From the NCBI GenBank assembly GCA_943736015.1, contig OX031066.1:24040127-24104126 (forward strand): DNA of 64,000 nucleotides, read 5' to 3'. Source of the DNA: Tridacna crocea. Lineage: Eukaryota; Mollusca; Bivalvia; Cardiida; Cardiidae. The position numbers and the translations under genes are program-made. Positions 1 through 64,000 of the stretch are shown in pieces. The notes under the pieces were generated by a model. It saw nothing but the letters and a program-made list of their open reading frames with translations. It searched no databases and was not told where the DNA came from. Position 1 is the first letter of the stretch. Each line of letters starts with the position of its first letter.

Positions 1-91
1 GGTTACCAGCATTTTCTCCTTTTCCCACAATAATTTCTATAGCCTCTTTCTCTAGGTCGTCAAAAGTACTGACTGTGTGGTAATGGGTTGA
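1..91 (-). mobile_element. Family A MITE, right part cut by window edge
   Basis: The window opens at the palindrome axis (GGTTACC) of a minus-oriented family A copy. The second palindrome half and the short arm follow, ending in GGTAATGGGTTGA, a decayed TTAA end. Confidence 0.8.
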
Positions 92-184
92 CAAGTCTCG
101 GTTCATGCATGATCTTAGCATCCCATAAAAGCGATGTCAATTTTAGAGTTCTACTTTTCAAAAGAAATCGATTCACATCAACCT

Positions 185-475
185 GGCATCTGCAAAAGCT
201 TTAAATGTCCTAAGAAGAAGTTTAAACTTTTCCAAGCAACAAATTTTAGGCTCTTTCAAATTAAAAGCACCTTCAGACGACAATTTTGAAAGTGGTACAA
301 AGCATTTATTTTGGAAGGGAAGATTACTTGATGGATATGTTAGAAAGTGCTTGTGACCAGCATTTTGTCCTCCCTACCCCCCCCCCCCCCCCCCATGTTT
401 TCCAAAAGCTTCCCCCCCCCCACACACACACACCCACAGGATCGTTTTAAACCTTTGACTTTTTTTCAGGGTTTA
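185..475 (-). mobile_element. Degraded family A remnants with poly-C tracts
   Basis: At 185-225 there is a right-arm remnant (CATCTGCAAAAGCTTTAAAT). From 222 a minus-oriented copy shows the long arm (CTTCAGACGACAATTTTG) and a mutated palindrome half (GTGACCAGCATTTTGTCC). It is interrupted by cytosine runs near 369-392 and 411-420 and a short CA repeat. Confidence 0.6.
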
Positions 476-487
476 GGATAAAGAAGA

Positions 488-725
488 TTAAGCCTTTCCA
501 CACAATGACGACTTTTAACGAACCATAGGATGAAGCCTTTAGAAAACATTTTGGGAAAAGGAGGAAAATGCTGGTAACCAGCATTTTCTCTGTTTTCCAC
601 ATTGCTTTCTACATCATCAAAGAAAAACAGGGTCATTGGAGTCACGATAAAATTGTCGTCTGCAAATGCTTTAAGTTAGGACAGGTCTTAAATGTCTGAA
701 ATGTTTTCGTATGGCAAAGAGTTAA
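488..725 (+). mobile_element. Family A MITE
   Basis: Plus-oriented copy with TTAA at both ends, centre GGTAACC and the long-arm box TCGTCTGCAAATGCTTTAA. Its right TTAA (722-725) is also the left TTAA of the next copy. Confidence 0.85.
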
Positions 726-949
726 CTCATTACCAAACAACAAAACTTTAGGTTTGTCGAAATCGAAAGCATTTGCAGACGACAACATAAAAGTGATTGA
801 AAATTTGAAATTTGATTTGTGAGGAGTTGAAAACATTGTTGGAAAAGGAGAAAATGCTGGTTACCAGCATTTTCTCCTTTTCCTACAATGTTTCTAAAGG
901 CTTCTTTCTCAGGATCGTCAAAAGTAGGGATTGTGTGGTAATGGGTTAA
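722..949 (-). mobile_element. Family A MITE sharing a TTAA with its neighbour
   Basis: Minus-oriented copy with TTAA ends, centre GGTTACC and a nearly perfect palindrome. It is tail-to-tail with the copy at 488-725, with a single shared TTAA at the junction. Confidence 0.9.
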
Positions 950-1451
950 AACGTTTCACATTTCACACGACGTTTTTGTTTCGATGGAATTTGTAACTCG
1001 ATACGATACAGTAACTAGATATACGAGTGCCTCTTTTAATTCCTATGCCACTTTTTCCGATGATAATTGCCGTTGTGGACGGCATAGATCAAGATCAGAC
1101 TCCACAGAACACGCTGTCTGATCTTTGATTTATACTGCGTGCTTGTTAAGTAAAACCTCATAGGTAAAAAAGTTTATCTGAGTTTCAGTAGATTGTATTC
1201 TAATCTGCCGGAAAAGGTCGCTGAATAAAAGTGAAGGAAAATCGTGCCCTATATAGTTACGTGTGGTCATTAATTAAATCAGCAGACATTATTGTGTCAG
1301 CTTTTCAGTCGTGAATTCGATTTCATTGAATGTAAGTAAATTGTTGTTGAATTTTATATAAAAAAAATTTTGCTAAATATTTGCTACAAATCTGCCATCA
1401 TAATTATGTAAATTAGCTATGATCTTTGAAAATGACGGACTTCGGGTACCC
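950..1451. other. Intergenic stretch with a family B palindrome remnant
   Basis: No gene seen. Positions about 1060-1140 carry a decayed family B palindrome (GATCAAGATCAGACTCCAC with its inverted partner CTGTCTGATCTTTGAT). The rest is AT-rich and unassigned. Confidence 0.5.
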
Positions 1452-1680
1452 GCAAAAAAATTTCGACCCATGTCAGCATGCGCAGTCCGCGCAGGCTGAC
1501 ATGAGTCGAACTTTTTTTGCTATTTTTTAATTTTCTGCAAGTCAAAGGATCATTCTACCACCTGATTCAGTCGATTGTTACAATGGATTTTTTAAATGCA
1601 TGATCACGTGATGACTCACGTAGTTTAATGCATCACGGCGATGCATTAAATCCCTTTATGTCAGATCATCGCTCAAATAT
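1452..1680 (-). mobile_element. Family C MITE
   Basis: The core palindrome pairs CATGTCAGCATGCGCAGTCC with GCGCAGGCTGACATGAGTCG. The usual family C downstream block follows (CAAAGGATCATTCTACCACC), with a decayed terminal region GCATTAAATCCCTTT. The upstream terminus is not seen. Confidence 0.65.
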
Positions 1681-1949
1681 ATTTCATTTCTTAGCTTGCT
1701 GGGTACATTTTTAGTTAGCATTCTCCCTAAGAATCATGCAGATGGTGATAAGTGACTAGTCACAGAATTCATTGGTTTAACCCTCATTCCATCAGACTTG
1801 TTGAAAAACTTTCCCAAAACAAAGCATTCCCATTTTCTGACAGTGGTTACCATGGAAACTAAAAATCAAAATTTCACGGAAATTGGTCGAAAGTTGTCAG
1901 TCAAAAAATTGAAAAATGACACTTTTTAGGGTGGTTTTTGACAAATCAT

Positions 1950-3570
1950 TATTATTTAGATTATCTAAACTACTTCTTATATTACAAAAAGGACATGAGT
2001 AGTACTCAAAATTACTTTGTAAAATGGAAAATGTTACTTGCATTGTGTTGCATAGCAACATAAGTTTAGCCATAGAAACCAGTTTTTCAAACTTCCAATT
2101 TTGAACATTTTTAAACCAAATTATCTTCTAACAGCAAAAGTGCATATGAAAAATACATATAGTACCTAAACGAGCAACATCTGATTTCTCAAAGCCAACA
2201 ATAAAAAAACTCAAAATATCTATAATTTTTGTAACCATAGCAACAAAACTATTGACCCGTCAGTGATTTTGCAAAAAAGTGGCAATTTCAATGCAAATTA
2301 ATTCCCTTCTGCAAAGAGAAATATTTACAGTGTATTTACATATTAAATGATCCACATCTGTTCAACCAATAAAGAAAAAAAAAAGCTCTGCAACAATCCA
2401 AACATTAGTTACCATGGCAACCAAACTATCCAACAGTTTGCGACTTTAACAAAAATCAGCACATTCAAAGTAAACTACTGCCCATTTAGATAATCTATAC
2501 TACTACTTAAAAAATATGTTAAAAGGAGGACATGAGTAGTACTCGAAATTACATAGAAAAATAAAGAACATCACTTGCATTGTGTTGCATAGCAACATAA
2601 GTTTAGCCATAGAAACCAGTTTTTCAAACTTCCAATTTTGAACATTTTCAAACCAAATTATCTTCTAACAGCAAAGGTGCATATGAAAAATACATATAGT
2701 ACCTAAACGAGCAACATCTGATTTCTCAAAGCCAACAATAAAAAAACTCAAAATATCTATAATTTTTGTAACCATAGCAACAAAACTATTGACCCGTCAG
2801 TGATTTTGCAAAAAAGTGGCAATTTCAATGCAAATTAATTCCCTTCTGCAAAGAGAAATATTTACAGTGTATTTATGTATTAAATGATCTACAACTGTTC
2901 AACCAATAAAGACAAAATTAAGTTCTGCAACAATCCAAATATTAGTTACCATGGCAACCAAACTAACCAACAGTTCGCGATTTTAGCAAAAATCAGCACA
3001 TTCAAAGAAAACTACTGCCCTTTTAGATTATCTATACTACTTCTTAATATGTCAAAAGAACGGCATGAGTAGTACTCGAAATTACATGGGAAAATATAGA
3101 AAAATATAAAATGTCACTTGCATTGTGTTGCATAGCAACAAAAGTTTAGCCATAGAAACCAATTTTTCAAACTTCAAATTTTGAAGATTTTCAAGCCAAA
3201 TTATCTTCTGACAGCAAAGGTGCATATGAAAAATATATATAGTGCCTAAACGAGCAACATCTGATTTTTCACAGCCAACAATTAAAAAACTCAAGATGTT
3301 AATAATTGTTGTAACCGTGGCAACAAAACTATTGATCCATCAGTGTTTCTTCAAAAAAGTTGCAATTTTAGAGCAAATTATCTCCCTTCTGCTAGGAAAA
3401 ATATTTACAGTGTATTTACGTATTGAATGGATCCACATCTGTTCAACCAATACAGAAAAATCTAAGTTCTGCAACAATCCAAATATTAATTTCCATGGCA
3501 ACCAAACTATCCAACATTTTGCGATTTTAACAAAAATCAGCACATTGAAAGTAAACTACCGCCCATTAGC
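1950..3570. repeat. Three tandem copies of a ~540-bp repeat inside family H
   Basis: The marker CATTGTGTTGCATAGCAACA occurs at 2041, 2578 and 3121, giving periods of 537 and 543 bp. Other shared landmarks are CATGAGTAGTACTCGAAATT and CGAGCAACATCTGATTT. The third copy is the most diverged. Short ORFs across it are open only by chance. Confidence 0.85.
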
Positions 3571-3889
3571 GAAGGATTACATTGATAAGTAATACTTACT
3601 TAAATTACCCACATCTGTTTGTCAATATTAAAATGTAAAAGAAAAAAATAATGGCCCAGTCATGTTACCATGGCAACCAAATCATTGAATCATAACAAAT
3701 AACAGCTTGTTCAAAGCAAATTAACCCTTTCCAGCTAAGAAGCATCTGAATAAATTAAACCTACTTTAAATGACTAATATATGTTATGCACATACAAAAG
3801 ATAAAAAGTATTCAACACCGCAGAAAAAAAATGTTACCATGGCAACAGAACAGTAAACTCATCCCTATAAAAGTATGGAAAATAACAAG

Positions 3890-4140
3890 ATATCAAAGGG
3901 TAATAATTCTTGAATTATGCAATCAAGAGTTATGGTTCTTATGCACCACACTTCTCTTTGATGAGATCTATCCATCTGTGAAGTTTCATGTTTATCCCTC
4001 AAATAGTTTTTGTGTTCTGCTAGACAAAATTTAAGTGAGAAAATAAAGGGCAATAACCCTTAAAATATGCAATCAAGAGTTATGGTTCTTATGCACTGCA
4101 CTTCTCTTTTATGAGATCTATCCATCTGTATAGTTTCATT
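3890..4140. repeat. Two tandem copies of a ~165-bp block in family H
   Basis: ATGCAATCAAGAGTTATGGT followed by CTTATGCAC and GAGATCTATCCATCTG occurs near 3918 and again near 4068. A GACA-type simple repeat follows at about 4230-4270. Confidence 0.75.
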
Positions 4141-4371
4141 TTTTTCATTTTTACATCTCAAATAGTTTTTGAGTTGTGCTCCATACAAGAAATTGGGATG
4201 CGAAGAGGGATAGACAGAATGGAGGAAGAATGGATAGACAGACAGAAAGACAGACAGACAGACAGACGGATGGCTACTAGTATAATATATATAGCCGCCT
4301 TTTTGGCGGGAGATAATTAGCATGTATGCTACTTTATGAATGAAAACTAACATGCCAGGAAGTATGTATAG

Positions 4372-5260
4372 AGGGGTATGAACATTTTTAATTGTTGGTC
4401 ATTCTATTTGATAGATAATTGTATTTTCTCAATTTTACCGATATGTTGCCACTTTGGCTGCCATGGTAACCTGGAGTATGATATGATATGCTCGTTGTTA
4501 TTTTCTCATGGACAACACATTAGATTAATAGCTATTTCTAAAACCAAAGTTATTCAGTTTACTTACTCTTGTCTCTACAATTATTCCTTGAAAATAAGCA
4601 AACATTGGAGTTTTATGCCAGTATCGAGATTCAGGTTGCCATAGAAACCAGGGTTTTTTAAGGAATAAAATTCTTTCTAAAAAATTCTGAAGAGGATCAT
4701 GGCAGGATCATTTCTGTGAAATTTCATCAAATTTGGATTGGTGGTTTCAGAGAAGAAGATGTTTGAAATAAAATTTAACGTATGCACACACGTACCACGC
4801 ACGTGTACGCACACACGCACACACGGACAGACACACAGACGCAAGACAGATATCTGGCCATGACATAAGCCCGCTGGCCTTCTGCCAGTGGAGCTAATGA
4901 AACTGACATGCCATGAACCATATATAGAGCGGTATGAAGATTCTAAATTGTTGTTCATTATATTCGACAGATAATGGTATTTTCTCAATTTTACCGATAC
5001 ATTCCCACTTTGGCTGCCATGGTTACCTAGAGTATGATATGATATGCCCATTCTTATTTTTTCATCGACAGCATGTTAGATCAATAGCTATTTCTAAAAC
5101 CAAAGCTATTCAATTTATTTACTCTAGTCTCTACAATTTTGCCTTGAAAATAAGCAAAAATTGCAATTTTATGCCATTGTCGAGATTCAGGTTGCCACGG
5201 AAACCAAATTTAGACACAAAACCAAAATATCTTCTTTGCAGCTTTTCAGATTTGTACTAA
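4372..5260. repeat. Two diverged copies of a ~300-bp block, 556 bp apart
   Basis: The blocks at about 4372-4660 and 4928-5215 share GATAGATAAT/GACAGATAATG, ATTTTCTCAATTTTACCGAT and GAGTATGATATGATATGC. A CA-rich simple repeat (ACACACGCACACACGGACAG) lies between them near 4790-4840. Confidence 0.75.
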
Positions 5261-5912
5261 TACTTCATATGTCATATAAACTGACGTTCAAATATTTGTG
5301 TTTAGTGGTCATTTTTTTGCATAAAATACAGCATTTTCCAAATTTTATGAATCTGTTGTCACTTTGGTTGCCATGGTAACCTGACCTAAAAACATTTTGA
5401 CCTTTTTTATTTTTTTATTTGTGACCCAATACATTAGTCTTTATGCCCAATATTGAAACCTTAAATCCTAGCTTTGCTGTTAGGAGATAATTGAGATAGA
5501 AATTTGTCAATTTAAGCCACCAGCAGAAATGCGAAATACAGTCTTTGTTCGTTGCCATAGAAACACATTCTGCAAGCTTATTTTTGCTATTGAATTCTTG
5601 ATATTGCAAGTCAATACATGGGTGATTATGTTATAATAAGACAACTGACTGGACTTTTCGTGATAAATATGTTGTATTAACTTCAAAGTGCTTAATTTTT
5701 GAAGTTTTAAAAAGCAAAAAATATGCCTCTGGGGGCAAAAACTTTCTGTGGCTGTTGCCATGGTAACAGCATGACAATAAAAGTTTCCCTTTGGCTTTTG
5801 AACTTTTGTGACTAAAGGAATCAATTGCACTAACTTTTTTTGGTGTTCTGAAAAAGTCACTTATCACCATTTCTACAGGGCCTGCATGATTCTTAGGGAG
5901 AATGCTAATTAG

Positions 5913-6689
5913 AACAACGTCGATTGAGTAACAGTACAGAAAGCTAGACCTGATATTGGTTCTATACGGCTAAAAACTTTGTAACGTTCCCCGGAGAAAT
6001 TAGCGTCTAAATTTAGTAGTTGTTTAATTAGTAGTGGGTATTTAATATGACTAAAACTGTCGAAGCAAGTTCAATGAAGCTGTCGCAGAGTTTGTAGTAA
6101 AGTTATTTACGTCGTCTTTAACAGTTTTATAGTTGTATCAGTGCTGGCAGTACACCTATCCATGCTTTGCTCGAGTCTCTAAAACAAGAAGTCAGCTGAC
6201 CGTTTCAGTTCAATCGATAGCACAGAGAGTTTGAAATTTCTTGGGCGACGTGTTCGAGAATCTAGGTTGCTAATTTTGTGTGGCATGTGCTTACCCTTTT
6301 GGTACACTCTTTGTGTGTTTAACAGGTGCACAAGATGCTAGTTACTAATATTTTCCCCGGTTTCTAAAGTGTTTTTAAACTCCGTACTAGTTAGGGTCGT
6401 TAAAACTCGAGCTTGCGCGATGCAAAATGATTTACCCTATCTTTCCCCCTCCTCTTCCTGTTCTTCTCTCCCTAACACCCCACGTTTTCTCTAAAATGAT
6501 TTAAAAAATTCGAAATATGAAAATAAGAACCTTACAGCACTGTTAATACCTTTGAAGACTATCGTGTGGCTTTCGAAAGGAATGAAATACCTACATTTTT
6601 TCTGTAAGTATAAAATGTCAGCAGTTTGTTCTACTTAAGAATGCAACCTGTCATTGCTAATTAACCTCGTCATTTTTGTATTGTTGAGC
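5913..6689. other. Unassigned intergenic sequence
   Basis: No gene, recognisable mobile element or tandem structure was found in this stretch. Confidence 0.5.
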
Positions 6690-7322
6690 TTTCAGTGCTT
6701 TGAATTTTGTCTTTGAAATACCTTCAGTGCTTTGATTTTTTTTTCTTCTTGAAACTTCCAGTGCTTTGATTTTTGTCTTTTCGAGACTTCCAGTACTTTA
6801 ATATTTGTCTTGTCGAGACTTCCAATGCTTTAATATTTGTCTTGTCGAGACTTCCAGTACTTTAATATTTGTGTTGTTGAGACTTCCAGTGCTTTAATTT
6901 TTGTCTTGTCGAAACTTCCAGTACTTTGATTTTTTTTCGTGTCGATACTTCCAGTACTTTGATTTTTGTCTTGTCATGACTTTCAGTGCTTTGATTTTTT
7001 GTCTTGTCGAGACTTCCAGCAGCCTACTTTGATCTTTGTCTTGTCGAGACTTCCAGCGCTTTGATTTTTGTCCTATATAGAGAGATCCTCAATTCTTTGA
7101 TTTTTGTCTTGTGGAGCTCTTCAATGCTTTAATTTTTGTCTTGTCGAGACATCTAGTACTTTGATTTTTGTCTTGTCGAAAGCTCATCAGTGCTTTGATT
7201 TTTGATTTTTTGAGCGTTCCAGTGCTTTGATTTTTGTCTTTTCGTGACTTCAAGTACTTTGATTTTTGTCTTGGCGAAAACTTACAGTGCTTTGATTTTT
7301 ATCTTTATGAACATTCCAGTGC
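6690..7322. repeat. 33-bp minisatellite, about 19 copies
   Basis: The unit reads roughly TTGTCTTGTCGAGACTTCCA then GTGCTTTGATTTT, with point variants and small indels. A stray unit recurs at about 7887-7928, some 560 bp further on. Confidence 0.9.
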
Positions 7323-7348
7323 TCAATCTCCGAGCAGAGTTGTCGTTC

Positions 7349-7389
7349 GTTACCTCACATACATCTCTGCGATGATGTATGTGAGGTAA
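7349..7389. repeat. Short perfect hairpin
   Basis: GTTACCTCACATACAT is followed by a 9-10 nt loop and the exact inverted partner ATGTATGTGAGGTAAC. It stands alone and matches none of the MITE families here. Confidence 0.7.
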
Positions 7390-7870
7390 CATAGATGTTT
7401 TATTACTGTTTAACTGTTTCATATGTAAAATTGAAAGTTAAACAAAGGAAATATGGTTCTGGATACATTATAGGTGCGTTCAAACTGATGAATTTACCTG
7501 TATAAAATGGAACTATTTTTTTCGAGCCTCTTCACTTTTCAGAATCTTACGCCAATTTTAACAAAAATGGCTGCGCCCATGAATGATGACAACTGATTTG
7601 ACACACCGCTGGATCTAAGTTTGTACGATTAAAAATCAAGTTATCGTCCTTTAAAGATATTTAGGCTTTTCAGAAAATCCCTCTTTTGTTCATTTCCTAT
7701 CACTAAGTTTGATTGGTCCCATGCTGTTTGAACAGCACACGAAACAATCGATATTGGTCTTTCTTTCACCGGCGTTTGTGTAGCCATTTTGAGTTATGGT
7801 CATGTGACAAAAATATGACGTAATGACGGACTACTTTCTGAACCCACTACAGAGGTGAATGTAATGATCC
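7390..7870. other. Unassigned intergenic sequence
   Basis: No coding signal or repeat family was recognised between the hairpin and the stray minisatellite unit. Confidence 0.5.
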
Positions 7871-7931
7871 GGAGTGCAAGAGAGTGTCCAGTGCTTTGAT
7901 TTCTGTCTTGTTGAGACCTTCAGTACTTTAG

Positions 7932-8242
7932 GACAGCATTGTGAAGTTCTTAAAAACGTACAATTACATTTAAGAAAAATGAAATATTTTTCAGTAAGGT
8001 GTGTTACTGGTAGGAGTAAATTACTAAAGTACATCTTAAACTACTTCAAACATCAATTGAAAAGAAAACACTCGAATAAACTCTATCGAGAACGTCGGTA
8101 CTTTGATTCTAAAGATTTTCAAACATGCTTCTGCGTTTCAAATCACTTGTTAAATAGATTGAAACTTACAAAATCGATTCGTTGTCTCCGAAAACCCTTA
8201 AAGCGCATTGGACAGCTTCATATGCGATTACAGACACAGTAG
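7932..8242 (+). CDS. Possible terminal exon, not recognised
   Basis: An open frame ends at a TAG at 8240-8242. It could begin at a weak acceptor (CAGTACTTTAG before GACAGC at 7932). The frame stays open further upstream to 7874, but that part is minisatellite-like sequence. The product would be about 100 residues, very basic, with many Lys, Arg and Leu and several Cys, and no known domain. No ATG-initiated gene structure or donor partner was found. It could be a chance ORF. Confidence 0.2.
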
Positions 8243-8439
8243 TTTGAAATTAGACTCTACAGATCTTGCAATCTGAACTTGGCATCGGTTGTCTAATTCT
8301 TTGTGAGAGATTCTGACAGAAAATGACTTAAAAGATTTGCCAGATAGATGCCTTGTAGCATCTAAAATTCAAAATTCATTCATTTAGCGGATAGAGGACT
8401 AACCTTTTACCACTCAATTCCGAATTTCATCAACCCTAA

Positions 8440-8782
8440 GGGGTGGGGGGGGGAAGAGAGGAAAGGGGCGAAGTCTTTTGGAAACCATGATTGTGGGAAA
8501 AGGAGAAAATACTATAGGAAACAGCATTTTCTCCGTTTCCTCCATTTTTTTTCTATCCCATCTGAGAAAAATTGCACCATTTGAGCTGCAATGAAATCGT
8601 CGCCTGCAAATGCTCACAGTTTTGAAAAAGTCTTTAATTTTGTCGCTTGGCACAGAGTAACCAGCATTTTCTTCTTTTCTCACAATGTTTTCATACGTAG
8701 AAAAAAATCCCTTTTCTTTTGCCGCCTGTAAAATGCTTTTAATTTGACAGGCGTTAGATTTTGTTGTCTGGTAGAGTGTTAA
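8440..8782 (+). mobile_element. Two decayed family A copies in tandem
   Basis: From about 8470 there is a mutated palindrome (ATTGTGGGAAAAGGAGAAAA, then CAGCATTTTCTCCGTTTCC) and a long arm (TCGTCGCCTGCAAATGCT) ending near 8655. A second partial copy resumes at AACCAGCATTTTCTTC and ends with TTAA at 8779-8782. A guanine run lies at about 8443-8453. Confidence 0.65.
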
Positions 8783-8992
8783 CCTTTTGACTGCTTATCG
8801 CGACTTCCAGACGTTTTGCGGACAGCGTAGATCAAGATCAGACTGCACAGAACGTGCAGTCTGATCTTGGATCTACGCTGTCCGATCTGGAGATTTTATA
8901 TTCCCTAAAACATACCTTTAAAACAACAATTTATGGATTTTTAATATCGAATTGAAAATTCCATTTTAGTTTTTTAGCAGGATAAGGGTTAA
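8779..8992 (+). mobile_element. Family B repeat with TTAA at both ends
   Basis: The best-defined family B copy. It runs from TTAACCTTTTGACTGC to GCAGGATAAGGGTTAA, so the ends are imperfect inverted repeats bounded by TTAA. The core palindrome pairs GTAGATCAAGATCAGACTGC with GCAGTCTGATCTTGGATCTA. Its left TTAA is shared with the preceding family A remnant. Confidence 0.75.
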
Positions 8993-9149
8993 ATCACATT
9001 ATTTCGTCGGGTATATGTAACATGCCTCTATAGCCACAATTTGTCCTCCGTTTTTTTTACTGACTGGATGTTTATCCCTTCGTCCTGTATTAACATTTTT
9101 TTCTTTGTCGTATATTTCTGTATAAGGTAGGCTTAGTATGTTAAAAAAG

Positions 9150-9695
9150 AGAGTTGATTGATTGATTGTACGGTGTTTAACCCATTACCACACAATCCCT
9201 ACTTTTGACGCCCCTGAGAAAGAAGCCTTTTGAAAACACGCTGGGAAAAGGAGAAAATCCTGGTAACCAGCATTTTCTCCTTTTCCCACTGTGTTTTCTA
9301 CCCTTTCCAGAACAAATTTAAATTTTTCAGTCATCTTTATTTTATCGACTGCAACTGCTTTCAATTTGAACCAGTCTATAATTCTGCCATGTGGTAAAGA
9401 GTTAACGCTGTTTTCAACATTATTTCAGTTATATCGCCGCGGCCAGTGCATCCATCCATGCATTCCTGGTGTCTCTTTTACCAGTACTCGGCACAATTTT
9501 CTTTCAAAGTCACTGGCCGCTTTCAAAAATAACCATCGTCGAAGTAACGGTTATAGGTGGGAGAGGAATGAATCTTGTTGCTTTGACTATCATCGATCCT
9601 CGGCCAGAAATTGGCCGAGGCCAAGCCAGGGATCGAACCCACGAACCTCTGTTCTTGAGTCCTGCACGGTATCGAATGAGCTATCGGTGCTCGGC
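9150..9695 (-). mobile_element. tRNA-derived SINE-1 with nested family A MITE
   Basis: Read on the minus strand, the head (about 9690 down to 9610) looks like a tRNA, with an A-box-like TAGCTCATTCGATACCG and a B-box-like GGTTCGATCCC. A roughly 200-bp body and an ATCA-type tail at about 9155-9170 follow. The MITE at 9177-9405 splits the tail region: removing it and one TTAA restores the order seen in other SINE-1 copies. Confidence 0.8.
9177..9405 (+). mobile_element. Family A MITE inserted in SINE-1
   Basis: Plus-oriented, TTAA at 9177-9180 and 9402-9405. The flanks GTACGGTG and CGCTGTTTTCAACATTA are contiguous around one TTAA in the SINE-1 family, so the duplicated target is TTAA. Confidence 0.9.
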
Positions 9696-9724
9696 TGATA
9701 AAGAAAATTCTTCTCTGTCAGTCA

Positions 9725-9900
9725 TTATCTCCCGATAGATGATATTCTACAATTTCACATCTATCTAATTTGGTCATTCTGGGTACAGAACCAGACTATT
9801 TTTCTGCGCGACAACCGTTACTTTGAATTTCAAACTAAAACAAACGTTTACTCAATAAATTTCCCTGGCACGATTCATTCAGCTGTGATCAGCAGTTGCG
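9725..9900 (-). repeat. Dispersed family I repeat
   Basis: It contains CATTATCTCCCGATAGATG, TTTGGTCATTCTGGGTACAG and GTTACTTTGAATTTCAAACT. These match, in inverse orientation, blocks at 28945-29070 and 57810-57960. Confidence 0.65.
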
Positions 9901-10197
9901 AGAAATCTGGAGCTAAAACAGGCCTGATTTCTCCTCAAACATAATGATAAAAGCCATTTTCTCCATTGCTACTTTATACCGCGTATTACTACAATTCTCC
10001 AAACTCTAGGGAGAGTGATGCGTCATATCAGACAGATCGAATCTTCGAAGAATATGACATGCACAGACAACGCTCAATCAGTCAAATTTTGCATTAGTAT
10101 ATTCAGTCACAAGCACGCACCAGTCCAGTTTTATCTCTTCACTACCGAACGATTAAATTTTGATTTTTCTACTGCAAGATGAAGGGACAGTTTTTTC

Positions 10198-10428
10198 TAT
10201 AACCCTTAACCACATAATGACGACTTTTGACGACCCAGAGGTAGAAGCCCTTTGAAAACATTGTTGGAAAAGGAGAAAATGGTGTTTACCAGCATTTTTT
10301 CCTTTTCCCACAATGTTTTCTACCCTTTCCAAATCGAAGTTCGATTTACAGTCACATTTATTTTGTCGTCTGCAAATGCTTTCAATTTTGACTAGTAGAT
10401 ATAAATTTGTCGTTTGGTAGAGGGATAA
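10198..10428 (+). mobile_element. Family A MITE
   Basis: Plus-oriented copy with decayed ends (ATAACCC and GGGATAAT) and an off-type centre, GTTTACC. The short-arm text GACGACTTTTGACGACCC marks the subfamily also seen at 37409. Confidence 0.85.
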
Positions 10429-10611
10429 TCTGGAATAAAGTAGTTGACAGTGTTCAATAGAGATCAGATTGCGTATTCTGTGCAGTCAAAGCTTTTTGTG
10501 TCGTCTAAGGTAAAAAAAATGGTGACAGAACTGAGAAATAAGAAATCTGCGTTAACCATACTTTGAGTTGCATTAAATTTTGTGTACAGTATGCGTATAT
10601 GGCCTGCATCA

Positions 10612-10880
10612 CGTGACTGAAAGAGGCAATCGGACATTTGCGTAAAGTATCGTTTCGGATCAGCCTCTGCAGTTCTGCAGTCCGCACAGGTTGATCCGAG
10701 GCGAGACTTTCCGATCGTGCGCGATTTTCTGTTTCACACAAGTCTACTGTTGCAAAAAAAACCAACCCCACTAATGTTGAGTTAAAGTGCCGTCTCGTAT
10801 CAGCCTGCGCAGATTGCGCAGGCTGATCCGAGACGACATTGCGCAAATGGCAAATGTCCGAAAGTCCCTTTTCTCATGTA
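10612..10880. mobile_element. Inverted-repeat element with two CpG-rich palindromes
   Basis: Outer inverted blocks CGGACATTTGCGTAAAGT and GCGCAAATGGCAAATGTCCG enclose two palindromes. These are GTTTCGGATCAGCCTCTGC with CACAGGTTGATCCGAGGCG, and GTCTCGTATCAGCCTGCGCA with TGCGCAGGCTGATCCGAGAC. It is related to the family C core, and a fragment recurs near 53600-53665. The minus-strand ORF across it is a by-product. Confidence 0.6.
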
Positions 10881-10884
10881 GCAG

Positions 10885-11540
10885 GCCATATTACGACCAG
10901 ACTCCACATAACGTGTGCCTTTAATTTGGATTTATTTACGAAAGGCAAGTCCGATTACTTTACTGTAAACATTACGTGACAGTCCATAGGTGCTTGAATG
11001 AACGAGTTTATTTGTAAATACTGATATATACCTAGTAACAAACCGATAAAATTATGATAAAACAAATCTGTAACTGCTGTTTTTGTCAGGTATATGTTTA
11101 GTTTCTCACCTTGGTAAGTGTACTTAACTATTTTGCTGCTGTGTAAGGTTTTCCTCCCCCGAAGCTTCTGGTCGACATAGCATATTTGTTGTTGTTAGAC
11201 TATTGAGAATATATACTGATTCAATAATCCTAAACACTTTTAAACTTTAAAAAAATCTTTAAAATAGCTATCTAAAAAACTTCTCTTCACACCTCTGTTA
11301 CTTTTAAGTTAAGGGAGGTAATGATACTCTCTCTTTGAGTTGAGCTTCATTATGGTGATTTTAGAACTCGGAATGATAATTCTATGAAGACAAAATCTCT
11401 AGAGGTGGCTCAGTTAAGATGCTATAACAGTGATGATTTTTAGTAATATCTTATTTTCCAGAGTAAAATAATAGTGGAAATAGATATTCCGCTTCATGGT
11501 AGGAATAACTTAAGGGAAATAAAAAGCCATGGTCTGTGTG
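10885..11540. other. Unassigned intergenic sequence
   Basis: No gene or named repeat was recognised. A GT run followed by a guanine run lies at about 11546-11575. Confidence 0.5.
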
Positions 11541-11602
11541 AAAAGTGTGTGTGTGTGTGTGGGGGGGGGGGGGGGTAGATACATCTGCAAATAGGTATCG
11601 AC

Positions 11603-11793
11603 TGCAGGCTGACCTGAGTCGAAACTTTTTGCCGTTTGTCAATTTTCTGCGTGTCAGGAGGACCACTCCACCTTACGATTAAAGTGGTTGTGAGACAAAA
11701 TTATTGTTGTGGATCCATTATAATGTGATGACTTGTTTGGTATCATGTATCGAGGAAATGCACTGAACCTCGTTTTGATAGCGCATGGCTCGA
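11603..11793 (-). mobile_element. Family C MITE, partial
   Basis: Only the right half of the core palindrome is present (GCAGGCTGACCTGAGTCGAA). The usual downstream block (GAGGACCACTCCACCT, GTGGATCCATTATAATG) and a decayed end GCGCATGGCTCG follow. Confidence 0.6.
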
Positions 11794-11909
11794 TTCGAGT
11801 TCTCTCGAGGTCCAAATGTGGATTTTCAATTCAATTCAAGCTAGATTTAGCATAAAGTAGCTGTCTGATCTTAATCTAAGATGTCTGCAAGAGCTGCCTT
11901 CGGCAGTGA

Positions 11910-12080
11910 TAGGTCTATCTGTCTGTCTGTCTGCCTATCTATCTGTCTGTCTATCTGTCTGTTTGTCAGACCATCCGCCCGTCCCTCCTCTCACTCCCTC
12001 TCTCTCACTCTGTCCCTTTTTCTCTTTTTTTTTATCTGTCTGTCTCGTCTCTGTCTCTCTGCCTGTCTGTCTCTCTCTTA
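11910..12080. repeat. CTGT/CTAT and CTCT simple repeats
   Basis: CTGTCTGTCTGCCTAT-type tetranucleotides run into CTCTCTC-type sequence just upstream of an exon. This long pyrimidine stretch is the polypyrimidine side of the intron ending at 12135. Confidence 0.85.
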
Positions 12081-12135
12081 CATACTACTTATAAAACCTT
12101 TATTCACAGACTACCATTGTTTTTACTTCTAACAG

Positions 12136-12305
12136 AGACTGAGCCCGTGATACCCGAGCCCACCGACATCGACACAGAACCACCGAAACCGGAACTACAC
12201 TGGATTTGTTGGCCCGAACCTAAAACCAGCAAACGGTCGAACACACCCCAGCGTCTGCAGATAGAGACTAGTATTGCCGAAAATAACGTCACATCTAATG
12301 CTGAG
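12136..12305 (+). CDS. Exon 1 of visible part
   Basis: The acceptor is TTACTTCTAACAG and the donor GAG|GTAACT. Only one frame is open. It encodes an acidic, proline-rich start (TEPVIPEPTDIDTEPPKPEL), then HWICWPEPK and a Ser/Thr/Asn-rich tail ending NAE. It ends on a codon boundary, matching the phase-0 starts at 15320 and 16683. Confidence 0.75.
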
Positions 12306-15300
12306 GTAACTACTCCTTATTCGACCCGAAACAGCCCTAGCTGATTTGAGGTCAGGGTAGATAAGATCTGAACATGCAGTCTGCCAATGAGTCTGTATTC
12401 ACCAACCATTCTTAACGCTTTACCAGACGACAATATTTTAGCTCTGTCTAAATTGAAAGCATTTGCAGACGACATTTCAGTGTGGCTCAAATGGTGCAAT
12501 TGTTAATTAATTAGGTCGAAAACATTGTGGGAAAAGGAGAAAATGCTGGTTACCAGCATTTTTTCCTTTTCCAACAATGTTTTCAAAAGGCTTCTTTTCC
12601 AGGGGCGTCAAAGGTAGGGACTGAGTGGTGATGGGGAACATTCATAGTCTTGTTCTTGAAAATTTTGTCAGTGTGAAAGTAACAGAACCTCTGATTGGCT
12701 AAACGACAGTCATGGTTTAGCCAATCAGAGGTTCTGTTATTTTCACAGTCAGGAAATTTTGAAGAATAAGACAAAGAACGTTCTTAGAATGGTTGGTGAA
12801 TACGACCCCTGATCGCATATCTACACCGTCTGCAAGTTTGATCGATCTACCTACCAATCAATCGATCAATCAATCGATCAATCAATCAATCGGTCAGTCA
12901 GTCAGTCAGTCAGTCAATCAGTCAGTCAGTCAGTCAGTCAGTCAGTCAGTCAGAATTGAAAAAAAGTTTTGGCATGGGTTGAAAATATTGTGGAAAAAAA
13001 GAGAGAATGCTAGATAACAGCATTAGGATTGTTTGGTAACGAGTTTATCGGTCAATTTTGCAGGGAACAATTAAGCCTAACATTTTCTCTGGTGACTGAA
13101 CGAAGAAAAAAGAAATGTGAGATTTACCACTTTGAAATGATATAAGCACCACCCACAAAGGATATCTAACACGTTGAAAAAAAATGTTTCAAGCAAAGTT
13201 ACGTCAAAAAACATACCCAACTTGTCAGTGGTCGATTTCCGTTGTTTGTCTACTCGGCTATAAATTATATCTGGTATTTGTGCTTGTCTGTCACAGTCGC
13301 AGTGGGAGACAGATAAATAAACAAGTAAGCCGTTCTCTGGAAAAAAGGGGCTTAATGAATGTCCTATATTGCATAATACATAATATCGGTTTACTTCAAA
13401 AACCTCGTAACTACAGCTTGTTTCAAGCTGTAGTTACGAGATTTTTGAAGTAAACCGACGATAATACGGAATCTATAATATCTATTTAGTCTGATAATTT
13501 ACACGGTATAGTTGTAAAACTGTCTTTTAACATGTTGAAAATTGAGTGATAGCCGAAAAAGTTTCGGCCCATGTCAGCCTGCGCGAACTGTGCCGGCTGA
13601 CATTGGCCGAAACTTCTTTTAACCCTTTCCAAAACAATCCCTGGTTTTTACGGGTCAGGAATTGAAGCCTTTTGAAAACATTGTGGGAAAAGGAGAAAAT
13701 GCTGGTAACCAGCATTTTCTCCTTTTCCCACAATGTTTTCTACCCTACCATATAGAAAAATAATCTTTTTAGCAACTGTTAATTTGTCATCTGCAAAATG
13801 CTTTCAATTTGGTATGGTCCAAAATTTGTCGTTTGGTAAAGAGATAAAAGATGCGTTTAGCCCCCTTTTCACAGAGCATGGCTAAAATTTTTTCCCACCC
13901 CTTCTTTCTACTTCAAAACAAATTTACCAGATTTATTGGACTCAAAAATTGTAAAGGAGGCCCTCCATTACGCTGCAATTCCGACAATAGGTTTACTATC
14001 AAAAGGTCTTGGGACCTGTATTGACCAACCATTCTTCAGTACGTTCAGTCCGGTTAAGATTTTCTGAATTTGAAAAGTAACGCAACTTCTGATTGGCTAA
14101 ACCAAATATTTTTTGTTGCCAGCGAGAGACTTTGATTTTTTTTGACAGGAATAATAAGGGCTTTCTGAAGCCTTGGCATTTTGTCTTGAGCTTTTATGAG
14201 CCGTATTTAAACGTTTTGTTATATATGTACTCTAAATACTATAGTAAACAAGACCATTATATTAAAAATGTCTTTGAAGATTTTTTTTTTACGAAGTTCA
14301 TCTCATTAAAACTTTCATCAATAGATTTTTTTATACAAGTCCATTTCATTAAAATTGTCTTCAGATGATTTTCTCATACAAGTGTATTTCATTAAGATTT
14401 TCTTTAGAAGATCTTTATACAAGTCCATTTCATTAGAATTGTCTTCAAAAGATATGTTATACAAGTCCATTTCATTAAAATTGTCTTCAGAAAATTTTTC
14501 ATACAAGTCTATTCCATAAATATTGCCTTCAAAAGATATTTATACACGTTCATTTCATTAAAATTGTCTTCAGAAGATTTTTGTACAATTCCATTCATTA
14601 GAATTGTCGTCAGAACATTTTTATACAAGTCCATTTCATTTAAGTTGTCTACAGATGGTAATTTATACCAGCCCATTTCATAAAAAAATGTCTTCAGAAG
14701 ATTTTTCATACAAGTCCATTTCATTAAAATTGTCCTCAGAAGATTTTTATACAAGTCCATTTCATTTAAATTGTCTTCAGAAGATTTTTACAACTTTTTT
14801 TCCCAACATTTTGAAGCCACGCGGTAGAAAATGGTGGAAGTAGAGACATATTACGAGGTATTGTAGTCTATGTTGAATGTTTAAGCCATTACCACACAAT
14901 CTCTACTTTTGACACCCCTGAGAAAGACACCTTTAGAAAACATTGTGGGAAAAGGAGAAAATGCTGGTTACCAGCATTTTCTCCTTTTCCCACAATGTTT
15001 TCTACCCTTCACAAAACACATTTCAAGTTTTCAGTTACTTTTATTTTGTCGTCTGCAAATGCTTTCAATTTGGACAAGTCTAAAATATTGTCGTCTGGTA
15101 GTGAGTTAAAGTAAAGTTTGGCGGTTCTTTTTATCTGCGCTGCCATACAACTGAACTTCTAATGCTTATCATAAAGCTTGGTCTGTTTCTAATTTTTGAA
15201 GATAAATAAGTTTACTTGCATGTTAACACTACTTGCACTAACTTGCGTTTGCAATTTTATCATCTAGATCTATTAATGATGTATTTTGTTGATACTGTGA

Positions 15301-18300
15301 CTTTGTCATTTTAGGATAGGACATCCAAAGGCGGATTCCTGTGACATCGTTTTTAATCGCCGAAAAACGTACGGATTCGGCTATGACTTGGGCAATTCGT
15401 AATCGATCGGTCGATAAATGCTGGTCTCCTCATCGATTACATATTATTCGAGTCTTAACCGAAACCGTACGACGAAAGACGATGTTACGCGAATTCAGCT
15501 GGGGAGCCCTATCCTTAACAAATTTTTGTGGCGTCGGAATGTTTTCTTGACTTGTTCCTAATCAAGAATAAAACATAAACGTTCATTTGTAATGTTTTTC
15601 AAGTGTTTTTTTTTGTGTTGAAAATTCCAAACGCAGTATGCTTTGCCGTCAGTTTGGTTTGTAAAATTTGTCTTCCTTAAAAGAATCATTTTACCCCTTG
15701 ACTGCTGAATAACTGAGACATATTTTAAGATAAGCAGGTTAAATATAATAGCAAAAAGTATCGACCATGTCACTGCGCAGGCTGACATGGGTTGAAACTT
15801 TTTGCCTTAGGTCAATTTTGTGCATTTCAAAGGATCAGTCTACCTCGTGATTCAGTCGGTTGGTAGATAAAATGGATTTTATGCTGTATCAATAATCATG
15901 TATGGACTGCTTGGTAGAGTGCATCCCGAAGTTGCATTAAACCGCCTGTCGCCATAGTATGGCTCAAATGAAACCGGCGGTTTCAAACTGTATGAGAGAC
16001 CTTAATATGGCAACTCTAGGCTACTTGGACAGAATGTCTCGCTGTTTGACAAACAATGTAGATTGATAATCAGTCTACACGTTTTGGGCAGTTGTCATAT
16101 TAACCCTTTCCCAAACAAGCCCTTGTTTTTACGTGTCTGCAGTACAAGTCTTTTGAAAACACTGTGGGTAAAGGAGTAATTGCTCGTAAAGAGAAATTTC
16201 TCCTTTTCCCACAGTGTTTTCTACCGATTTGGAGAACTGTCTGCCATTTTCATCGAATTTGAATTTCTGGTCTGTGCAAAAGTATTATATAAGTATAAAT
16301 CCTTATATATCAACTCATAGGAAATTTTATGCCATGTTGCGCTAGAAGCGTTAGGATGGTCATGTTTTGATTTACACTCTCTACAGAAGAACCTAATGTC
16401 GTCCTCAGCGTTTCGATCATATATGTGACACTCAGGGGGTTTTTTTATCCTTTTTTTTACAAAGCTCGTGCATTATTAATACGTTTTAGAGAGCAAACTT
16501 TGAAAAAAGAAAAAAACAAAATACACACCCTGACACACATAAGTACCTGCGGTAAACAGTTTGGGTCACAACAGAGTGCTAAAAAATGTCACAGTCTGTT
16601 ATGTTGCAGTGCAATGTCATGTTATTTTACAGTCGTCAAAAAAATCGATAAAACGGTATGTTTTACTTTCTGTATTTGACAGCTACCACCAGCAGGTGCC
16701 CCTTTAACATTCGAACCACAAATTAACAGTTGGACTAACGCCGAAACAGAAGCAGGTAACTGGAACTTTTGATCAATCAAACTTGTTTTGTCGATATTTA
16801 TTTATGAGGTTCTATATCAATAATTCAGTATAGATACAATGGTAGATTTTTAGAGATAAAAAAGTAATTTCATGTTTAAAATTAAGATTATGTGAATGAG
16901 TTCTTGTTTAACCCTTTCCCAAACAATCCCTGGTTTTTACGGGTCAGGAATAGAAGCCTTTTGAAAACATTGTGGGAAAAGGAGAAAATGCTGGTAACCA
17001 GCATTTTCTCCTTTTCCCACAATGTTTTCTGCCCTATCATATAGAAAAATCATCTTTTTAGCAACTGTTAATTTGTCATCTGCAAAATCCTTTCAATTTA
17101 GTCTGGTCCAAAAGTTGCTGTTTGGGAAAGGGTTAACGTTTTACGGTGTTTCAAAATTACCCCTGTGATATCACGGAGGGCAGTGCATCTGTTCAAGGTT
17201 TCTTGGAATTTGTCTCACCTATACTTCAAAACTAACTTTTTCTAAGCTACAAGCTCCTTTTCCATAAAAGCAACACAGATTGTGCTAAGGTGTAAAGGGG
17301 GGGTAGAGTTTCGTTATATTGTTGCACTGAATACTATCAATCCTCGAAACGAGTTTGACAAAATTGAAATCACGTAACCTGGGTCCGTATTCACCAATCA
17401 TTCTTAAGAACATTCTTGGTCTTATTCTTCAGAATTTTGTCAGTGTGAAAGTAACAGAACTTCTGATTTAGCCAATCAGACGTTCTGTTACTTTCACAGT
17501 CAGAAAATCTTGAAGAATGAGACAGAGAATTTTCTTAAGAATGCCTGGTGAATACAGATCCCGACTATCTACCCGTCTATGTAACTGACTTGACTACGAG
17601 TACCGCGCTTTGCTAATAAGAATGATATTACACTTACAATTTACTTTTTCAGAACGTCAAGCAGTCGATATGTATACAACACTGAAGCGTAGCCAATCCT
17701 TCTACGAGCCAACACCCGCTCGAATGACGTCAATTTCCGTTAACAATCCACCTGCTAGAGATACATATACACTTTACGGTAACCGGAAACCGTCGTATGC
17801 CATCAATCCTACCGGCCTGTATCAACAAGGGCATTTCCCATATCACCAACCTGGAGGGGCAGGACCAAGGGAAGACATGGTCATCAAGGGCTTGTCGAAA
17901 CAGTACGACGGGTAAGATTTTGGTATATAAAATATCTCCCTTACTCAATCAAAGCCGCTGGTCTTTTGGCCCTAATGAGAGGGCCATTTTTAGGCCAAAT
18001 ATGATACTAGCAGTACTTTTAAGTCGCACGTTTTTTGAGGGGTGACTGTTACCCATAGAACCAATTAAATATTCAAAATGTTTTCAAATCCTTTTCAATG
18101 GCCTCTAGAGACGATCAATAATTCATAAAGGTTCCTCAAACCGTCAGACACGCTGGCTGAAAACCGTAGAACAAGCTGGCTGAAAACCGTCGGACACACT
18201 GGCTAAAAACCGTCGGACACCCTGTCTGAAAACCGTCGGATACGCTGGCTGAAAACAGTCGGATGTGCTGGCTGAAATCTGTCGGACGTGCTGGCTGAAA

Positions 18301-20275
18301 ACTGTCTGGCACTCTGGCTGAAAACAGTCGGAAACCTTGGCTGAAAACAGTCGGACACGCTGGCTGAAAACCGTCGGACACGCTGCTGAAAACCGTCGGA
18401 CACCCTGCCTGAAAACTGTCGGACACGCCGGCTGAAAACAGTCGGACAGGCTGGCTGAAAACCGTCGGACAGGCTGGCTGAAAAACGTCGGACACGCTGG
18501 CTGAAAACTGTCGGACGCGCTGGCTGAAAACAGTCGGACGCGATAGCTGAAAACTGTCGGACGCGCTGGCGGAAAACAGTCGGACGCGCTGGCTGAAAAC
18601 CGTCGGACGCGCTGGCTAAAAAAAAACCCCGTTGGACGCGCTGGCTGAAAACAGTCGGACGCGGTGGCTGAAAACCGTCGGACGCGCTGGCTGAAAACTG
18701 TCGGACGAGCTGGCTGAAAACAGTCGGACGCACCGGCTGAAAACCATCCGACGCGCTGGCTGAAAACCGTCCGATACCCTGGCTGAAAACTGTCGGACAC
18801 TCTGGCTGAAAACAGTCGAACACCCTGGCTGAAAACAGTCGGACACGCTGGCTGATTGGCTGTCCAAGTAATGACATATATTTGCCTTTTTTGTTTAAAT
18901 TGTTTAAATGATATGAAAAAAAAAAAATAGATTTTCAAATATTTTCGTTTTATTTCCAGGAGACAGCCCGTCGCCCAGAGTTACGACTTTAGTTTTAACA
19001 AGTATCCATTACACATGAGAAATAGAAAACGGTTTCCCGCCTCAACCGCCGACTATGTACACGATCAAAGTCTATTTATGGTTTGTATGGTTGGAATTCT
19101 TTGACCATTTAGTATTTAATCCCAAGTTTTAACGACCCAAAGAAAGACGGCCTTCGAAAAAAATGTGGGAAAAGGAGAAAATGCTGGTGACCAGGATTTT
19201 CTCCTTTTCCCACATTTTTTTCTTCCATTTGAAAGGAAAATCCCATCAATTGAGTCAAATTTATTTGTTGCCCGCAGATTCTTTCAATTTTGTTGATCAT
19301 AAAAAGTTTTGTCTTTTTTTGTCAAGAGTTACTTATTTACCAAATGACGACATCTTAGACTTGTCCAAATTGAAAGCATTTATAGACAAGATAAATGTGA
19401 CTCTCAAAAATTGAACTTTGACTTAACAAGAGTAGAAAACATTGTGGGAAAAGGAGAAAATGCTGGTTACCAGTATTTTCTTCTTTCCCCATAATGTTTT
19501 CAGAAAGCTTCTTCCTCTGGTTCGTAAGAATTAGGGATTGTTTGGTAAAGAGTTAGACGTTTTCCACTGTTTCATACGGGCACTTGATTCTTTCACATTT
19601 ACATATCCAACCTCCTTGATTTAGCGTATATATGTAACCCATAATAAGCATACAAACTTTTAATACTTACAAAATACTTTAAAAAAATTTTGCTTCGTGT
19701 AGAAAGAAATCGTTAAAAAAAAAAAAAACTGAATGGAGAAAATTTAACTACATAATTGTGAGCTCTGTGATCTAGTTTTTTTCAAAATATTGTTTGAAAA
19801 TACCGATTTTTTTTGCACCCCTCATCGTTCACTGGCGGATCCATGGGGGGTTGGGAGGGTTCAGACGAAACCCCCCCCCCCCTAAATTTCCAGATTTTCT
19901 TTATGGACTTCCAACTCATTGGCGACCGATTTGTGCTTTGGGTCCGTATCTGCATATCTGAAATTGACCGAGTTGAACACCCCCCCCCGAAGAAATCTTG
20001 AATCCGCCCCTGCCGTTCGATGCCTTCATTGACACATTCAAAATGAAATATGTTGAAGAAATTTAGCCATAGATATACATATTATTTGTCATTGTATATT
20101 ATATTTGCACTGAAATTGAAAGGCGATGTATTTTTGTTCGCAGACAACCAGCCCACGTTGTGTTGGATATTTCATCATTCACCCAGACTGGGTCTCGGAA
20201 AGGAGCGCCCTCAGACGATCAAACACGATGGTCCTACCTGATCGCAAAAAGTCCTTAGATGGACTTCGATACTAG
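12136..20275 (+). CDS. 3' part of a spliced gene, product not recognised
   Basis: Five exons join in frame: 12136-12305, 16683-16755, 17653-17911, 18960-19080 and 20144-20275. Each acceptor is AG and each donor GT. The phases match at all four junctions (0, 1, 2 and 0 bases carried over), and the joined frame has no internal stop. The visible part encodes 250 residues and ends at TAG 20273-20275. The first visible exon needs one base from an upstream exon that I could not find, so the start is missing. The product is hydrophilic, rich in Pro, Tyr, Asn and Arg, with no signal peptide, membrane segment or known domain, and looks largely disordered. Small proteins of this type are common among axonemal proteins, but that is only a guess. 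Introns are full of MITEs and a minisatellite. Confidence 0.75.
12391..12804. mobile_element. Family D foldback split by a family A MITE
   Basis: Left arm TATTCACCAACCATTC and right arm GAATGGTTGGTGAATACG delimit it. Inner inverted blocks GAACCTCTGATTGGCTAAAC and GTTTAGCCAATCAGAGGTTC sit close together in the middle. The MITE at 12412-12638 lies at the TTAA of the left arm (ATTCTTAAGAACATTC in uninterrupted copies). Confidence 0.85.
12412..12638 (-). mobile_element. Family A MITE nested in family D
   Basis: Minus-oriented with TTAA at 12412-12415; the right end has decayed to GGGGAACA. Centre GGTTACC. It sits just downstream of the exon ending at 12305, inside the intron. Confidence 0.85.
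12855..12955. repeat. ATCA then GTCA tetranucleotide repeat
   Basis: An AATC-type run passes into a GTCA run of about 13 units. The peptide it could encode (Gln-Ser repeats) is an artefact. Confidence 0.9.
13383..13462. repeat. Family F palindrome
   Basis: TATCGGTTTACTTCAAAAAC, CTCGTAACTACAGCTTG and their inverted partners form a hairpin of roughly 38-bp arms. Copies occur at 21932, 26725 and 63051. Confidence 0.85.
13549..13895 (-). mobile_element. Family C MITE interrupted by family A
   Basis: The core palindrome CATGTCAGCCTGCGCGAAC / GTGCCGGCTGACATTGGCC and the terminal part GTTTAGCCCCCTTTTCACAG lie on either side of the copy at 13619-13847. Uninterrupted copies have these two blocks adjacent. 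Confidence 0.8.
13619..13847 (+). mobile_element. Family A MITE nested in family C
   Basis: Plus-oriented with a perfect 67-bp palindrome and centre GGTAACC. The left end is TTAA; the right has decayed to ATAA. The subfamily text GCAACTGTTAATTTGTCATC is shared with 16908 and 52339. Confidence 0.9.
14015..14100 (+). mobile_element. Family D, single left arm
   Basis: ATTGACCAACCATTCTTCAG through CAACTTCTGATTGGCTAAAC matches one arm of family D. The inverted partner is absent. Confidence 0.7.
14278..14800. repeat. ~41-bp minisatellite, about 13 copies
   Basis: The unit contains TACAAGTCCATTTCATTA and AAATTGTCTTCAGAAGATTT. Copies vary by substitutions and 1-3 base indels, so the ORFs through it shift frame. 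Confidence 0.9.
14881..15109 (+). mobile_element. Family A MITE
   Basis: Plus-oriented, TTAA at both ends, perfect palindrome but centre GGTTACC, opposite to most plus copies. Subfamily with short arm TTGACACCCCTGAGAAAG. Confidence 0.9.
15320..15550 (+). CDS. Possible alternative last exon of the 12136 gene
   Basis: After an AG at 15318-15319 (context TTTTAGGATAG) a 77-codon frame ends at TGA 15548-15550. AATAAA follows about 15 bases later, near 15566, so a short 3' UTR is plausible. The exon would start on a codon boundary, as required after 12305. The stretch is much richer in CpG than its flanks, as expected of coding sequence in a methylated invertebrate genome. The product is basic (WAIRNRSVDKCWSPHR is part of it) and unrecognised. 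Phase, stop, poly(A) signal and CpG content support it; there is no homology support. Confidence 0.4.
   Translation, partial: DIQRRIPVTSFLIAEKRTDSAMTWAIRNRSVDKCWSPHRLHIIRVLTETVRRKTMLREFSWGALSLTNFCGVGMFS
15746..15967 (-). mobile_element. Family C MITE
   Basis: The core palindrome is shortened on its left (CATGTCACTGCGCAGGCTGA). The downstream block GGATCAGTCTACCTCGTGAT and a decayed end with TAGTATGGCTC are present. Confidence 0.7.
16100..16280 (+). mobile_element. Family A, GCTCG-core variant, truncated
   Basis: Left end TTAACCCTTTCCCAAAC and GTTTTTACGTGTCTG are standard. The palindrome centre is AATTGCTCGTAAAGAGAAAT instead of the GCTGG type. The long arm decays before a right terminus. 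Confidence 0.65.
16281..16682. other. Intron sequence, nothing recognised
   Basis: No repeat family or coding evidence was seen. It ends in the polypyrimidine tract and AG of the exon at 16683. Confidence 0.5.
16683..16755 (+). CDS. Exon 2 of visible part
   Basis: Acceptor TTTCTGTATTTGACAG, donor GCAG|GTAACT. It starts on a codon boundary, encodes LPPAGAPLTFEPQINSWTNA and four more residues, and carries one base over into the next exon. Confidence 0.75.
16908..17136 (+). mobile_element. Family A MITE
   Basis: Plus-oriented, intact TTAA ends with inverted termini CCCTTTCCCAAAC and GTTTGGGAAAGGG, a perfect palindrome and centre GGTAACC. A reference copy for the family. Confidence 0.95.
17386..17556. 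mobile_element. Family D foldback, uninterrupted
   Basis: The inverted arms run from CGTATTCACCAATCATTC to GAATGCCTGGTGAATACA. The TTAA in the left arm (ATTCTTAAGAACATTC) is empty here, giving the pre-insertion form of the sites occupied at 12412 and 26269. Confidence 0.85.
17653..17911 (+). CDS. Exon 3 of visible part (largest)
   Basis: Acceptor TTACTTTTTCAG, donor GACGG|GTAAGA. It encodes 86 residues rich in Tyr, Pro, Arg and Gly (for example RSQSFYEPTPARMTSISVNN and HFPYHQPGG) and ends with two bases carried over. No domain was recognised; short repeated Tyr-Pro motifs suggest an extended structural protein. Confidence 0.8.
18140..18855. repeat. Intronic 24-bp minisatellite, about 30 copies
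   Basis: Units such as GTCGGACACGCTGGCTGAAA plus 3-4 bases repeat with few indels. The sequence is G+C-rich against an AT-rich background. All three minus-strand frames stay open for over 100 codons because the unit length is a multiple of three and has no stop in these frames. Confidence 0.95.
18960..19080 (+). CDS. Exon 4 of visible part
   Basis: Acceptor TTTTATTTCCAG. Its first base completes the Gly codon begun at 17910-17911. It encodes 40 further residues including SYDFSFNKYPLHMRNRKRF and STADYVHDQSLFM, ending on a codon boundary at a GTTTGT donor, which is weaker than the others. Confidence 0.75.
19116..19332 (+). mobile_element. Family A MITE, diverged
   Basis: Plus-oriented with an imperfect palindrome (centre GGTGACC), starting 35 bp after the exon end at 19080. 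The right TTAA has decayed to TTAC and is shared with the next copy. Confidence 0.8.
19329..19556 (-). mobile_element. Family A MITE
   Basis: Minus-oriented, tail-to-tail with the preceding copy. Ends TTAC and TTAG, centre GGTTACC. Confidence 0.8.
19829..20013. mobile_element. Short hAT-like MITE with poly-C tracts
   Basis: Ends ACTGGCGGATCCATGG and TTGAATCCGCCCCTG are inverted. They resemble the CAGNGGCGGATCC termini known from hAT elements. Guanine and cytosine runs lie just inside. The duplicated target is unclear. Confidence 0.55.
20144..20275 (+). CDS. Last exon of the spliced gene
   Basis: The acceptor TTTTTGTTCGCAG follows a pyrimidine-rich stretch. The frame from 20144 is open for 43 codons to TAG at 20273-20275. 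It includes CVGYFIIHPDWVSE and a basic tail (RKKSLDGLRY) at the C-terminus. Aromatic residues and HPDW make this the most motif-like part of the protein. No canonical AATAAA was found in the following 300 bp. Confidence 0.75.
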   Translation, partial: TTSPRCVGYFIIHPDWVSERSALRRSNTMVLPDRKKSLDGLRY

Positions 20276-20921
20276 ACCTATTAGTTTATTTATATTTATT
20301 TATACACTTGTTTTATACTTCATCTGCACTATACTTCCGTCCAGAACTAGGCTACATGCATGTTTTTGCCACACCAGGCGTTAGGAACCAGTCTTTACAA
20401 TAGAATGATGTAACAAATATGGAGTAATTACCACATCCGGTGTTGGTGACCGGACATAGACACCGTCTCGTCATGCAACACTGCTGACGTCACTACTTGA
20501 TAAATGAAATTAGTATAGATCTATAGTCATTATGTTGTTATGTGCAATTATTGTACTTAAAGTGAACGAGAAAATGCTTATGCGATTGGTTAAAACCCGG
20601 AAATTGGGACAGTACTATCAGTATATAACGTTGAGCTATATAAAAGTGCAGTGAATATATTCATTTTACTGTGAAAGAATCAAACTATCCCAATTTTAAT
20701 GGTCTTCTTGTCAGAATTTCTCACAAATTATTTAGCATGGTGGATCCAAGATCAGACTGTACGGTTGTTCATTCCGATCTTGATACATACTGTTTGCCAA
20801 AGCAGCCAAAACAGCATTCTCTATTCTTTTCCGAATATGGAAAATCCGTATAGGTTGAAAAGTCTGAACGACTGCGTATGTATGAAAATGGATGGTAATT
20901 GAATCAGTAGGTCTAAATTGT
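20276..20921. other. 3' flank of the spliced gene
   Basis: This probably begins with the 3' UTR. A decayed family B-like palindrome lies near 20742-20790 (AAGATCAGACTGTACG / CATTCCGATCTTGATA). Otherwise nothing was recognised. Confidence 0.45.
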
Positions 20922-21148
20922 TTAACCTTTCCCGAACGACAAACTTTTGGACTAGACCAAATTGAAAGCATTTGCAGACGACAATTCAACTCTTGCTGAA
21001 AAGATGATTTCTGTCAATGATAGGGTAGAAAACATTGTAGGAAAAGGAGAAAATGCTGGTAACCAGCATTTTCTCCTTTTCCCACAATGTTTTCATAAGG
21101 CTACTATTCCAGACCCGTAAAAACCAGGGATTGTTTGGGAAAGGGTTA
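20922..21148 (-). mobile_element. Family A MITE
   Basis: Minus-oriented, TTAA ends, but centre GGTAACC, the reverse of the usual minus state. Followed directly by another copy. Confidence 0.9.
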
Positions 21149-21354
21149 ATTAAAAGCCTTTACCACATAGGAGGTAGCCGTTTGAAAACATTGTGGGAAA
21201 AGGAGAAAATGCTGATAACCTGCATTTTTTCCTTTTTCCACAAGTTTTTCTATCCCTTCAAATACAATTTCATCTAACTTGACTAGATTTTTGTCTTCTG
21301 CAAATGCTCTGGAATTGGAATTGTCTAAAACTCTGTCGTTTGCTGAATTGTTAA
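21149..21354 (+). mobile_element. Family A MITE, diverged
   Basis: Plus-oriented. The junction with the previous copy reads TTAATTAA, so here each element keeps its own TTAA. Palindrome centre GATAACCTGC is mutated. Confidence 0.8.
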
Positions 21355-21860
21355 TTGTGTGCATTTGTCGGCTTAATTTTTTCCTTACTTTTTTAAGTTT
21401 TTTTCATATTGTTTTTTTTTTTTCCTCTTTCCTGGGGAGAAAACTACATGCATTCCCGAAATCCGTCCTTGGTGTATGTTTATTGTATTACAAAATGTTT
21501 ATGTCCTATTTTGTTTATAATCGTATACATGTATCTGTTGACTATGTGAACTTTACCACTACAGTATTAATTGTACAGTTAGGGTTCGCGCGTTCATTTG
21601 TCGTCTGATCTGAATTCAGAGAAAACCAGTATTGGTGCTAATGGAAAATGTTGCAGTAAACCAGTAAAATTGCATTATGATTGTAGTGGAAAAATCGCAA
21701 TTTACACTCATTAAAGTCATACACGGATAGAAATTTACTCATCGTAAATCTGCAACAACAACAACAACAACAAAAAAGCCTAACAAGTCAATTCTTGAAA
21801 AAGAATGGAAAAAATAAAACTGAAAAATTATCTATTTATAATAATACACAAAATGCGAAT
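21355..21860. other. Unassigned sequence
   Basis: Thymine-rich; a short CAA repeat at about 21754-21775. No gene evidence. Confidence 0.5.
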
Positions 21861-22198
21861 GAGCCATGCTCTGGCAAAAGGGGGTTTAATGTACTTTGCA
21901 TGATGCATTATAGCAGGCAATTAAATGATTATATCGTCGGCTTGCTTCAAAAACCTCGTAACTACAGCTTGTAACAAGCTGTAGTTACGAGGCTTTTAGA
22001 AGCAAACCGACGATATAGTTAAAGATCTATAAGAATTCATTTTGTCTAACATAGAGTGGAATCGTTCTTCAGCATGAAACAAATCCACCTAGGAGCAAAA
22101 AATTTCGATTCATGTCAGCCTGCGCGGACTGCGCAGGCTGACATGAATCGATACTTTTTGCAGATACATTTAGCTCCCTTTTCACAGAGCATAGTTGA
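21861..22198 (+). mobile_element. Family C MITE containing a family F palindrome
   Basis: Left end GAGCCATGCTCTGGCAAAAG and right end CTCCCTTTTCACAGAGCATA are inverted. The core is CATGTCAGCCTGCGCGGAC / GCGCAGGCTGACATGAATCG. A family F palindrome (21932-22016) interrupts the left part. Confidence 0.8.
21932..22016. repeat. Family F palindrome
   Basis: TATCGTCGGCTTGCTTCAAA and CTCGTAACTACAGCTTG pair with CAAGCTGTAGTTACGAG and its continuation. Confidence 0.85.
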
Positions 22199-22478
22199 AA
22201 CTATTTGCATGATTATCTGAGAAAAAACTAAGATAATTACGATTTCTAAGGATCGACGAATGAACGTAAGACTAGCCCATGAAGCGTGGCCGATATGTAT
22301 CCGGCGTGAAGTGCTGTGACCGATTCAAGTCTGTGATTTATTCATTGTTTCAATTATATAATTTATTTATATATATGTGACCCGTCAAGCAAAAAAGAGA
22401 CCCTCTGGGAACTGCGAAAAGTATCAACCCTGGTCAGACTGAGCGAATTGCGCAGTCTGACCAGGGTTGACACTTTTC

Positions 22479-23068
22479 GCTTTTATGGTATTTTCTGTAT
22501 GAAAAGAGTGGTCATTCTACTTTGTTATACAATTATTTTCGCTTTTATGGTATTTTCTGTATGAAAAGTGGTCATTCTACTTTGTTATACAATCATTTTC
22601 GCTTTTATGGTATTTTCTGTATGAAAAGAGTGGTCATTCTACTTTGTTATACAATTATTTTCGCTTTTATGGTATTTTCTGTATGAAAAGTGGTCATTCT
22701 ACTTTGTTATACAATTATTTTCGCTTTTATGGTATTTTCTGTATGAAAAGTGGTCATTCTACTTTGTTATACAATCATTTTCGCTTTTATGGTATTTTCT
22801 GTATGAAAAGAGTGGTCATTCTACTTTGTTATACAATTATTTTCGCTTTTATGGTATTTTCTGTATGAAAAGTGGTCATTCTACTTTGTTATACAATTAT
22901 TTTCGCTTTTATGGTATTTTCTGTATGAAAAGTGGTCATTCTACTTTGTTATACAATCAATTTCGCTTTTATGGTATTTTCTGTATGAAAAGAGTGGTCA
23001 TTCTACTTTGTTATACAATTATTTTCGCTTTTATGGTATTTTCTGTATGAAAAGTGGTCATTTTACTC

Positions 23069-23070
<2 letters not shown>
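22479..23070. repeat. ~60-bp minisatellite with 182-bp higher-order period
   Basis: Units read CGCTTTTATGGTATTTTCTG, TATGAAAAG(AG)TGGTCATTC, TACTTTGTTATACAAT. Variants with and without AG, and with ATTATTTT or ATCATTTT, alternate in a fixed order, producing a three-unit block of 182 bp. Confidence 0.9.
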
Positions 23071-23102
<32 letters not shown>

Positions 23103-23200
23103 TTTATTTTACGAAGGTAGCTTATTAAGAAAACATCATACATGAAAACAATAGCACGATGAATTACTTATTTACAATAAGGCCTTCGGTAAAACACAGA
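23069..23200. repeat. (TAA)n and attached insert
   Basis: About 11 TAA units, then about 100 bp absent from the sibling element at 29696. It may be a retroelement 3' end inserted here. Confidence 0.6.
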
Positions 23201-23334
23201 ATCATACAGATTCTGTTATACGATTATTTTTTGAACTATCAACTTAGATTGACCCGCACTATCGTTGATATGTTTTCATCTGATATGATGCACAGAATTC
23301 CCAGATGGTCCCTTTTTGCGTGACGGCTCACATA

Positions 23335-23607
23335 CGAGCCATGCTCTGGCAAAAGGGGGCTTAATGCATCATCGTGGTAGATGATTCCAAGCAAGCACTC
23401 TTATGGTTATAGATCCATAATAGCCGCTCATTTTAGACAACCGACCTAAACGTGAGGTAGACTGGTCCTTGGACATACAGAAAAAGTCAGTCGCGAAAAA
23501 GTTTCGGCCCAGGTCAGCCGGCGCGGCCCGCGCAGGCTTACCTGGGTCGATACTTTTATCGCAGATGCATTAAGCACCCTTTTCACAGAGTACTGCTCAA
23601 TGATTTT
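23335..23607 (+). mobile_element. Family C MITE, full length
   Basis: GAGCCATGCTCTGGCAAAAG at the left and CACCCTTTTCACAGAGTACT at the right. The core palindrome is GCCCAGGTCAGCCGGCGC / GCGCAGGCTTACCTGGGTC. Directly abutted by family G on the left and another family C on the right. Confidence 0.8.
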
Positions 23608-23833
23608 TGAGCCGTTCTCTACCAAAAGGAGTTTTAATGACTCTCCGTAACGATCAACTGGAACTATAGGTAGAATGGTCCCTTCGACATACAGATAATG
23701 GCGAAAGGGTTTCGACACATGTCAGCCTGTGCGGAGGACTGCGGACTGCGCAGGGTGACCTGAGTCAAGACTTCTTCTTTTTTGCGCAGAATCATTATGC
23801 CCCCTTTTCACAGGGCATGGCTCGAAGTACATG
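23608..23833 (+). mobile_element. Family C MITE, diverged
   Basis: Starts in GAGCCGTTCTCTACCAAAAG and ends CCCCCTTTTCACAGGGCATG. The core contains a small duplication (GCGGAGGACTGCGGACTGCG). Confidence 0.7.
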
Positions 23834-23904
23834 TATTTATGTTCATAAATCCGGTATATTCCGGAGCTCGTTCACTACCAATAACGATCTCAGTAGCTTT
23901 TTTC

Positions 23905-23980
23905 CGGATTGCGTAGATCAAAGATCAGACTGCACAAAAAGTGCAGTCTGATCTTTGATCTACATCATCCGCTACCAAAT
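23905..23980. repeat. Family B core palindrome
   Basis: GTAGATCAAAGATCAGACTG and CAGTCTGATCTTTGATCTAC form nearly perfect arms. Confidence 0.8.
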
Positions 23981-24005
23981 GATAGATGATTACCCAATTT
24001 ATGTT

Positions 24006-24236
24006 TTAACCCTTTACTCCATAGATACTCATTTCTACACGCTGCTTGTAGGAGCTTTTGGAAAACATTGTGGCAAAAGGTGAAATTGCTCGTGACGAGC
24101 AATTTCACCTTTTGTCACAATGTTTTCTATGCTCTATCAAAAGGTGTCATATACCCATAAAAAAAGGCTTCATTCATGCTTTTATTTAGGGTCAATTAGA
24201 GATACTGTAGAAATGCCCGAGAGGGTAAAGGGTTAA
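24006..24236 (+). mobile_element. Family A relative, GCTCG-core subfamily
   Basis: TTAA at both ends. The palindrome runs GAAAACATTGTGGCAAAAGG then TGAAATTGCTCGTGACGAGC and back. Both arms differ from typical family A and the TCGTCTGC box is missing, yet the outer stem GAAAACATTGTGG is kept. Confidence 0.85.
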
Positions 24237-24389
24237 CAGCACCTAAAATATACTTTTAAATCTCGACCGAAAAAAACAAAATGGAAACATGAAGTTAGTA
24301 TTAAAAAAGTTTTAAGATGCCAACACAATATATAAATTTCCAGACAAGGCAAAAAAGCTGATATACTTCGATTTTAGATTTTCGGCCCC

Positions 24390-24712
24390 TAACTCATCGG
24401 TAAACATCGAGGTTTTCGTGAAGGCTATCCTGCCAATCTCGGCAGCTTCCGTTTTGTAATATGAGAGTTAGAGGTAGTAGACTCAATGACTCATCGGTAA
24501 ATATCGTGTAACATCGACGTTTCTGTAAATGCTATTCGATAAATCTCGGCAACTTCCGTCTTGTTATATGAGAGTAAGGGGGGGGGGGGGGGGGGGGCAC
24601 TGGACTCAATGACTCATCGGTTAATATCGTGTAACATCGACATTTACTTAAAGGTTCTTCGGACAATCTCGGTAGCTTCCGTCTGTTAATCTGAGCGTTA
24701 GGGACCGTAGAC
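24390..24712. repeat. Three-copy tandem repeat of 97-122 bp
   Basis: CTCATCGGTAAATATCG, CATCGACGTTTCTG and CTCGGCAGCTTCCGT recur three times. The second copy contains a guanine run near 24579-24597. Confidence 0.75.
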
Positions 24713-24957
24713 CTTAAAATTCTAGCGGCTGGAAAAGTGTTATTGTTCGGAAATTTTCTGTATAAAAATCTCCCTAATATTTTAAGGATTATTCTTCAGT
24801 TCTCGCAGTGACCGAATTTGTGGAAGTTTGACATTGCCAGATTTAATGCATGCCAAGTTGAAATTTTGAGTTAAATACGATAAATCGATTCATTGATAAC
24901 ACGAGCAATTTTCAAGATCCAAGGCATTCTCGAATTATTATTATTATAATTATTACT

Positions 24958-25155
24958 ATTATCAGAGTTCCAAATAAGAGGGAGTGATGGTATTCTAAAG
25001 TCATTATTTTTTTTCGAAACCCTATATATAAATTAATGTGAGTACTCATTAGAATCGTCTCAACGGGACGATTCTAATGAGTATCCACAACATAGGGTTT
25101 AGTGAAGAATAATGAATATTTTCAGTTTTGAAATAGAAATCTCCCCCTCTGTCTG
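24958..25155. mobile_element. Family E MITE
   Basis: AGAGTTCCAAATAAGAGGGA at the left and a degenerate CTGTCTGGAG at the right. The central palindrome is GTACTCATTAGAATCGTCTC / GACGATTCTAATGAGTATCC. Confidence 0.75.
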
Positions 25156-25500
25156 GAGATTATTATTATTATTATTATTAATATTATTATATTAGTTATA
25201 AAGTGCTGTATAAGTTGGAAATAGAAGTTTTGTTTTTTTTTAAATTGTGGACAAAAAAGGAGAAAATGCTTGTAAACAACAGTTTCTCCCTTTTCCACGA
25301 TGTTTTCTACCCTTATAGAAATCTCCCCCTCTGTCTGGAGATTATTATTATTATTATTATTAATATTATTATATTAGTTATAAAGTGCTGTATAAGTTGG
25401 AAATAGAAGTTTTGTTTTTTTTTTAAATTGTGGACAAAAAAGGAGAAAATGCTTGTAAACAACAGTTTCTCCCTTTTCCACGATGTTTTCTACCCTTATG
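25139..25500. repeat. 182-bp tandem duplication containing an A fragment
   Basis: CTCCCCCTCTGTCTGGAG occurs at 25141 and 25323 and everything between is almost identical, including a TTA-rich run and a family A palindrome remnant (GGAGAAAATGCTTGTAAAC). The near-identity points to a recent event. Confidence 0.9.
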
Positions 25501-25597
25501 GAAATAAATTTAAATTTTTTAGTTACGTTTAATTTGTCGTCTGCAAGTGCTTTCAAATTGGACCAGTCTAATATTTTGTCGTTTGGTAAAGAGCTAA
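25427..25597 (+). mobile_element. Family A MITE, left end lost
   Basis: A decayed palindrome is followed by a normal long arm (TTGTCGTCTGCAAGTGCTTT) ending GGTAAAGAGCTAAG. Confidence 0.75.
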
Positions 25598-25837
25598 GCA
25601 GTTACCTTTACAAGTACATACGTATCAACTGTAAAGCTTTAGACGTTAATAAAAATCATGCATTTTCTTGACCCTGCTGCAACTTGTTACTGAATTATCT
25701 CCCCTTGATTTTTTTTTTCAACTCTTACTGTTGTACCAAACCATTCTACATTCTGTGACAAAGACCTGTTTTTGTGACAAGGAGCTGGTGGATGGGGTAC
25801 GGGGGTATGATGACGTTTAGTGATAGCTCTTTTTTTA

Positions 25838-26088
25838 TTGGAGTTTAACGCCATTTTAACAGCTTATGTCATAAAATGGCGGTCAGTGACGCACCTATGA
25901 TTGTGTTTCCTAGCTTTCTCAAACCAATACTGACACAAATTTCTGTCCAAAGCTACCTGACTACTTTTCTCATCAAAGGTAAGAGTCAAAAGATCGCCGG
26001 AAAGAATGTTCGCCGCAGCCGGGGATCGAACCCGCAACCTCCAAGGTCACGAATCAGAAACGCTTGCAACTGAGCGCCTCCGTCGGGC
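25838..26088 (-). mobile_element. SINE-3 copy
   Basis: On the minus strand a tRNA-like head (B-box-like GGTTCGATCCC read as GGGATCGAACCC here) lies at about 26010-26085. The conserved 3' end TGGCGTTAAACTCC appears as GGAGTTTAACGCCA at 25840. Same family as 29313-29567. Confidence 0.7.
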
Positions 26089-26246
26089 ACTACAGATGAT
26101 TTGAATCTCATCTGTCCCAAATACTTGTTGAATGTCACAGCAATAGGATAACAGAATTTAACCCTCTCTCAGTACTAAAAATAATGTTGACTGTTTTCCA
26201 AATAGCCGCTAGTTGCTTTTACTGAATATAGAGCCTAGTCCTGCAG

Positions 26247-26668
26247 GCCTGTGCTTCACCAACTAGTCTTAATCCTTTCCCAAACGACAAACTTTTCGAC
26301 TAGACCAAATCGAAAGCATTTGCAGACGACAATTCAATTCTTGCTGAAAAGATGATTTCTGTCTATGATAGGGTAGAAAACATTGTGGGAAAAGGAGAAA
26401 ATGCTGGTTACCAGCATTTTCTCCTTTTCCCACAATGTTTTCAAAAGGCTCCTATTCCAGACCCGTAAAAACCAGGGGTTGTTTGGGAAAGGGTTAAGAA
26501 TGTTCTCAGTCTTATTCTCCAGAATTTACTACATTTGTAAGTAACACAACTTCTGGTTGGCTAAACCATTCGGTTTAGCCAACCAGAAGTTGTGTTACTT
26601 ACAGATGTAGAAAACCTTGGATAGTCAGACAAAGAATAGCCTCAAGAATGGTTGGTGAATACGGGCCC
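26247..26668. mobile_element. Family D foldback split by a family A MITE
   Basis: Left arm CTTCACCAACTAGTC, right arm GAATGGTTGGTGAATACGGG. The inner arms CAACTTCTGGTTGGCTAAAC / GTTTAGCCAACCAGAAGTTG share changes that keep pairing. Confidence 0.85.
26269..26497 (-). mobile_element. Family A MITE nested in family D
   Basis: Minus-oriented with TTAA at both ends, in the same position of the D arm as the copy at 12412 but a different subfamily (TTGCTGAAAAGATGATTTCT). Confidence 0.9.
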
Positions 26669-26724
26669 TTATTTACTTTAAAATCTATGAAAGCATCGAT
26701 GAGGTGCAAATACCGCCATAACAT

Positions 26725-26805
26725 ATCATCGGTTTACTTCAATAACCTCGTAACTACAGCTTGAAACAAGCAATAGTTACGGGGGTTTTGAAGTAAACCG
26801 ATTAT
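26725..26805. repeat. Family F palindrome
   Basis: ATCGGTTTACTTCAATAACC and its partner, with one mismatch region at the loop (CAAGCAATAGTTACG). Confidence 0.85.
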
Positions 26806-26817
26806 ATGATTAACCAT

Positions 26818-27005
26818 ACTTTTGAGCCCTTTACAGCACAAGCACTGGTTTTCATGATCCTAAGCTTTCGAAAACATTAGAAAAAAGCAGAAAATGCTGG
26901 TGACCAGCATTTTCCGCTTTTTCCATAATGTTTTCTATCCCATCGGAAGCAACATTTTTAATTTTGTTTTCTGCAATTTCTTTTTTAATTGGTCCATAAA
27001 ACCGT
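26818..27005 (+). mobile_element. Family A MITE, diverged
   Basis: GAGCCCTTTACAGCACAAGC at the left; the palindrome is GAAAATGCTGGTGACCAGCA with CGCTTTTTCC arms. The right terminus is lost against the adjoining SINE-1. Confidence 0.7.
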
Positions 27006-27009
27006 GTAG

Positions 27010-27375
27010 CCGAGCCCCGATAACCAAGTCAGTAGCTATCGGGGCTCGGCCGTGCAGAACTTGAGAACAAAGGGTCTTAGGTCCGATCCCTGGCACGGTC
27101 AATTTCTTTCCACGGATTGATGATAGTTATTGCGACAGAATTCATTTCTCTTCCGCCGCTGATCATTGTTTCGACGATTACTATGTGGGAAAGCAGCCAG
27201 TGGCTTGGAAAGAATGTTGTGAGGCGAACTGGTAAAAGAAACTCCAGGAAGGCATGGATAGGTGCACTGGCCGACGCGACATGACTGAAATAATGTTGAA
27301 AAAGGCGTTGAACACCATACAATCAATCAATCAATCAATCAGTAAATCAGTCAATCAATCAATCAATCAATCAAT
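27010..27375 (+). mobile_element. SINE-1, near complete
   Basis: The tRNA-like head begins GCCGAGCCCCGATAACC, with a B-box-like GGTCCGATCCC. The body contains GGAAAGCAGCCAGTGGCTTG and GTGCACTGGCCG. The tail is an ATCA tetranucleotide run at about 27320-27375. The head also holds a short self-complementary duplication. Confidence 0.85.
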
Positions 27376-27635
27376 AAAAAACCCTGTCGTTTTGTAAAGA
27401 GTTTGTAAACGGCCTACTGTTCTAAATAAACCATAGTATGATGCAAGGGCTGGGAGTGAAAGCGTCGAGGGAAATGTTTACATGGGGGATTTCTAAAATA
27501 AATGTATGGAATGCAAATAAACATCAATTGTAGACGTAAAGATTTTTAATTCTAACCCTGATGAATCACTAAAATAAAACTATGAAGCCGAAAGTAAAGA
27601 CCCCCAAATGTTACTCTGTGACAATGCCCCTTTAT
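27376..27635. other. Unassigned sequence
   Basis: A family A-like end (CCTGTCGTTTTGTAAAGAG) adjoins the SINE tail; nothing else was recognised. Confidence 0.45.
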
Positions 27636-27770
27636 GCACCTGCGAAAAAAATCGGCTCATGTAACCCTGCGCAGCACGCGCAGGCTGACCTGGGCCGAGA
27701 CGGTTCGCTATCCGTCAATTTTATGTATGTCCAAGGACCAGTCTACCTCATGATCAAGTCGGTTGTTTAG
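27636..27770 (+). mobile_element. Family C MITE, partial
   Basis: Core CATGTAACCCTGCGCAGCAC / GCGCAGGCTGACCTGGGCC, then GGACCAGTCTACCTCATGAT. It breaks off where the family A copy starts. Confidence 0.7.
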
Positions 27771-27986
27771 CTCTACCAAACGACAAAACTTTAGACTGGC
27801 CCAAATTGAAGGCACTTGCATACGAATATTGTTACAAAATAACCATAACTCAAAATTGAAATTTGTTTCCAGCAGGGTAGAAAACATTGTGGTTACCAGC
27901 ATTTTCTCCTCTTCCAACAATGTTTGGCTTCAGAAGGCTTCTCTCCCTCGATCGTAAATACCAGGGATTGTTTGGTAAAGCGTTAA
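27767..27986 (-). mobile_element. Family A MITE with half its palindrome deleted
   Basis: Minus-oriented. The left half of the stem between ACATTGTGG and TTACCAGC is missing, leaving GAAAACATTGTGGTTACCAG. The rest, including both arms, is preserved. Confidence 0.85.
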
Positions 27987-28790
27987 GACAAAATTTGTTC
28001 AATACATACACAATACTCTGGGGGCAAAAAAGGAACATAACTCTACGGTACAACTTTTGCTGGTAAAGCCCGATTATCTCCCTTGTCTAAGGCTCTTGCG
28101 CGAACACTCATCCACAAGCAATAATTTTAAGCGACTGATTCTTTTTGCCTTCTCTATGTTACAAGTAAACACCATCCAGTATCATTCGAGCCCTGAATAA
28201 ATGTTCTTTTCATTTACACATATCTAGCCAAACATTACAAATTTGAAGTTGTATCCGCCAGAAATTGTTACAAAGTAGCGAAAAGGGTGTAGACAAAGAA
28301 CAGTACTGTACATTCTGTAGCCTACAAACTATATATAAGGTTTGTTCATCCAGCTATCCGTAAAAGCGCTTACAAAAATCGCATAAAATGCTCGTTGTCT
28401 GCACATGTCATATTCGTCGAAGATTCGCCTGTCTGCTACGACCCATGACCCATCCCCAGAATACTGAGAAAAGTAGGGCTTACATCGAATCAGTTAGGAT
28501 GTAAATTTAATAAATGGCAGATGCATAGGTTACATGCTAGTCGATAATAGCGGAATGAATTGCACCAAGTAGTGTTTTATTGAGTAAACGTTTTTATTAT
28601 ATATACCTAGAAGTGAAATCCTGGAATTTCCCAATGTAATAAATTTTGATATCATCACTAGTGACGTTATCAACTTTCACTTTCACTTCCTGACGTAATT
28701 TGGGAACTACTTTTTGTTTTCGGCTACATTTTTTTCGACTTTCAAACGCAAAATTACAAATAATGATGTTAATAAGGTACATAATAAATA
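27987..28790. other. Unassigned sequence
   Basis: About 0.8 kb without recognisable genes. The stretch near 28400-28600 is related to 57600-57840 (GAAGATTCGCCTGTCTGC against GAAGATTCAACCTGGCTGC), so it is probably part of dispersed family I. Confidence 0.45.
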
Positions 28791-28793
28791 GAA

Positions 28794-28942
28794 TAATCAA
28801 CTGGTTATTTTTGATATGAAAAATATCTCACTCGGACGCGTCGTAAGGCGTTAAAAAAACTCGTGCTGCGCACTCGTTTTTTCAACGCCTAACAACGCAT
28901 CCTCGTGAGATATTTTTCATATCAAAAACAACCAGTTGATTA
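28794..28942. mobile_element. ~150-bp foldback palindrome
   Basis: AATCAACTGGTTATTTTTGA and ATGAAAAATATCTCAC pair with GTGAGATATTTTTCAT and AAAACAACCAGTTGATT. The loop side holds CTCGTGCTGCGCACTCG. It interrupts a family I copy. Confidence 0.8.
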
Positions 28943-28944
28943 TC

Positions 28945-29072
28945 CTCTATATATCAGTTTGAAATTCAAAGTAACGGTTGTTGTTATGAAAAATTAGTCC
29001 GCTTCTCTACCCAGAATGCCCAAATTAGATAGATGTGTATTTGTAGAATGCCATCTAGCGGGAGATAATGGT
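28945..29072 (+). repeat. Dispersed family I repeat
   Basis: TTTGAAATTCAAAGTAACGG, CCCAGAATGCCCAAATTAG and GAATGCCATCTAGCGGGAGA match 57850-57960. Confidence 0.7.
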
Positions 29073-29165
29073 CAAAACATAAAAGAAAGAAACTCCTTGT
29101 CGTGGCACGTCTATTCCAAAGGGCCAATAAAATTCACTTCATACTGAATTGTAAACTTTGTGAAG

Positions 29166-29692
29166 ATAAAAATGAGCAATGCTCTGTAAAAAGGGGGTTT
29201 GAAGTATCTGCAAAAAAGTTTTTAATTCATGTCAGCCTGCGCGAATTGCATGGATCGAAAATTTTTGCATTTGGTTATATGTATACATGTACAAGTGCCA
29301 GTCTACCTCATGATCCGCCCGCCCTGGTGACTCAGTGGTGAGCGTGTCGGACTCATAACCTAGTGGTTGTGAGTTCGATACCCGGTTAAGGCGAACTTTC
29401 TTTCCGGCGTATTGTCGCCTCTCATCTCTGACTACAAAAGTAGTCGAAGGCTTTAGAAAGAAAGTAGTGTTAGTACTGGTGTGAGAAAGCCAGGAAACAC
29501 ATGTGCGTCACCGGCCGCCATGATATGACCTTAGCTGTTAAAGTGGCGTTAAACCCCAATACATCCAACCTACGTCATGATTCATTTGCTTGTTAGACAA
29601 CGTGTGTTCTATTGATCCGTATTGTTACGGGTTGATTTACGTGGTGCAATACATTGAGGAGACATTAAGCCCCTTTTTGTTAGAGCATGGCT
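29166..29692 (+). mobile_element. Family C MITE split by SINE-3
   Basis: Left part 29166-29312 (GAGCAATGCTCTGTAAAAAG, core CATGTCAGCCTGCGCGAATT) and right part from 29580 (ending GTTAGAGCATGGCTC) make one element around the SINE. Confidence 0.8.
29313..29567 (+). mobile_element. SINE-3 with target duplication
   Basis: The tRNA-like head has A-box-like GACTCAGTGGTGAGCG and B-box-like GAGTTCGATACCCGG. The body ends TGGCGTTAAACCCCAATAC. CTACCTCATGAT before and CTACGTCATGAT after form a 12-bp target duplication with one mismatch. Confidence 0.85.
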
Positions 29693-29695
29693 CAA

Positions 29696-29973
29696 ATATA
29701 TGTGTTCCCATCACGCAAGAAAAGGACCTTCTGGGAACTGCGAAAAGTGCTAACCCTGGTCAGACTGCGCGAATTGCGCAGGCTGACCAGAGTTGACACT
29801 TTTCGCTTTAATGACATTTTCTGTATGAAAAGTGATCATTGTACCTTGTTATACAATCATTTTTGAATTTTTTGAATTATCAGCTTAAATTGATCTACAC
29901 TATCGTTGATCTGTTTGCATAAAGTTGATGTACAGAATTCCCAGATGGTCCCTTTTTGCGTGATGTGTCACAT
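29696..29973. mobile_element. Family G MITE, unexpanded
   Basis: Ends TATGTGTTCCCATCACGCAA and TTTTTGCGTGATGTGTCACA. It has a single copy of the unit that forms the minisatellite at 22479, and the palindrome CCTGGTCAGACTGCGC / GCGCAGGCTGACCAG. Confidence 0.8.
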
Positions 29974-30094
29974 ATTGTCAAATAAAGGTTTTATAGGAGA
30001 TGGTGGCAACTCCATAAATAATTCATTTCCAGTACTCGTTTTATACGCCTGTTTATTGTTTATATTGCTCGGATAGATCGGGGAAATATTAATT

Positions 30095-30146
30095 TTAACC
30101 CCTGCACCAAACGGAAATTATTTAGACTGGTCCAAGTTGAAATGGT
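30095..30146 (-). mobile_element. Family A left-end fragment
   Basis: TTAACCCCTGCACCAAACGG followed by TTTAGACTGGTCCAAGTTGA, then unrelated sequence. Confidence 0.6.
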
Positions 30147-30924
30147 ATAATTGTATGATGTTGTTTTTTTTCCCTTTCGTTCGGCTGTTGACTCATACGT
30201 GTAGTATGACTGGTCCTTGTAGTGTAGTGTTCTCAACTGAAAGATGAATCTTATGAAATATATTGTGCAGCTTTGTTCAAAGAACAACACGCAAAAGTCA
30301 TTCTTCCCGACATACATGCACTTGCTCTAAAATTATAACATGTCATCATTATTGTTTCTGAGATTCATCAAAGATTCCATTGATATTCGAAAAAACACCC
30401 TAAGCCAACATATCCAAAGTACCTTCATTTTATGTCTGTTTGCTTTGTTTCGTTTTTTTTTTGTGTACCTACTGTTCAGTAGACACATATATGTGTGGCA
30501 CTGTCAAGTTAAACTTAAATTATTTTAAATATATCTTTTGACTTTGTTGAAAGTGCTACACACACAGGCACGTAGGAAGCATTTCAAGAATGGGAGGGGT
30601 GGGGGGCGGGGGAGCTAACTTCGAAACACTGAGATTTTTCGCGTGGTTGTTGCATTGTACTAAAAACTCATAAATCTACTTTAGTTGCTATGGTTTTCAA
30701 AATTATTGTACCCCCCCCCCCACTTTTCTACGGGCCTGACACATAATTATATTGTATAATAATATTGTATAATATAGGTCCATTTACCGTCTGACATACT
30801 CTATAGATCTCATATTATTTCATGTTTATAAACGATACTTTTAGTGACTGTGTACTTGTCTTGAAATAAACTTCTGTTATGTTCTGTTCTGGTGTTTTCA
30901 ACAGTATTTCAGTTATATCGCGGT
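30147..30924. other. Unassigned sequence with G/C runs
   Basis: GGCACGTAGGAAGCA and CTACGGGCCTGACA around guanine and cytosine runs (about 30590-30722) suggest a small terminal-inverted-repeat element, not resolved further. No gene evidence. Confidence 0.45.
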
Positions 30925-30972
30925 GACCAGTGTAACCAGTATTTTCCTCTTTACCCACAATGTTTTTTTTTT
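30925..30972 (+). mobile_element. Family A palindrome fragment
   Basis: GTAACCAGTATTTTCCTCTT and CCCACAATGTTTT are present, directly after SINE-1-like TTTCAGTTATATCGCGG at 30906. Confidence 0.6.
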
Positions 30973-31214
30973 TCCCTTCTCATTTTTAGTCGTATATATT
31001 TTTTTTTAAAGATCTTATGTACTGTTTTCGTACTTTGAGTGAAGTCCGATCTGTGACCAGTGCACTGTTCGATTTCTCTGATGAGATAGCTTGTCAAAAT
31101 GTTTTTGAATAACATTATCTGGATTCTGGTGTCTTGAAATACCAAGCTCTCACATAACAGTTTTCTAGACAACAACATGTCAAACTTTTCGAAATTCGGA
31201 GCAGTTGTTATATT

Positions 31215-31655
31215 ATAGACCTCTGAAACTCCAATGCTCTATCAGCGTTAACGAAATTTTCATTATCGGACACCGTTACTATAAATAGGACATTGGACAT
31301 TCCCTCTATATCCTATATACTGGTGCATGTAGTAAGTCTTTACTTATATACGATATAGATGGAGTCGCCAAAGTACTGTTTATAGTATCATCGATTATAA
31401 AATTTGAATATATATTTCGTGATGATTATATAAACGATGCACCAATGTGGTATTTATAGAAACGGTGTTAATGAAAATTTTAATCTAGATTCAGTTATAT
31501 ATAGGCGAAGCAGTAATGTGCTATTTATAGAAACAGTTTAAATGAAAATTTGAATTTAGATTCCGTGATATACACCAATGTGCTATAAGAGTTTGATGAT
31601 CGACCAAGGACAATTTTAGTGTTCCACCCCAGGCCATTGGAGTTTCAAATGCCTG
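31215..31655. mobile_element. Inverted-repeat element with ends GAAACTCCAATG
   Basis: CCTCTGAAACTCCAATGC at the left pairs with GGCCATTGGAGTTTCAAATG at the right. Inside, TTCATTATCGGACACCG and ACTATAAATAGGACATTGG recur in diverged form. A fragment recurs at 53268-53335. Confidence 0.65.
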
Positions 31656-31955
31656 TGGTTACATGTTACATGTACAAAATAATATTACTTTCTTTTGGGG
31701 GGGGGGTTTATTTTGAAAAGGCAGCAAACGTTGTGGAAATGGAGTACTAGCATTTCTTTCCTCTCAAAGGTTTTCACTGTTCTCAAAAATTCTCTTCTTC
31801 AGGGTAAAAAACGAGATATCGATTGGTAAAATTAAGTTTCTGTTTGCAGCAGTGTGAATCAGAATCAGACTGTATCTAGCACTGGACCAGCAAAATCCTT
31901 GTCTTTTTTTCATTTATGAAACATAATCCATACCATTCATGCAGCAAACGACAGG

Positions 31956-32192
31956 TTAACTCTTTACCAAAGAAAAAAAAAAGATAAGATTTATCTAAAT
32001 TCAAAGTATTAACAGACGAAAATATTGAAATATAGGTCAGTATAATGACAATGTATTCAAAAGTGTGGGGAAACATCGTGGGAAAAGGAGAAAATGCTGT
32101 TTACCAGCATTTTCTCCTTTTCTCACTATGTTTTCAAAAGCCTCCCTGTTCAACGTCAGACTAAAAAACGAGACCGTACTATACTGGGTTAA
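31956..32192 (-). mobile_element. Family A MITE
   Basis: Minus-oriented, TTAA ends, a diverged long arm with an adenine run, centre GTTTACC. Confidence 0.85.
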
Positions 32193-32196
32193 GTAG

Positions 32197-32426
32197 TTAA
32201 CCCTTTCCCAAACAATCCCTGCTTTTTATGGGTCTGGATTAGTACCCTTTTGAAAACATTGTGGGAAAAGGAAAAAATGCTGGTAACCAGCATTTTCTCC
32301 TTTTCCCACAATGTTTTCTACCCTATCATAGCCAGAAATCATCTTTTCAGCAAGAGTTGAATTGTCGTCTGCAAAATACTTTCAATTTGGTCTAGTCCAA
32401 AAGTTTGTCGTTTGGGAAAGGGTTAA
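32197..32426 (+). mobile_element. Family A MITE
   Basis: Plus-oriented, intact TTAA and inverted CCCTTTCCCAAAC ends, centre GGTAACC. Separated from the previous copy by only four bases. Confidence 0.95.
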
Positions 32427-32722
32427 AAAAGCATATCGCTGGAACTGAGAATAACCCATGTCTCTAGATCGGTTGATAACATTCACTGTTGGTTTACAAG
32501 TGGAGTAATAAACATTTCACGTCTGATTAACACTTAGCGGTTTTGGCGCGTCTTTACGGCTTAAAGACGGCCTTGAACATTTAAGGGGGGGAAAAAGTGG
32601 GATTACATGTCAACCCCTCCCCACCGTATTTCGTTTATTTGAGAATATTACTGACACAACTAAACGGAAATAATCTCTTTTGTTCGATTTGTTTGCTGAT
32701 GAAATTTGATAAGGTGAATGCA

Positions 32723-32951
32723 TTAACCTTTTCCCAAACAATCCCTGGTTTTCACGGGTTGGGAATAGTAGCCTTTTGAAAACATTGTGGGAAAAGGAGA
32801 AAATGCTGGTAACCAGCATTTTCTCCTTTTCCCACAATGTTTTCTATCCTATCATAGACAGAAATCATCTTTTTAGCAAGAGTTGAATTGTCGTCTGCAA
32901 ATGCTTTCAATTTGGTATAGTCCATAAGTTTGTCGTTTGGGAAAGGGATAA
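32723..32951 (+). mobile_element. Family A MITE
   Basis: Plus-oriented; left TTAA intact, right decayed to ATAA. Very similar to the copy at 37698. Confidence 0.9.
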
Positions 32952-33780
32952 TAAACAAAAGGAATTTACGTTCTCGCGCTGGTTTCAGATCTGTCACGCG
33001 TGACAGGAAAGTGGTTTTAAGAATTCTCATTCTCGCAAGGAAACTAGGGGAACAAAAGTAACTATCGTGTCAAAAAGACAGAGGTACAGAACTAACTAGA
33101 AATAAGGGTTAAAAGGATTTACATTTATCCCGGTCATTTTTTCTGTCAGAAAAAAAAGCTCGCTTATTGTTGAATGATTCAGCTGTTCAAATTGAGTTGT
33201 TAGTTAATCATCTGCTTCTGGCATCAAATAGTACGCAGTCGTTCTCCCAAAAACAAAGGCATGCCGATTAATTTGTCTGCTGCAGACACAAACAACGGCA
33301 AAACAGATATCGTAATAGTTTAGTTCATGCGCCGACCGAATTACAACCGGATGTTTTGATAAAATCTGATTGGTTCCCGACTGCAGCTACGTTCAATATG
33401 CACACAGGGCAAGCCCACTAAACAACAAACTGACGCAATGTTTACATACTACACATGGGAGGTCAGAAGTCGGTCGATCTGTCAGACTGTAAAAAGATAT
33501 GTCAGTGGTAATCGCCAGTCATTCATTATCGCGAGAGAGTTATAGTAGGAATACTGCCTTTTTCCGTTGGTTTTTTTTTGGTGGGTGTTTTAGCCTTGAC
33601 CTGGAATTGGAATTCCCCGAGACTGAGTAATTCATCAAATGTGTATGTTGGACTGATAACAAAGAAGACGTAAAGGTTACTTACAGGAAGGAAAAGTGTT
33701 TGATGTATTAGTTACTGCTCGACTATTTTGTAATGTTTAAGGAGTGTACTTTGTCATGAGTTCTGCTTTACATCGGAAAG
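32952..33780. other. 5' flank of the TRIM-like gene
   Basis: No recognisable MITE lies in these 830 bp, in contrast to both sides. This suggests the promoter and 5' UTR of the gene at 33781. No clear TATA box or CpG island was seen. An out-of-frame ATG occurs at about 33757. Confidence 0.45.
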
Positions 33781-35526
33781 ATGGATATAAAATTTAAACA
33801 ACATTTGTTGTTAGACTGTGAGAAAAACTCCGAGTGCAGTCGCTCTCTGCCATCGAATGGATGTTTTTTGAAGTGCAGAAATGGAATTGGTAGTACAGAG
33901 AGTATCAATTCAGTCGGATTCAGATCACCAAAGCTCGGAAGGTACACGCGCATTGCCAATCAGGCTGAATGTGATGAGTGTCACAAAATTACTAAGGAGG
34001 TTTCGAACTTGAAATGTCTCCATTCTTTTTGCTCTAAGTGTCTCGACTCATCTAATATAGCTAGAAATGGATGTCCGGTTTGTAATAATTTATGTAATCC
34101 AAGTTTTGGGTGTAATCCAAAATTTGGGAGAAAATCTCCGATAGTGCAAGGCCAGGAGAAATATAGCCCGGAAAAAGCTGAGTTTACAGAACAATTTGCC
34201 TTTGATGATTTCGATGAAGATAGTGAAACTGAACAATTGGACTCGCTAAGCCTTCAAGATGCACTTGAGGATTTAAAGAACAGAGTTCTCACAGATGTAG
34301 AGTTAAGGCATAAAATTGCGTCAGAAAACATGAAAAATTTAGAAACTGAAACAGAGGCCGAAATACAGAAAATACGCGATCACGTTGACATGGTAAAAAA
34401 GACGATAGACAAACGTGCTGAAGCAATGATAAAAGCGATCCGAGAAAGTTATAAACGACATTCATCCGAGATCGCACGTCAAGAAATTTTCTTTCGGAAA
34501 AGGGTAGATGATATTACCTTGCTAATTAAGCAATGTAAGCAAGTGCTCAACTATACGTCATATCTCGAAGATGGACAAGATGGAGGGCAAATCCAAGCCA
34601 TAGAGGCCAACGTAAAAAACATGATCAAAAGATCCGAGCACATGGTTAACGAGAACGTTCACATTCGGTTAAACGTGAAACCTGTAACCGAATCTAACTG
34701 GGACACAATTCTAGGTAAGGTTGGCGTCCGGGTATTTCTTGATAGACCTTTGGAATTGGAACTGCAAAGCGTAGTTGAATTTCCTGCTGGGGTCCACAGT
34801 ATTTGTCCGGTCGACAACGAGAAAGCGTGGGTTGGCTATCAGACTTTTATTCAGCTCTGCTACAAGAATGGACGGCGACAGTCGCCTATAAATGTTGGCC
34901 AGGACGTTTTTGATCTAACTCTTAGTCCATCAGGTACGTTACTAATTGCCTGTCAGTCATGTATCAAATACCTTGGCCAGGACAATACAATACAAATACT
35001 ATTTCAATGTAATGGTACTCCAGAAGGTATTGCTTGCAAGAGAGACGGTCAGATTATTGCCTGTGTGGATAAAGATGTAGTTCTATACGACAATAAGGGT
35101 GAAACTGTTTCTACATTAAGTAACAACGGCGCATGTGACATAAAGAAACCGTTTAAAGTGGCTGTGAATACAAACGGGGATATCTGTGTGTCAGATTATC
35201 AATCAGCGGCTGGAGAAGTGTTTATTTTTGACAGTGAAGGTCGATTGAAGTCCAGAATTAGAACGGACGGTATGGCGCCACGTGGTATCGCCTGCAACAA
35301 GCAAGGACTCATCTTTGTTGGAGACTTCCGGGCGGACAGAGTGAATGTTTACGCCACGCACGGACATTTTCTACAGAGTGTTATACCGGCAATGAGTAAT
35401 GGACTGTCAGGTCCTTTGAGCGTTTCGCTAGATGATGTTGGGGATTTGTGGGTGGGGGACTGGAAACGCAAAGTTCGAATTTATAGCCAAAGAGTGGCTA
35501 AAAGAACGGACTCGGACGTCAGATGA
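33781..35526 (+). CDS. TRIM-like RING / coiled-coil / NHL-type propeller protein
   Basis: Intronless 581-codon gene with ATG in context AAAGATGG. A C3HC4 RING is visible: Cys64, Cys67, Cys79, His81, Cys84, Cys87, Cys98, Cys101, the zinc ligands of an E3 ubiquitin ligase. An acidic linker follows (about 134-155), then a charged helical region of about 155-255 likely to be a coiled coil, then from about 325 a beta-propeller-like C-terminal half with recurring GD-(I/L)-hydrophobic-V blade motifs (for example ADRVNVYATHGHFLQSV). This order fits the TRIM2/3/56-like group, which is greatly expanded in bivalves. No B-box Cys/His pattern is evident between RING and coiled coil, so it is a B-box-less TRIM relative. 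Ubiquitin ligase activity is inferred. The stop is followed after 47 bp by a family A MITE. Confidence 0.9.
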   Translation: MDIKFKQHLLLDCEKNSECSRSLPSNGCFLKCRNGIGSTESINSVGFRSPKLGRYTRIANQAECDECHKITKEVSNLKCLHSFCSKCLDSSNIARNGCPVCNNLCNPSFGCNPKFGRKSPIVQGQEKYSPEKAEFTEQFAFDDFDEDSETEQLDSLSLQDALEDLKNRVLTDVELRHKIASENMKNLETETEAEIQKIRDHVDMVKKTIDKRAEAMIKAIRESYKRHSSEIARQEIFFRKRVDDITLLIKQCKQVLNYTSYLEDGQDGGQIQAIEANVKNMIKRSEHMVNENVHIRLNVKPVTESNWDTILGKVGVRVFLDRPLELELQSVVEFPAGVHSICPVDNEKAWVGYQTFIQLCYKNGRRQSPINVGQDVFDLTLSPSGTLLIACQSCIKYLGQDNTIQILFQCNGTPEGIACKRDGQIIACVDKDVVLYDNKGETVSTLSNNGACDIKKPFKVAVNTNGDICVSDYQSAAGEVFIFDSEGRLKSRIRTDGMAPRGIACNKQGLIFVGDFRADRVNVYATHGHFLQSVIPAMSNGLSGPLSVSLDDVGDLWVGDWKRKVRIYSQRVAKRTDSDVR

Positions 35527-35573
35527 GTTAGAGTAATAGTATCGCAGAGTTAGTATGGCTATAAAGATAACCT

Positions 35574-35802
35574 TTAATTCTTCAGCAGACGACAAAATTT
35601 TAGACGAGTCTAAATTGAAAGCACTTGCAGACGACAAAATAAAAGTAACTTAAAAATTGAAATTTGTTTCTAGCAGGGTAGTAAACATTGTTGGAAAAGG
35701 AGAAAATGCTGGTTACCAGCATTTTCTCTTTTTCACACAATGTTTTCAAAAGGCTTCTATCTTAGGGTCGTAAAAACCAGGGATTGTTTGGCAAAGGGTT
35801 AA
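35574..35802 (-). mobile_element. Family A MITE in the likely 3' UTR of the TRIM-like gene
   Basis: Minus-oriented, TTAA ends, centre GGTTACC. The next AATAAA lies at about 36032, beyond this copy and the next, so the transcript probably includes both palindromes. Confidence 0.9.
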
Positions 35803-35806
35803 ATCT

Positions 35807-36023
35807 TTAAATAGCAAACGACAAAATTTTGGGCTCTACATAATAGAAAGCATTTGCGGAGGAAAAGTTCAAAGTGGTTGAAACGAGGAATCTCTCTTTG
35901 ATAGGGTAGTAAACATTGTGAAAAAAGGAGGAAATGCTGGTTACCAGTATTTTCTCTTTTTTCCACTGTGTTTTCAAAAGCTTTCTTCTTTGAGGTTGAT
36001 TAACACAGTGTGACAAAGGGATA
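35807..36023 (-). mobile_element. Family A MITE, diverged
   Basis: Minus-oriented, same direction as the previous copy. Palindrome ATTGTGAAAAAAGGAGGAAA is imperfect; the right end is GGGATAAG. Confidence 0.8.
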
Positions 36024-36029
36024 AGCTGA

Positions 36030-36040
36030 AAAATAAATAA
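36030..36040 (+). terminator. Candidate poly(A) signal of the TRIM-like gene
   Basis: AATAAATAAA gives two overlapping AATAAA hexamers about 505 bp after the stop codon. No better signal lies between. Confidence 0.4.
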
Positions 36041-36065
36041 AACTAAAGTTTACACCCGGTCGTAT

Positions 36066-36271
36066 AAACCCAGATATTGCGACTCAAAGACCTCTTGCGG
36101 ACAGCGTAGATCAAGATCAGACTGCACAGAACGTGCAGTCTGATCTTGGATCTACGATGTCCGATCTGGAGATTTTATTCCCTACAACATACCTTTGAAA
36201 TAACAATTTTTTTGGTTTTTACTATCGAATTGAAAATTTCATTTTAGTTATTTTAGCAGGATAAGAGTTAA
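36066..36271 (+). mobile_element. Family B repeat
   Basis: Core GTAGATCAAGATCAGACTGC / GCAGTCTGATCTTGGATCTA is followed by the same 3' block as at 8779, ending AGCAGGATAAGAGTTAA. Confidence 0.8.
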
Positions 36272-36289
36272 AGTTGATTTCACCGGAAA

Positions 36290-36405
36290 AGAATATCATA
36301 TCGGATAGTGTAAATCCAAGATTAGACTGCACGTTCTATGCAGGCTGATCTTGATCTACAGTGTCTGCAAAAGCATCCGATTTGCTTAAGTAGCCCAGGG
36401 GTTAT
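36290..36405 (+). mobile_element. Family B repeat, shorter form
   Basis: CGGATAGTGTAAATCCAAGA, GACTGCACGTTCTATGCAG and GATCTTGATCTACAGTGTC are present. It belongs to the subgroup at 41770 and 44080. Confidence 0.7.
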
Positions 36406-36507
36406 ATCTCTTTGTTGCTACGAAAGTGTTACAAATATTCAAAATTTCCAGCAATCAAAATTGAACTGACTACACAAGTATGATTGTATTGTTTCGACCA
36501 ATCAAAA

Positions 36508-36723
36508 TATACTACTCAACATTTGCTAAGGATCAATTCGATACTTCAGTACAGGAATATTTTACATAAATAAAGTTTTACTTAAGAAATATTCATTTCC
36601 TTACATAGTTTATATCATCAGTGTGGCAATGTTACGTACTGAAAAACCATACCAAATGCATGTCACGCATACCTATCGGCTCAATATAAGATGGTGATCC
36701 CTAGCAAATGTTGAGTAGTATAG
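36508..36723. mobile_element. 216-bp element with 26-bp inverted ends
   Basis: TATACTACTCAACATTTGCT and AAGGATCA pair with TGATCCCTAGCAAATG and TTGAGTAGTATA. Seen once in the window, so the family is not established; TA may be the target. Confidence 0.65.
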
Positions 36724-36781
36724 TAGACTGACATTAGAATGCCAAAGAATAGTCCGTTTGTTGAATTTTTTTTTTCTGTCT

Positions 36782-37014
36782 TTAAACCTTTACCACACAA
36801 TGACGACGTTTGACGTTCCTGGAAAAGAAGCTTTTTGAAAATATTGTGGGAAAAGAAAAAAAAATGCTGGTAACCAGCGTTTTCCCCCTTTCCCCACAAT
36901 GTTTTCTACTCTATCAATGAAAAATTACACCCATTTGAGCTACATTGAAATTGTCGTCTGCAAATGCTTTCAGTTTGGACAAGGTTAAAATTTTGTCGTC
37001 TGGTAAAGGGTTAA
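36782..37014 (+). mobile_element. Family A MITE
   Basis: Plus-oriented, TTAA ends. The stem shows several mismatches (CCAGCGTTTTCCCCC), centre GGTAACC. Confidence 0.9.
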
Positions 37015-37183
37015 ATAATATATTAGTCATGCCTCGGCAGTCAGTGCAACTTACGATGCATTACTTTTTTTTTTCTCAAACAGCATCACGCCCGTCATGC
37101 ATTTCAATCCACTTAACGTCACTATAGCAACCAGAATTAAACAATGAGAATACAAAAACGCATTTAGATTCAAGTCATACCGT

Positions 37184-37412
37184 TTAACTCTTTACCAAAC
37201 GACAAAATTTTTGACTAGACCAAATTGAAAGCATTTGCAGACGACAATTCAACTCTTGCTGAAAAGATGATTTCTGTCTATGATAGGGTGGAAAACATTG
37301 TGGGAAATGGAGAAAATGCTGGTTACCAGCATTTTCTCCTTTTCCCACAATGTTTTCAAAAGGTTACTATTCCAGACCCGTAAAAACCAGGCATTGTTAG
37401 GGAAAGGGTTAA
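37184..37412 (-). mobile_element. Family A MITE
   Basis: Minus-oriented, TTAA ends; right TTAA (37409-37412) shared with the next copy. Confidence 0.9.
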
Positions 37413-37636
37413 ACCTTTATCACACAATTAAGACTTTTGACGACCCTGTGGTAGAAGCCTTTTTAAAACATTGTACGAAAAGGAGAAAATGCTGGTAACC
37501 AGCATTTTCTCCTTTTCCTACAATGTTTTCTAGCCTTCCCAAATCAAGTTTTGATTTTTCAGTCACATTTATTTTGTCGTCTGGAAATGCTTTCAATTTG
37601 AACAACTCAATGAATTTGTCGTTTGGTAAAGAGTTG
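37409..37636 (+). mobile_element. Family A MITE
   Basis: Plus-oriented. The stem change TTGTACGAAAAGG on the left is not fully matched on the right (CCTACAATG), showing decay after insertion. Confidence 0.9.
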
Positions 37637-37697
37637 AAAGTATCGAATTATTTTGAATATGATGATCTGTTATTGCACGCAAGGTCCAAATGTTAGT

Positions 37698-37926
37698 TTA
37701 AACCTTTCCCAAACAGTCCCTGGTTTTTACGGGTCTGGAATAGTAGCCTTTTGAAAATATTGTGGGAAAAGGAGAAAATGCTGGTAACCAGCATTTTCTC
37801 CTTTTCCCACGATGTTTTTTACCCTATCATAGACAGAAATCATCTTTCCAGCAAGAGTTGAATTGTCTTCTGCAAATGTTTTCAATTTGGTCTAGTCCAA
37901 AAGTTTGTTGTTTGGGAAAGGGTTAA
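37698..37926 (+). mobile_element. Family A MITE
   Basis: Plus-oriented, TTAA ends, centre GGTAACC, long arm of the GCAAGAGTTGAATTGTC subfamily. Confidence 0.95.
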
Positions 37927-38124
37927 ACATAGTTTATTCATATAATTTACATAGACTAGTTTAACATAAATTTAAACAAGAAAAGGATCAGAACGTAAGC
38001 TTATAGCTTATATAATTCCTCTTCAATTGGCGGTTTCGTCATTAAATGAAGTCTACTTGTAATTGTAATTGTTAGTCACTGGCAAAAAAAAAAAGAATTC
38101 AAAACCAGGTAAATATGTTTAAAC

Positions 38125-38354
38125 TTAAACCATTACCACACAATCCCTACTTTTGACGCCCCTGAGAGAGAAGCCTTTAGAAAACATTGTGGGAAAAGGA
38201 GAAAATGCTGGTAACCAGCATTTTCTCCTTTTTCCCACAATGTTTTCTACTCATCACAAAACAAATTTCAAATTTTCAGTCACTTTTATTTTGTTGTCTG
38301 CAAATGCTTTCAATTTGGACAAGCCTAAGATAGTGTCGTTTGGTAATGGGTTAA
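38125..38354 (+). mobile_element. Family A MITE
   Basis: Plus-oriented, TTAA ends, short arm GACGCCCCTGAGAGAGAAG, centre GGTAACC. Confidence 0.95.
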
Positions 38355-38644
38355 ACCAGGTAAAAAAAAAGTAGCATGTCAACTTTTGACTTTCAACTAC
38401 ATTAATTTGAATGTTCATTAATTTTAAATGTTCTCTCTCTTTTTTGCCAGCTTGTCATTTTCACAATTATTTCCTATACTCCATTGTTTACTCTTGGTCG
38501 CCGTTGTGCCTTTAAATACAGTTAAGTGGAAACAGTGTTCAGTACCGGGTGAAAGAGGAATGTAATAATGTATTATCAAACATAGGAGAAAATATTGACC
38601 GGGTCGACCCAAGGACCAAGCTGATTTCTCTCGGTCCCAAAACT

Positions 38645-38776
38645 TTAACCCATTACCATACAGTCCCTACTTTTGACGACTCTGAGAACAAATCCTTCAG
38701 AAAACATTGTGGGAAAAGGAGAAAATGCTGGTTACCAGCATTTTCTCCTTTTTCCACAATGTTTTCTACCCATCTG
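38645..38776 (+). mobile_element. Family A MITE truncated at a family C end
   Basis: Left TTAA, short arm and the whole palindrome are present (centre GGTTACC). The long arm is replaced by a family C terminus (CTTAGCCCCCTTTTCACAG, to about 38825). Confidence 0.85.
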
Positions 38777-38870
38777 TGTTTTTTTTCAGATGCACTTAGC
38801 CCCCTTTTCACAGAGCTTTGCACAACTATTTTTTTTTATTCCCGAGCGCTGTTTGTAGCCTACATTTAAG

Positions 38871-39068
38871 ACGTAGCTCCAGATAAGAGGGTGTGATGGT
38901 ATTCTAAATCCATTATTTCTCTTCAAAAGCCTATGTTGTGGGTACTCATTAGAAACGTCTCATCGAGACGATGCTAATGAGTACCCACAACATAGGTTTT
39001 CAGTGAGAATAATTAGTATTTATAATATTGAAATTAAAATCATTTTTTTCTGTGTGGAGCTCTGATAA
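38871..39068. mobile_element. Family E MITE
   Basis: TAGCTCCAGATAAGAGGG and TGTGGAGCTCTGATAA are the inverted ends. The central palindrome GTGGGTACTCATTAGAAACG / GCTAATGAGTACCCACAACA is well kept. Confidence 0.85.
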
Positions 39069-39697
39069 GTTAATGTCCAATTACATGTTTCAAATCAAAT
39101 AAGGTCTTATCTGACTTTTGTGTGGGTTATTCTTTTCCGTGTTAAGGTAGTATCCCGTAATACTTCTGATACAGCGTGGAAGAATATTTCTTGATAGTTG
39201 ATATATGTATGGATTTCTATAGATTTAATACTTCTGCACATTTTAGCGGACCATAAATTCCTTTGAGGTCTATATTGAAAATATTTGTTGATACCTTTGT
39301 TAGTTTCCAGAAAAGGGAGGTAATTATTATCTCCCTTTGTAAAGAAAATATAGTGGTTTTAGATTTATTAATTATTATTATAAGCAGGAAAAAAAAAATA
39401 GAGGAAAAAGTGGCTTCGTTAAAGTAGTACAATAATACTCATTTTCAACCATAGCAAATTTTGTACTGGATACTATTAGGGTGGAGAAAGCTGTTTTCTA
39501 CTACGGGTCCACTACCTTAATGGATTTTCTCTACACGTTTCAGAAAAAACTTTGATTTCACTTGATTTTAGCCATATAGGCCTTTTTTCAGTTATGACTG
39601 CTGTTCTTACATTGAATGCTGCTGACTTGTTCTTGCAATAAAACTATTTTCTTTTTCAACTTGCAATAAAAGAATGTTTTCTTTTTCCAACCTCCTA
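39069..39697. other. Unassigned sequence
   Basis: GGGAGGTAATTATTATCTCC near 39315 is a short palindrome. No genes or named repeats were seen. Confidence 0.5.
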
Positions 39698-39932
39698 TGA
39701 CCCTTTCCCAAATAATCCCTGGTTTTCACGACCCTGAGAAAGAAGCCATTAGAAAACATTGTGGGAAAAGAAGAAAATGCCGGTAACCAGCATTTTCTCC
39801 TTTTCCCACAATGTTTTCTACTCTTTACAGAACAAATTGAATATCAAATTTTTAGTCACCTTTATTTTGTCGTCGTCTGCAAATGCTTCGATTTGGACAA
39901 ATTTATAATTTCGTCGTTCGGTAAAAGGTCAA
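39698..39932 (+). mobile_element. Family A MITE
   Basis: Plus-oriented; ends decayed (ATGACCC, GGTCAATT). The box carries an extra GTC (TCGTCGTCTGCAAATGCTTC). Confidence 0.85.
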
Positions 39933-39983
39933 TTGTTAACTGTCTTGCCTCTTTGACACAGACAGAAGGACGGAATAGATAAC

Positions 39984-40195
39984 AGTAGAGCTCCAGGCAA
40001 AGGGGGCAGCTAAGGCGTTCTAAACCCATTATATCTCTTTCAAACCCTATGTTGTGGGTACTCATTAGAGTCGTCTCGTTGAAACAATTCTAATGAGTAC
40101 CCATAACAAAGGGTTTTGGTGCGGAATAATCGATATTTTATCAATTTTAAAATCAAAATAACTCACTCTCTTATATCGTCACTTCAAATCCTTCT
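39984..40195. mobile_element. Family E MITE, diverged
   Basis: AGAGCTCCAGGCAAAGGGGG at the left; the palindrome is GTGGGTACTCATTAGAGTCG / AATTCTAATGAGTACCC. The right end has decayed to CTCACTCTCTTATATCG. Confidence 0.75.
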
Positions 40196-40332
40196 CCATG
40201 CAAATATGATTTTAGTGTCTCTGGTGTGCTAACTTTGTGAAACTTCTGTGGAAAAGGAGCAATTTATCATAGATATACTGATCATCATTCCCTTCTTTTT
40301 CTTCCTATGTAAGCCAAGCTCTTGTAAAAGGT

Positions 40333-40667
40333 TTAACTCTTTAGCAAACGACAAAATTTTAGACTGGTCCAAATTGAACGTATTTGACGACTTTTAACGA
40401 CTGCGACGAAGATACCGTTTGAAAACATTTGGGGAAAAGGAGAAAATGCTGGTAACCAGCATTTTCTATATTTCCCACAAAGTTTTCTACCCTGGTATCA
40501 AAGAAAAATTGTGTCATTTTAGCCACCATGCAATTGTCGTCTGCAAACGTTTTCTATTTGGTTAAGACTTTATTAATGGCTACCAGCATTTTCTCCTGTT
40601 CCCCCAATGTTTTCAAAAGATTTTTTCTCTAGAGTCGCGAAAAGTCGTCATTGTGTGGTAAAGGTCG
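40333..40667 (+). mobile_element. Mosaic of two or more family A copies
   Basis: It starts as a minus-type long arm, switches near 40385 to a plus-type short arm and palindrome (centre GGTAACC), continues into a long arm, then adds a minus-type palindrome half and short arm from about 40577. Recombination between copies is the simplest reading. Confidence 0.75.
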
Positions 40668-40860
40668 TGGTGTCCGTGGTCTTTAGGTAGAGCGTCGGCC
40701 ACATAACCATAAGGTCCTGAGTTCGATACCCGGGAGCGGGTGTCAACCTTGGGATTGTTCATTAGCTCACATAATTATTCGGTGCGAGTACTGGTGTAGT
40801 TTCCAGGAAGCAGAATCGAGTTGTTAGAACTTGTTTCTCAATCGATAGAAAAATGAATAT
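40668..40860 (+). mobile_element. SINE-2 copy
   Basis: tRNA-like head with TTTAGGTAGAGCGTCGGCC and B-box-like GAGTTCGATACCCGG. The body has GTACTGGTGTAGTTTCCAGG and ends GTTTCTCAATCGATAGAAAA. A relative lies at 49283. Confidence 0.8.
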
Positions 40861-40862
40861 GT

Positions 40863-41094
40863 TTAACCCATTACCACACAATCCCTATACTTTTGACGCC
40901 CCTGACAAAGAAGCCTTTAGAAAACATTGTGGGAAAAGGAGAAAATGCTGGTTACCAGCATTTTCTCCTTTTCCCACAATGTTTTCTACCCTTTACACAA
41001 CAAATTTCAAATTTTCAGTCACTTTTATTTTTGTCGTCTGCAAATGCTTTCAATTTGGACAAGCCTAAAATATTGTCGTTTGGTAATGAGTTAA
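40863..41094 (+). mobile_element. Family A MITE
   Basis: Plus-oriented, TTAA ends, perfect stem, centre GGTTACC. It starts within a few bases of the SINE-2 tail. Confidence 0.95.
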
Positions 41095-41278
41095 ACTGAA
41101 CTTAATGCATCTTTCTGATACACGATACCAAGCAAGTCATTATATAATCACGTGATTCATACGAGTAGAAATCCATTTTATATAACAGCAAGTTGAGTCA
41201 TGTGGTGCAATGGTCCTTGAACATTGTAGAAAATTATAGAAACGGCTAGTAGGTTTGCCTGACATGAAACAGTATTTT

Positions 41279-41508
41279 TTAACCCTTTATCACACGACAA
41301 GATTTTAGACCTGTCCGAATTGAAAGCTCTTGCTGATGACAGTTCCAAATGTGGCTCATATAAAATGAATTTTCTTTGAAAGGGTAGAAAATATTGTAGG
41401 AAAAGGAGAAAATGCTGGTCATCAGCATTTTCTCCTTTTCCCACAATGTTTTCAAAAGCCTTCTCTTTCAGGGGTGTTAAAATTCGTCATTGTGTAGTAT
41501 AGGGTCAA
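41279..41508 (-). mobile_element. Family A MITE, CATC-centre variant
   Basis: Minus-oriented. The centre is GCTGGTCATCAGC, as in 59030. The right end TTAA has become TCAA. A family C end fragment (CGTTAAGCCCCTTTTTCACA) follows at 41516. Confidence 0.85.
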
Positions 41509-41769
41509 CAGACACGTTAAGCCCCTTTTTCACAGACCATAGCTAAAATTATTCTGAAAGGCTGTTTTCCTGTTTTTCACTTCAAACAGTTCCTCATTAC
41601 ATGACGTAAGTTGTTTTGATGAGTCTAAAATAAGATAGCGTGGCAATCGATCAACCGCTAACCCGCTGTACAAGTTACATAAAACTTCTAAATCGGCGGT
41701 AGAAATTCTTATAATACTATTTTAATTCATTTGAGAAAAGGAAAAACATGAAAAAATATGCTCTATATG

Positions 41770-41895
41770 GATAAGATATCACTGTATAGGACAGTGTAAA
41801 TCAAAGATCAAACTGCACGTTCTGTGCAGTCTGGTCTTGATCTACACTGTTCGCAAAAGGTCAGTTTGTCGCGCTTGGTAGCTTAAGGGTTTGGT
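41770..41895 (+). mobile_element. Family B repeat, shorter form
   Basis: GGACAGTGTAAATCAAAGAT, CACGTTCTGTGCAGTCTGG and CTTGATCTACACTGTTCGC, ending in TAGCTTAAGGG. Confidence 0.7.
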
Positions 41896-41984
41896 GCAAA
41901 TTGACGTCATTTAATGTTTCCTTGAGATAGGATATCGAGACGTTTTCGTCTATGTAACAGTATATGAATTTTGCCCTTTTCCAG

Positions 41985-42145
41985 TAGAAACAAATTTAAA
42001 CTTGTCCAAACTGAATGCATTCGCAGACGACAAATTAGATATGACTAAAATTTTGTGATTTTTGTCTGTGATATTGTTACATTGTGTGTGTGTGTGTGGG
42101 GGGGGGGGGGAGGAGGACAAAATGCTGGGGCAGTTTGTCATATAA
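41985..42145 (-). mobile_element. Decayed family A with GT/G runs
   Basis: The long arm TTCGCAGACGACAAATTAGA is clear. The palindrome is replaced by a GT repeat and guanine run (about 42080-42112), then GGACAAAATGCTGG. Confidence 0.6.
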
Positions 42146-42495
42146 AAAACAAGGGCTTTTCCCCTGCATATATATGTGTACAATATACACTGCTCAAATG
42201 AACTAAAGGGACACACAAATACTGAAATTAAATCTTTTATTTTTGGTAAACACAAAGTCTTTTGTGCTCTGAATCCCATCAACTTACATTCTTACCAGGA
42301 AAAAAGTTTAACAGTTTTCTTCTTTGATTTTAAATGCCGATAAGCCATGTTAAGAAGAAAGTTAAGAAATTTGTTTACTTAGTTCGTGTAGTAAACAACT
42401 TACATTTTTTCAATCTTTTGTTGGTGTTTTTTACCATCATATTAGATCATATGAAAGGAGAAATCCAAAAGAAAAAAAAGACAGTACTGATTCCC

Positions 42496-42732
42496 TTAAC
42501 CCATTACCAAACGACAATATTTTAGACTGGTCCAAATTGAAATCATTTGCAGACGACAAGATAAAAGTGACTGAAAATTTGAAATTTGTTTTGTGAAGGG
42601 TAGAAGGGTAGAAAACATTGTGGGAAAAGGAGAAAATGCTGGTTACCAGCATTTTCTCTTTTTCCCACAATGTTTTCTAAAGGCTTCTTTCTCAGGGGTG
42701 TCAAAAGTAGGGATAGTGTGGTAATGGGTTAA
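42496..42732 (-). mobile_element. Family A MITE
   Basis: Minus-oriented, TTAA ends, centre GGTTACC. A 9-bp tandem duplication (GAAGGGTAGAAGGGTAGAAA) sits just before the stem. Confidence 0.95.
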
Positions 42733-43225
42733 AAGCCAGTTTGGCATATCAAAAAGACGGCTTCTATAGGGATTACCCATACATTTTTATCTGTGATTAT
42801 TTTGTTTAGACTGAATGAACTTACGAACAGAAAATTATTTGCAAAGTCTTGCACTGAAAGACCTATCTTATGATTAAAGTAGAGGGCTCCTTTAACTTCT
42901 TTTGAGCAGTGTATTAATAAAGTTTGAAATAAACACATAATGACGACCGTGACCAATCAATCATCCAGAATGCGTTATCTAAACTATAATTCTTATCTTA
43001 AACGAGAGTCTGAGTGATAGATATTTGGCTTAACGTTTTTTGGCAGTCGGCTACGCAGTTCTGAGCAAAAAAAAAAAGTGCAGGAACATTTGACAACATC
43101 GTGGCAAATTCATAATTATTTTATATAGAAATTGCTGGTTGTTCGCTTTTCATGCATTTGTCGCAATGTTTTCTGGTTATCTCATTCCAAATCTATAAAG
43201 TTGTAGAGACAACGTTTTTCCCACT
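42733..43225. other. Unassigned sequence
   Basis: A weak family A-like palindrome remnant lies near 43090-43170 (TTTGACAACATCGTGGCAAA). No coding evidence. Confidence 0.45.
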
Positions 43226-43452
43226 TCTTAAAAACTTTACCAAACAAACCCTGTTTTCTATGAGATAGAAGCCTTTTGAAAACATTGTGAGAAAAAGGAG
43301 AAATTGGTGGTAACAAGCATATTCTCCTTTTCCCACAATGTTTTCTACCCTGCTGAAAACAAATGTCAATTTTTGAGTTGAGTTTATTATGTGGTCTGCA
43401 AGTGCTTTGAATTTGGACCAGTCTAAAATATTCTCGTTTGGTTACAGGGCCT
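43226..43452 (+). mobile_element. Family A MITE, decayed ends
   Basis: Plus-oriented. The stem is partly mismatched (GAGAAATTGGTGGTAACAAG). Long-arm box GTGGTCTGCAAGTGCTTTG. Confidence 0.8.
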
Positions 43453-43539
43453 GTTTAACTTAAAGACAACTGGTGTACGTAGTTCAGGTGCGTTGATTTC
43501 ATTGCAGTATCTGGAGTAAGATTAATCTTAAGGCTATTA

Positions 43540-43735
43540 GGGGCGATCCAAGGACCTTTTGCGGACAGTGTAGATCAAAATCAGACTGCACAGAACGTGC
43601 AGTCTGATCTTGGATCTACACTATCCGATTAGGAATTATTAATTCTCCCTAAAAATACTTTTGAAATAGCAAAATTTTGGTATCTACCAAAGGCTTGAAA
43701 AGTGTATCTCATTTATGTAGCAGGGCACACAAACC
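43540..43735 (+). mobile_element. Family B repeat
   Basis: GGACAGTGTAGATCAAAATC with GCAGTCTGATCTTGGATCTA, then the 3' block with TTTGAAATAGC and GTAGCAGGGC. Confidence 0.75.
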
Positions 43736-43739
43736 GGGG

Positions 43740-43980
43740 TTTTGACCCTGCCTACACAATCTCGCGTTTTGACGACCTTAATTAATGCACAGGTCTACTA
43801 AATATATAGTGGAGGAAAAAGGAGAAAATGCCTGTAAATTTGGCTCCCTGAATGGTGAAATTTGTCATTGATATGGTAGAAAACACTGGGAACCTGCATT
43901 TCCTTCCCTTTCCGTGATGTTTACAAAAGCCTCATTTTTTTGGTCAAAGTCATGAAAATACGGGTTATTTACCCTTATCC
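43740..43980. mobile_element. Heavily decayed family A pair
   Basis: GTGGAGGAAAAAGGAGAAAA and later GGTAGAAAACACTGGGAACC with TTTCCGTGATGTTTACAAAA show two partial stems about 90 bp apart. Confidence 0.55.
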
Positions 43981-44069
43981 TGCGAAATAAGTGAAATGCA
44001 ACTTTTAAGTAGACAGTACAACCCAAAGTTTTGTCTTTCAAAAGGTTATTTTTCAGAGAAAAATATGTC

Positions 44070-44180
44070 CTTATCGGACAGTGTAGATCAGAGATCAGAC
44101 TGTACGTCCTGTTCAATCTGATCTTGATCTATATCGACCGCTAAAGGTCAGTGAGTCGGGTTTAGTAGCCTACGGGTTGA
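44070..44180 (+). mobile_element. Family B repeat, shorter form
   Basis: CGGACAGTGTAGATCAGAGA, GACTGTACGTCC and CAATCTGATCTTGATCTATA. Confidence 0.7.
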
Positions 44181-44439
44181 GGTAAAGAAGTTATCGTATT
44201 CATGGCAGGATAAAGTGCTCAATTTAAGATTTACTATCCATACAAAAAGACATGCGCAATAGGATGCGCGCGAACATTTGTAATATACAACGTTAAATGC
44301 CTCACATGAGAATGTTCGGTGCAAGAATAATTGGCTAACCGCAGTACATACAGTATTAGGTAACACCACACCTCATCCTGTTTTATTCAGGACATACAAT
44401 GTACATGTACTTTAGACCGCACCTGCTAAGCGCGACTCG

Positions 44440-44635
44440 CTGTCCTTTGCAGACAGTGTAGATCAAGATCAGTTTGATCTTGGATCTACAATGTCCGATG
44501 AGGAGGTATGTAATTCTTCAAAAATGATTTTTGAAATAGTATCATTGGGGTTAATGCTATAGGCTTTAAAGTTTCATTTCGTCGGTTTACTTCGAAAACT
44601 AATCTATTTAGCAGGAAAGGGTTAGGGTACTTCGA
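44440..44635 (+). mobile_element. Family B repeat, loop deleted
   Basis: GACAGTGTAGATCAAGATCA runs straight into GTTTGATCTTGGATCTACAA: the CTGCAC..GTGCAG middle is gone. The 3' block contains ATTTAGCAGGAAAGGGTTAG. Confidence 0.7.
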
Positions 44636-44754
44636 AGTTCTGATGTAAATTAGGACTACGTGCACGGTTTCATGTGTAGAACACATCTGCGTATATGGTT
44701 ATATAAAACTTATTGATATAGTGGGAGGCCAGGCTCCTCGAATGGTTTGTTTGT

Positions 44755-44920
44755 TTCGTTAAAGTGGTGTTTTACGCCCCTTTCAACAATATTGCAGCCA
44801 TATCACGGCAACAGCTCACATATTCATGTTTCCAAGGTTTCACCAGTACTATGCTAGGTTCTGAGGTGTCTTGCCCAGGACATTCATATGAAAGACCCAG
44901 TGGAGCTTCCGGGAATGCAG
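44755..44920 (-). mobile_element. SINE-4 fragment
   Basis: GTGTTTTACGCCCCTTTCAA, CAGCCATATCACGGC and AGGTTTCACCAGTAC match 59830-60000. Confidence 0.65.
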
Positions 44921-45210
44921 TCGGTAGCGTATCTGTAGGACTCAAGAACATGGAGTCGCTGGTACGATCCCCGGCGGGGCCATTTTTTCCTCTTCAACCG
45001 CTGACCATTGTTTCGAGTGTAGTTATATGGGAAAGCAGCCAGTGGCTTGGAAAGAAAATTGTGAGGAGAATTGGAAAATGAAACTCCATGAACGCATGAA
45101 TAGGTGCACTGGCTGCTGCGAGTCAGCGATATAACTGAAATCATGTTTAAAACGAGGTTAAACGCTATACAATCAAGCAATGAGAGAGAGAGAGAGAGAG
45201 AGAGAGATAA
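44905..45210 (+). mobile_element. SINE-1 copy with GA tail
   Basis: The head remnant GCAGTCGGTAGCGTATCTG and GCTGGTACGATCCCC precede a body with GGAAAGCAGCCAGTGGCTTG and GTGCACTGGCTGCTGCGAG. The tail is AATCAAGCA then a GA repeat, which differs from other copies. Confidence 0.8.
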
Positions 45211-45296
45211 AGAAAACTAGTTCAAGTTTGTATCATTATATTAATGATAACTCACTTACTGAAGGGTTTTAAGATTATGAGAGAAGGTCAAGGAGT

Positions 45297-45450
45297 TCTA
45301 ACTCATTACCGAACTACAAAATTTTAGAATTGTCCAAATTGAAAGCAGTGGCAGACGACAAAATAAAAGTGACTGAAAATTTGAAATTTGAAATTCGTTT
45401 TGTGATGCGTAGAAAACATTGTGTGAACATGAGGAAATGCTGGTTACCAT
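45297..45450 (-). mobile_element. Family A MITE, right half lost
   Basis: Minus-oriented long arm and first stem half to GCTGGTTACCA, then unrelated sequence. Confidence 0.75.
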
Positions 45451-46439
45451 AATCAAAATAACCACGATTACTGGTATGGTAGCGTAGATGCGCCACCGTA
45501 TATCAGAAAGTATGACACACGTCTTTGCGAAAACTATACAGCAGATTTAAATCAATCACATTTTCCCGATTTTTAAAAAAAAAACAACACCTGTCTGATT
45601 AGAGCATTGTATGTGCAGAACCGCACAACTTTTCAAGGTGGCAATCGTTGCCGAAACTTTAAAATTATTTACGTATAACGTTACGTTTATTGAAAACAAT
45701 TCTTATATCCGGCCATGGTTGGCTGGCATATAACCTCTGCAACAGTCATTTATAAATACAGTCCATTATAGGCCTGGGAAAGAGCTCCAGTATAACCCAG
45801 CATGATGGGACATTATATTTTGTTGTTAAAGTCTGCAAAAACCCTGCTCTGCCTTTAGATGGAGTTGCATACAATGAATGCCTTTTTTTTAAAAAAAAAC
45901 TTCCTTTTGCAACTGAATTTTGGAGCGAAACATGGGCTTAATTTCTCAACAGATTTATCACTTATATATCCATGTGCCGCTTGCTACTTTTCAGTGACAG
46001 AGTGTTTATTTTCCGCATTGCACATTAATATTTACCTTGTACAGGACGGTGATGCAATACAGCAGATCTTTGTCAATATTTGAAGAGAGTGACATGTGCA
46101 GGCAACGAAATTCACTATTGCTTTTGCAAAAACGTCCGCCATTATTATCTTATACGTCTTGGCCAACATATATTCGGTCTCTTCTACTGCCTATTATTCT
46201 ATTTATATTTCTAGACAATTGGTAAAAATTAAATTTATGCATTGTAGTTTTATATTAAACCGCACGCTATAGTCTTTCTGATCTACACTCCGCCATAGTT
46301 TTCGACAAAAAGAAACCTCAAAGCCATCATAACCCCGCTTATGGTGGCAGTTCTAAACCACCATAGTCGGTCTTATCTATTGTATGTTATTGTACCGATT
46401 AAGTCTTGTATTACTGTTCTTTCCAGTCACTAGTGAAAA
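45451..46439. other. Unassigned sequence
   Basis: About 1 kb without recognised repeats or credible exons. The 74-codon ORF at 45859 begins in an adenine/thymine run and shows no family resemblance. Confidence 0.45.
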
Positions 46440-46575
46440 GCCGAACACTACTAGTAAAACTTTGCATTGGAACTGTAGATCCATCATAAAGCTGCATGCT
46501 CTGCAGTCTGCTCTTGATCTACACTGTGCACAAAAGCGAAATTAATCGTGCTTAATAGACCAAAGGGTTGATATC
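46440..46575 (+). mobile_element. Family B repeat, diverged
   Basis: CTGTAGATCCATCATAAAGC with CTCTGCAGTCTGCTCTTGAT and CTACACTGTGCACAAAAG. Confidence 0.6.
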
Positions 46576-46611
46576 GCCTCAAGATAAAATGCATCATAAA
46601 GTTCGTAAAGT

Positions 46612-46831
46612 TTAACCCTTCCCCAAACGACAACTTTTACACACTTCCAAAACCGAGATCATCCGCGGACGATGTAGTCTGAATTGAGCTGTAGGTCTCT
46701 GATAGGGTAGAAAACATTGTGGGAAAAGGAGAAAATGCTGGTTACCAGCATTTTCTCCTTTTCCCACAATGTTTTCAAAGGCTTTCTCTCCAAGGGTCGT
46801 GAAAACCAGGGATTGCTTGGTAAAGGGTTAA
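46612..46831 (-). mobile_element. Family A MITE
   Basis: Minus-oriented, TTAA ends, perfect stem, centre GGTTACC; long arm diverged. Confidence 0.9.
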
Positions 46832-46879
46832 TGTCTTGTATGTCTAATGATTCATACTGTTTACCAGAACAATCCGGGT

Positions 46880-47072
46880 GGGTATTCACCAACCATTCTT
46901 AAGAAACATTCTTAGTCTTATTTTTCAGAATTTCGTCAGTGTGACACTAACAGATCTTCAGATTGGCTAAACTAAATGATTTAGCCAATCAGAAGTTCTG
47001 TTACCATCACAGTCGGAAAATCTTGAAAATGAAGCCAAAGAACGTTCTTAAGAATGGTTGGTGAATATACGG
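46880..47072. mobile_element. Family D foldback, uninterrupted
   Basis: GGTATTCACCAACCATTCTT to AAGAATGGTTGGTGAATATA; inner arms CAGATTGGCTAAACTAAAT / ATTTAGCCAATCAGAAG. The left-arm TTAA is empty. Confidence 0.9.
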
Positions 47073-47093
47073 ACCCGCTGGTTTTTTTGAATG

Positions 47094-47445
47094 ACCATGG
47101 CCGAGCACCGGTAACGCAGTCGGTAGCGCACAGGAGTCCAGAACTGGGGGTCGCTGGTTCGATCCACAACTCGGTCAGCTTCTTTCCCAGCATTCCTGCG
47201 AGTCATTGTGACAGGATTCAATCTTCTCTCACCGCTGCTCATTTTTTTCCACGACGGTTATTTGAGAAAGCAGCCAGTGGCTTAGAATAAATACTGTGCA
47301 GAGGATTCGGTGAAAGAAAGTCCAAAAAAAACATGGATGGGTGCACTGGCTGCAGCGATCTAATTGAAATAATGTTGAAAACAGCGTTGACCATTAATCG
47401 ATCAATCAATCAATCAATCAGTCAGTCAGTCAGTCAGTCAATCTA
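47094..47445 (+). mobile_element. SINE-1 copy
   Basis: Head TGGCCGAGCACCGGTAACGC with GCTGGTTCGATCCAC; body with GAAAGCAGCCAGTGGCTTAG and GTGCACTGGCTGCAGCG; tail of ATCA then GTCA repeats. Directly follows the family D foldback. Confidence 0.85.
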
Positions 47446-47589
47446 ATCCAATCCTTTTGTAATATGTTGAAAAACGATCTGGCTTACTCAGACTTTCGAT
47501 CTCGGAAAAAAAAATGTACTTTTATAATTGTTCTTGCTTTCTTTGCCGTCTGATCTCGATCCGTTCTGTCTGCAAAAGCCTCTTTAGCT

Positions 47590-48112
47590 GTACTACACAT
47601 TCCAAAGATGAACGACCTTGAGAAAGAAGGTTTTTAAAACATCGCGAAAAGAGAAGAACACACTGGTAACCAGCATTTTGTCCCTTTCCCACTATGTTTT
47701 CTACCATTCTACAGACAATATTTAAAGTTTTTTTTAATCATATCTATAATATTTTTTTTCTCCTATACAATCACAGATAGCTCAGTGAGAAAGCAAAACA
47801 CACTGGTAACCAGCATTTTGTCCCTTTCCCACTAATTTTTTGTACCATTCTACAGACAATGTTTAAGTTTTTTTTTTAATCATATACATGTATGTAATAT
47901 TTTTCTCTCCTACACAATCACAGATAGCTCATTGGGAAAGAAGACTTTTAAAAAAATCGTTAGAAAAGGAGAAAATGCTGGTAACCAGCATTTTCTCCTT
48001 TTTCCACGATGTTTTCTACAAATTTCAGTTCTTGAATCAAATATAAGTTGTCGTCTGCAACTGCTTTCAGTTTCGAAAAGTCTAAGATTTTGTCGTTTGG
48101 TAGGGAATTACG
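47590..48112 (+). mobile_element. Family A with internal 140-bp tandem duplication
   Basis: CACTGGTAACCAGCATTTTG occurs at 47661 and 47801, with about 140 bp repeated. A complete stem (GTTAGAAAAGGAGAAAATGC, centre GGTAACC) and long arm follow from 47940 to the end GGTAGGGAATTAC. Confidence 0.8.
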
Positions 48113-48239
48113 TTTTCCACTGTGTCTATGAGATTGATGAAGTCATTAAAAGACTTGAAGCAGGCGTATGCAGACAAATATATCTAAATGCTTCAGAACA
48201 TCAGCCAAATCTCCTTGCAATAAAATTATTTCGATGAAT

Positions 48240-48467
48240 CATTCGATAACTTAGAGAGGTATCAATTTAAGGTACCACAGACGTATGGTGGCGTATTTCT
48301 GCCATAAGATGCAAGGTAAGTGTCATGTATTATTTTGGAAAACTTTCGTGATAAATCAGAGTTTCCTCGAAATCTTATCTAATAAGTGAAAAGTTTCCGG
48401 GAAAAAAAAGATCGCGATAAAACTTCGTATGGTGACACATTTCTGCTACGAGATTACAAGAGCACCA
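48240..48467. repeat. Diverged direct repeat GTATGGTG..TTTCTGC
   Basis: ACGTATGGTGGCGTATTTCT near 48281 and TCGTATGGTGACACATTTCT near 48425 are two copies spaced about 140 bp. AAAGTTTCC-type blocks recur again after 48655. Confidence 0.5.
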
Positions 48468-48655
48468 GGTAAGAGGGAGTGATGGTATTCTAAATCCACT
48501 GTTTCTTTTCCAAACCCTATGTTGTTGATCATCATTAGAATCGTCTCGACGAGACGATTCTAATGAGTACCAACAATATAGGGTTTAGTTGAGAATAATC
48601 ATTTCTTTTTTCAATTTTGAAATCCAAATCACTCTCTATCTGTAGCTCTGATAAC
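48468..48655. mobile_element. Family E MITE
   Basis: AAGAGCACCAGGTAAGAGGG and TCTATCTGTAGCTCTGATA are inverted ends; palindrome CATTAGAATCGTCTCG / CGAGACGATTCTAATG is perfect. Confidence 0.85.
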
Positions 48656-49282
48656 TATCATGGTATTCTAAGTGAGCTATCACGATATATCAAAGTTTCC
48701 CAGAAATTTTATCGAAGTACTGAAAAGTTTTCTTTAAAAAAAATATTACGATAAACTTTCTTATCTGGAAAATTTTACATTTATCAGTAAATATTTTCTC
48801 ATTTCAAAATTTCTCATTTGTGCACGAAGTTGTCATTCGAGATAAAATTATCGTGATAGTTTTTACCAGTTTCTCGACATCTATAAATAGAAAATCACCA
48901 TTTGGATAAACTCGGTTGTTTTTTCACTTTACATGATGGCAGTAAGTTAGAATTCGAATTATTCATAACTATAGCTTAATTGGTAAATTAAATTAAGACT
49001 ACACATGAATTGAACCGAAGTCTGTTAAACACACAGACGACTCAAAATGCCTCTTACGAACAACTTTGAAACCATCCAATAAAAAGGAAATTCATAAGGC
49101 TGAAGTCGAAGATGTTCCGAAACTGTATCTAATTATAGATACCGTGAATGTCAGGTGTGGGCAGGACTTTGTTTCATCGCAATAGTTCTTTTTAAGTATC
49201 CGATGGTTATCTCGCATCGCATGGTACGAATGTACCACCATATCATATAGACGCTTTCTATCTCATTCAACTCTAGACCATG
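48656..49282. other. Unassigned AT-rich sequence
   Basis: No gene or named repeat, apart from AAAGTTTCC-like blocks that continue the repeat before the family E copy. Confidence 0.45.
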
Positions 49283-49498
49283 TGGTGCTTGTGGTTGTCA
49301 GGTAGAGCGTCGGACTCGTAACCATAAGGCCCCGAGTTCGATACCCGGGAGCGGATGTTAACTTAGGAAATTTCCATTGGCTCACACATTCGGCGCGAAG
49401 TGCTGGTGTAGTTCCCAGGAAGTGGAATCGAGAGAGATTAGTACAAGTTGCTAAAACGTGTTTCTCAATCACTTTAAAATGAATATACTTAACTACAC
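49283..49498 (+). mobile_element. SINE-2 copy
   Basis: Head with GTCAGGTAGAGCGTCGGACT and GAGTTCGATACCCGGGAG; body GTGCTGGTGTAGTTCCCAGG; 3' end GTTTCTCAATCACTTTAAAA. The next family A copy starts a few bases later, as at 40863. Confidence 0.85.
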
Positions 49499-49728
49499 TT
49501 AACTCTTTACCACACAATCTCTACTTTTAACGACCCTGAAAAAAGGAGCCTTCTGAAAACACTGTGGTAAAAGAAGAAAATGCTGGTCACCAGCATTTTC
49601 TTCTTTTTCCACAATGTTTTCTGTCTTACCTTGAACAAATTTTGCCATTTGGATCACCTTTAATTTGTCGTCTGCAAATGCTTTGAATTTGGACTGGTCT
49701 AAAATTTTGTTGTTTGGTTAAGAGTTAA
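49499..49728 (+). mobile_element. Family A MITE
   Basis: Plus-oriented, TTAA ends, centre GGTCACC. Confidence 0.9.
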
Positions 49729-49882
49729 GCATTTGCAAGACGACAAGTCTATAGTGGAGCAGAGAGGTCTATGTTCTCTTAGTTAGGATAGAAAACGTTG
49801 TGGTTAAAGGAAATGCTGGTAACAGACATTTCCAAACACCTTCTGTATGAGGGTCGTTAGACACTTGTGTGGTAATGGTTTG
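49725..49882 (-). mobile_element. Family A MITE, decayed
   Basis: It shares TTAA 49725-49728 with the previous copy. The long arm lacks its terminal part and the stem is collapsed (GAAATGCTGGTAACAGACAT). Confidence 0.7.
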
Positions 49883-49883
49883 A

Positions 49884-50255
49884 GTTTACTCTTTACCAAA
49901 CGACATAATTTTGGACTCAACCAAATAGAGGGCATTTGTAGGCGATAACGTCAGAGTAACTCAAATGATGAGTTCTTTCTTTGATAGGGTCGAAAACACT
50001 GTTGGAAAAGGAGAAAATGCTGGTGACCAGCATTTTCTCCTTTTCCAACAATGTTTTCAAAAGCCTTCTTTTTTAGGATCGTTAAAAAACTCAGTGAGGT
50101 AAACGGAAAACTCTCTTCCTATCAGTTGAAACAATTGTTCGAAAAGGAGAAAATGCTGGTGACTAGCATTTTCTCCTTTTCCAGCAATGTTTTTAAAAAT
50201 CTTCTGTTTCACGATCGTTTAAAACTCGACATGGTGAGGAAAGCGGAAAACTCTC
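49884..50255 (-). mobile_element. Family A with duplicated palindrome
   Basis: Two complete stems (centres GGTGACC near 50024 and GGTGACT near 50160) lie about 135 bp apart, each followed by GGAAAACTCTCTTCCTATCA. This is a partial tandem duplication inside one copy. Confidence 0.8.
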
Positions 50256-50374
50256 TTCCTATCAGCTGTTTTCTCCCCTGGATGTTTCAGTTCCCTTTTC
50301 ATCTCATTTTGATATTTTTCAGTGTACGACTCCGTTATAGATCATAAGGATCATATATCAATGTAACCGAGTCT

Positions 50375-50780
50375 GGCTTTACTTTTGCTTTTGTGGACAG
50401 TGTAGACTAAGATCAGACAGCAAAGAACCAGATGTCTGTTCTTGGTTTTGCTCTTTCTGTTTCCGTGCCAGATATTTTTATATCAACAGGTGCGTACGTA
50501 GCTGAGGAATGCAGTAAATATTAAGCCAAATTTATTCTAAACTTTCTTCTCTCTCTTTTTTTAACGTAGCTGAATGTGCTAGTTATTGACCTGATTTTTG
50601 GTACTAATAACAAATAAATAAATGACAAATTTTTATTGGTCAAAAGTGTATCCTTATAGATAAATAAGATAAAAATATTTAGGCGGTTGTTAAAAATCAA
50701 ATATTGTTATTTCAGAGTTGTATGTCGGAGGAATCTTGTACAGTCTGATCTTGTCCTTCACTCTCTGCAAAAGGTACCTG
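50375..50780. repeat. Family B remnants around unassigned sequence
   Basis: GTGGACAGTGTAGACTAAGA near 50395 and ACAGTCTGATCTTGTCC near 50739 are decayed family B halves. Confidence 0.5.
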
Positions 50781-50819
50781 GGTCTCGTGCTTTGTCGCCA
50801 TGGAGATAAGAACCAAGTC

Positions 50820-50985
50820 TAAAGAGACGAAAAAAAAAAGAATGAGAGATAAAGGATGGGAATCGGAGATAAAGGAGACGAAAGGGAGATAAAAGAAGAG
50901 GAACGAGAGATAAAGGGGAGAAAAAGGGACATAAAGGGGAGACATGAAATGTAGAGGAGAGGAATGGGAGATAAAGAGATTGTTT
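50820..50985. repeat. Purine-rich degenerate repeat
   Basis: GGAGATAAAGGAGACGAAAG-type units of about 20 bp repeat with strong strand asymmetry (purines on plus). Such tracts can form triplex DNA; that is inference. Confidence 0.75.
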
Positions 50986-51086
50986 CAACATTTTAAACGC
51001 ATCACAAACACGTTATCAAAACAAACCAATAAATCAATCATTTCCTCTATAAATTACTGCTCCATTCCAGTCATGTTCATGCAGTT

Positions 51087-51135
51087 TTAACTCTTTACTC
51101 GATGCTTTCAATTTTGTCGTTTGGTAAAGAGTTAA
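51087..51135 (+). mobile_element. 49-bp minimal family A derivative
   Basis: TTAACTCTTTACTCGATGC joins directly to TTTCAATTTTGTCGTTTGG and TAAAGAGTTAA. It keeps both TTAA termini and has lost the palindrome and almost all of both arms. Confidence 0.85.
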
Positions 51136-51369
51136 CCCTTTCCCATACGGCAAATTTTGGACGAGACTAAATTGAAAGCATTTTGCAGATGACAAATTAA
51201 CTGTTGCTAAAAAGATAATTTTTCTATATGATAGGGTAGAAAACAGTGTGGGAAAAGGAGAAAATGCTGGTTACCAACATTTTCTCCTTTTCCCACAATG
51301 TTTTCAAAAGGTTTCTATTCATGACAAAAAAACCATGTAAAAACCAGGGACTGTTTGGGAAAGGGTTAA
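51132..51369 (-). mobile_element. Family A MITE
   Basis: Minus-oriented, TTAA shared on both sides. A short insertion with an adenine run precedes GTAAAAACCAGGGAC. Confidence 0.95.
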
Positions 51370-51594
51370 CCCATTACCACACAATTCCTACGTCTGACTC
51401 CCCTAAGAAAGAAGCCTTTTGAAAATACTGTGGGAAAAGGAGAAAATGCTGGTAACCAGCATTTTCTCCTTTTCCCACAGCGTTTTCTACCCTTCCCAGA
51501 ACAAATTTTTATCTTTTAGTCACCTTTATTTTGTCGTCTGCAAATGCTTTCAATTTGGACCAGTCTAAAATTTTCTCGTGTGGTAAAGAGTTAA
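51366..51594 (+). mobile_element. Family A MITE
   Basis: Plus-oriented, TTAA shared on both sides, centre GGTAACC; stem carries matched changes (ACTGTGGG / CCCACAGCG). Confidence 0.95.
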
Positions 51595-51890
51595 AATACC
51601 CTCAGCATTTTATTCATCTTCGCAAGCCAAGATGGTGTAAAGGGGGGTAATAACCAGCATGCAATAGAGGGTGCATCGCAGGAATCTCGAAATCGGGCTC
51701 GATCAGCCAAGGTAAGATCCACGTAGTGATCGTAACCTTGGCTCGCGAAGATGCAATTTATTCTGTTCCCAATTCGTTTTTCTTTTCTTCGATAAACAAA
51801 TCCCAGCATTTGAGCCGTACCTAGTTTGTCGTATGCAAATGCTTTCAATTTGGACTCGTCTTAAAATTTGTCGCCTGGTTATTGAGTTAA
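51591..51890 (+). mobile_element. Family A-like element with a different inner inverted repeat
   Basis: TTAA ends and a normal long arm (TTGTCGTATGCAAATGCTTT). The palindrome position instead holds ATCTTCGCAAGCCAAG paired with CTTGGCTCGCGAAGAT, plus the inner hairpin CCAAGGTAAGATC / GATCGTAACCTTGG. Confidence 0.7.
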
Positions 51891-52118
51891 TTCGTTACCA
51901 AATGATAAAATTTTAGACTTGTCCAAATTGAAAGCATTTGCAGACAACAAAATAAATGTGGTTCACAATTGAAATTTTTGAAAGGAAGGTTAGAAAACAT
52001 TGTGGATAATAAGAAAAATGCTGGTTATCAGCATTTTCTCCTTTTGTCCACAATGTTTTCGAAAGATTTCTCCTTTCTAGGAATCGTTAAAATTTAGGAT
52101 TGTGTGGTACAGAGTTAA
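51887..52118 (-). mobile_element. Family A MITE
   Basis: Minus-oriented, TTAA ends, fifth element in an uninterrupted chain from 51087. Confidence 0.9.
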
Positions 52119-52261
52119 ATAGTTTTCAAAACGAGGTCCTTGGCATATTGAGTGTAAAACGATTATAGAGATTTACATACAGTACTACATTACATAAGAC
52201 AAGAATGATAGCAAAACAACTTCATTATCTGGATTGTTTTCGAAGATTGATTAATAATTAA

Positions 52262-52795
52262 GTAAATTGTATTTATTGCCGTTTTCAACATGATTTCAGT
52301 TATAAAACGGCGGCCAGTGCACCTATCCATGCTTTCCTTTAACCCTTTCCCAAACAATCCCTGGTTTTTACGTGTCAGGAATAGAAGCCTTTTGAAAACA
52401 TTGTGGGAAAAGGAGAAAATGCTGGTAACCAGCATTTTCTCCTTTTCCCACAATGTTTTCTACCCAACCATATAGAAAAATCATCTTTTTAGCAACTGTT
52501 AATTTGTCATCTGCAAAATGCTTTCAATTTGGTCTGGTCCAAAATTTGCCGTTTGGGAAAGGGTTAATCTCGTTTGCCAGTGCCCCGAACAATTTTCTTT
52601 CCAAGCCACTGGCTGCTTTACCCATATAACTATCACCGAAACATTGGTCAGCACTTCGAGAGGTATGAATCTTGTCTCAATGACCATTATCAGTCCTCGG
52701 AATGAAATTGGCCGAGCCACGGATCGAACCCTCGAAGCTCTGGTCTCGAGTCGTGCACGCTACCGAACGAGCTACCGGGGCTCGGCTTTTTTTTT
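52262..52795 (-). mobile_element. SINE-1 interrupted by a family A MITE
   Basis: The 3' part 52262-52338 (TTTTCAACATGATTTCAGTT, CGGCCAGTGCACC) and the 5' part 52568-52795 (AAGCCACTGGCTGC; head with GAGCTACCGGGGCTCGGC) flank the MITE. Confidence 0.85.
52339..52567 (+). mobile_element. Family A MITE nested in SINE-1
   Basis: Plus-oriented, TTAA both ends, perfect stem, centre GGTAACC. Removing it with one TTAA rejoins the SINE body. Confidence 0.95.
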
Positions 52796-52897
52796 TTTGA
52801 GGAAAACGACAAGGTCTTGGCGTCGCTGGTGTCGTTGTGTGAAAATTTAGACATTTTGTTATGTCTCTGTTATTACTGAAGATATTTACTTCAAACT

Positions 52898-52972
52898 TGG
52901 CGCAGGCTGACCTGAGTCGATACTTTTTCGCAGAAGCATTAAGCCCCCTTTTCACAGAGCATGGCTCAGATC
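52898..52972 (-). mobile_element. Family C right end
   Basis: GGCGCAGGCTGACCTGAGTC, CTTTTTCGCAGAAGCATTAA and CCCCCTTTTCACAGAGCATG. Confidence 0.75.
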
Positions 52973-53479
52973 AATTTGTGCATTGATGGGTAAAACATTT
53001 TGCATTCAGTGCGGATCTTTAGAAATACAGAAGCCAGCCTGGCGCCAGTTCAATTGATTGCCTGGAATATTAAAATCTAGAACTTTACAACTGAAATGGA
53101 TATTTTCAAATCAATAAGAAACAAGAGGTCCATGATTGCACCAAGTCGCTCACCTGAACCTTTTGACACAAAATAACCCATTTCCAATCTCTTCCGAGAT
53201 ATTAAGACAAATATCGAAACCAATATTCATGAGTATTGGACCATAGGCCTCCCATAAAGGGATAACAAAACTTTCATTATCGGACACTTACTATAAATAG
53301 CACATTGGGGACTTCCTTCTGTACCATATATAGTAACATCTTCACAGGTTTGTGGTTGGACTGAAAAAGAAAGCACACACAGGCTTTTTGTTTTAGAGTT
53401 TGTCCCATATACCCGTACGTGTAGCCCAACATGGTCCATTTTCAAAATCATTGTAAAAATCATCCAGACAAACATCTTG
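52973..53479. other. Unassigned, with a fragment of the 31215 element
   Basis: TTTCATTATCGGACACTTAC and TATAAATAGCACATTGGGG at 53268-53310 match the inside of the element at 31215. No genes. Confidence 0.45.
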
Positions 53480-53720
53480 ACCCACTTTAATAAGCATTTC
53501 CCCATTTCCCGCAATGTTTTCAAAAAGTCTTCTCACTCAGGTAAGATTGTTTGCTAAAGGCTTATAAAGACCATATAGCCTGCAACACTCTACAAAGAGC
53601 ATTCGGACATCTGCATAAAATGTCGTTCCGGATCAGCCTACGCAGTCCGTGCAGGCTAATCCGATCTTGATCTACACAATCCCCAAAAGGTCAGACAGTC
53701 CCGCGCAGCACCTAAGGATT
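53480..53720. mobile_element. Mixed A, C-like and B fragments
   Basis: A family A right part (CCCGCAATGTTTTCAAAAAG) is followed by TCCGGATCAGCCTACGCAGT / GTGCAGGCTAATCCGATC, which runs into a family B half (GATCTTGATCTACACAATC) at 53664. The join lies inside a shared GATC. Confidence 0.6.
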
Positions 53721-54145
53721 AAAGCAATGTTTTCTCCGCCTAACATCACAACTGTCATGTGGAAAATTATACATGTGCATTGGCATGAACAATCCTTTCA
53801 AACGGAACGAAAAAATGGAGGTTACAGCAGAAATTGTCCGTAAACTTGATCATGTCTAGTCTGAAAGATGGAAAAATCTTTCGACATTGTGCTAACAGAA
53901 CCAGCATCACAAGAGGAGCAGGTCCGTTTACTGCGCATGTCATATTCTTTCTGAATTAGTAGAATGCCATCTAGCGGGAGATATTAGGAGTAAGACAAGC
54001 TTGGCGACATGTAGAAATATTCGTCACATTAAACCTGGATAGAAAACATAATGTAGTATGTTGAAATGCATAAACACGTAATTCTCGTTTGCGGTAAATG
54101 CCCTATGTGTACCGGAAGTAAGGCAGAATGATGCAAGATAATAAC
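53721..54145. other. Unassigned, with a family I fragment
   Basis: GTAGAATGCCATCTAGCGGG at 53959 is the family I signature. No coding evidence. Confidence 0.5.
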
Positions 54146-54370
54146 TTAACCCATTACCACATAATCCCTACTTATGACGACTCTGAGAAAGAAGGCTTTA
54201 GAAAACATTGTGGGAAAAGAAGAAAATGCTGGTAACCGGCATTTTCTCCTTTTCTCACAATGTTGTCTACTCTATGTAAAAAATACACCATTTGATCCAC
54301 ACTGAAATTGTCGTCCGCAAATGCTTTGAATTTGGACAAGACTACATTTTGTCGTCAGTTAACGAGTTAA
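54146..54370 (+). mobile_element. Family A MITE
   Basis: Plus-oriented, TTAA ends, centre GGTAACC. Confidence 0.9.
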
Positions 54371-54545
54371 AACTCGTCATTACAAGACAGCCAATTGTTG
54401 ACAGACATTTGCACACGACACCTAAAATGTGTCTCAACTGACGGGATTCGTCTTTCAAACGTAAGGAAATACTGTGAAAAAACGACAATACGTTGGTAAC
54501 CAGTACTTCTCTCAACATGGTGTTGTAAATTTACATAATCTTCGT
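54367..54545 (-). mobile_element. Family A MITE, strongly decayed
   Basis: Long-arm trace GACAGACATTTGCACACGAC and stem trace TACGTTGGTAACCAGTACTT. Confidence 0.55.
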
Positions 54546-54989
54546 TTTGGAAGACGCCAACTCTTTACTCAACAATCTGCTAATTTAATCCTTTACCAAA
54601 GAATACCTGGTTTTTACGACCCTAAAATAGAAGCATTTTGAAAACATTGTGGGAAAAGGAGAAAATGCTGGCAACCAGCATTTCCCCCTATTCCCACAAT
54701 GTTTTCTACCCTGCTGGAAGTTTTGGAAGAGGCCAACCCTTTACTCAACAATCTCCTCATTCAATCCTTTACCAAACAGTTCCTGGTTTTTACGAACCTA
54801 AAATAGAAGCCTTTTGAAAACTTTGTGGGAAAGGGAGAAAATGCTGGTTACCAGCATTTTCTCCTTTTCCCACATTATTTTCAACCCTGCTGGAAACAAA
54901 TTTCAATTTTTAAATTCCATTTATTTTGTCGTCTACAAGTGCTTTCAATTTGGACCAGCCGAATATTTTTTCGTTTGGTAAAGAATTAA
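54545..54989 (+). mobile_element. Family A with 176-bp partial tandem duplication
   Basis: TTTTGGAAGACGCCAAC and TTTTGGAAGAGGCCAAC mark two copies 176 bp apart. Each has a short arm and palindrome (centres GGCAACC and GGTTACC); only the second has the long arm and the TTAA at 54986-54989. Confidence 0.85.
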
Positions 54990-55195
54990 ACGACCCTGAG
55001 AAAAACGGCTTTTGAAAGATTGTGGAAAAACGAAAATAGGTGGTAATAAAAATTTTCGCCAGTAACAACAATATTTCTTACTGTTTGATAGTCAACATAC
55101 AATAATTTTAGCAGCAAATCAAATCTGTCGTCTGCATTGAATATGTACTAGTAGATCTAGTTTAAAATTTTGTCACAAGGTATCGAGTGAATGAT
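54986..55195 (+). mobile_element. Family A MITE, decayed
   Basis: CGACCCTGAGAAAAACGGCT, a degenerate stem, and AATCTGTCGTCTGCATTGAA. Confidence 0.6.
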
Positions 55196-55368
55196 AATGC
55201 ATTGCGATTCTTACGTTTACTTGGTTATATCGGTCAAATAAGGTAATTATGAGCTCGAGTATGATGCAAGTTTGTGAAATGTCAAATAAATGAGAGGTGA
55301 TGAAATGCGCATGTCGTACAATAACATGTGATCATTGATCGCTCAGTATGTGACTGCACACACGCCTT

Positions 55369-55599
55369 GTAACCCTTTCCCAAACAATCCCTGGTTTTTA
55401 CAGCCCTGAGATAGAAGCTTTTCGAAAACATTGTGGGAAAAGGAGAAAATGCTGGTTACCAGCATTTTCTCCTTTTCCCACATTTTTTTTCCTACCCTAC
55501 TGTATACTAATTTCAATTTTTGAGTTATGTTTATTATGTTGTCTGCAAGTGCTTTCAATTTGATCTACTCTAAAACTTTGTCGTTCGGTAAAGAGTTAA
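55369..55599 (+). mobile_element. Family A MITE
   Basis: Plus-oriented; left end GTAA, right TTAA; centre GGTTACC; a run of T follows the stem. Confidence 0.9.
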
Positions 55600-55734
55600 A
55601 AAAGCTGGTTAGTAGTATTGTTAATGTCACATCATCTTATGCCAATATACAGAGCTCAGGTATTTTTCATAGAGTAGAAAAAGAGAAACTGAACAATATT
55701 GTGTACAAACTCTCTCTTCCTTTCGATCGATGCT

Positions 55735-55860
55735 TTAACCCTTTTCCAGGTGAAAAGTAACGATCCCAGGGAAAGAAATTCTCATAACTGTATTTGAAAA
55801 TAAAAGAAAACGTTGTATACCAAGCATTTTCGCTTTTCCTATAATGTTTTCCATCCGAAT
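55735..55860 (+). mobile_element. Family A left half, decayed
   Basis: TTAACCCTTTTCCAGGTG, CGATCCCAGGGAAAGAAATT and AAAACGTTGTATACCAAGCA. Confidence 0.6.
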
Positions 55861-56580
55861 GGTTCAGAACCTAGAAGTATATGTTTTTTTTGCGAAAATG
55901 TAAATGCTTCAGTTAAACATGTAACCCTGAACAAATACTTTTGCATTGAAACCACCAAACACGATGATATTTCTGCATCAAAGAATGGAACTTTTCTATG
56001 TTTGTTTCTGATACAGGAAATAAAGAGAAACGACACAACAACCTTATGGGGCTGCTGAATAAACAAATAACTGCATATTTCCTTTTTAGTCGTAGAATAA
56101 ACTTGTTTTTTCTTAAAATCTGGACCCATTTCGACTACTGCGCACGTTCAAGCCGGGAAACTTTTCTACTCTCTACAAAGGAGAATGTGATAAACTTACA
56201 ATTAGAACTTTGTGTAAATTTTGAAGTATGTAATGACCGATTCCTCGATTTCTTGTAGACAATTCTATATGATTATTTCAGGACCACAAAAAAGGTTTAT
56301 TCGCCCGAATTATAGAGCAAAAATAAGAGAGTAAAAGATGCGATAAACTAGGCTAAATAGCTCCAATTCAAACACCATCTAGCTATATTTAAAAACAACG
56401 CGGCGAAATTGAGACGAAAATAGCAATAGTAATCAAAGTAATGCAGGTGCTGTGATAATTCCTGCATGGTGAAGAAGTCCTGCATTGACATTATTGCTGC
56501 CAACGGCGAATTTTTTATTTAGGGACTAATATACCCCCCCCCCCCCCCAATCCAGGAGGGAGGTGGGGTAAACTCAACGC
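55861..56580. other. Unassigned sequence
   Basis: Overlapping ORFs on both strands at 55839-56258 show no family signature. A cytosine run lies at 56535-56550. Confidence 0.45.
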
Positions 56581-56599
56581 CCAAGACGAGTTTCTGTCA

Positions 56600-56960
56600 T
56601 CGTGCTGTGTCCAGCGTCCGTCGTCAACTTTTACCTTGTGTACGCTCTAGAGGCCACATTTTCAGTCCTTTTGTCTCGAAACTTGGTAAGAATGTTTCTT
56701 AACGATATTTCGGAGGAGTTCGAAAATGGATAATGCCGGGTCAAAGACTAGGTAACAAAGTCAAATCTAATAAAAATAACTTGTGAACGCTCTTGAGGCC
56801 AAATAATTTGTCTGATAATCTTGTAAGTTGGACAGAATGTTTATCTAGATGATATCTTAAACGAATTGAAAATGGGTCACATCGGTTAAAAAAAAAAAAA
56901 ATCTTAATAACAGGGTCAAATCCTTTGTCACCATATCTCAGAAGAGATTGGAAATGGGTA
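56600..56960. repeat. Diverged ~155-bp repeat, two copies
   Basis: ACCTTGTGTACGCTCTAGAG and AACTTGTGAACGCTCTTGAG introduce two similar blocks, each with CAGAATG/GAATGTTT and GAAAATGG landmarks. Confidence 0.6.
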
Positions 56961-56984
56961 ATGTTTTGGCCGAAAGGTTCAAGA

Positions 56985-57200
56985 GACTGACAAGTGTGGT
57001 ATCAACCAATGTTAGTCTGCTCAGTCCGCGCAGGCTGGCTTGCGACGAAACATTTTGCTTTTATTTTTTGCGTGTCCAAGGACCATTCTACTTAAGGATT
57101 CAGCCTATTGTTATACAAAATGGATTTTATGAATTTACAATTACATAAGAGCTTCTTAGGTACAATGGATCAAGGACATGCATTAAGCCCCCTTATTCCC
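56985..57200 (-). mobile_element. Family C MITE, diverged
   Basis: Core TTAGTCTGCTCAGTCCGCGC, then AAGGACCATTCTACTTAAGG and the end GCATTAAGCCCCC. Confidence 0.65.
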
Positions 57201-57600
57201 TCACGGCAAGGCAAAGCAAGGACAAAATAACATCCCATTCAATGACAAGTCACGCTCTAATTAGAGCAATTTATTATATTCTTATTTCAGTAAATTACTG
57301 GGATTTCGTAGCAAATAAAACCGCTACACTTAAAGATTATTTAGTATCATCACTTGAGGTGATATCGTTTTAGAATGTTTACCAGAACTACTTTTTTCAT
57401 TTTATTGGTCATAGTGTACCATTCTTAATAACTATCAGATTAAAGGTGAATTATGAATATAATAAATACCATGTAATCAACTGTCTTTGTGTGGTACTAA
57501 AAATCTGTCACTCGAATGGGGTTTTGTTGCAGTTAAGAAACTCGTCCTTCAGACTCATGTTTTCGACCGCACCGAATCCCATTCTTCAGACAGATTTTTA
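57201..57600. other. Unassigned sequence
   Basis: Nothing recognised. Confidence 0.45.
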
Positions 57601-57965
57601 ATACCCTTTGCCTGCGCATGTCATGTCCTTCGAAGATTCAACCTGGCTGCTATGACGTATCACTCCCCCCATTTTTGGGGGATTGTTGTAATACGCACTA
57701 TAAAGTAGCAATGGAGAAAATGGCTTTTATCAATACGTCCGTGGGGATACTGCTATCTGGCCTGTTATAGCTCCAGATTTCTCTAAACTGATCACAGCTG
57801 AATGAATAGCACCAGGTAGCGTTTCATTGAATAATCGTTTATCTTAGTTTGGAATTCAAAGTAAAGGTTGTCGCGTAGAAAAGAAGTCCGGTTCTGTACC
57901 CAGAATGCCCAAGTTAGATAGATGTATATTTGTAGAATGCCATCTAGCGAGAGATAATGATTTAA
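57601..57965 (+). repeat. Dispersed family I repeat, longest copy
   Basis: Matches 28400-29070 in pieces: GAAGATTCAACC, CAGGTAGCGTTTCATTGAAT, GAATTCAAAGTAAAGGTTG and CCAGAATGCCCAAGTTAG. Confidence 0.6.
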
Positions 57966-58120
57966 TACCCCACACAACCTGTTGATTATCCTCTGTTTCT
58001 CAAGCTTTTTCATTGTTTAGGCATATGGTGAAGAAGGTGATGTCTGCTTTGAATCGTGAACCTGTTGGCACAATAGTAAATCTCACGATATTTCTCTTTT
58101 CACATGCAGATATATCTCCT

Positions 58121-58348
58121 TTAATCCTTTCCCAAACGGCAAATTTTGGACTAGACCAAATTGAAAGCATTTTGCAGGTGACAAATAAACAGTTACTAAA
58201 AAGATGATTTTTCTATATGATAGGATAGAAAACATTGTGGGAAAAGGAGGAAATGCTGGTTACCAGCATTTTCTCCTTTCCCACAATGTTTTCAAAAGGC
58301 TTCTATTCCTGACCCGTAAAAACCAGGGATTGTTTGTGAAAGGGTTAA
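58121..58348 (-). mobile_element. Family A MITE
   Basis: Minus-oriented, TTAA ends, centre GGTTACC. Confidence 0.9.
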
Positions 58349-58349
58349 G

Positions 58350-58535
58350 TTAACCCTTTCCCACACAATACCATTTTTTACAGCCCTGAGAGAGAAACCC
58401 TTTGAAAACATTTTGAGAAAAGGAGAAAATGCTGGTAACCAGCATTTTCTCCTTTTCCCACAATGTTTTCTACCCTGCTGGAAACAAATTTCAATTTTTG
58501 AGTCACGTTACAGGTTTGTAACCCTTTAAGTTTAA
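58350..58535 (+). mobile_element. Family A MITE, long arm shortened
   Basis: Plus-oriented; one base separates its TTAA from the preceding one. The long arm stops after TTTTTGAGTCACGTTA. Confidence 0.8.
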
Positions 58536-58765
58536 CCCTTTTAAACACTAGCACGAGTTTTGAAGATCCGAGAAACAGAGCTTGTGAAAACATTGTGGGG
58601 AAAGAAGAAACTGATGGTAGCCAGCATTTTCTTCTTTTCCCACCGTGAATATTTTCAACAGTATCAGAGAGAAATTCACTTTTTCCAGCCAAATTTAGAC
58701 TGTCGTCTGCAAATGCCTTCACTAAAACATCAGGGTGTCGAACAGAGTTCATCAGACGACATCAA
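58532..58765 (+). mobile_element. Family A MITE, diverged
   Basis: TTAACCCTTTTAAACACTAG, stem ATTGTGGGGAAAGAAGAAAC, long-arm box CTGTCGTCTGCAAATGCCTT. Confidence 0.8.
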
Positions 58766-59029
58766 CTGACTCGTCCTCGTTGGAAGCAAAGTTTGCACAC
58801 GACAGAATTAATGAAATACGATTATATTTAGAACAAAACGTCGGTTGACGGATTTTCTTTACTTTTTCACACGATGTTTTTTTTTGAAAAATTTTCCTAC
58901 GTCAAGGGCGTAAAAAAAAGTAAGAAAACGAGATCATCTGGTAAGCAATGAAATGTTAATTTTATGCATTCTGAAATGAAAGATCACTGCAGGTAAAATT
59001 TTCCCACTAAGGTTGTATGGATTATCTCC

Positions 59030-59799
59030 CGTAACTCTTTAACACATCAAAATTTTAGCCTTGTGAAAATTGAAAGCATTTGCAGACAAATATTTCAATG
59101 ATAGTTGAATGGTATAATTGTTCTTTTGTAAGGTAGAAAACATTGTGGGAAATGGAGAAAATGCTGGTCATCAGCATTTTCTCCTTTTCCCACAATGTTT
59201 TCAAAAGGCTTCTTTCCCAGGGGTGTTAAAGGTGGGTATTTAGAATTTTCACATCACATCAAATTAAAAAATATATATATTAATGAAATTCACATGAAAA
59301 AACAATACAAATCATCAATAATTACGAACCATAAATTACAAAAAAAAATTTTTTTTGATGGTATTCCCTTAAAAGGCTACGTAGCCTCTTAAGCTATTTT
59401 TAGATTTCGCGCCAAAAATCAATAAAGCATTGTGGGAATGTCAAGTGAGTGGCATGTGACTAATAACGCTTAAATTCCATTAAATAACAAACATATAATA
59501 ATTATTTTCCATTATGTCTTCTTCGGACGGATGTTTGAAGCTGTGTCTGTGTTTTACTGTATTTAAATGAGAGAATTGATAATCTAAAAATAGAACGTGT
59601 CTCCTGTTGGTGTCAACATGTTCCGTAATAAATCTCTAATTTCTCATGTTATCGGATGGTTTTCGACTGCTGGGGTTTTATCAACGCAAATTAAAAGGCT
59701 AAGGGACTATAAGTATGATTTTTTTGCATTTTTGTAAAAAATTCGTTCAAAGTCTAAAGGGCCACCTTTAAAACTCGTCATAGTGTGGTAAAGGGTTAA
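59030..59799 (-). mobile_element. Family A MITE split by a second TTAA element
   Basis: The long arm and stem (centre GGTCATC) run to CCCAGGGGTGTTAA at 59229. The terminal AACTCGTCATAGTGTGGTAA resumes after 59771 and ends with TTAA at 59796-59799. Confidence 0.9.
59230..59767. mobile_element. 538-bp element with AGGTGG ends and TTAA duplication
   Basis: TTAA lies at 59226-59229 and 59768-59771, while the host MITE family has one TTAA there (GGTGTTAAAATTCGTC at 41473). The inverted ends are AGGTGGGTATTTAGA and TCTAAAGGGCCACCT. The AT-rich interior has no ORF of note. Confidence 0.75.
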
Positions 59800-59824
59800 A
59801 GTAACACACGGTAGTTTTTCATAA

Positions 59825-60045
59825 ATTAGTTGGATTGTTTTACGCCGCTTTCAAAATTATTTGAGTCAAATAACGGCGACAGGTCACATGTTAATGTATT
59901 TCCAGGGTTTTACCAGTACCATTTTAGGGCTCTAAAGCGGCTTCCCCAAGGACACACCCAGTGGATCCAGTGAGGCTCGAGCCCGGTGCTTCCAGGTCAT
60001 GAATCATATAATTTACCACTGAGCCAGACAAGACCATATAATGTA
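59825..60045 (-). mobile_element. SINE-4 copy
   Basis: The minus strand gives a tRNA-like head (GGCTCAGTGGTAAATTATAT) at 60000-60045. The 3' end appears as TGTTTTACGCCGCTTTCAAA near 59836. Confidence 0.7.
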
Positions 60046-60139
60046 GACCAGATTTCTTTCAAATGGTACCGTTTTACACTTTTCCTGCTCAATAAGTAAA
60101 ATTAAACTTTCAAGCTAGTAGTGAAAACAAACTTTTTTT

Positions 60140-60275
60140 TTTGGGGGGGGGGGGGGATATTTTCTTATCGGACAACTTAGATCCAAGATCAGACCACGTT
60201 TTGTGCAGTTTGATTTTGATCAACATCGCCCGCAGAAAGTCATCGAGTCGCTCTTTGCAGGTTGAGGGTTAATAA
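60140..60275 (+). mobile_element. Family B repeat, diverged
   Basis: GACAACTTAGATCCAAGATC with GTGCAGTTTGATTTTGATCA; a guanine run precedes it at 60144-60157. Confidence 0.65.
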
Positions 60276-60377
60276 TCAAAACCAAGTATTATCTTTCATC
60301 ATTAAGTAACAAGTCCGTTACAGAACAGTATGGTTTTGCTAGATTCACAAACTTGAAATGCTTCAATTTTTGCAACT

Positions 60378-60480
60378 TATTGATTGATTATATGTATGGT
60401 GTTTAATGCGTTCTTTAACATCATTTCAATTATATCGGTGTGGCAAGTGCACCTATCCATGCTTTCCTGGAGTTGAATGA
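60378..60480 (-). mobile_element. SINE-1 3' fragment
   Basis: TGATTGATTATATGTATGGT, GTTTAATGCGTTCTTTAACA and GTGCACCTATCCATGCTTTC. Confidence 0.75.
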
Positions 60481-60609
60481 ATGAATAGCGTTTTAAGGCC
60501 CGTCGACAACTTAGGTCATACTGGGCGCACTTAGTAAACAATAATGCGAGGTGAAAATAACATACATGTGCAACAACATAAGACAAACATGATAAATGAG
60601 GAATGGATG

Positions 60610-60900
60610 AAACACAAAATGATGCCCCTTTTGTCGCCTTTTACGACATGCATGCTGTCACTTTTGTTCCGCCAGATGAAATGGCAGATGTGACGATCGC
60701 GGTACTGCAGTGGTTTATTCTTATACCCCCGATTAAACCACACGGGGTCCCACAGGCCAACTGTTCCTGGAGTTTCTGTTACCTGTAATGTGCATATTCT
60801 TTCCAAACCAATGGCTGCTTTCCCACATTACCAATGGCAAAACAATGATAAGGGGATAAGAGGAATGAATCCTGTCACAAAGACTATCATGAAGTCCCAG
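60610..60900 (-). mobile_element. SINE-like composite
   Basis: TTTTGTCGCCTTTTACGACA followed by GTTTATTCTTATACCCCCG and CACACGGGGTCCCACAGG resembles a conserved SINE segment. From about 60790 SINE-1 body sequence (CCAAACCAATGGCTGCTTTC) resumes. Confidence 0.5.
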
Positions 60901-60918
60901 AATTTTTTTTTCAACATT

Positions 60919-61131
60919 TTAACTCTTCACCAAATGACAAAATTGAAAGCGTTTCCAGACAAAAAAAAAATAAATGTGACTCAAAAATTGAAATTTGTTT
61001 CCAGCACAGTCGAAAACATTGTGGGAAAAGAAAATGCTGGTTACCAGCATTTTCTCCTTTTCCCACAATATTTTCAAAAGGCATTTTTTCTCAGGGTCGT
61101 TAAAAGTCAGGATTGTGTGGTAAAGAGTTAA
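60919..61131 (-). mobile_element. Family A MITE
   Basis: Minus-oriented, TTAA ends; 10 bases of the left stem (AGGAG region) are lost while the right is intact, centre GGTTACC. Confidence 0.9.
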
Positions 61132-61234
61132 AACAGGCATAATTGTGAATGTGAAGACATAATGGTGAAGGTAAGAGTTTAGTGGTGATACAGATGCATA
61201 CACTTTGATTATTCGGCCTAACTTACAACCCTGA

Positions 61235-61315
61235 TTAACTCATTACCAAACGACAATATTTTTGGCTCGTTCAAATGGAAAGCATTTGCAGATGACAAAA
61301 TAAAAGTGACTGAAA
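61235..61315 (-). mobile_element. Family A MITE, left piece of a split copy
   Basis: TTAACTCATTACCAAACGAC through AAAAGTGACTGAAA. The consensus continues in the piece starting at 63703. Confidence 0.8.
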
Positions 61316-61781
61316 TTCTCACACTCAACAAATTCAACCATTCATTCAACCATTCTCACACTCATTTAATTCACCTATTCATTCAACCATTCTCACACAT
61401 CATATTCACCCATTCATTCAACCGTTCTCACACCTATTGAATTCATCCATTCATTTAACCGTCCTCACATTCATCAAATTCACCCATTGATTCAACCGTC
61501 CTTACACTCATCAAATTCAACCATTCATTCAACCATTCTCACACTTATCAAATTAAACCATTTATTCGAATATCCTCACACTTATTAAATTCAGATATTC
61601 ATTTAACCGCCCTCACACTCAATGAATTCACCCGTCCATTCAACCATTCTCACAATCATCAAATTCACCCATTCATTTAAACCATCCTTACACTCATCAA
61701 ATTCGTCAACTCATTCAACCATCCTCACATTCATCTAATTCACTATTCATTTTACCATCCTCACGCTCATTGAATTTACCT
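61316..61781. repeat. ~36-bp satellite, first block
   Basis: Units such as CATTCAACCATTCTCACACT plus CATCAAATTCACCCAT, about 13 copies, ending at the ATG of the DUF229-like fragment. Confidence 0.9.
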
Positions 61782-62146
61782 ATGATAACACGGAAAAAGA
61801 AAATTATTTTAGTTGGGTCAGTCAGCATTTTCATCCTTGTCTGTCGTGGGCTGTTTCATGTGTTTCCGGAGCTATCCATTGTTCACAGTTTTCAGAGTAG
61901 TTACTATGATATGCCATGTACCTTACCAAATATCAATCCATTTGATAAATCAATTAGTGACTATTTTTGGGTCCCCGAACCTTTAAATTGTGACAGCAAT
62001 TTTTATGAAGTGATTTATGTGGACGAAAACAATAAACTCCGTTACAATGATACAGTTTTACGGGAGTTATCGGATTTGGGAATAACTGACATAAAGTGTT
62101 CTTTTAGAAATGTCGTTAGAACAGCAAACGATGATGACAATCACCC
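61782..62146 (+). pseudogene. N-terminal fragment of a DUF229 sulfatase-like protein
   Basis: From ATG 61782 a basic start (MITRKKK) precedes a hydrophobic signal-anchor at about residues 8-28. A luminal region follows with MPCTLPNINPFDK, PEPLNC, a YVDENNKLRYN-type strand and KCSFRNVVR before DDD. The order Cys-Pro-(Leu/Ile)-PxxxPFD, PxPLxC, C-hydrophobic-R matches my knowledge of the DUF229 family (type II membrane proteins with a sulfatase/phosphatase-like fold). At about 62140 the frame runs into satellite sequence and stops at 62190. Full-length members have several hundred residues, so this is a broken piece. No splice donor was seen at its end. Confidence 0.6.
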
Positions 62147-62880
62147 ATTTATTCAGTTTTCACCACATTTATCAAGTTCACCATCCTCATAGTCATCAAA
62201 TCCATACATTCATTCAACCAATCTAACTCATCAAATTCACTCATTACTTTCAATCATCCCAACATTCATCAAAGTAAACCATCCATTCAACCATCCTCAT
62301 ACTTATCAAATTCACACACTCATTCAATCATCCTCACACTCATCAAATTCACATATTCGTTTAACCATTCTCACAATCATCAAATTCACCCATTAATTCA
62401 ACCATCCTTTCACTCATTAAATCCATTGATTCATTCAACCATCCTCATACTTATCAAATTCACCCATCCAGTCAACCATCCTCACACTCATCAAATTCAC
62501 CCATTCCTTTAACCATCCTCACACTCATTAGATTAACCCATTCGTTCAACCATCCTCACACTTATTAGATTAACCCATCTAACCACGCAATCACGCTTAC
62601 CTTACTCATCCATTTTAACACATACTGAACTCACTAACTCACTAAATTCATACTTACCTGACTCATCCACCCACTCATCGTTTTCACACTCATCTAAGTC
62701 ACCTACTCACTCATACACCATCATACTCACCTAAACACCCAACCATTCACTTTCACAAAGTCACCAAATTCTCCAACTCACTCGTTCACACTCCCCTGTC
62801 TCTCCCATTCACTCATCACCGCTCACACTCGTCAAATTCACCCATTCATTCAACCACACTAACCTCATTCCCCCGCTCAC
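62147..62880. repeat. ~36-bp satellite, second block
   Basis: The same unit as 61316-61781, about 20 copies, becoming shorter and irregular (CTCA-rich) after 62580. Confidence 0.9.
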
Positions 62881-63050
62881 TCATCATGGGTCACTAGCTT
62901 GACTATTTTTGCCTTCTTGTTGACACCTCTTTCTCACAGATAAAAAAGAAAAATTACTTCTTTATTTTCATAATGGCATTTTGCAGCCACTGAACAACAC
63001 ACTGACATGTTGAAATAGGCTGTGACAAGGATTCGCTTGTCCTAACCCGT

Positions 63051-63132
63051 ATCATCGGTTTATTTCGAAAACCTCGTAATTACAGCTTGTCACAAGCTGT
63101 AGTTACGAGTTTTTCGAAGTAAGCCGACGATA
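63051..63132. repeat. Family F palindrome
   Basis: ATCATCGGTTTATTTCGAAA, CTCGTAATTACAGCTTGTC and the inverted partner to GCCGACGATAT. Confidence 0.85.
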
Positions 63133-63146
63133 TACTGCTGAATAAG

Positions 63147-63374
63147 TTAACCCTTTACCTGATATGCCAACTTGAGGCTCATCCATTTCAGCAGCAATTA
63201 AAGGTATGATATCAAAAATATGGACAAATGAGGATACAAATATCTGATTGAGTGGAAAACATTGTGGGAAAAGGAGAAATTGCTCGTAACGAGCAATTTC
63301 TCCTTTTCCCACAATGTTTTCAAAAGCTTCTGTTGTTGATACGTCAAAATGCGTATCTATGGAGAAAGGGTTAA
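63147..63374 (-). mobile_element. Family A relative, GCTCG-core subfamily
   Basis: TTAA at both ends; perfect stem with GGAGAAATTGCTCGTAACGA at its centre. Arms resemble 24006 rather than typical family A. Confidence 0.85.
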
Positions 63375-63434
63375 ATGAAGCCTTTAAAAGTGAAAGCCCA
63401 AAGGTTGCTAATTCAAAGTTATTTTTGGAGGGAG

Positions 63435-63520
63435 AATATCTCCTTGCCGGACAGAGTGGATCAAAGATCAGACTTTACGTTCTGTGCAGTCTAATCTTGA
63501 TCCATACTCTTCGAAAAAGG
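63435..63520. repeat. Family B core palindrome
   Basis: GAGTGGATCAAAGATCAGAC / GTGCAGTCTAATCTTGATCC. Confidence 0.75.
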
Positions 63521-63702
63521 CCCATGTTGTATATTGTCCTTCCTGACCATATCAAATCAAAATACCCAGATTTAGATAATCATTTAACACAAAATACGAA
63601 ACGTTTAATAACTCACTATGATCTACATCAAACACTGGTTGATATATCCAAAGGAAACTTTCATAATCTGTCTCCAAGTACCGCCAACAATGCGTCACGT
63701 GG
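63521..63702 (+). pseudogene. Inner fragment of a DUF229 sulfatase-like protein
   Basis: The open frame reads PMLYIVLPDHIKSKYPD, then NTKRLITHYDLHQTLVDI and ends ...NNASRG, where MITE sequence takes over and gives a stop. The pattern (LP, YP, N-x2-RL-x-T-x2-DLH-x-TL-x-DI, then SRG) is the region of DUF229 / sulfatase-like proteins after the catalytic part. It probably comes from the same gene as 61782-62146, but the middle is missing. The upstream end is a family B palindrome. Confidence 0.6.
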
Positions 63703-63847
63703 TTGAAATTTGTTTAGTGAAGAGTAGAAAACATTGTGGGAAAAGAGAAAATGCTGGTAACCAGCATTTTCTCCTTTTCCCACAATGTTTTCTCAAGGCT
63801 TCTTTCTCAGGGTCATCAAAAGTAGGGATTGTGTTGTAATGGGTTAA
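63703..63847 (-). mobile_element. Family A MITE, right piece of a split copy
   Basis: It begins TTGAAATTTGTTTAGTGAAG, where the left piece at 61315 left off, and continues through the stem (centre GGTAACC) and short arm to TTAA at 63844-63847. Confidence 0.85.
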
Positions 63848-63909
63848 AAAAACATCATGCAATGTCCTCAATAGGAGACATCTGTCATAACTATCTTTTG
63901 TTCCAATTA

Positions 63910-64000
63910 GCAAACGACAGTATTTTGACATCCCCAGGGAAAACAGGCTTTGAATATGAAAACATTGTGCTAAAAGCAGAAAAAAATGTTGTAGCCAGGT
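63910..64000 (-). mobile_element. Family A fragment cut by window edge
   Basis: GCAAACGACAGTATTTTGAC, then GAAAACATTGTGCTAAAAGC and a decayed centre at the last bases. Confidence 0.6.

Follow-up and report, generated by a model that had tools for sequence, protein, structure and literature searches.

The analysed window comprises 64,000 nt of the Tridacna crocea genome (GCA_943736015.1, contig OX031066.1, positions 24,040,127–24,104,126, forward strand). A Pfam scan of 10 of the 68 reading frames of ≥90 aa gave only two host-type genes (RING-NHL and DUF229). A profile for the first repeat family was built from copies in the window; non-overlapping matches with a score of ≥20 were counted, and those extending from model position ≤10 to ≥220 of 230 were taken as near full-length. 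The search recovered 76 pieces, 41 of them near full-length, covering 14,241 bp (22.3%) of the window (Table 1). The initial annotation had put the family at about a fifth of the window, with about 45 near-complete and 20 partial copies; the family and its share are confirmed, and the copy numbers are now those of the profile search. The element is ~229 bp long and consists of TTAA, 13-bp inverted ends, a 55-bp left arm, a 67-bp palindrome, and a 107-bp right arm, the last being the asymmetric long arm recognised initially. The imperfect inverted ends of the CCCTTTCCCAAAC type, also described initially, were found as 46 matches with ≤2 mismatches in the window versus 1.8 on average over 100 shuffles. 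The short and uniform length, non-coding sequence, many copies, and inverted ends are those of MITEs. The window also contains several unrelated repeat families that are hairpins.

Table 1. Copies of the first and second (F3) repeat families and units of the 176-bp tandem duplication in the window; near full-length first-family copies are based on the profile search.
Feature	Position	Strand	Remarks
Near full-length	488..725	+	right TTAA common to next copy
Near full-length	722..949	-	group B
Near full-length	8400..8658	+	
Near full-length	9177..9405	+	insert-free paralogues known
Near full-length	12412..12635	-	without outermost left-end bases; inside another hairpin repeat
Near full-length	13619..13847	+	group A; perfect palindrome
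Near full-length	14881..15109	+	group B; perfect palindrome; centre T
Near full-length	16908..17136	+	group A; perfect palindrome
Near full-length	19106..19330	+	two compensated palindrome pairs
Near full-length	19336..19555	-	
Near full-length	20923..21149	-	group A; centre T
Near full-length	26269..26497	-	group A; perfect palindrome
Near full-length	27772..27986	-	palindrome deletion
Near full-length	32197..32426	+	group A
Near full-length	32723..32951	+	group A; perfect palindrome
Near full-length	35574..35802	-	
Near full-length	35813..36022	-	
Near full-length	36782..37014	+	
Near full-length	37184..37412	-	group A; TTAA 37409 common to next copy
Near full-length	37409..37636	+	one compensated palindrome pair
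Near full-length	37698..37926	+	group A
Near full-length	38125..38354	+	group B; perfect palindrome
Near full-length	39700..39931	+	
Near full-length	40863..41094	+	group B; perfect palindrome; centre T
Near full-length	41279..41508	-	
Near full-length	42496..42732	-	group B
Near full-length	43231..43445	+	
Near full-length	46612..46831	-	perfect palindrome; divergent right arm
Near full-length	47905..48107	+	one compensated palindrome pair
Near full-length	49499..49728	+	one compensated palindrome pair
Near full-length	51132..51369	-	group A; TTAA 51366 common to next copy
Near full-length	51366..51594	+	
Near full-length	51888..52118	-	TTAA 51887 common to fragment 51753-51888
Near full-length	52339..52567	+	group A; perfect palindrome; four site paralogues without TTAA at insertion point
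Near full-length	54146..54370	+	
First duplication unit	54544..54719	+	176-bp tandem duplication (neutral control)
Second duplication unit	54720..54895	+	includes left part of copy 54762-54989
Near full-length	54762..54989	+	
Near full-length	55370..55599	+	
Near full-length	58121..58348	-	group A
Near full-length	60920..61131	-	
Near full-length	63147..63374	-	divergent subfamily; perfect 67-bp palindrome; two pairs off consensus, both compensated
Partial	24006..24136	+	divergent subfamily of 63147..63374; four compensated pairs; 32/33 intact
Partial	16100..16275	+	three compensated pairs
F3, complete	8779..8992	+	TTAA both ends; left arm 8779-8819, palindrome 8820-8883, right arm 8884-8992
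F3	36066..36268	+	
F3, partial	36270..36404	-	
F3	41654..41892	-	
F3	43522..43727	+	
F3	43971..44181	-	
F3	44411..44599	+	palindrome deletion
F3	60076..60272	-	
F3, partial	63365..63524	-	

Terminal TTAA was scored as the best tetranucleotide ≤3 bases from the expected place, so the counts are slightly generous: 73 of the 107 ends examined were exact, 28 had one mismatch, and 6 were worse. Both ends were exact in 25 of the 40 two-ended first-family copies. Five neighbouring first-family pairs have one TTAA in common, a count that excludes first–second family junctions and decayed TTAA; with 10.4 (sd 2.8) in simulated random placement, preferential insertion into earlier copies is unsupported. 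Insert-free paralogues of the insertion 9177–9405 (at 27334, 45181, 47417, and 60380) have a single TTAA in two cases and TCAA in the other two, and those of the insertion 12412–12638 (at 17380, 17558, 46882, and 47067) carry TTAA. Three of the five inspected insertions (52339, 13619, and 41279) were ambiguous, having paralogues without TTAA. From the insert-free sites at two of five insertions, TTAA looks like a duplicated target and not a part of the element. The target duplication assumed in the initial annotation is supported by these paralogues and by the common-TTAA junctions.

The consensus ends of group A, the youngest, form the inverted repeat CCCTTTCCCAAAC, matching at 13/13 bp, with CCCT at both ends; in five group B copies, the ends match at 11/13, and the two ends carry identical changes. 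CCC is common at the left end, where it occurs in 30 of the 46 copies having that end (CCCT in 21). The right end has CTC (19/39) more often than CCC (13/39), with CTCT in 14/39 and CCCT in 11/39; in most first-family copies, the right-end consensus is CTCT, not CCCT. PMC2872659 gives piggyBac elements 12–19 bp inverted ends, a CC[C/T]T motif, and a TTAA target. Group A has such ends and the whole set of copies has them more weakly, and the TTAA target is seen in the twice-exact copies and the common TTAA. The piggyBac-type reading drawn earlier from TTAA and CCC ends is therefore supported. It presupposed that related transposase ends exist, and such ends are in print: in the same text, the coral full-length piggyBac AmiPB1 has ends CCCTTTCCCGTCC, identical to those of one CMITE family (PMC2872659).

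Since TTAA insertion is common to piggyBac and Kolobok and no transposase was found in the 64-kb window (the T. ni piggyBac protein, one typed query, had no tblastn match there at E ≤ 10), the elements could belong to Kolobok or to a new TTAA-inserting superfamily. Kolobok and its T2-MITEs, in the available parts of PMC9587614 and PMC6004289, resemble the present repeats in the TTAA target and in long-lived MITE families, but have 5'-RR/YY-3' ends (AGGRR in T2), whereas the ends here are CCC...GGG. Kolobok membership was rejected on the left-end CCC and the right ends AGAG or AGGG. With ends of the form CC/CT...GG/AG and not 5'-RR...YY-3', either assignment is highly improbable.

The alignments included 61 first-family copies with a score of ≥60 (the 15 weaker of the 76 pieces were excluded). 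The consensus palindrome is perfect, with two 33-bp arms and one centre base, and it is the best-conserved part of the element, exceeding the ends: mean column identity is 0.934 in the palindrome, 0.786 elsewhere, and 0.84–0.85 in the outer 13 bp. All 33 pairs are intact in 10 of the 61 copies, and 32 of the 56 copies with ≥30 comparable pairs have ≤2 mismatches; the perfect 67-bp palindrome of the initial annotation thus describes the consensus but only a minority of single copies. In three tight clusters, picked after the data were seen, private changes with CpG sites removed number 12/1058 in the palindrome versus 84/2306 in the flanks; for the whole of group A, the values are 9/714 versus 35/1528 (p = 0.14, not significant). 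The palindrome could be a relic of origin by inverted duplication, without a role and seemingly conserved because the family is young, and most palindrome changes are indeed one-sided decay. However, in most pairs of copies the flanks differ by 20–40%, the palindromes of the same copies differing by about 9%, and both arms were changed jointly in the diverged subfamilies; a relic without a role is already disfavoured and very unlikely.

The palindrome arms covary. The 61 copies hold 25 complementary double changes (15 distinct) versus 4.2 expected from permuted arms (sd 2.2, largest 14 in 2000 trials; the permutation ignores relatedness) and 3–5 with slid partners. When five divergent or poorly aligned copies are dropped, the count is 12 versus 3.2 (largest 9). 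Arm mismatch within a copy (9.3%) is modestly below that between copies (11.8%). Mutation could also keep arms alike, through polymerase template switching in the hairpin, which could also flip the centre base, or through gene conversion acting on arms within a copy or on different copies. In the available published accounts, template switching homogenises inverted-repeat arms, inverts spacers, and yields compensated stem changes. Of the 15 distinct compensated changes, nine are pairs of transversions, with no G-T wobble intermediate, and the hairpin form of several unrelated families fits as well. The centre base is A in 43 copies, T (the flip of A) in 9, G in 5, and C in 4, but a free base equally fits a plain loop position. 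Against a mutational cause, 168 of the 201 changed pairs are still one-sided, no compensated pair occurs in the 11 group A copies, and the palindrome was not protected in place in the sole informative duplication. That 176-bp tandem duplication arose after insertion and holds flank, left arm, and palindrome, and in this single pair, the palindrome (9/67 changes) and the flanks (11/109) decayed similarly. Mutational homogenisation is accordingly rather unlikely. Because the palindrome was unprotected in the duplicated copy, its constraint probably acts through mobilisation, one duplication pair being the neutral control.

As RNA, the strand of copy 16908..17136 folds far beyond shuffles (z −10.4), and MITE-derived microRNAs are reported for other families. 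Read-through might give small or structured RNAs aiding the element or shielding it from silencing. However, DNA folding is equal (z −11.1), as with any perfect palindrome, and the RNA wobble signature is absent, one-sided changes leaving G-U on the top strand numbering 38 versus 57 for the other strand. In addition, no Rfam family matches the window. An RNA hairpin role is quite unlikely.

The second family (F3) is also TTAA/CCC-ended, with a left arm, palindrome, and right arm of 41, 64, and 109 bp, and its palindrome arms covary (9 double changes versus 3.4 expected). Homology between the two families was rejected, no sequence similarity being detectable in arms, palindromes, or ends: the right arms score 29 versus 23.0 (sd 4.1) in shuffles (p = 0.10), with p = 0.29 for left arms, 0.91 for palindromes, and 1.0 for right ends. 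The families may have a remote common origin, and their shared plan is a hint that the hairpin itself contributes to spread. Matching arms appear to matter more than one particular sequence: diverged subfamilies changed both arms together, and the palindrome found at the corresponding position in the second family is unrelated. Covariation, conservation above the ends, and this second same-layout family all strengthen the initial suggestion of the palindrome as the possible functional part.

It is judged reasonably probable that the window repeats are MITEs mobilised by piggyBac, with a hairpin core under selection. They would be moved in trans by a putative piggyBac-superfamily transposase recognising CCCTTTCCC-type ends and inserted at TTAA, as observed at two sites, with TTAA duplication. 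The hairpin-capable palindrome of ~65 bp, flanked by a short arm on the left and a long one on the right, would be constrained during mobilisation; source elements keeping matched arms would leave more copies, and inserted copies would decay freely. The likeliest role of the hairpin may be that of a DNA-level cis structure boosting excision or copy number, either a cruciform/hairpin or an extended site of two-fold symmetry bound by transposase and partners. More tentatively, some piggyBac MITEs could form a class marked by a ~65-bp hairpin, ~107–109 bp from their right end, that serves as a selected amplification module and whose sequence is free if the arms match.

Foldback-type or hairpin MITEs are hairpin-forming non-coding repeats whose inverted repeat makes up the element ends, whereas a separate palindrome lies inside unequal arms here. 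The closest published kind, within the accessible literature, is the coral CMITEs of Acropora (PMC2872659). As here, their insertion duplicates TTAA, a TTAA lying between repeats can serve again as a target, families I and IV have ends of the CCCTTTCCC type, and the ends of some families are asymmetric; an internal region conserved between families beyond the ends was raised there as a puzzle. CMITEs are ~100 bp long versus ~229 bp here, and the available text of PMC2872659 describes no perfect palindrome or arm covariation. Nothing in the window significantly matched their 60-bp internal consensus (best 11 bp, E 0.61), which folds only into 3–5 bp stems; membership of the CMITE group was rejected, the conserved internal sequence not being shared. 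In piggyBac (Trichoplusia ni) and piggyBat (Myotis), the available parts of PMC7351741, PMC11707139, and PMC10813416 give TTAA, CCCTT as the commonest 5' motif, short ends, asymmetric subterminal regions, and a palindromic site bound by the cysteine-rich domains of the transposase. Their palindromes are imperfect and 14–19 bp long, whereas the present one is central and 67 bp long; no transposase gene was found in the window. No TTAA MITE with a perfect internal palindrome was met in the literature accessible outside subscription journals and Repbase.

New here are the palindrome conservation above the ends, the arm covariation, the decay after insertion, and the second covarying family of the same layout. 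The cause of very high MITE density is an open question in the field. The conserved part has a testable form here (in two same-layout families, a long palindrome whose arms covary), so the role of internal DNA structure in piggyBac transposition is open to test. If the amplification-module reading is true, DNA secondary structure, and not the ends alone, would decide which MITEs burst.

Searches for relatives of the first family gave no hits in phages or plasmids; its palindrome core had no matches in viral_contigs or genome_contigs, and its right-arm block none in viral_contigs. The 20-base core of the second family had no match in viral records and 25 stretches in bacterial records, read from record titles as chance or terminator-like palindromes. 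The left TTAA of the complete second-family copy also terminates the first-family fragment 8657–8782. A second tandem duplication, at ~25,100–25,513, has nearly identical units.

The window has the character of eukaryotic DNA, with a long RING-NHL frame, a DUF229 exon, and numerous repeats. The profile of the first repeat family, a TTAA-inserting MITE of about 229 bp, was built from 16 hand-picked copies and, at a score cut-off of at least 20, matched 76 non-overlapping pieces in the window, 41 of them near full length, covering 14,241 bp (22.3% of the window). When oriented, the elements begin with TTAA and have a short left arm of 55 bp and a long right arm of 107 bp (both lengths including TTAA), between which lies a palindrome of 67 bp. 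On all main points, these data bear out the initial annotation of the family.

TTAA is the insertion target of the first family, in agreement with the earlier proposal of a target duplication. The joined flanks of two-ended copies were searched within the window for empty sites, and junction-spanning matches, some of them trivial self-matches, were obtained for 13 copies, of which five were inspected. At two of the five sites, insert-free paralogues carried TTAA or TCAA at the insertion place; one of these copies (12412-12638) is inserted in another hairpin repeat, and its own outer end is gone on one side. Paralogues of the sites at 52339, 13619, and 41279 had other letters there and are ambiguous as to TTAA. 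Moreover, adjoining copies have a common TTAA at five places, as expected if it is the target and not part of the element; 10.4 such cases would be expected if insertion chose at random among 355 free TTAA, so that the observed number is lower. Immediately outside TTAA, a mild preference was found for T before (20/40) and A after (20/40).

Left ends of the first family start with CCC in 30 of 46 cases, and right ends with CTC (19/39) or CCC (13/39). In group A, the youngest group (11 copies), the inverted ends match at 13/13 bp (CCCTTTCCCAAAC). Five copies of group B have the ends CCCATTACCACAC and CTCATTACCAAAC (11/13 matching), with two changes that are identical at both ends; such in-step changes suggest that the transposase recognising these ends diverged as well. 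The piggyBac ends are described as 12-19 bp long, with CC[C/T]T and TTAA (PMC2872659), and CCCTT is reported as the most frequent motif among the animal piggyBac elements surveyed (PMC10813416). Kolobok, the other TTAA superfamily, was rejected because RR...YY termini are described for it (PMC9587614), in contrast to the CCC/CTC ends found here. Judged by its termini, the first family thus fits piggyBac, as had been suggested previously. No transposase was detected; the T. ni piggyBac protein, used as a single query, had no match in the window.

Within the first family, constraint is strongest on the palindrome. Among 61 copies with a score of at least 60, the mean column identity was 0.934 in the palindrome, 0.786 elsewhere, and 0.84 and 0.85 over the terminal 13 bp on the two sides; copies differing by 20-40% in the arms differed by about 9% in the palindrome. 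Changes private to single copies were rarer in the palindrome (12/1058) than outside (84/2306; p = 2e-5, CpG sites removed) in three tight clusters, which were chosen with the data already seen. The difference was significant in the 13-copy group B (14/763 vs. 69/1669, p = 0.004) and not significant in the whole of group A (9/714 vs. 35/1528, p = 0.14).

The palindrome arms covary, and this covariation is real but modest in bulk. The pair cells (61 copies × 33 pairs) comprised 1691 consensus, 168 one-sided, 25 two-sided complementary (15 distinct kinds), and 8 two-sided non-complementary cases. Permuting right arms among copies gave 4.2 complementary double changes (sd 2.2; largest 14 in 2000); since this control ignores the relatedness of copies, the weight is carried by the independent kinds and by the controls with the partner slid by 1-3, which gave 3-5. 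Without three divergent-subfamily and two poorly aligned copies, the count was 12 vs. 3.2 (largest 9). The clearest case is copy 63147-63374, a perfect 67-bp palindrome whose two off-consensus pairs are both compensated; the copy at 24006 has both of these and two more. Arms mismatched in 9.3% of pairs within a copy and in 11.8% between copies.

Template switching in hairpins, reported to homogenise arms and flip spacers (PMC8604942, PMC8794818), can create such patterns by mutation rather than selection, and it agrees with the transversion pairs among the compensated kinds (9/15) and with a centre base T in 9 copies beside A in 43. However, in 168 of the 201 altered pairs only one side has changed, and the single informative tandem duplication made after insertion (54544-54719 and 54720-54895) shows 9 differences at 67 palindrome positions and 11 at 109 others, that is, no protection of the palindrome after this copy stopped moving. 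This one pair favours a constraint acting while the elements are mobile. Wobble-type changes (38 vs. 57) lend no support to a function as RNA, and the element folds strongly as both RNA and DNA because of the palindrome itself.

A scan of the whole window (arm at least 16, at most one mismatch, loop at most 8) detected 55 palindromes, 38 inside first-family copies and 17 outside; two mononucleotide shuffles gave none by the identical scan. A second TTAA/CCC-ended, hairpin-cored family, overlooked in the initial annotation, accounts for four of the 17; it has the consensus left end TTAACCC and the right end ...AAGGG-TTAA. Its profile matched 20 pieces (2,678 bp; the complete copy and 19 more), several of them short and weak. 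Conservation is again higher in the palindrome (0.86 vs. 0.72 and 0.74), and the palindrome arms covary (9 complementary double changes vs. 3.4, sd 1.7, p = 0.006). No significant similarity between the two families was found in any part, and the palindrome-to-right-end distance is nearly equal (107 and 109 bp). Conservation above the ends, arm covariation, and a second family of equal plan strengthen the earlier view that the palindrome may be the functional part.

The closest published kind is represented by the coral CMITEs, described as sharing TTAA, CCCTTTCCC ends, and an internal region conserved above the ends, and as being half as long; a full-length piggyBac with CMITE-identical ends has been published (PMC2872659). 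The CMITE internal consensus, which was absent from the window, differs in having stems of 3-5 bp only. Cysteine-rich domains of piggyBac/piggyBat transposases are reported to bind 14-19-bp palindromes near one end (PMC7351741, PMC11707139), and by analogy a long palindromic transposase-binding site is conceivable. Both families are ordinary in kind, being piggyBac-type MITEs; what is unusual is that the two share a long covarying palindrome of putative function in a constant position.

Coordinates of insertion sites, repeats, and coding features in the window
Feature	Position	Strand	Details
Insert-free paralogues of 9177-9405 site	60380, 45181		TTAA at insertion place
Insert-free paralogues of 9177-9405 site	27334, 47417		TCAA at insertion place
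Paralogous stretches of 12412-12638 site	17380, 17558, 46882, 47067		all four CCATTC-TTAA-GA
TTAA common to two adjoining first-family copies	722, 19329, 37409, 51366, 51887		
Second family, complete copy	8779-8992		64-bp palindrome between arms of 41 bp (left) and 109 bp (right)
Long hairpin repeat	12705, 17467, 26565, 46971 (centres)		GATTGGCTAAAC stems, CCATTCTTAAGAA borders
Hairpin family	13419, 21969, 63088 (palindrome centres)		
Hairpin family	10809, 22124, 22443 (palindrome centres)		
Hairpin family	25059, 48547		stems with AGAATCGTCTC
Tandem array	6672-7323		unit 32 bp
Tandem array	14248-14790		unit 41 bp
Tandem array	18138-18855		unit 23 bp
Tandem array	22474-23067		unit 60 (182) bp
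Tandem arrays	61318-61770, 62180-62578		unit 37 bp
RING-NHL open frame	33760-35526	+	single-exon, 588 codons; RING and NHL matches
DUF229 exon	63290-63706	+	domain match

The other 13 palindromes outside the first family represent about four more hairpin families and one single case. The repeat with GATTGGCTAAAC stems was the insertion target of one first-family copy. The families with centres at 21969 and 22124 are separated there by about 155 bp and may together belong to a single larger element bordered by CATGCTCTG...AAAAGGGG. Several other repeats of the window presumably resemble those of bivalve molluscs. The DUF229 exon lies between first-family copies 63147-63374 and 63702-63847, which means that these repeats are either intronic or next to a gene.
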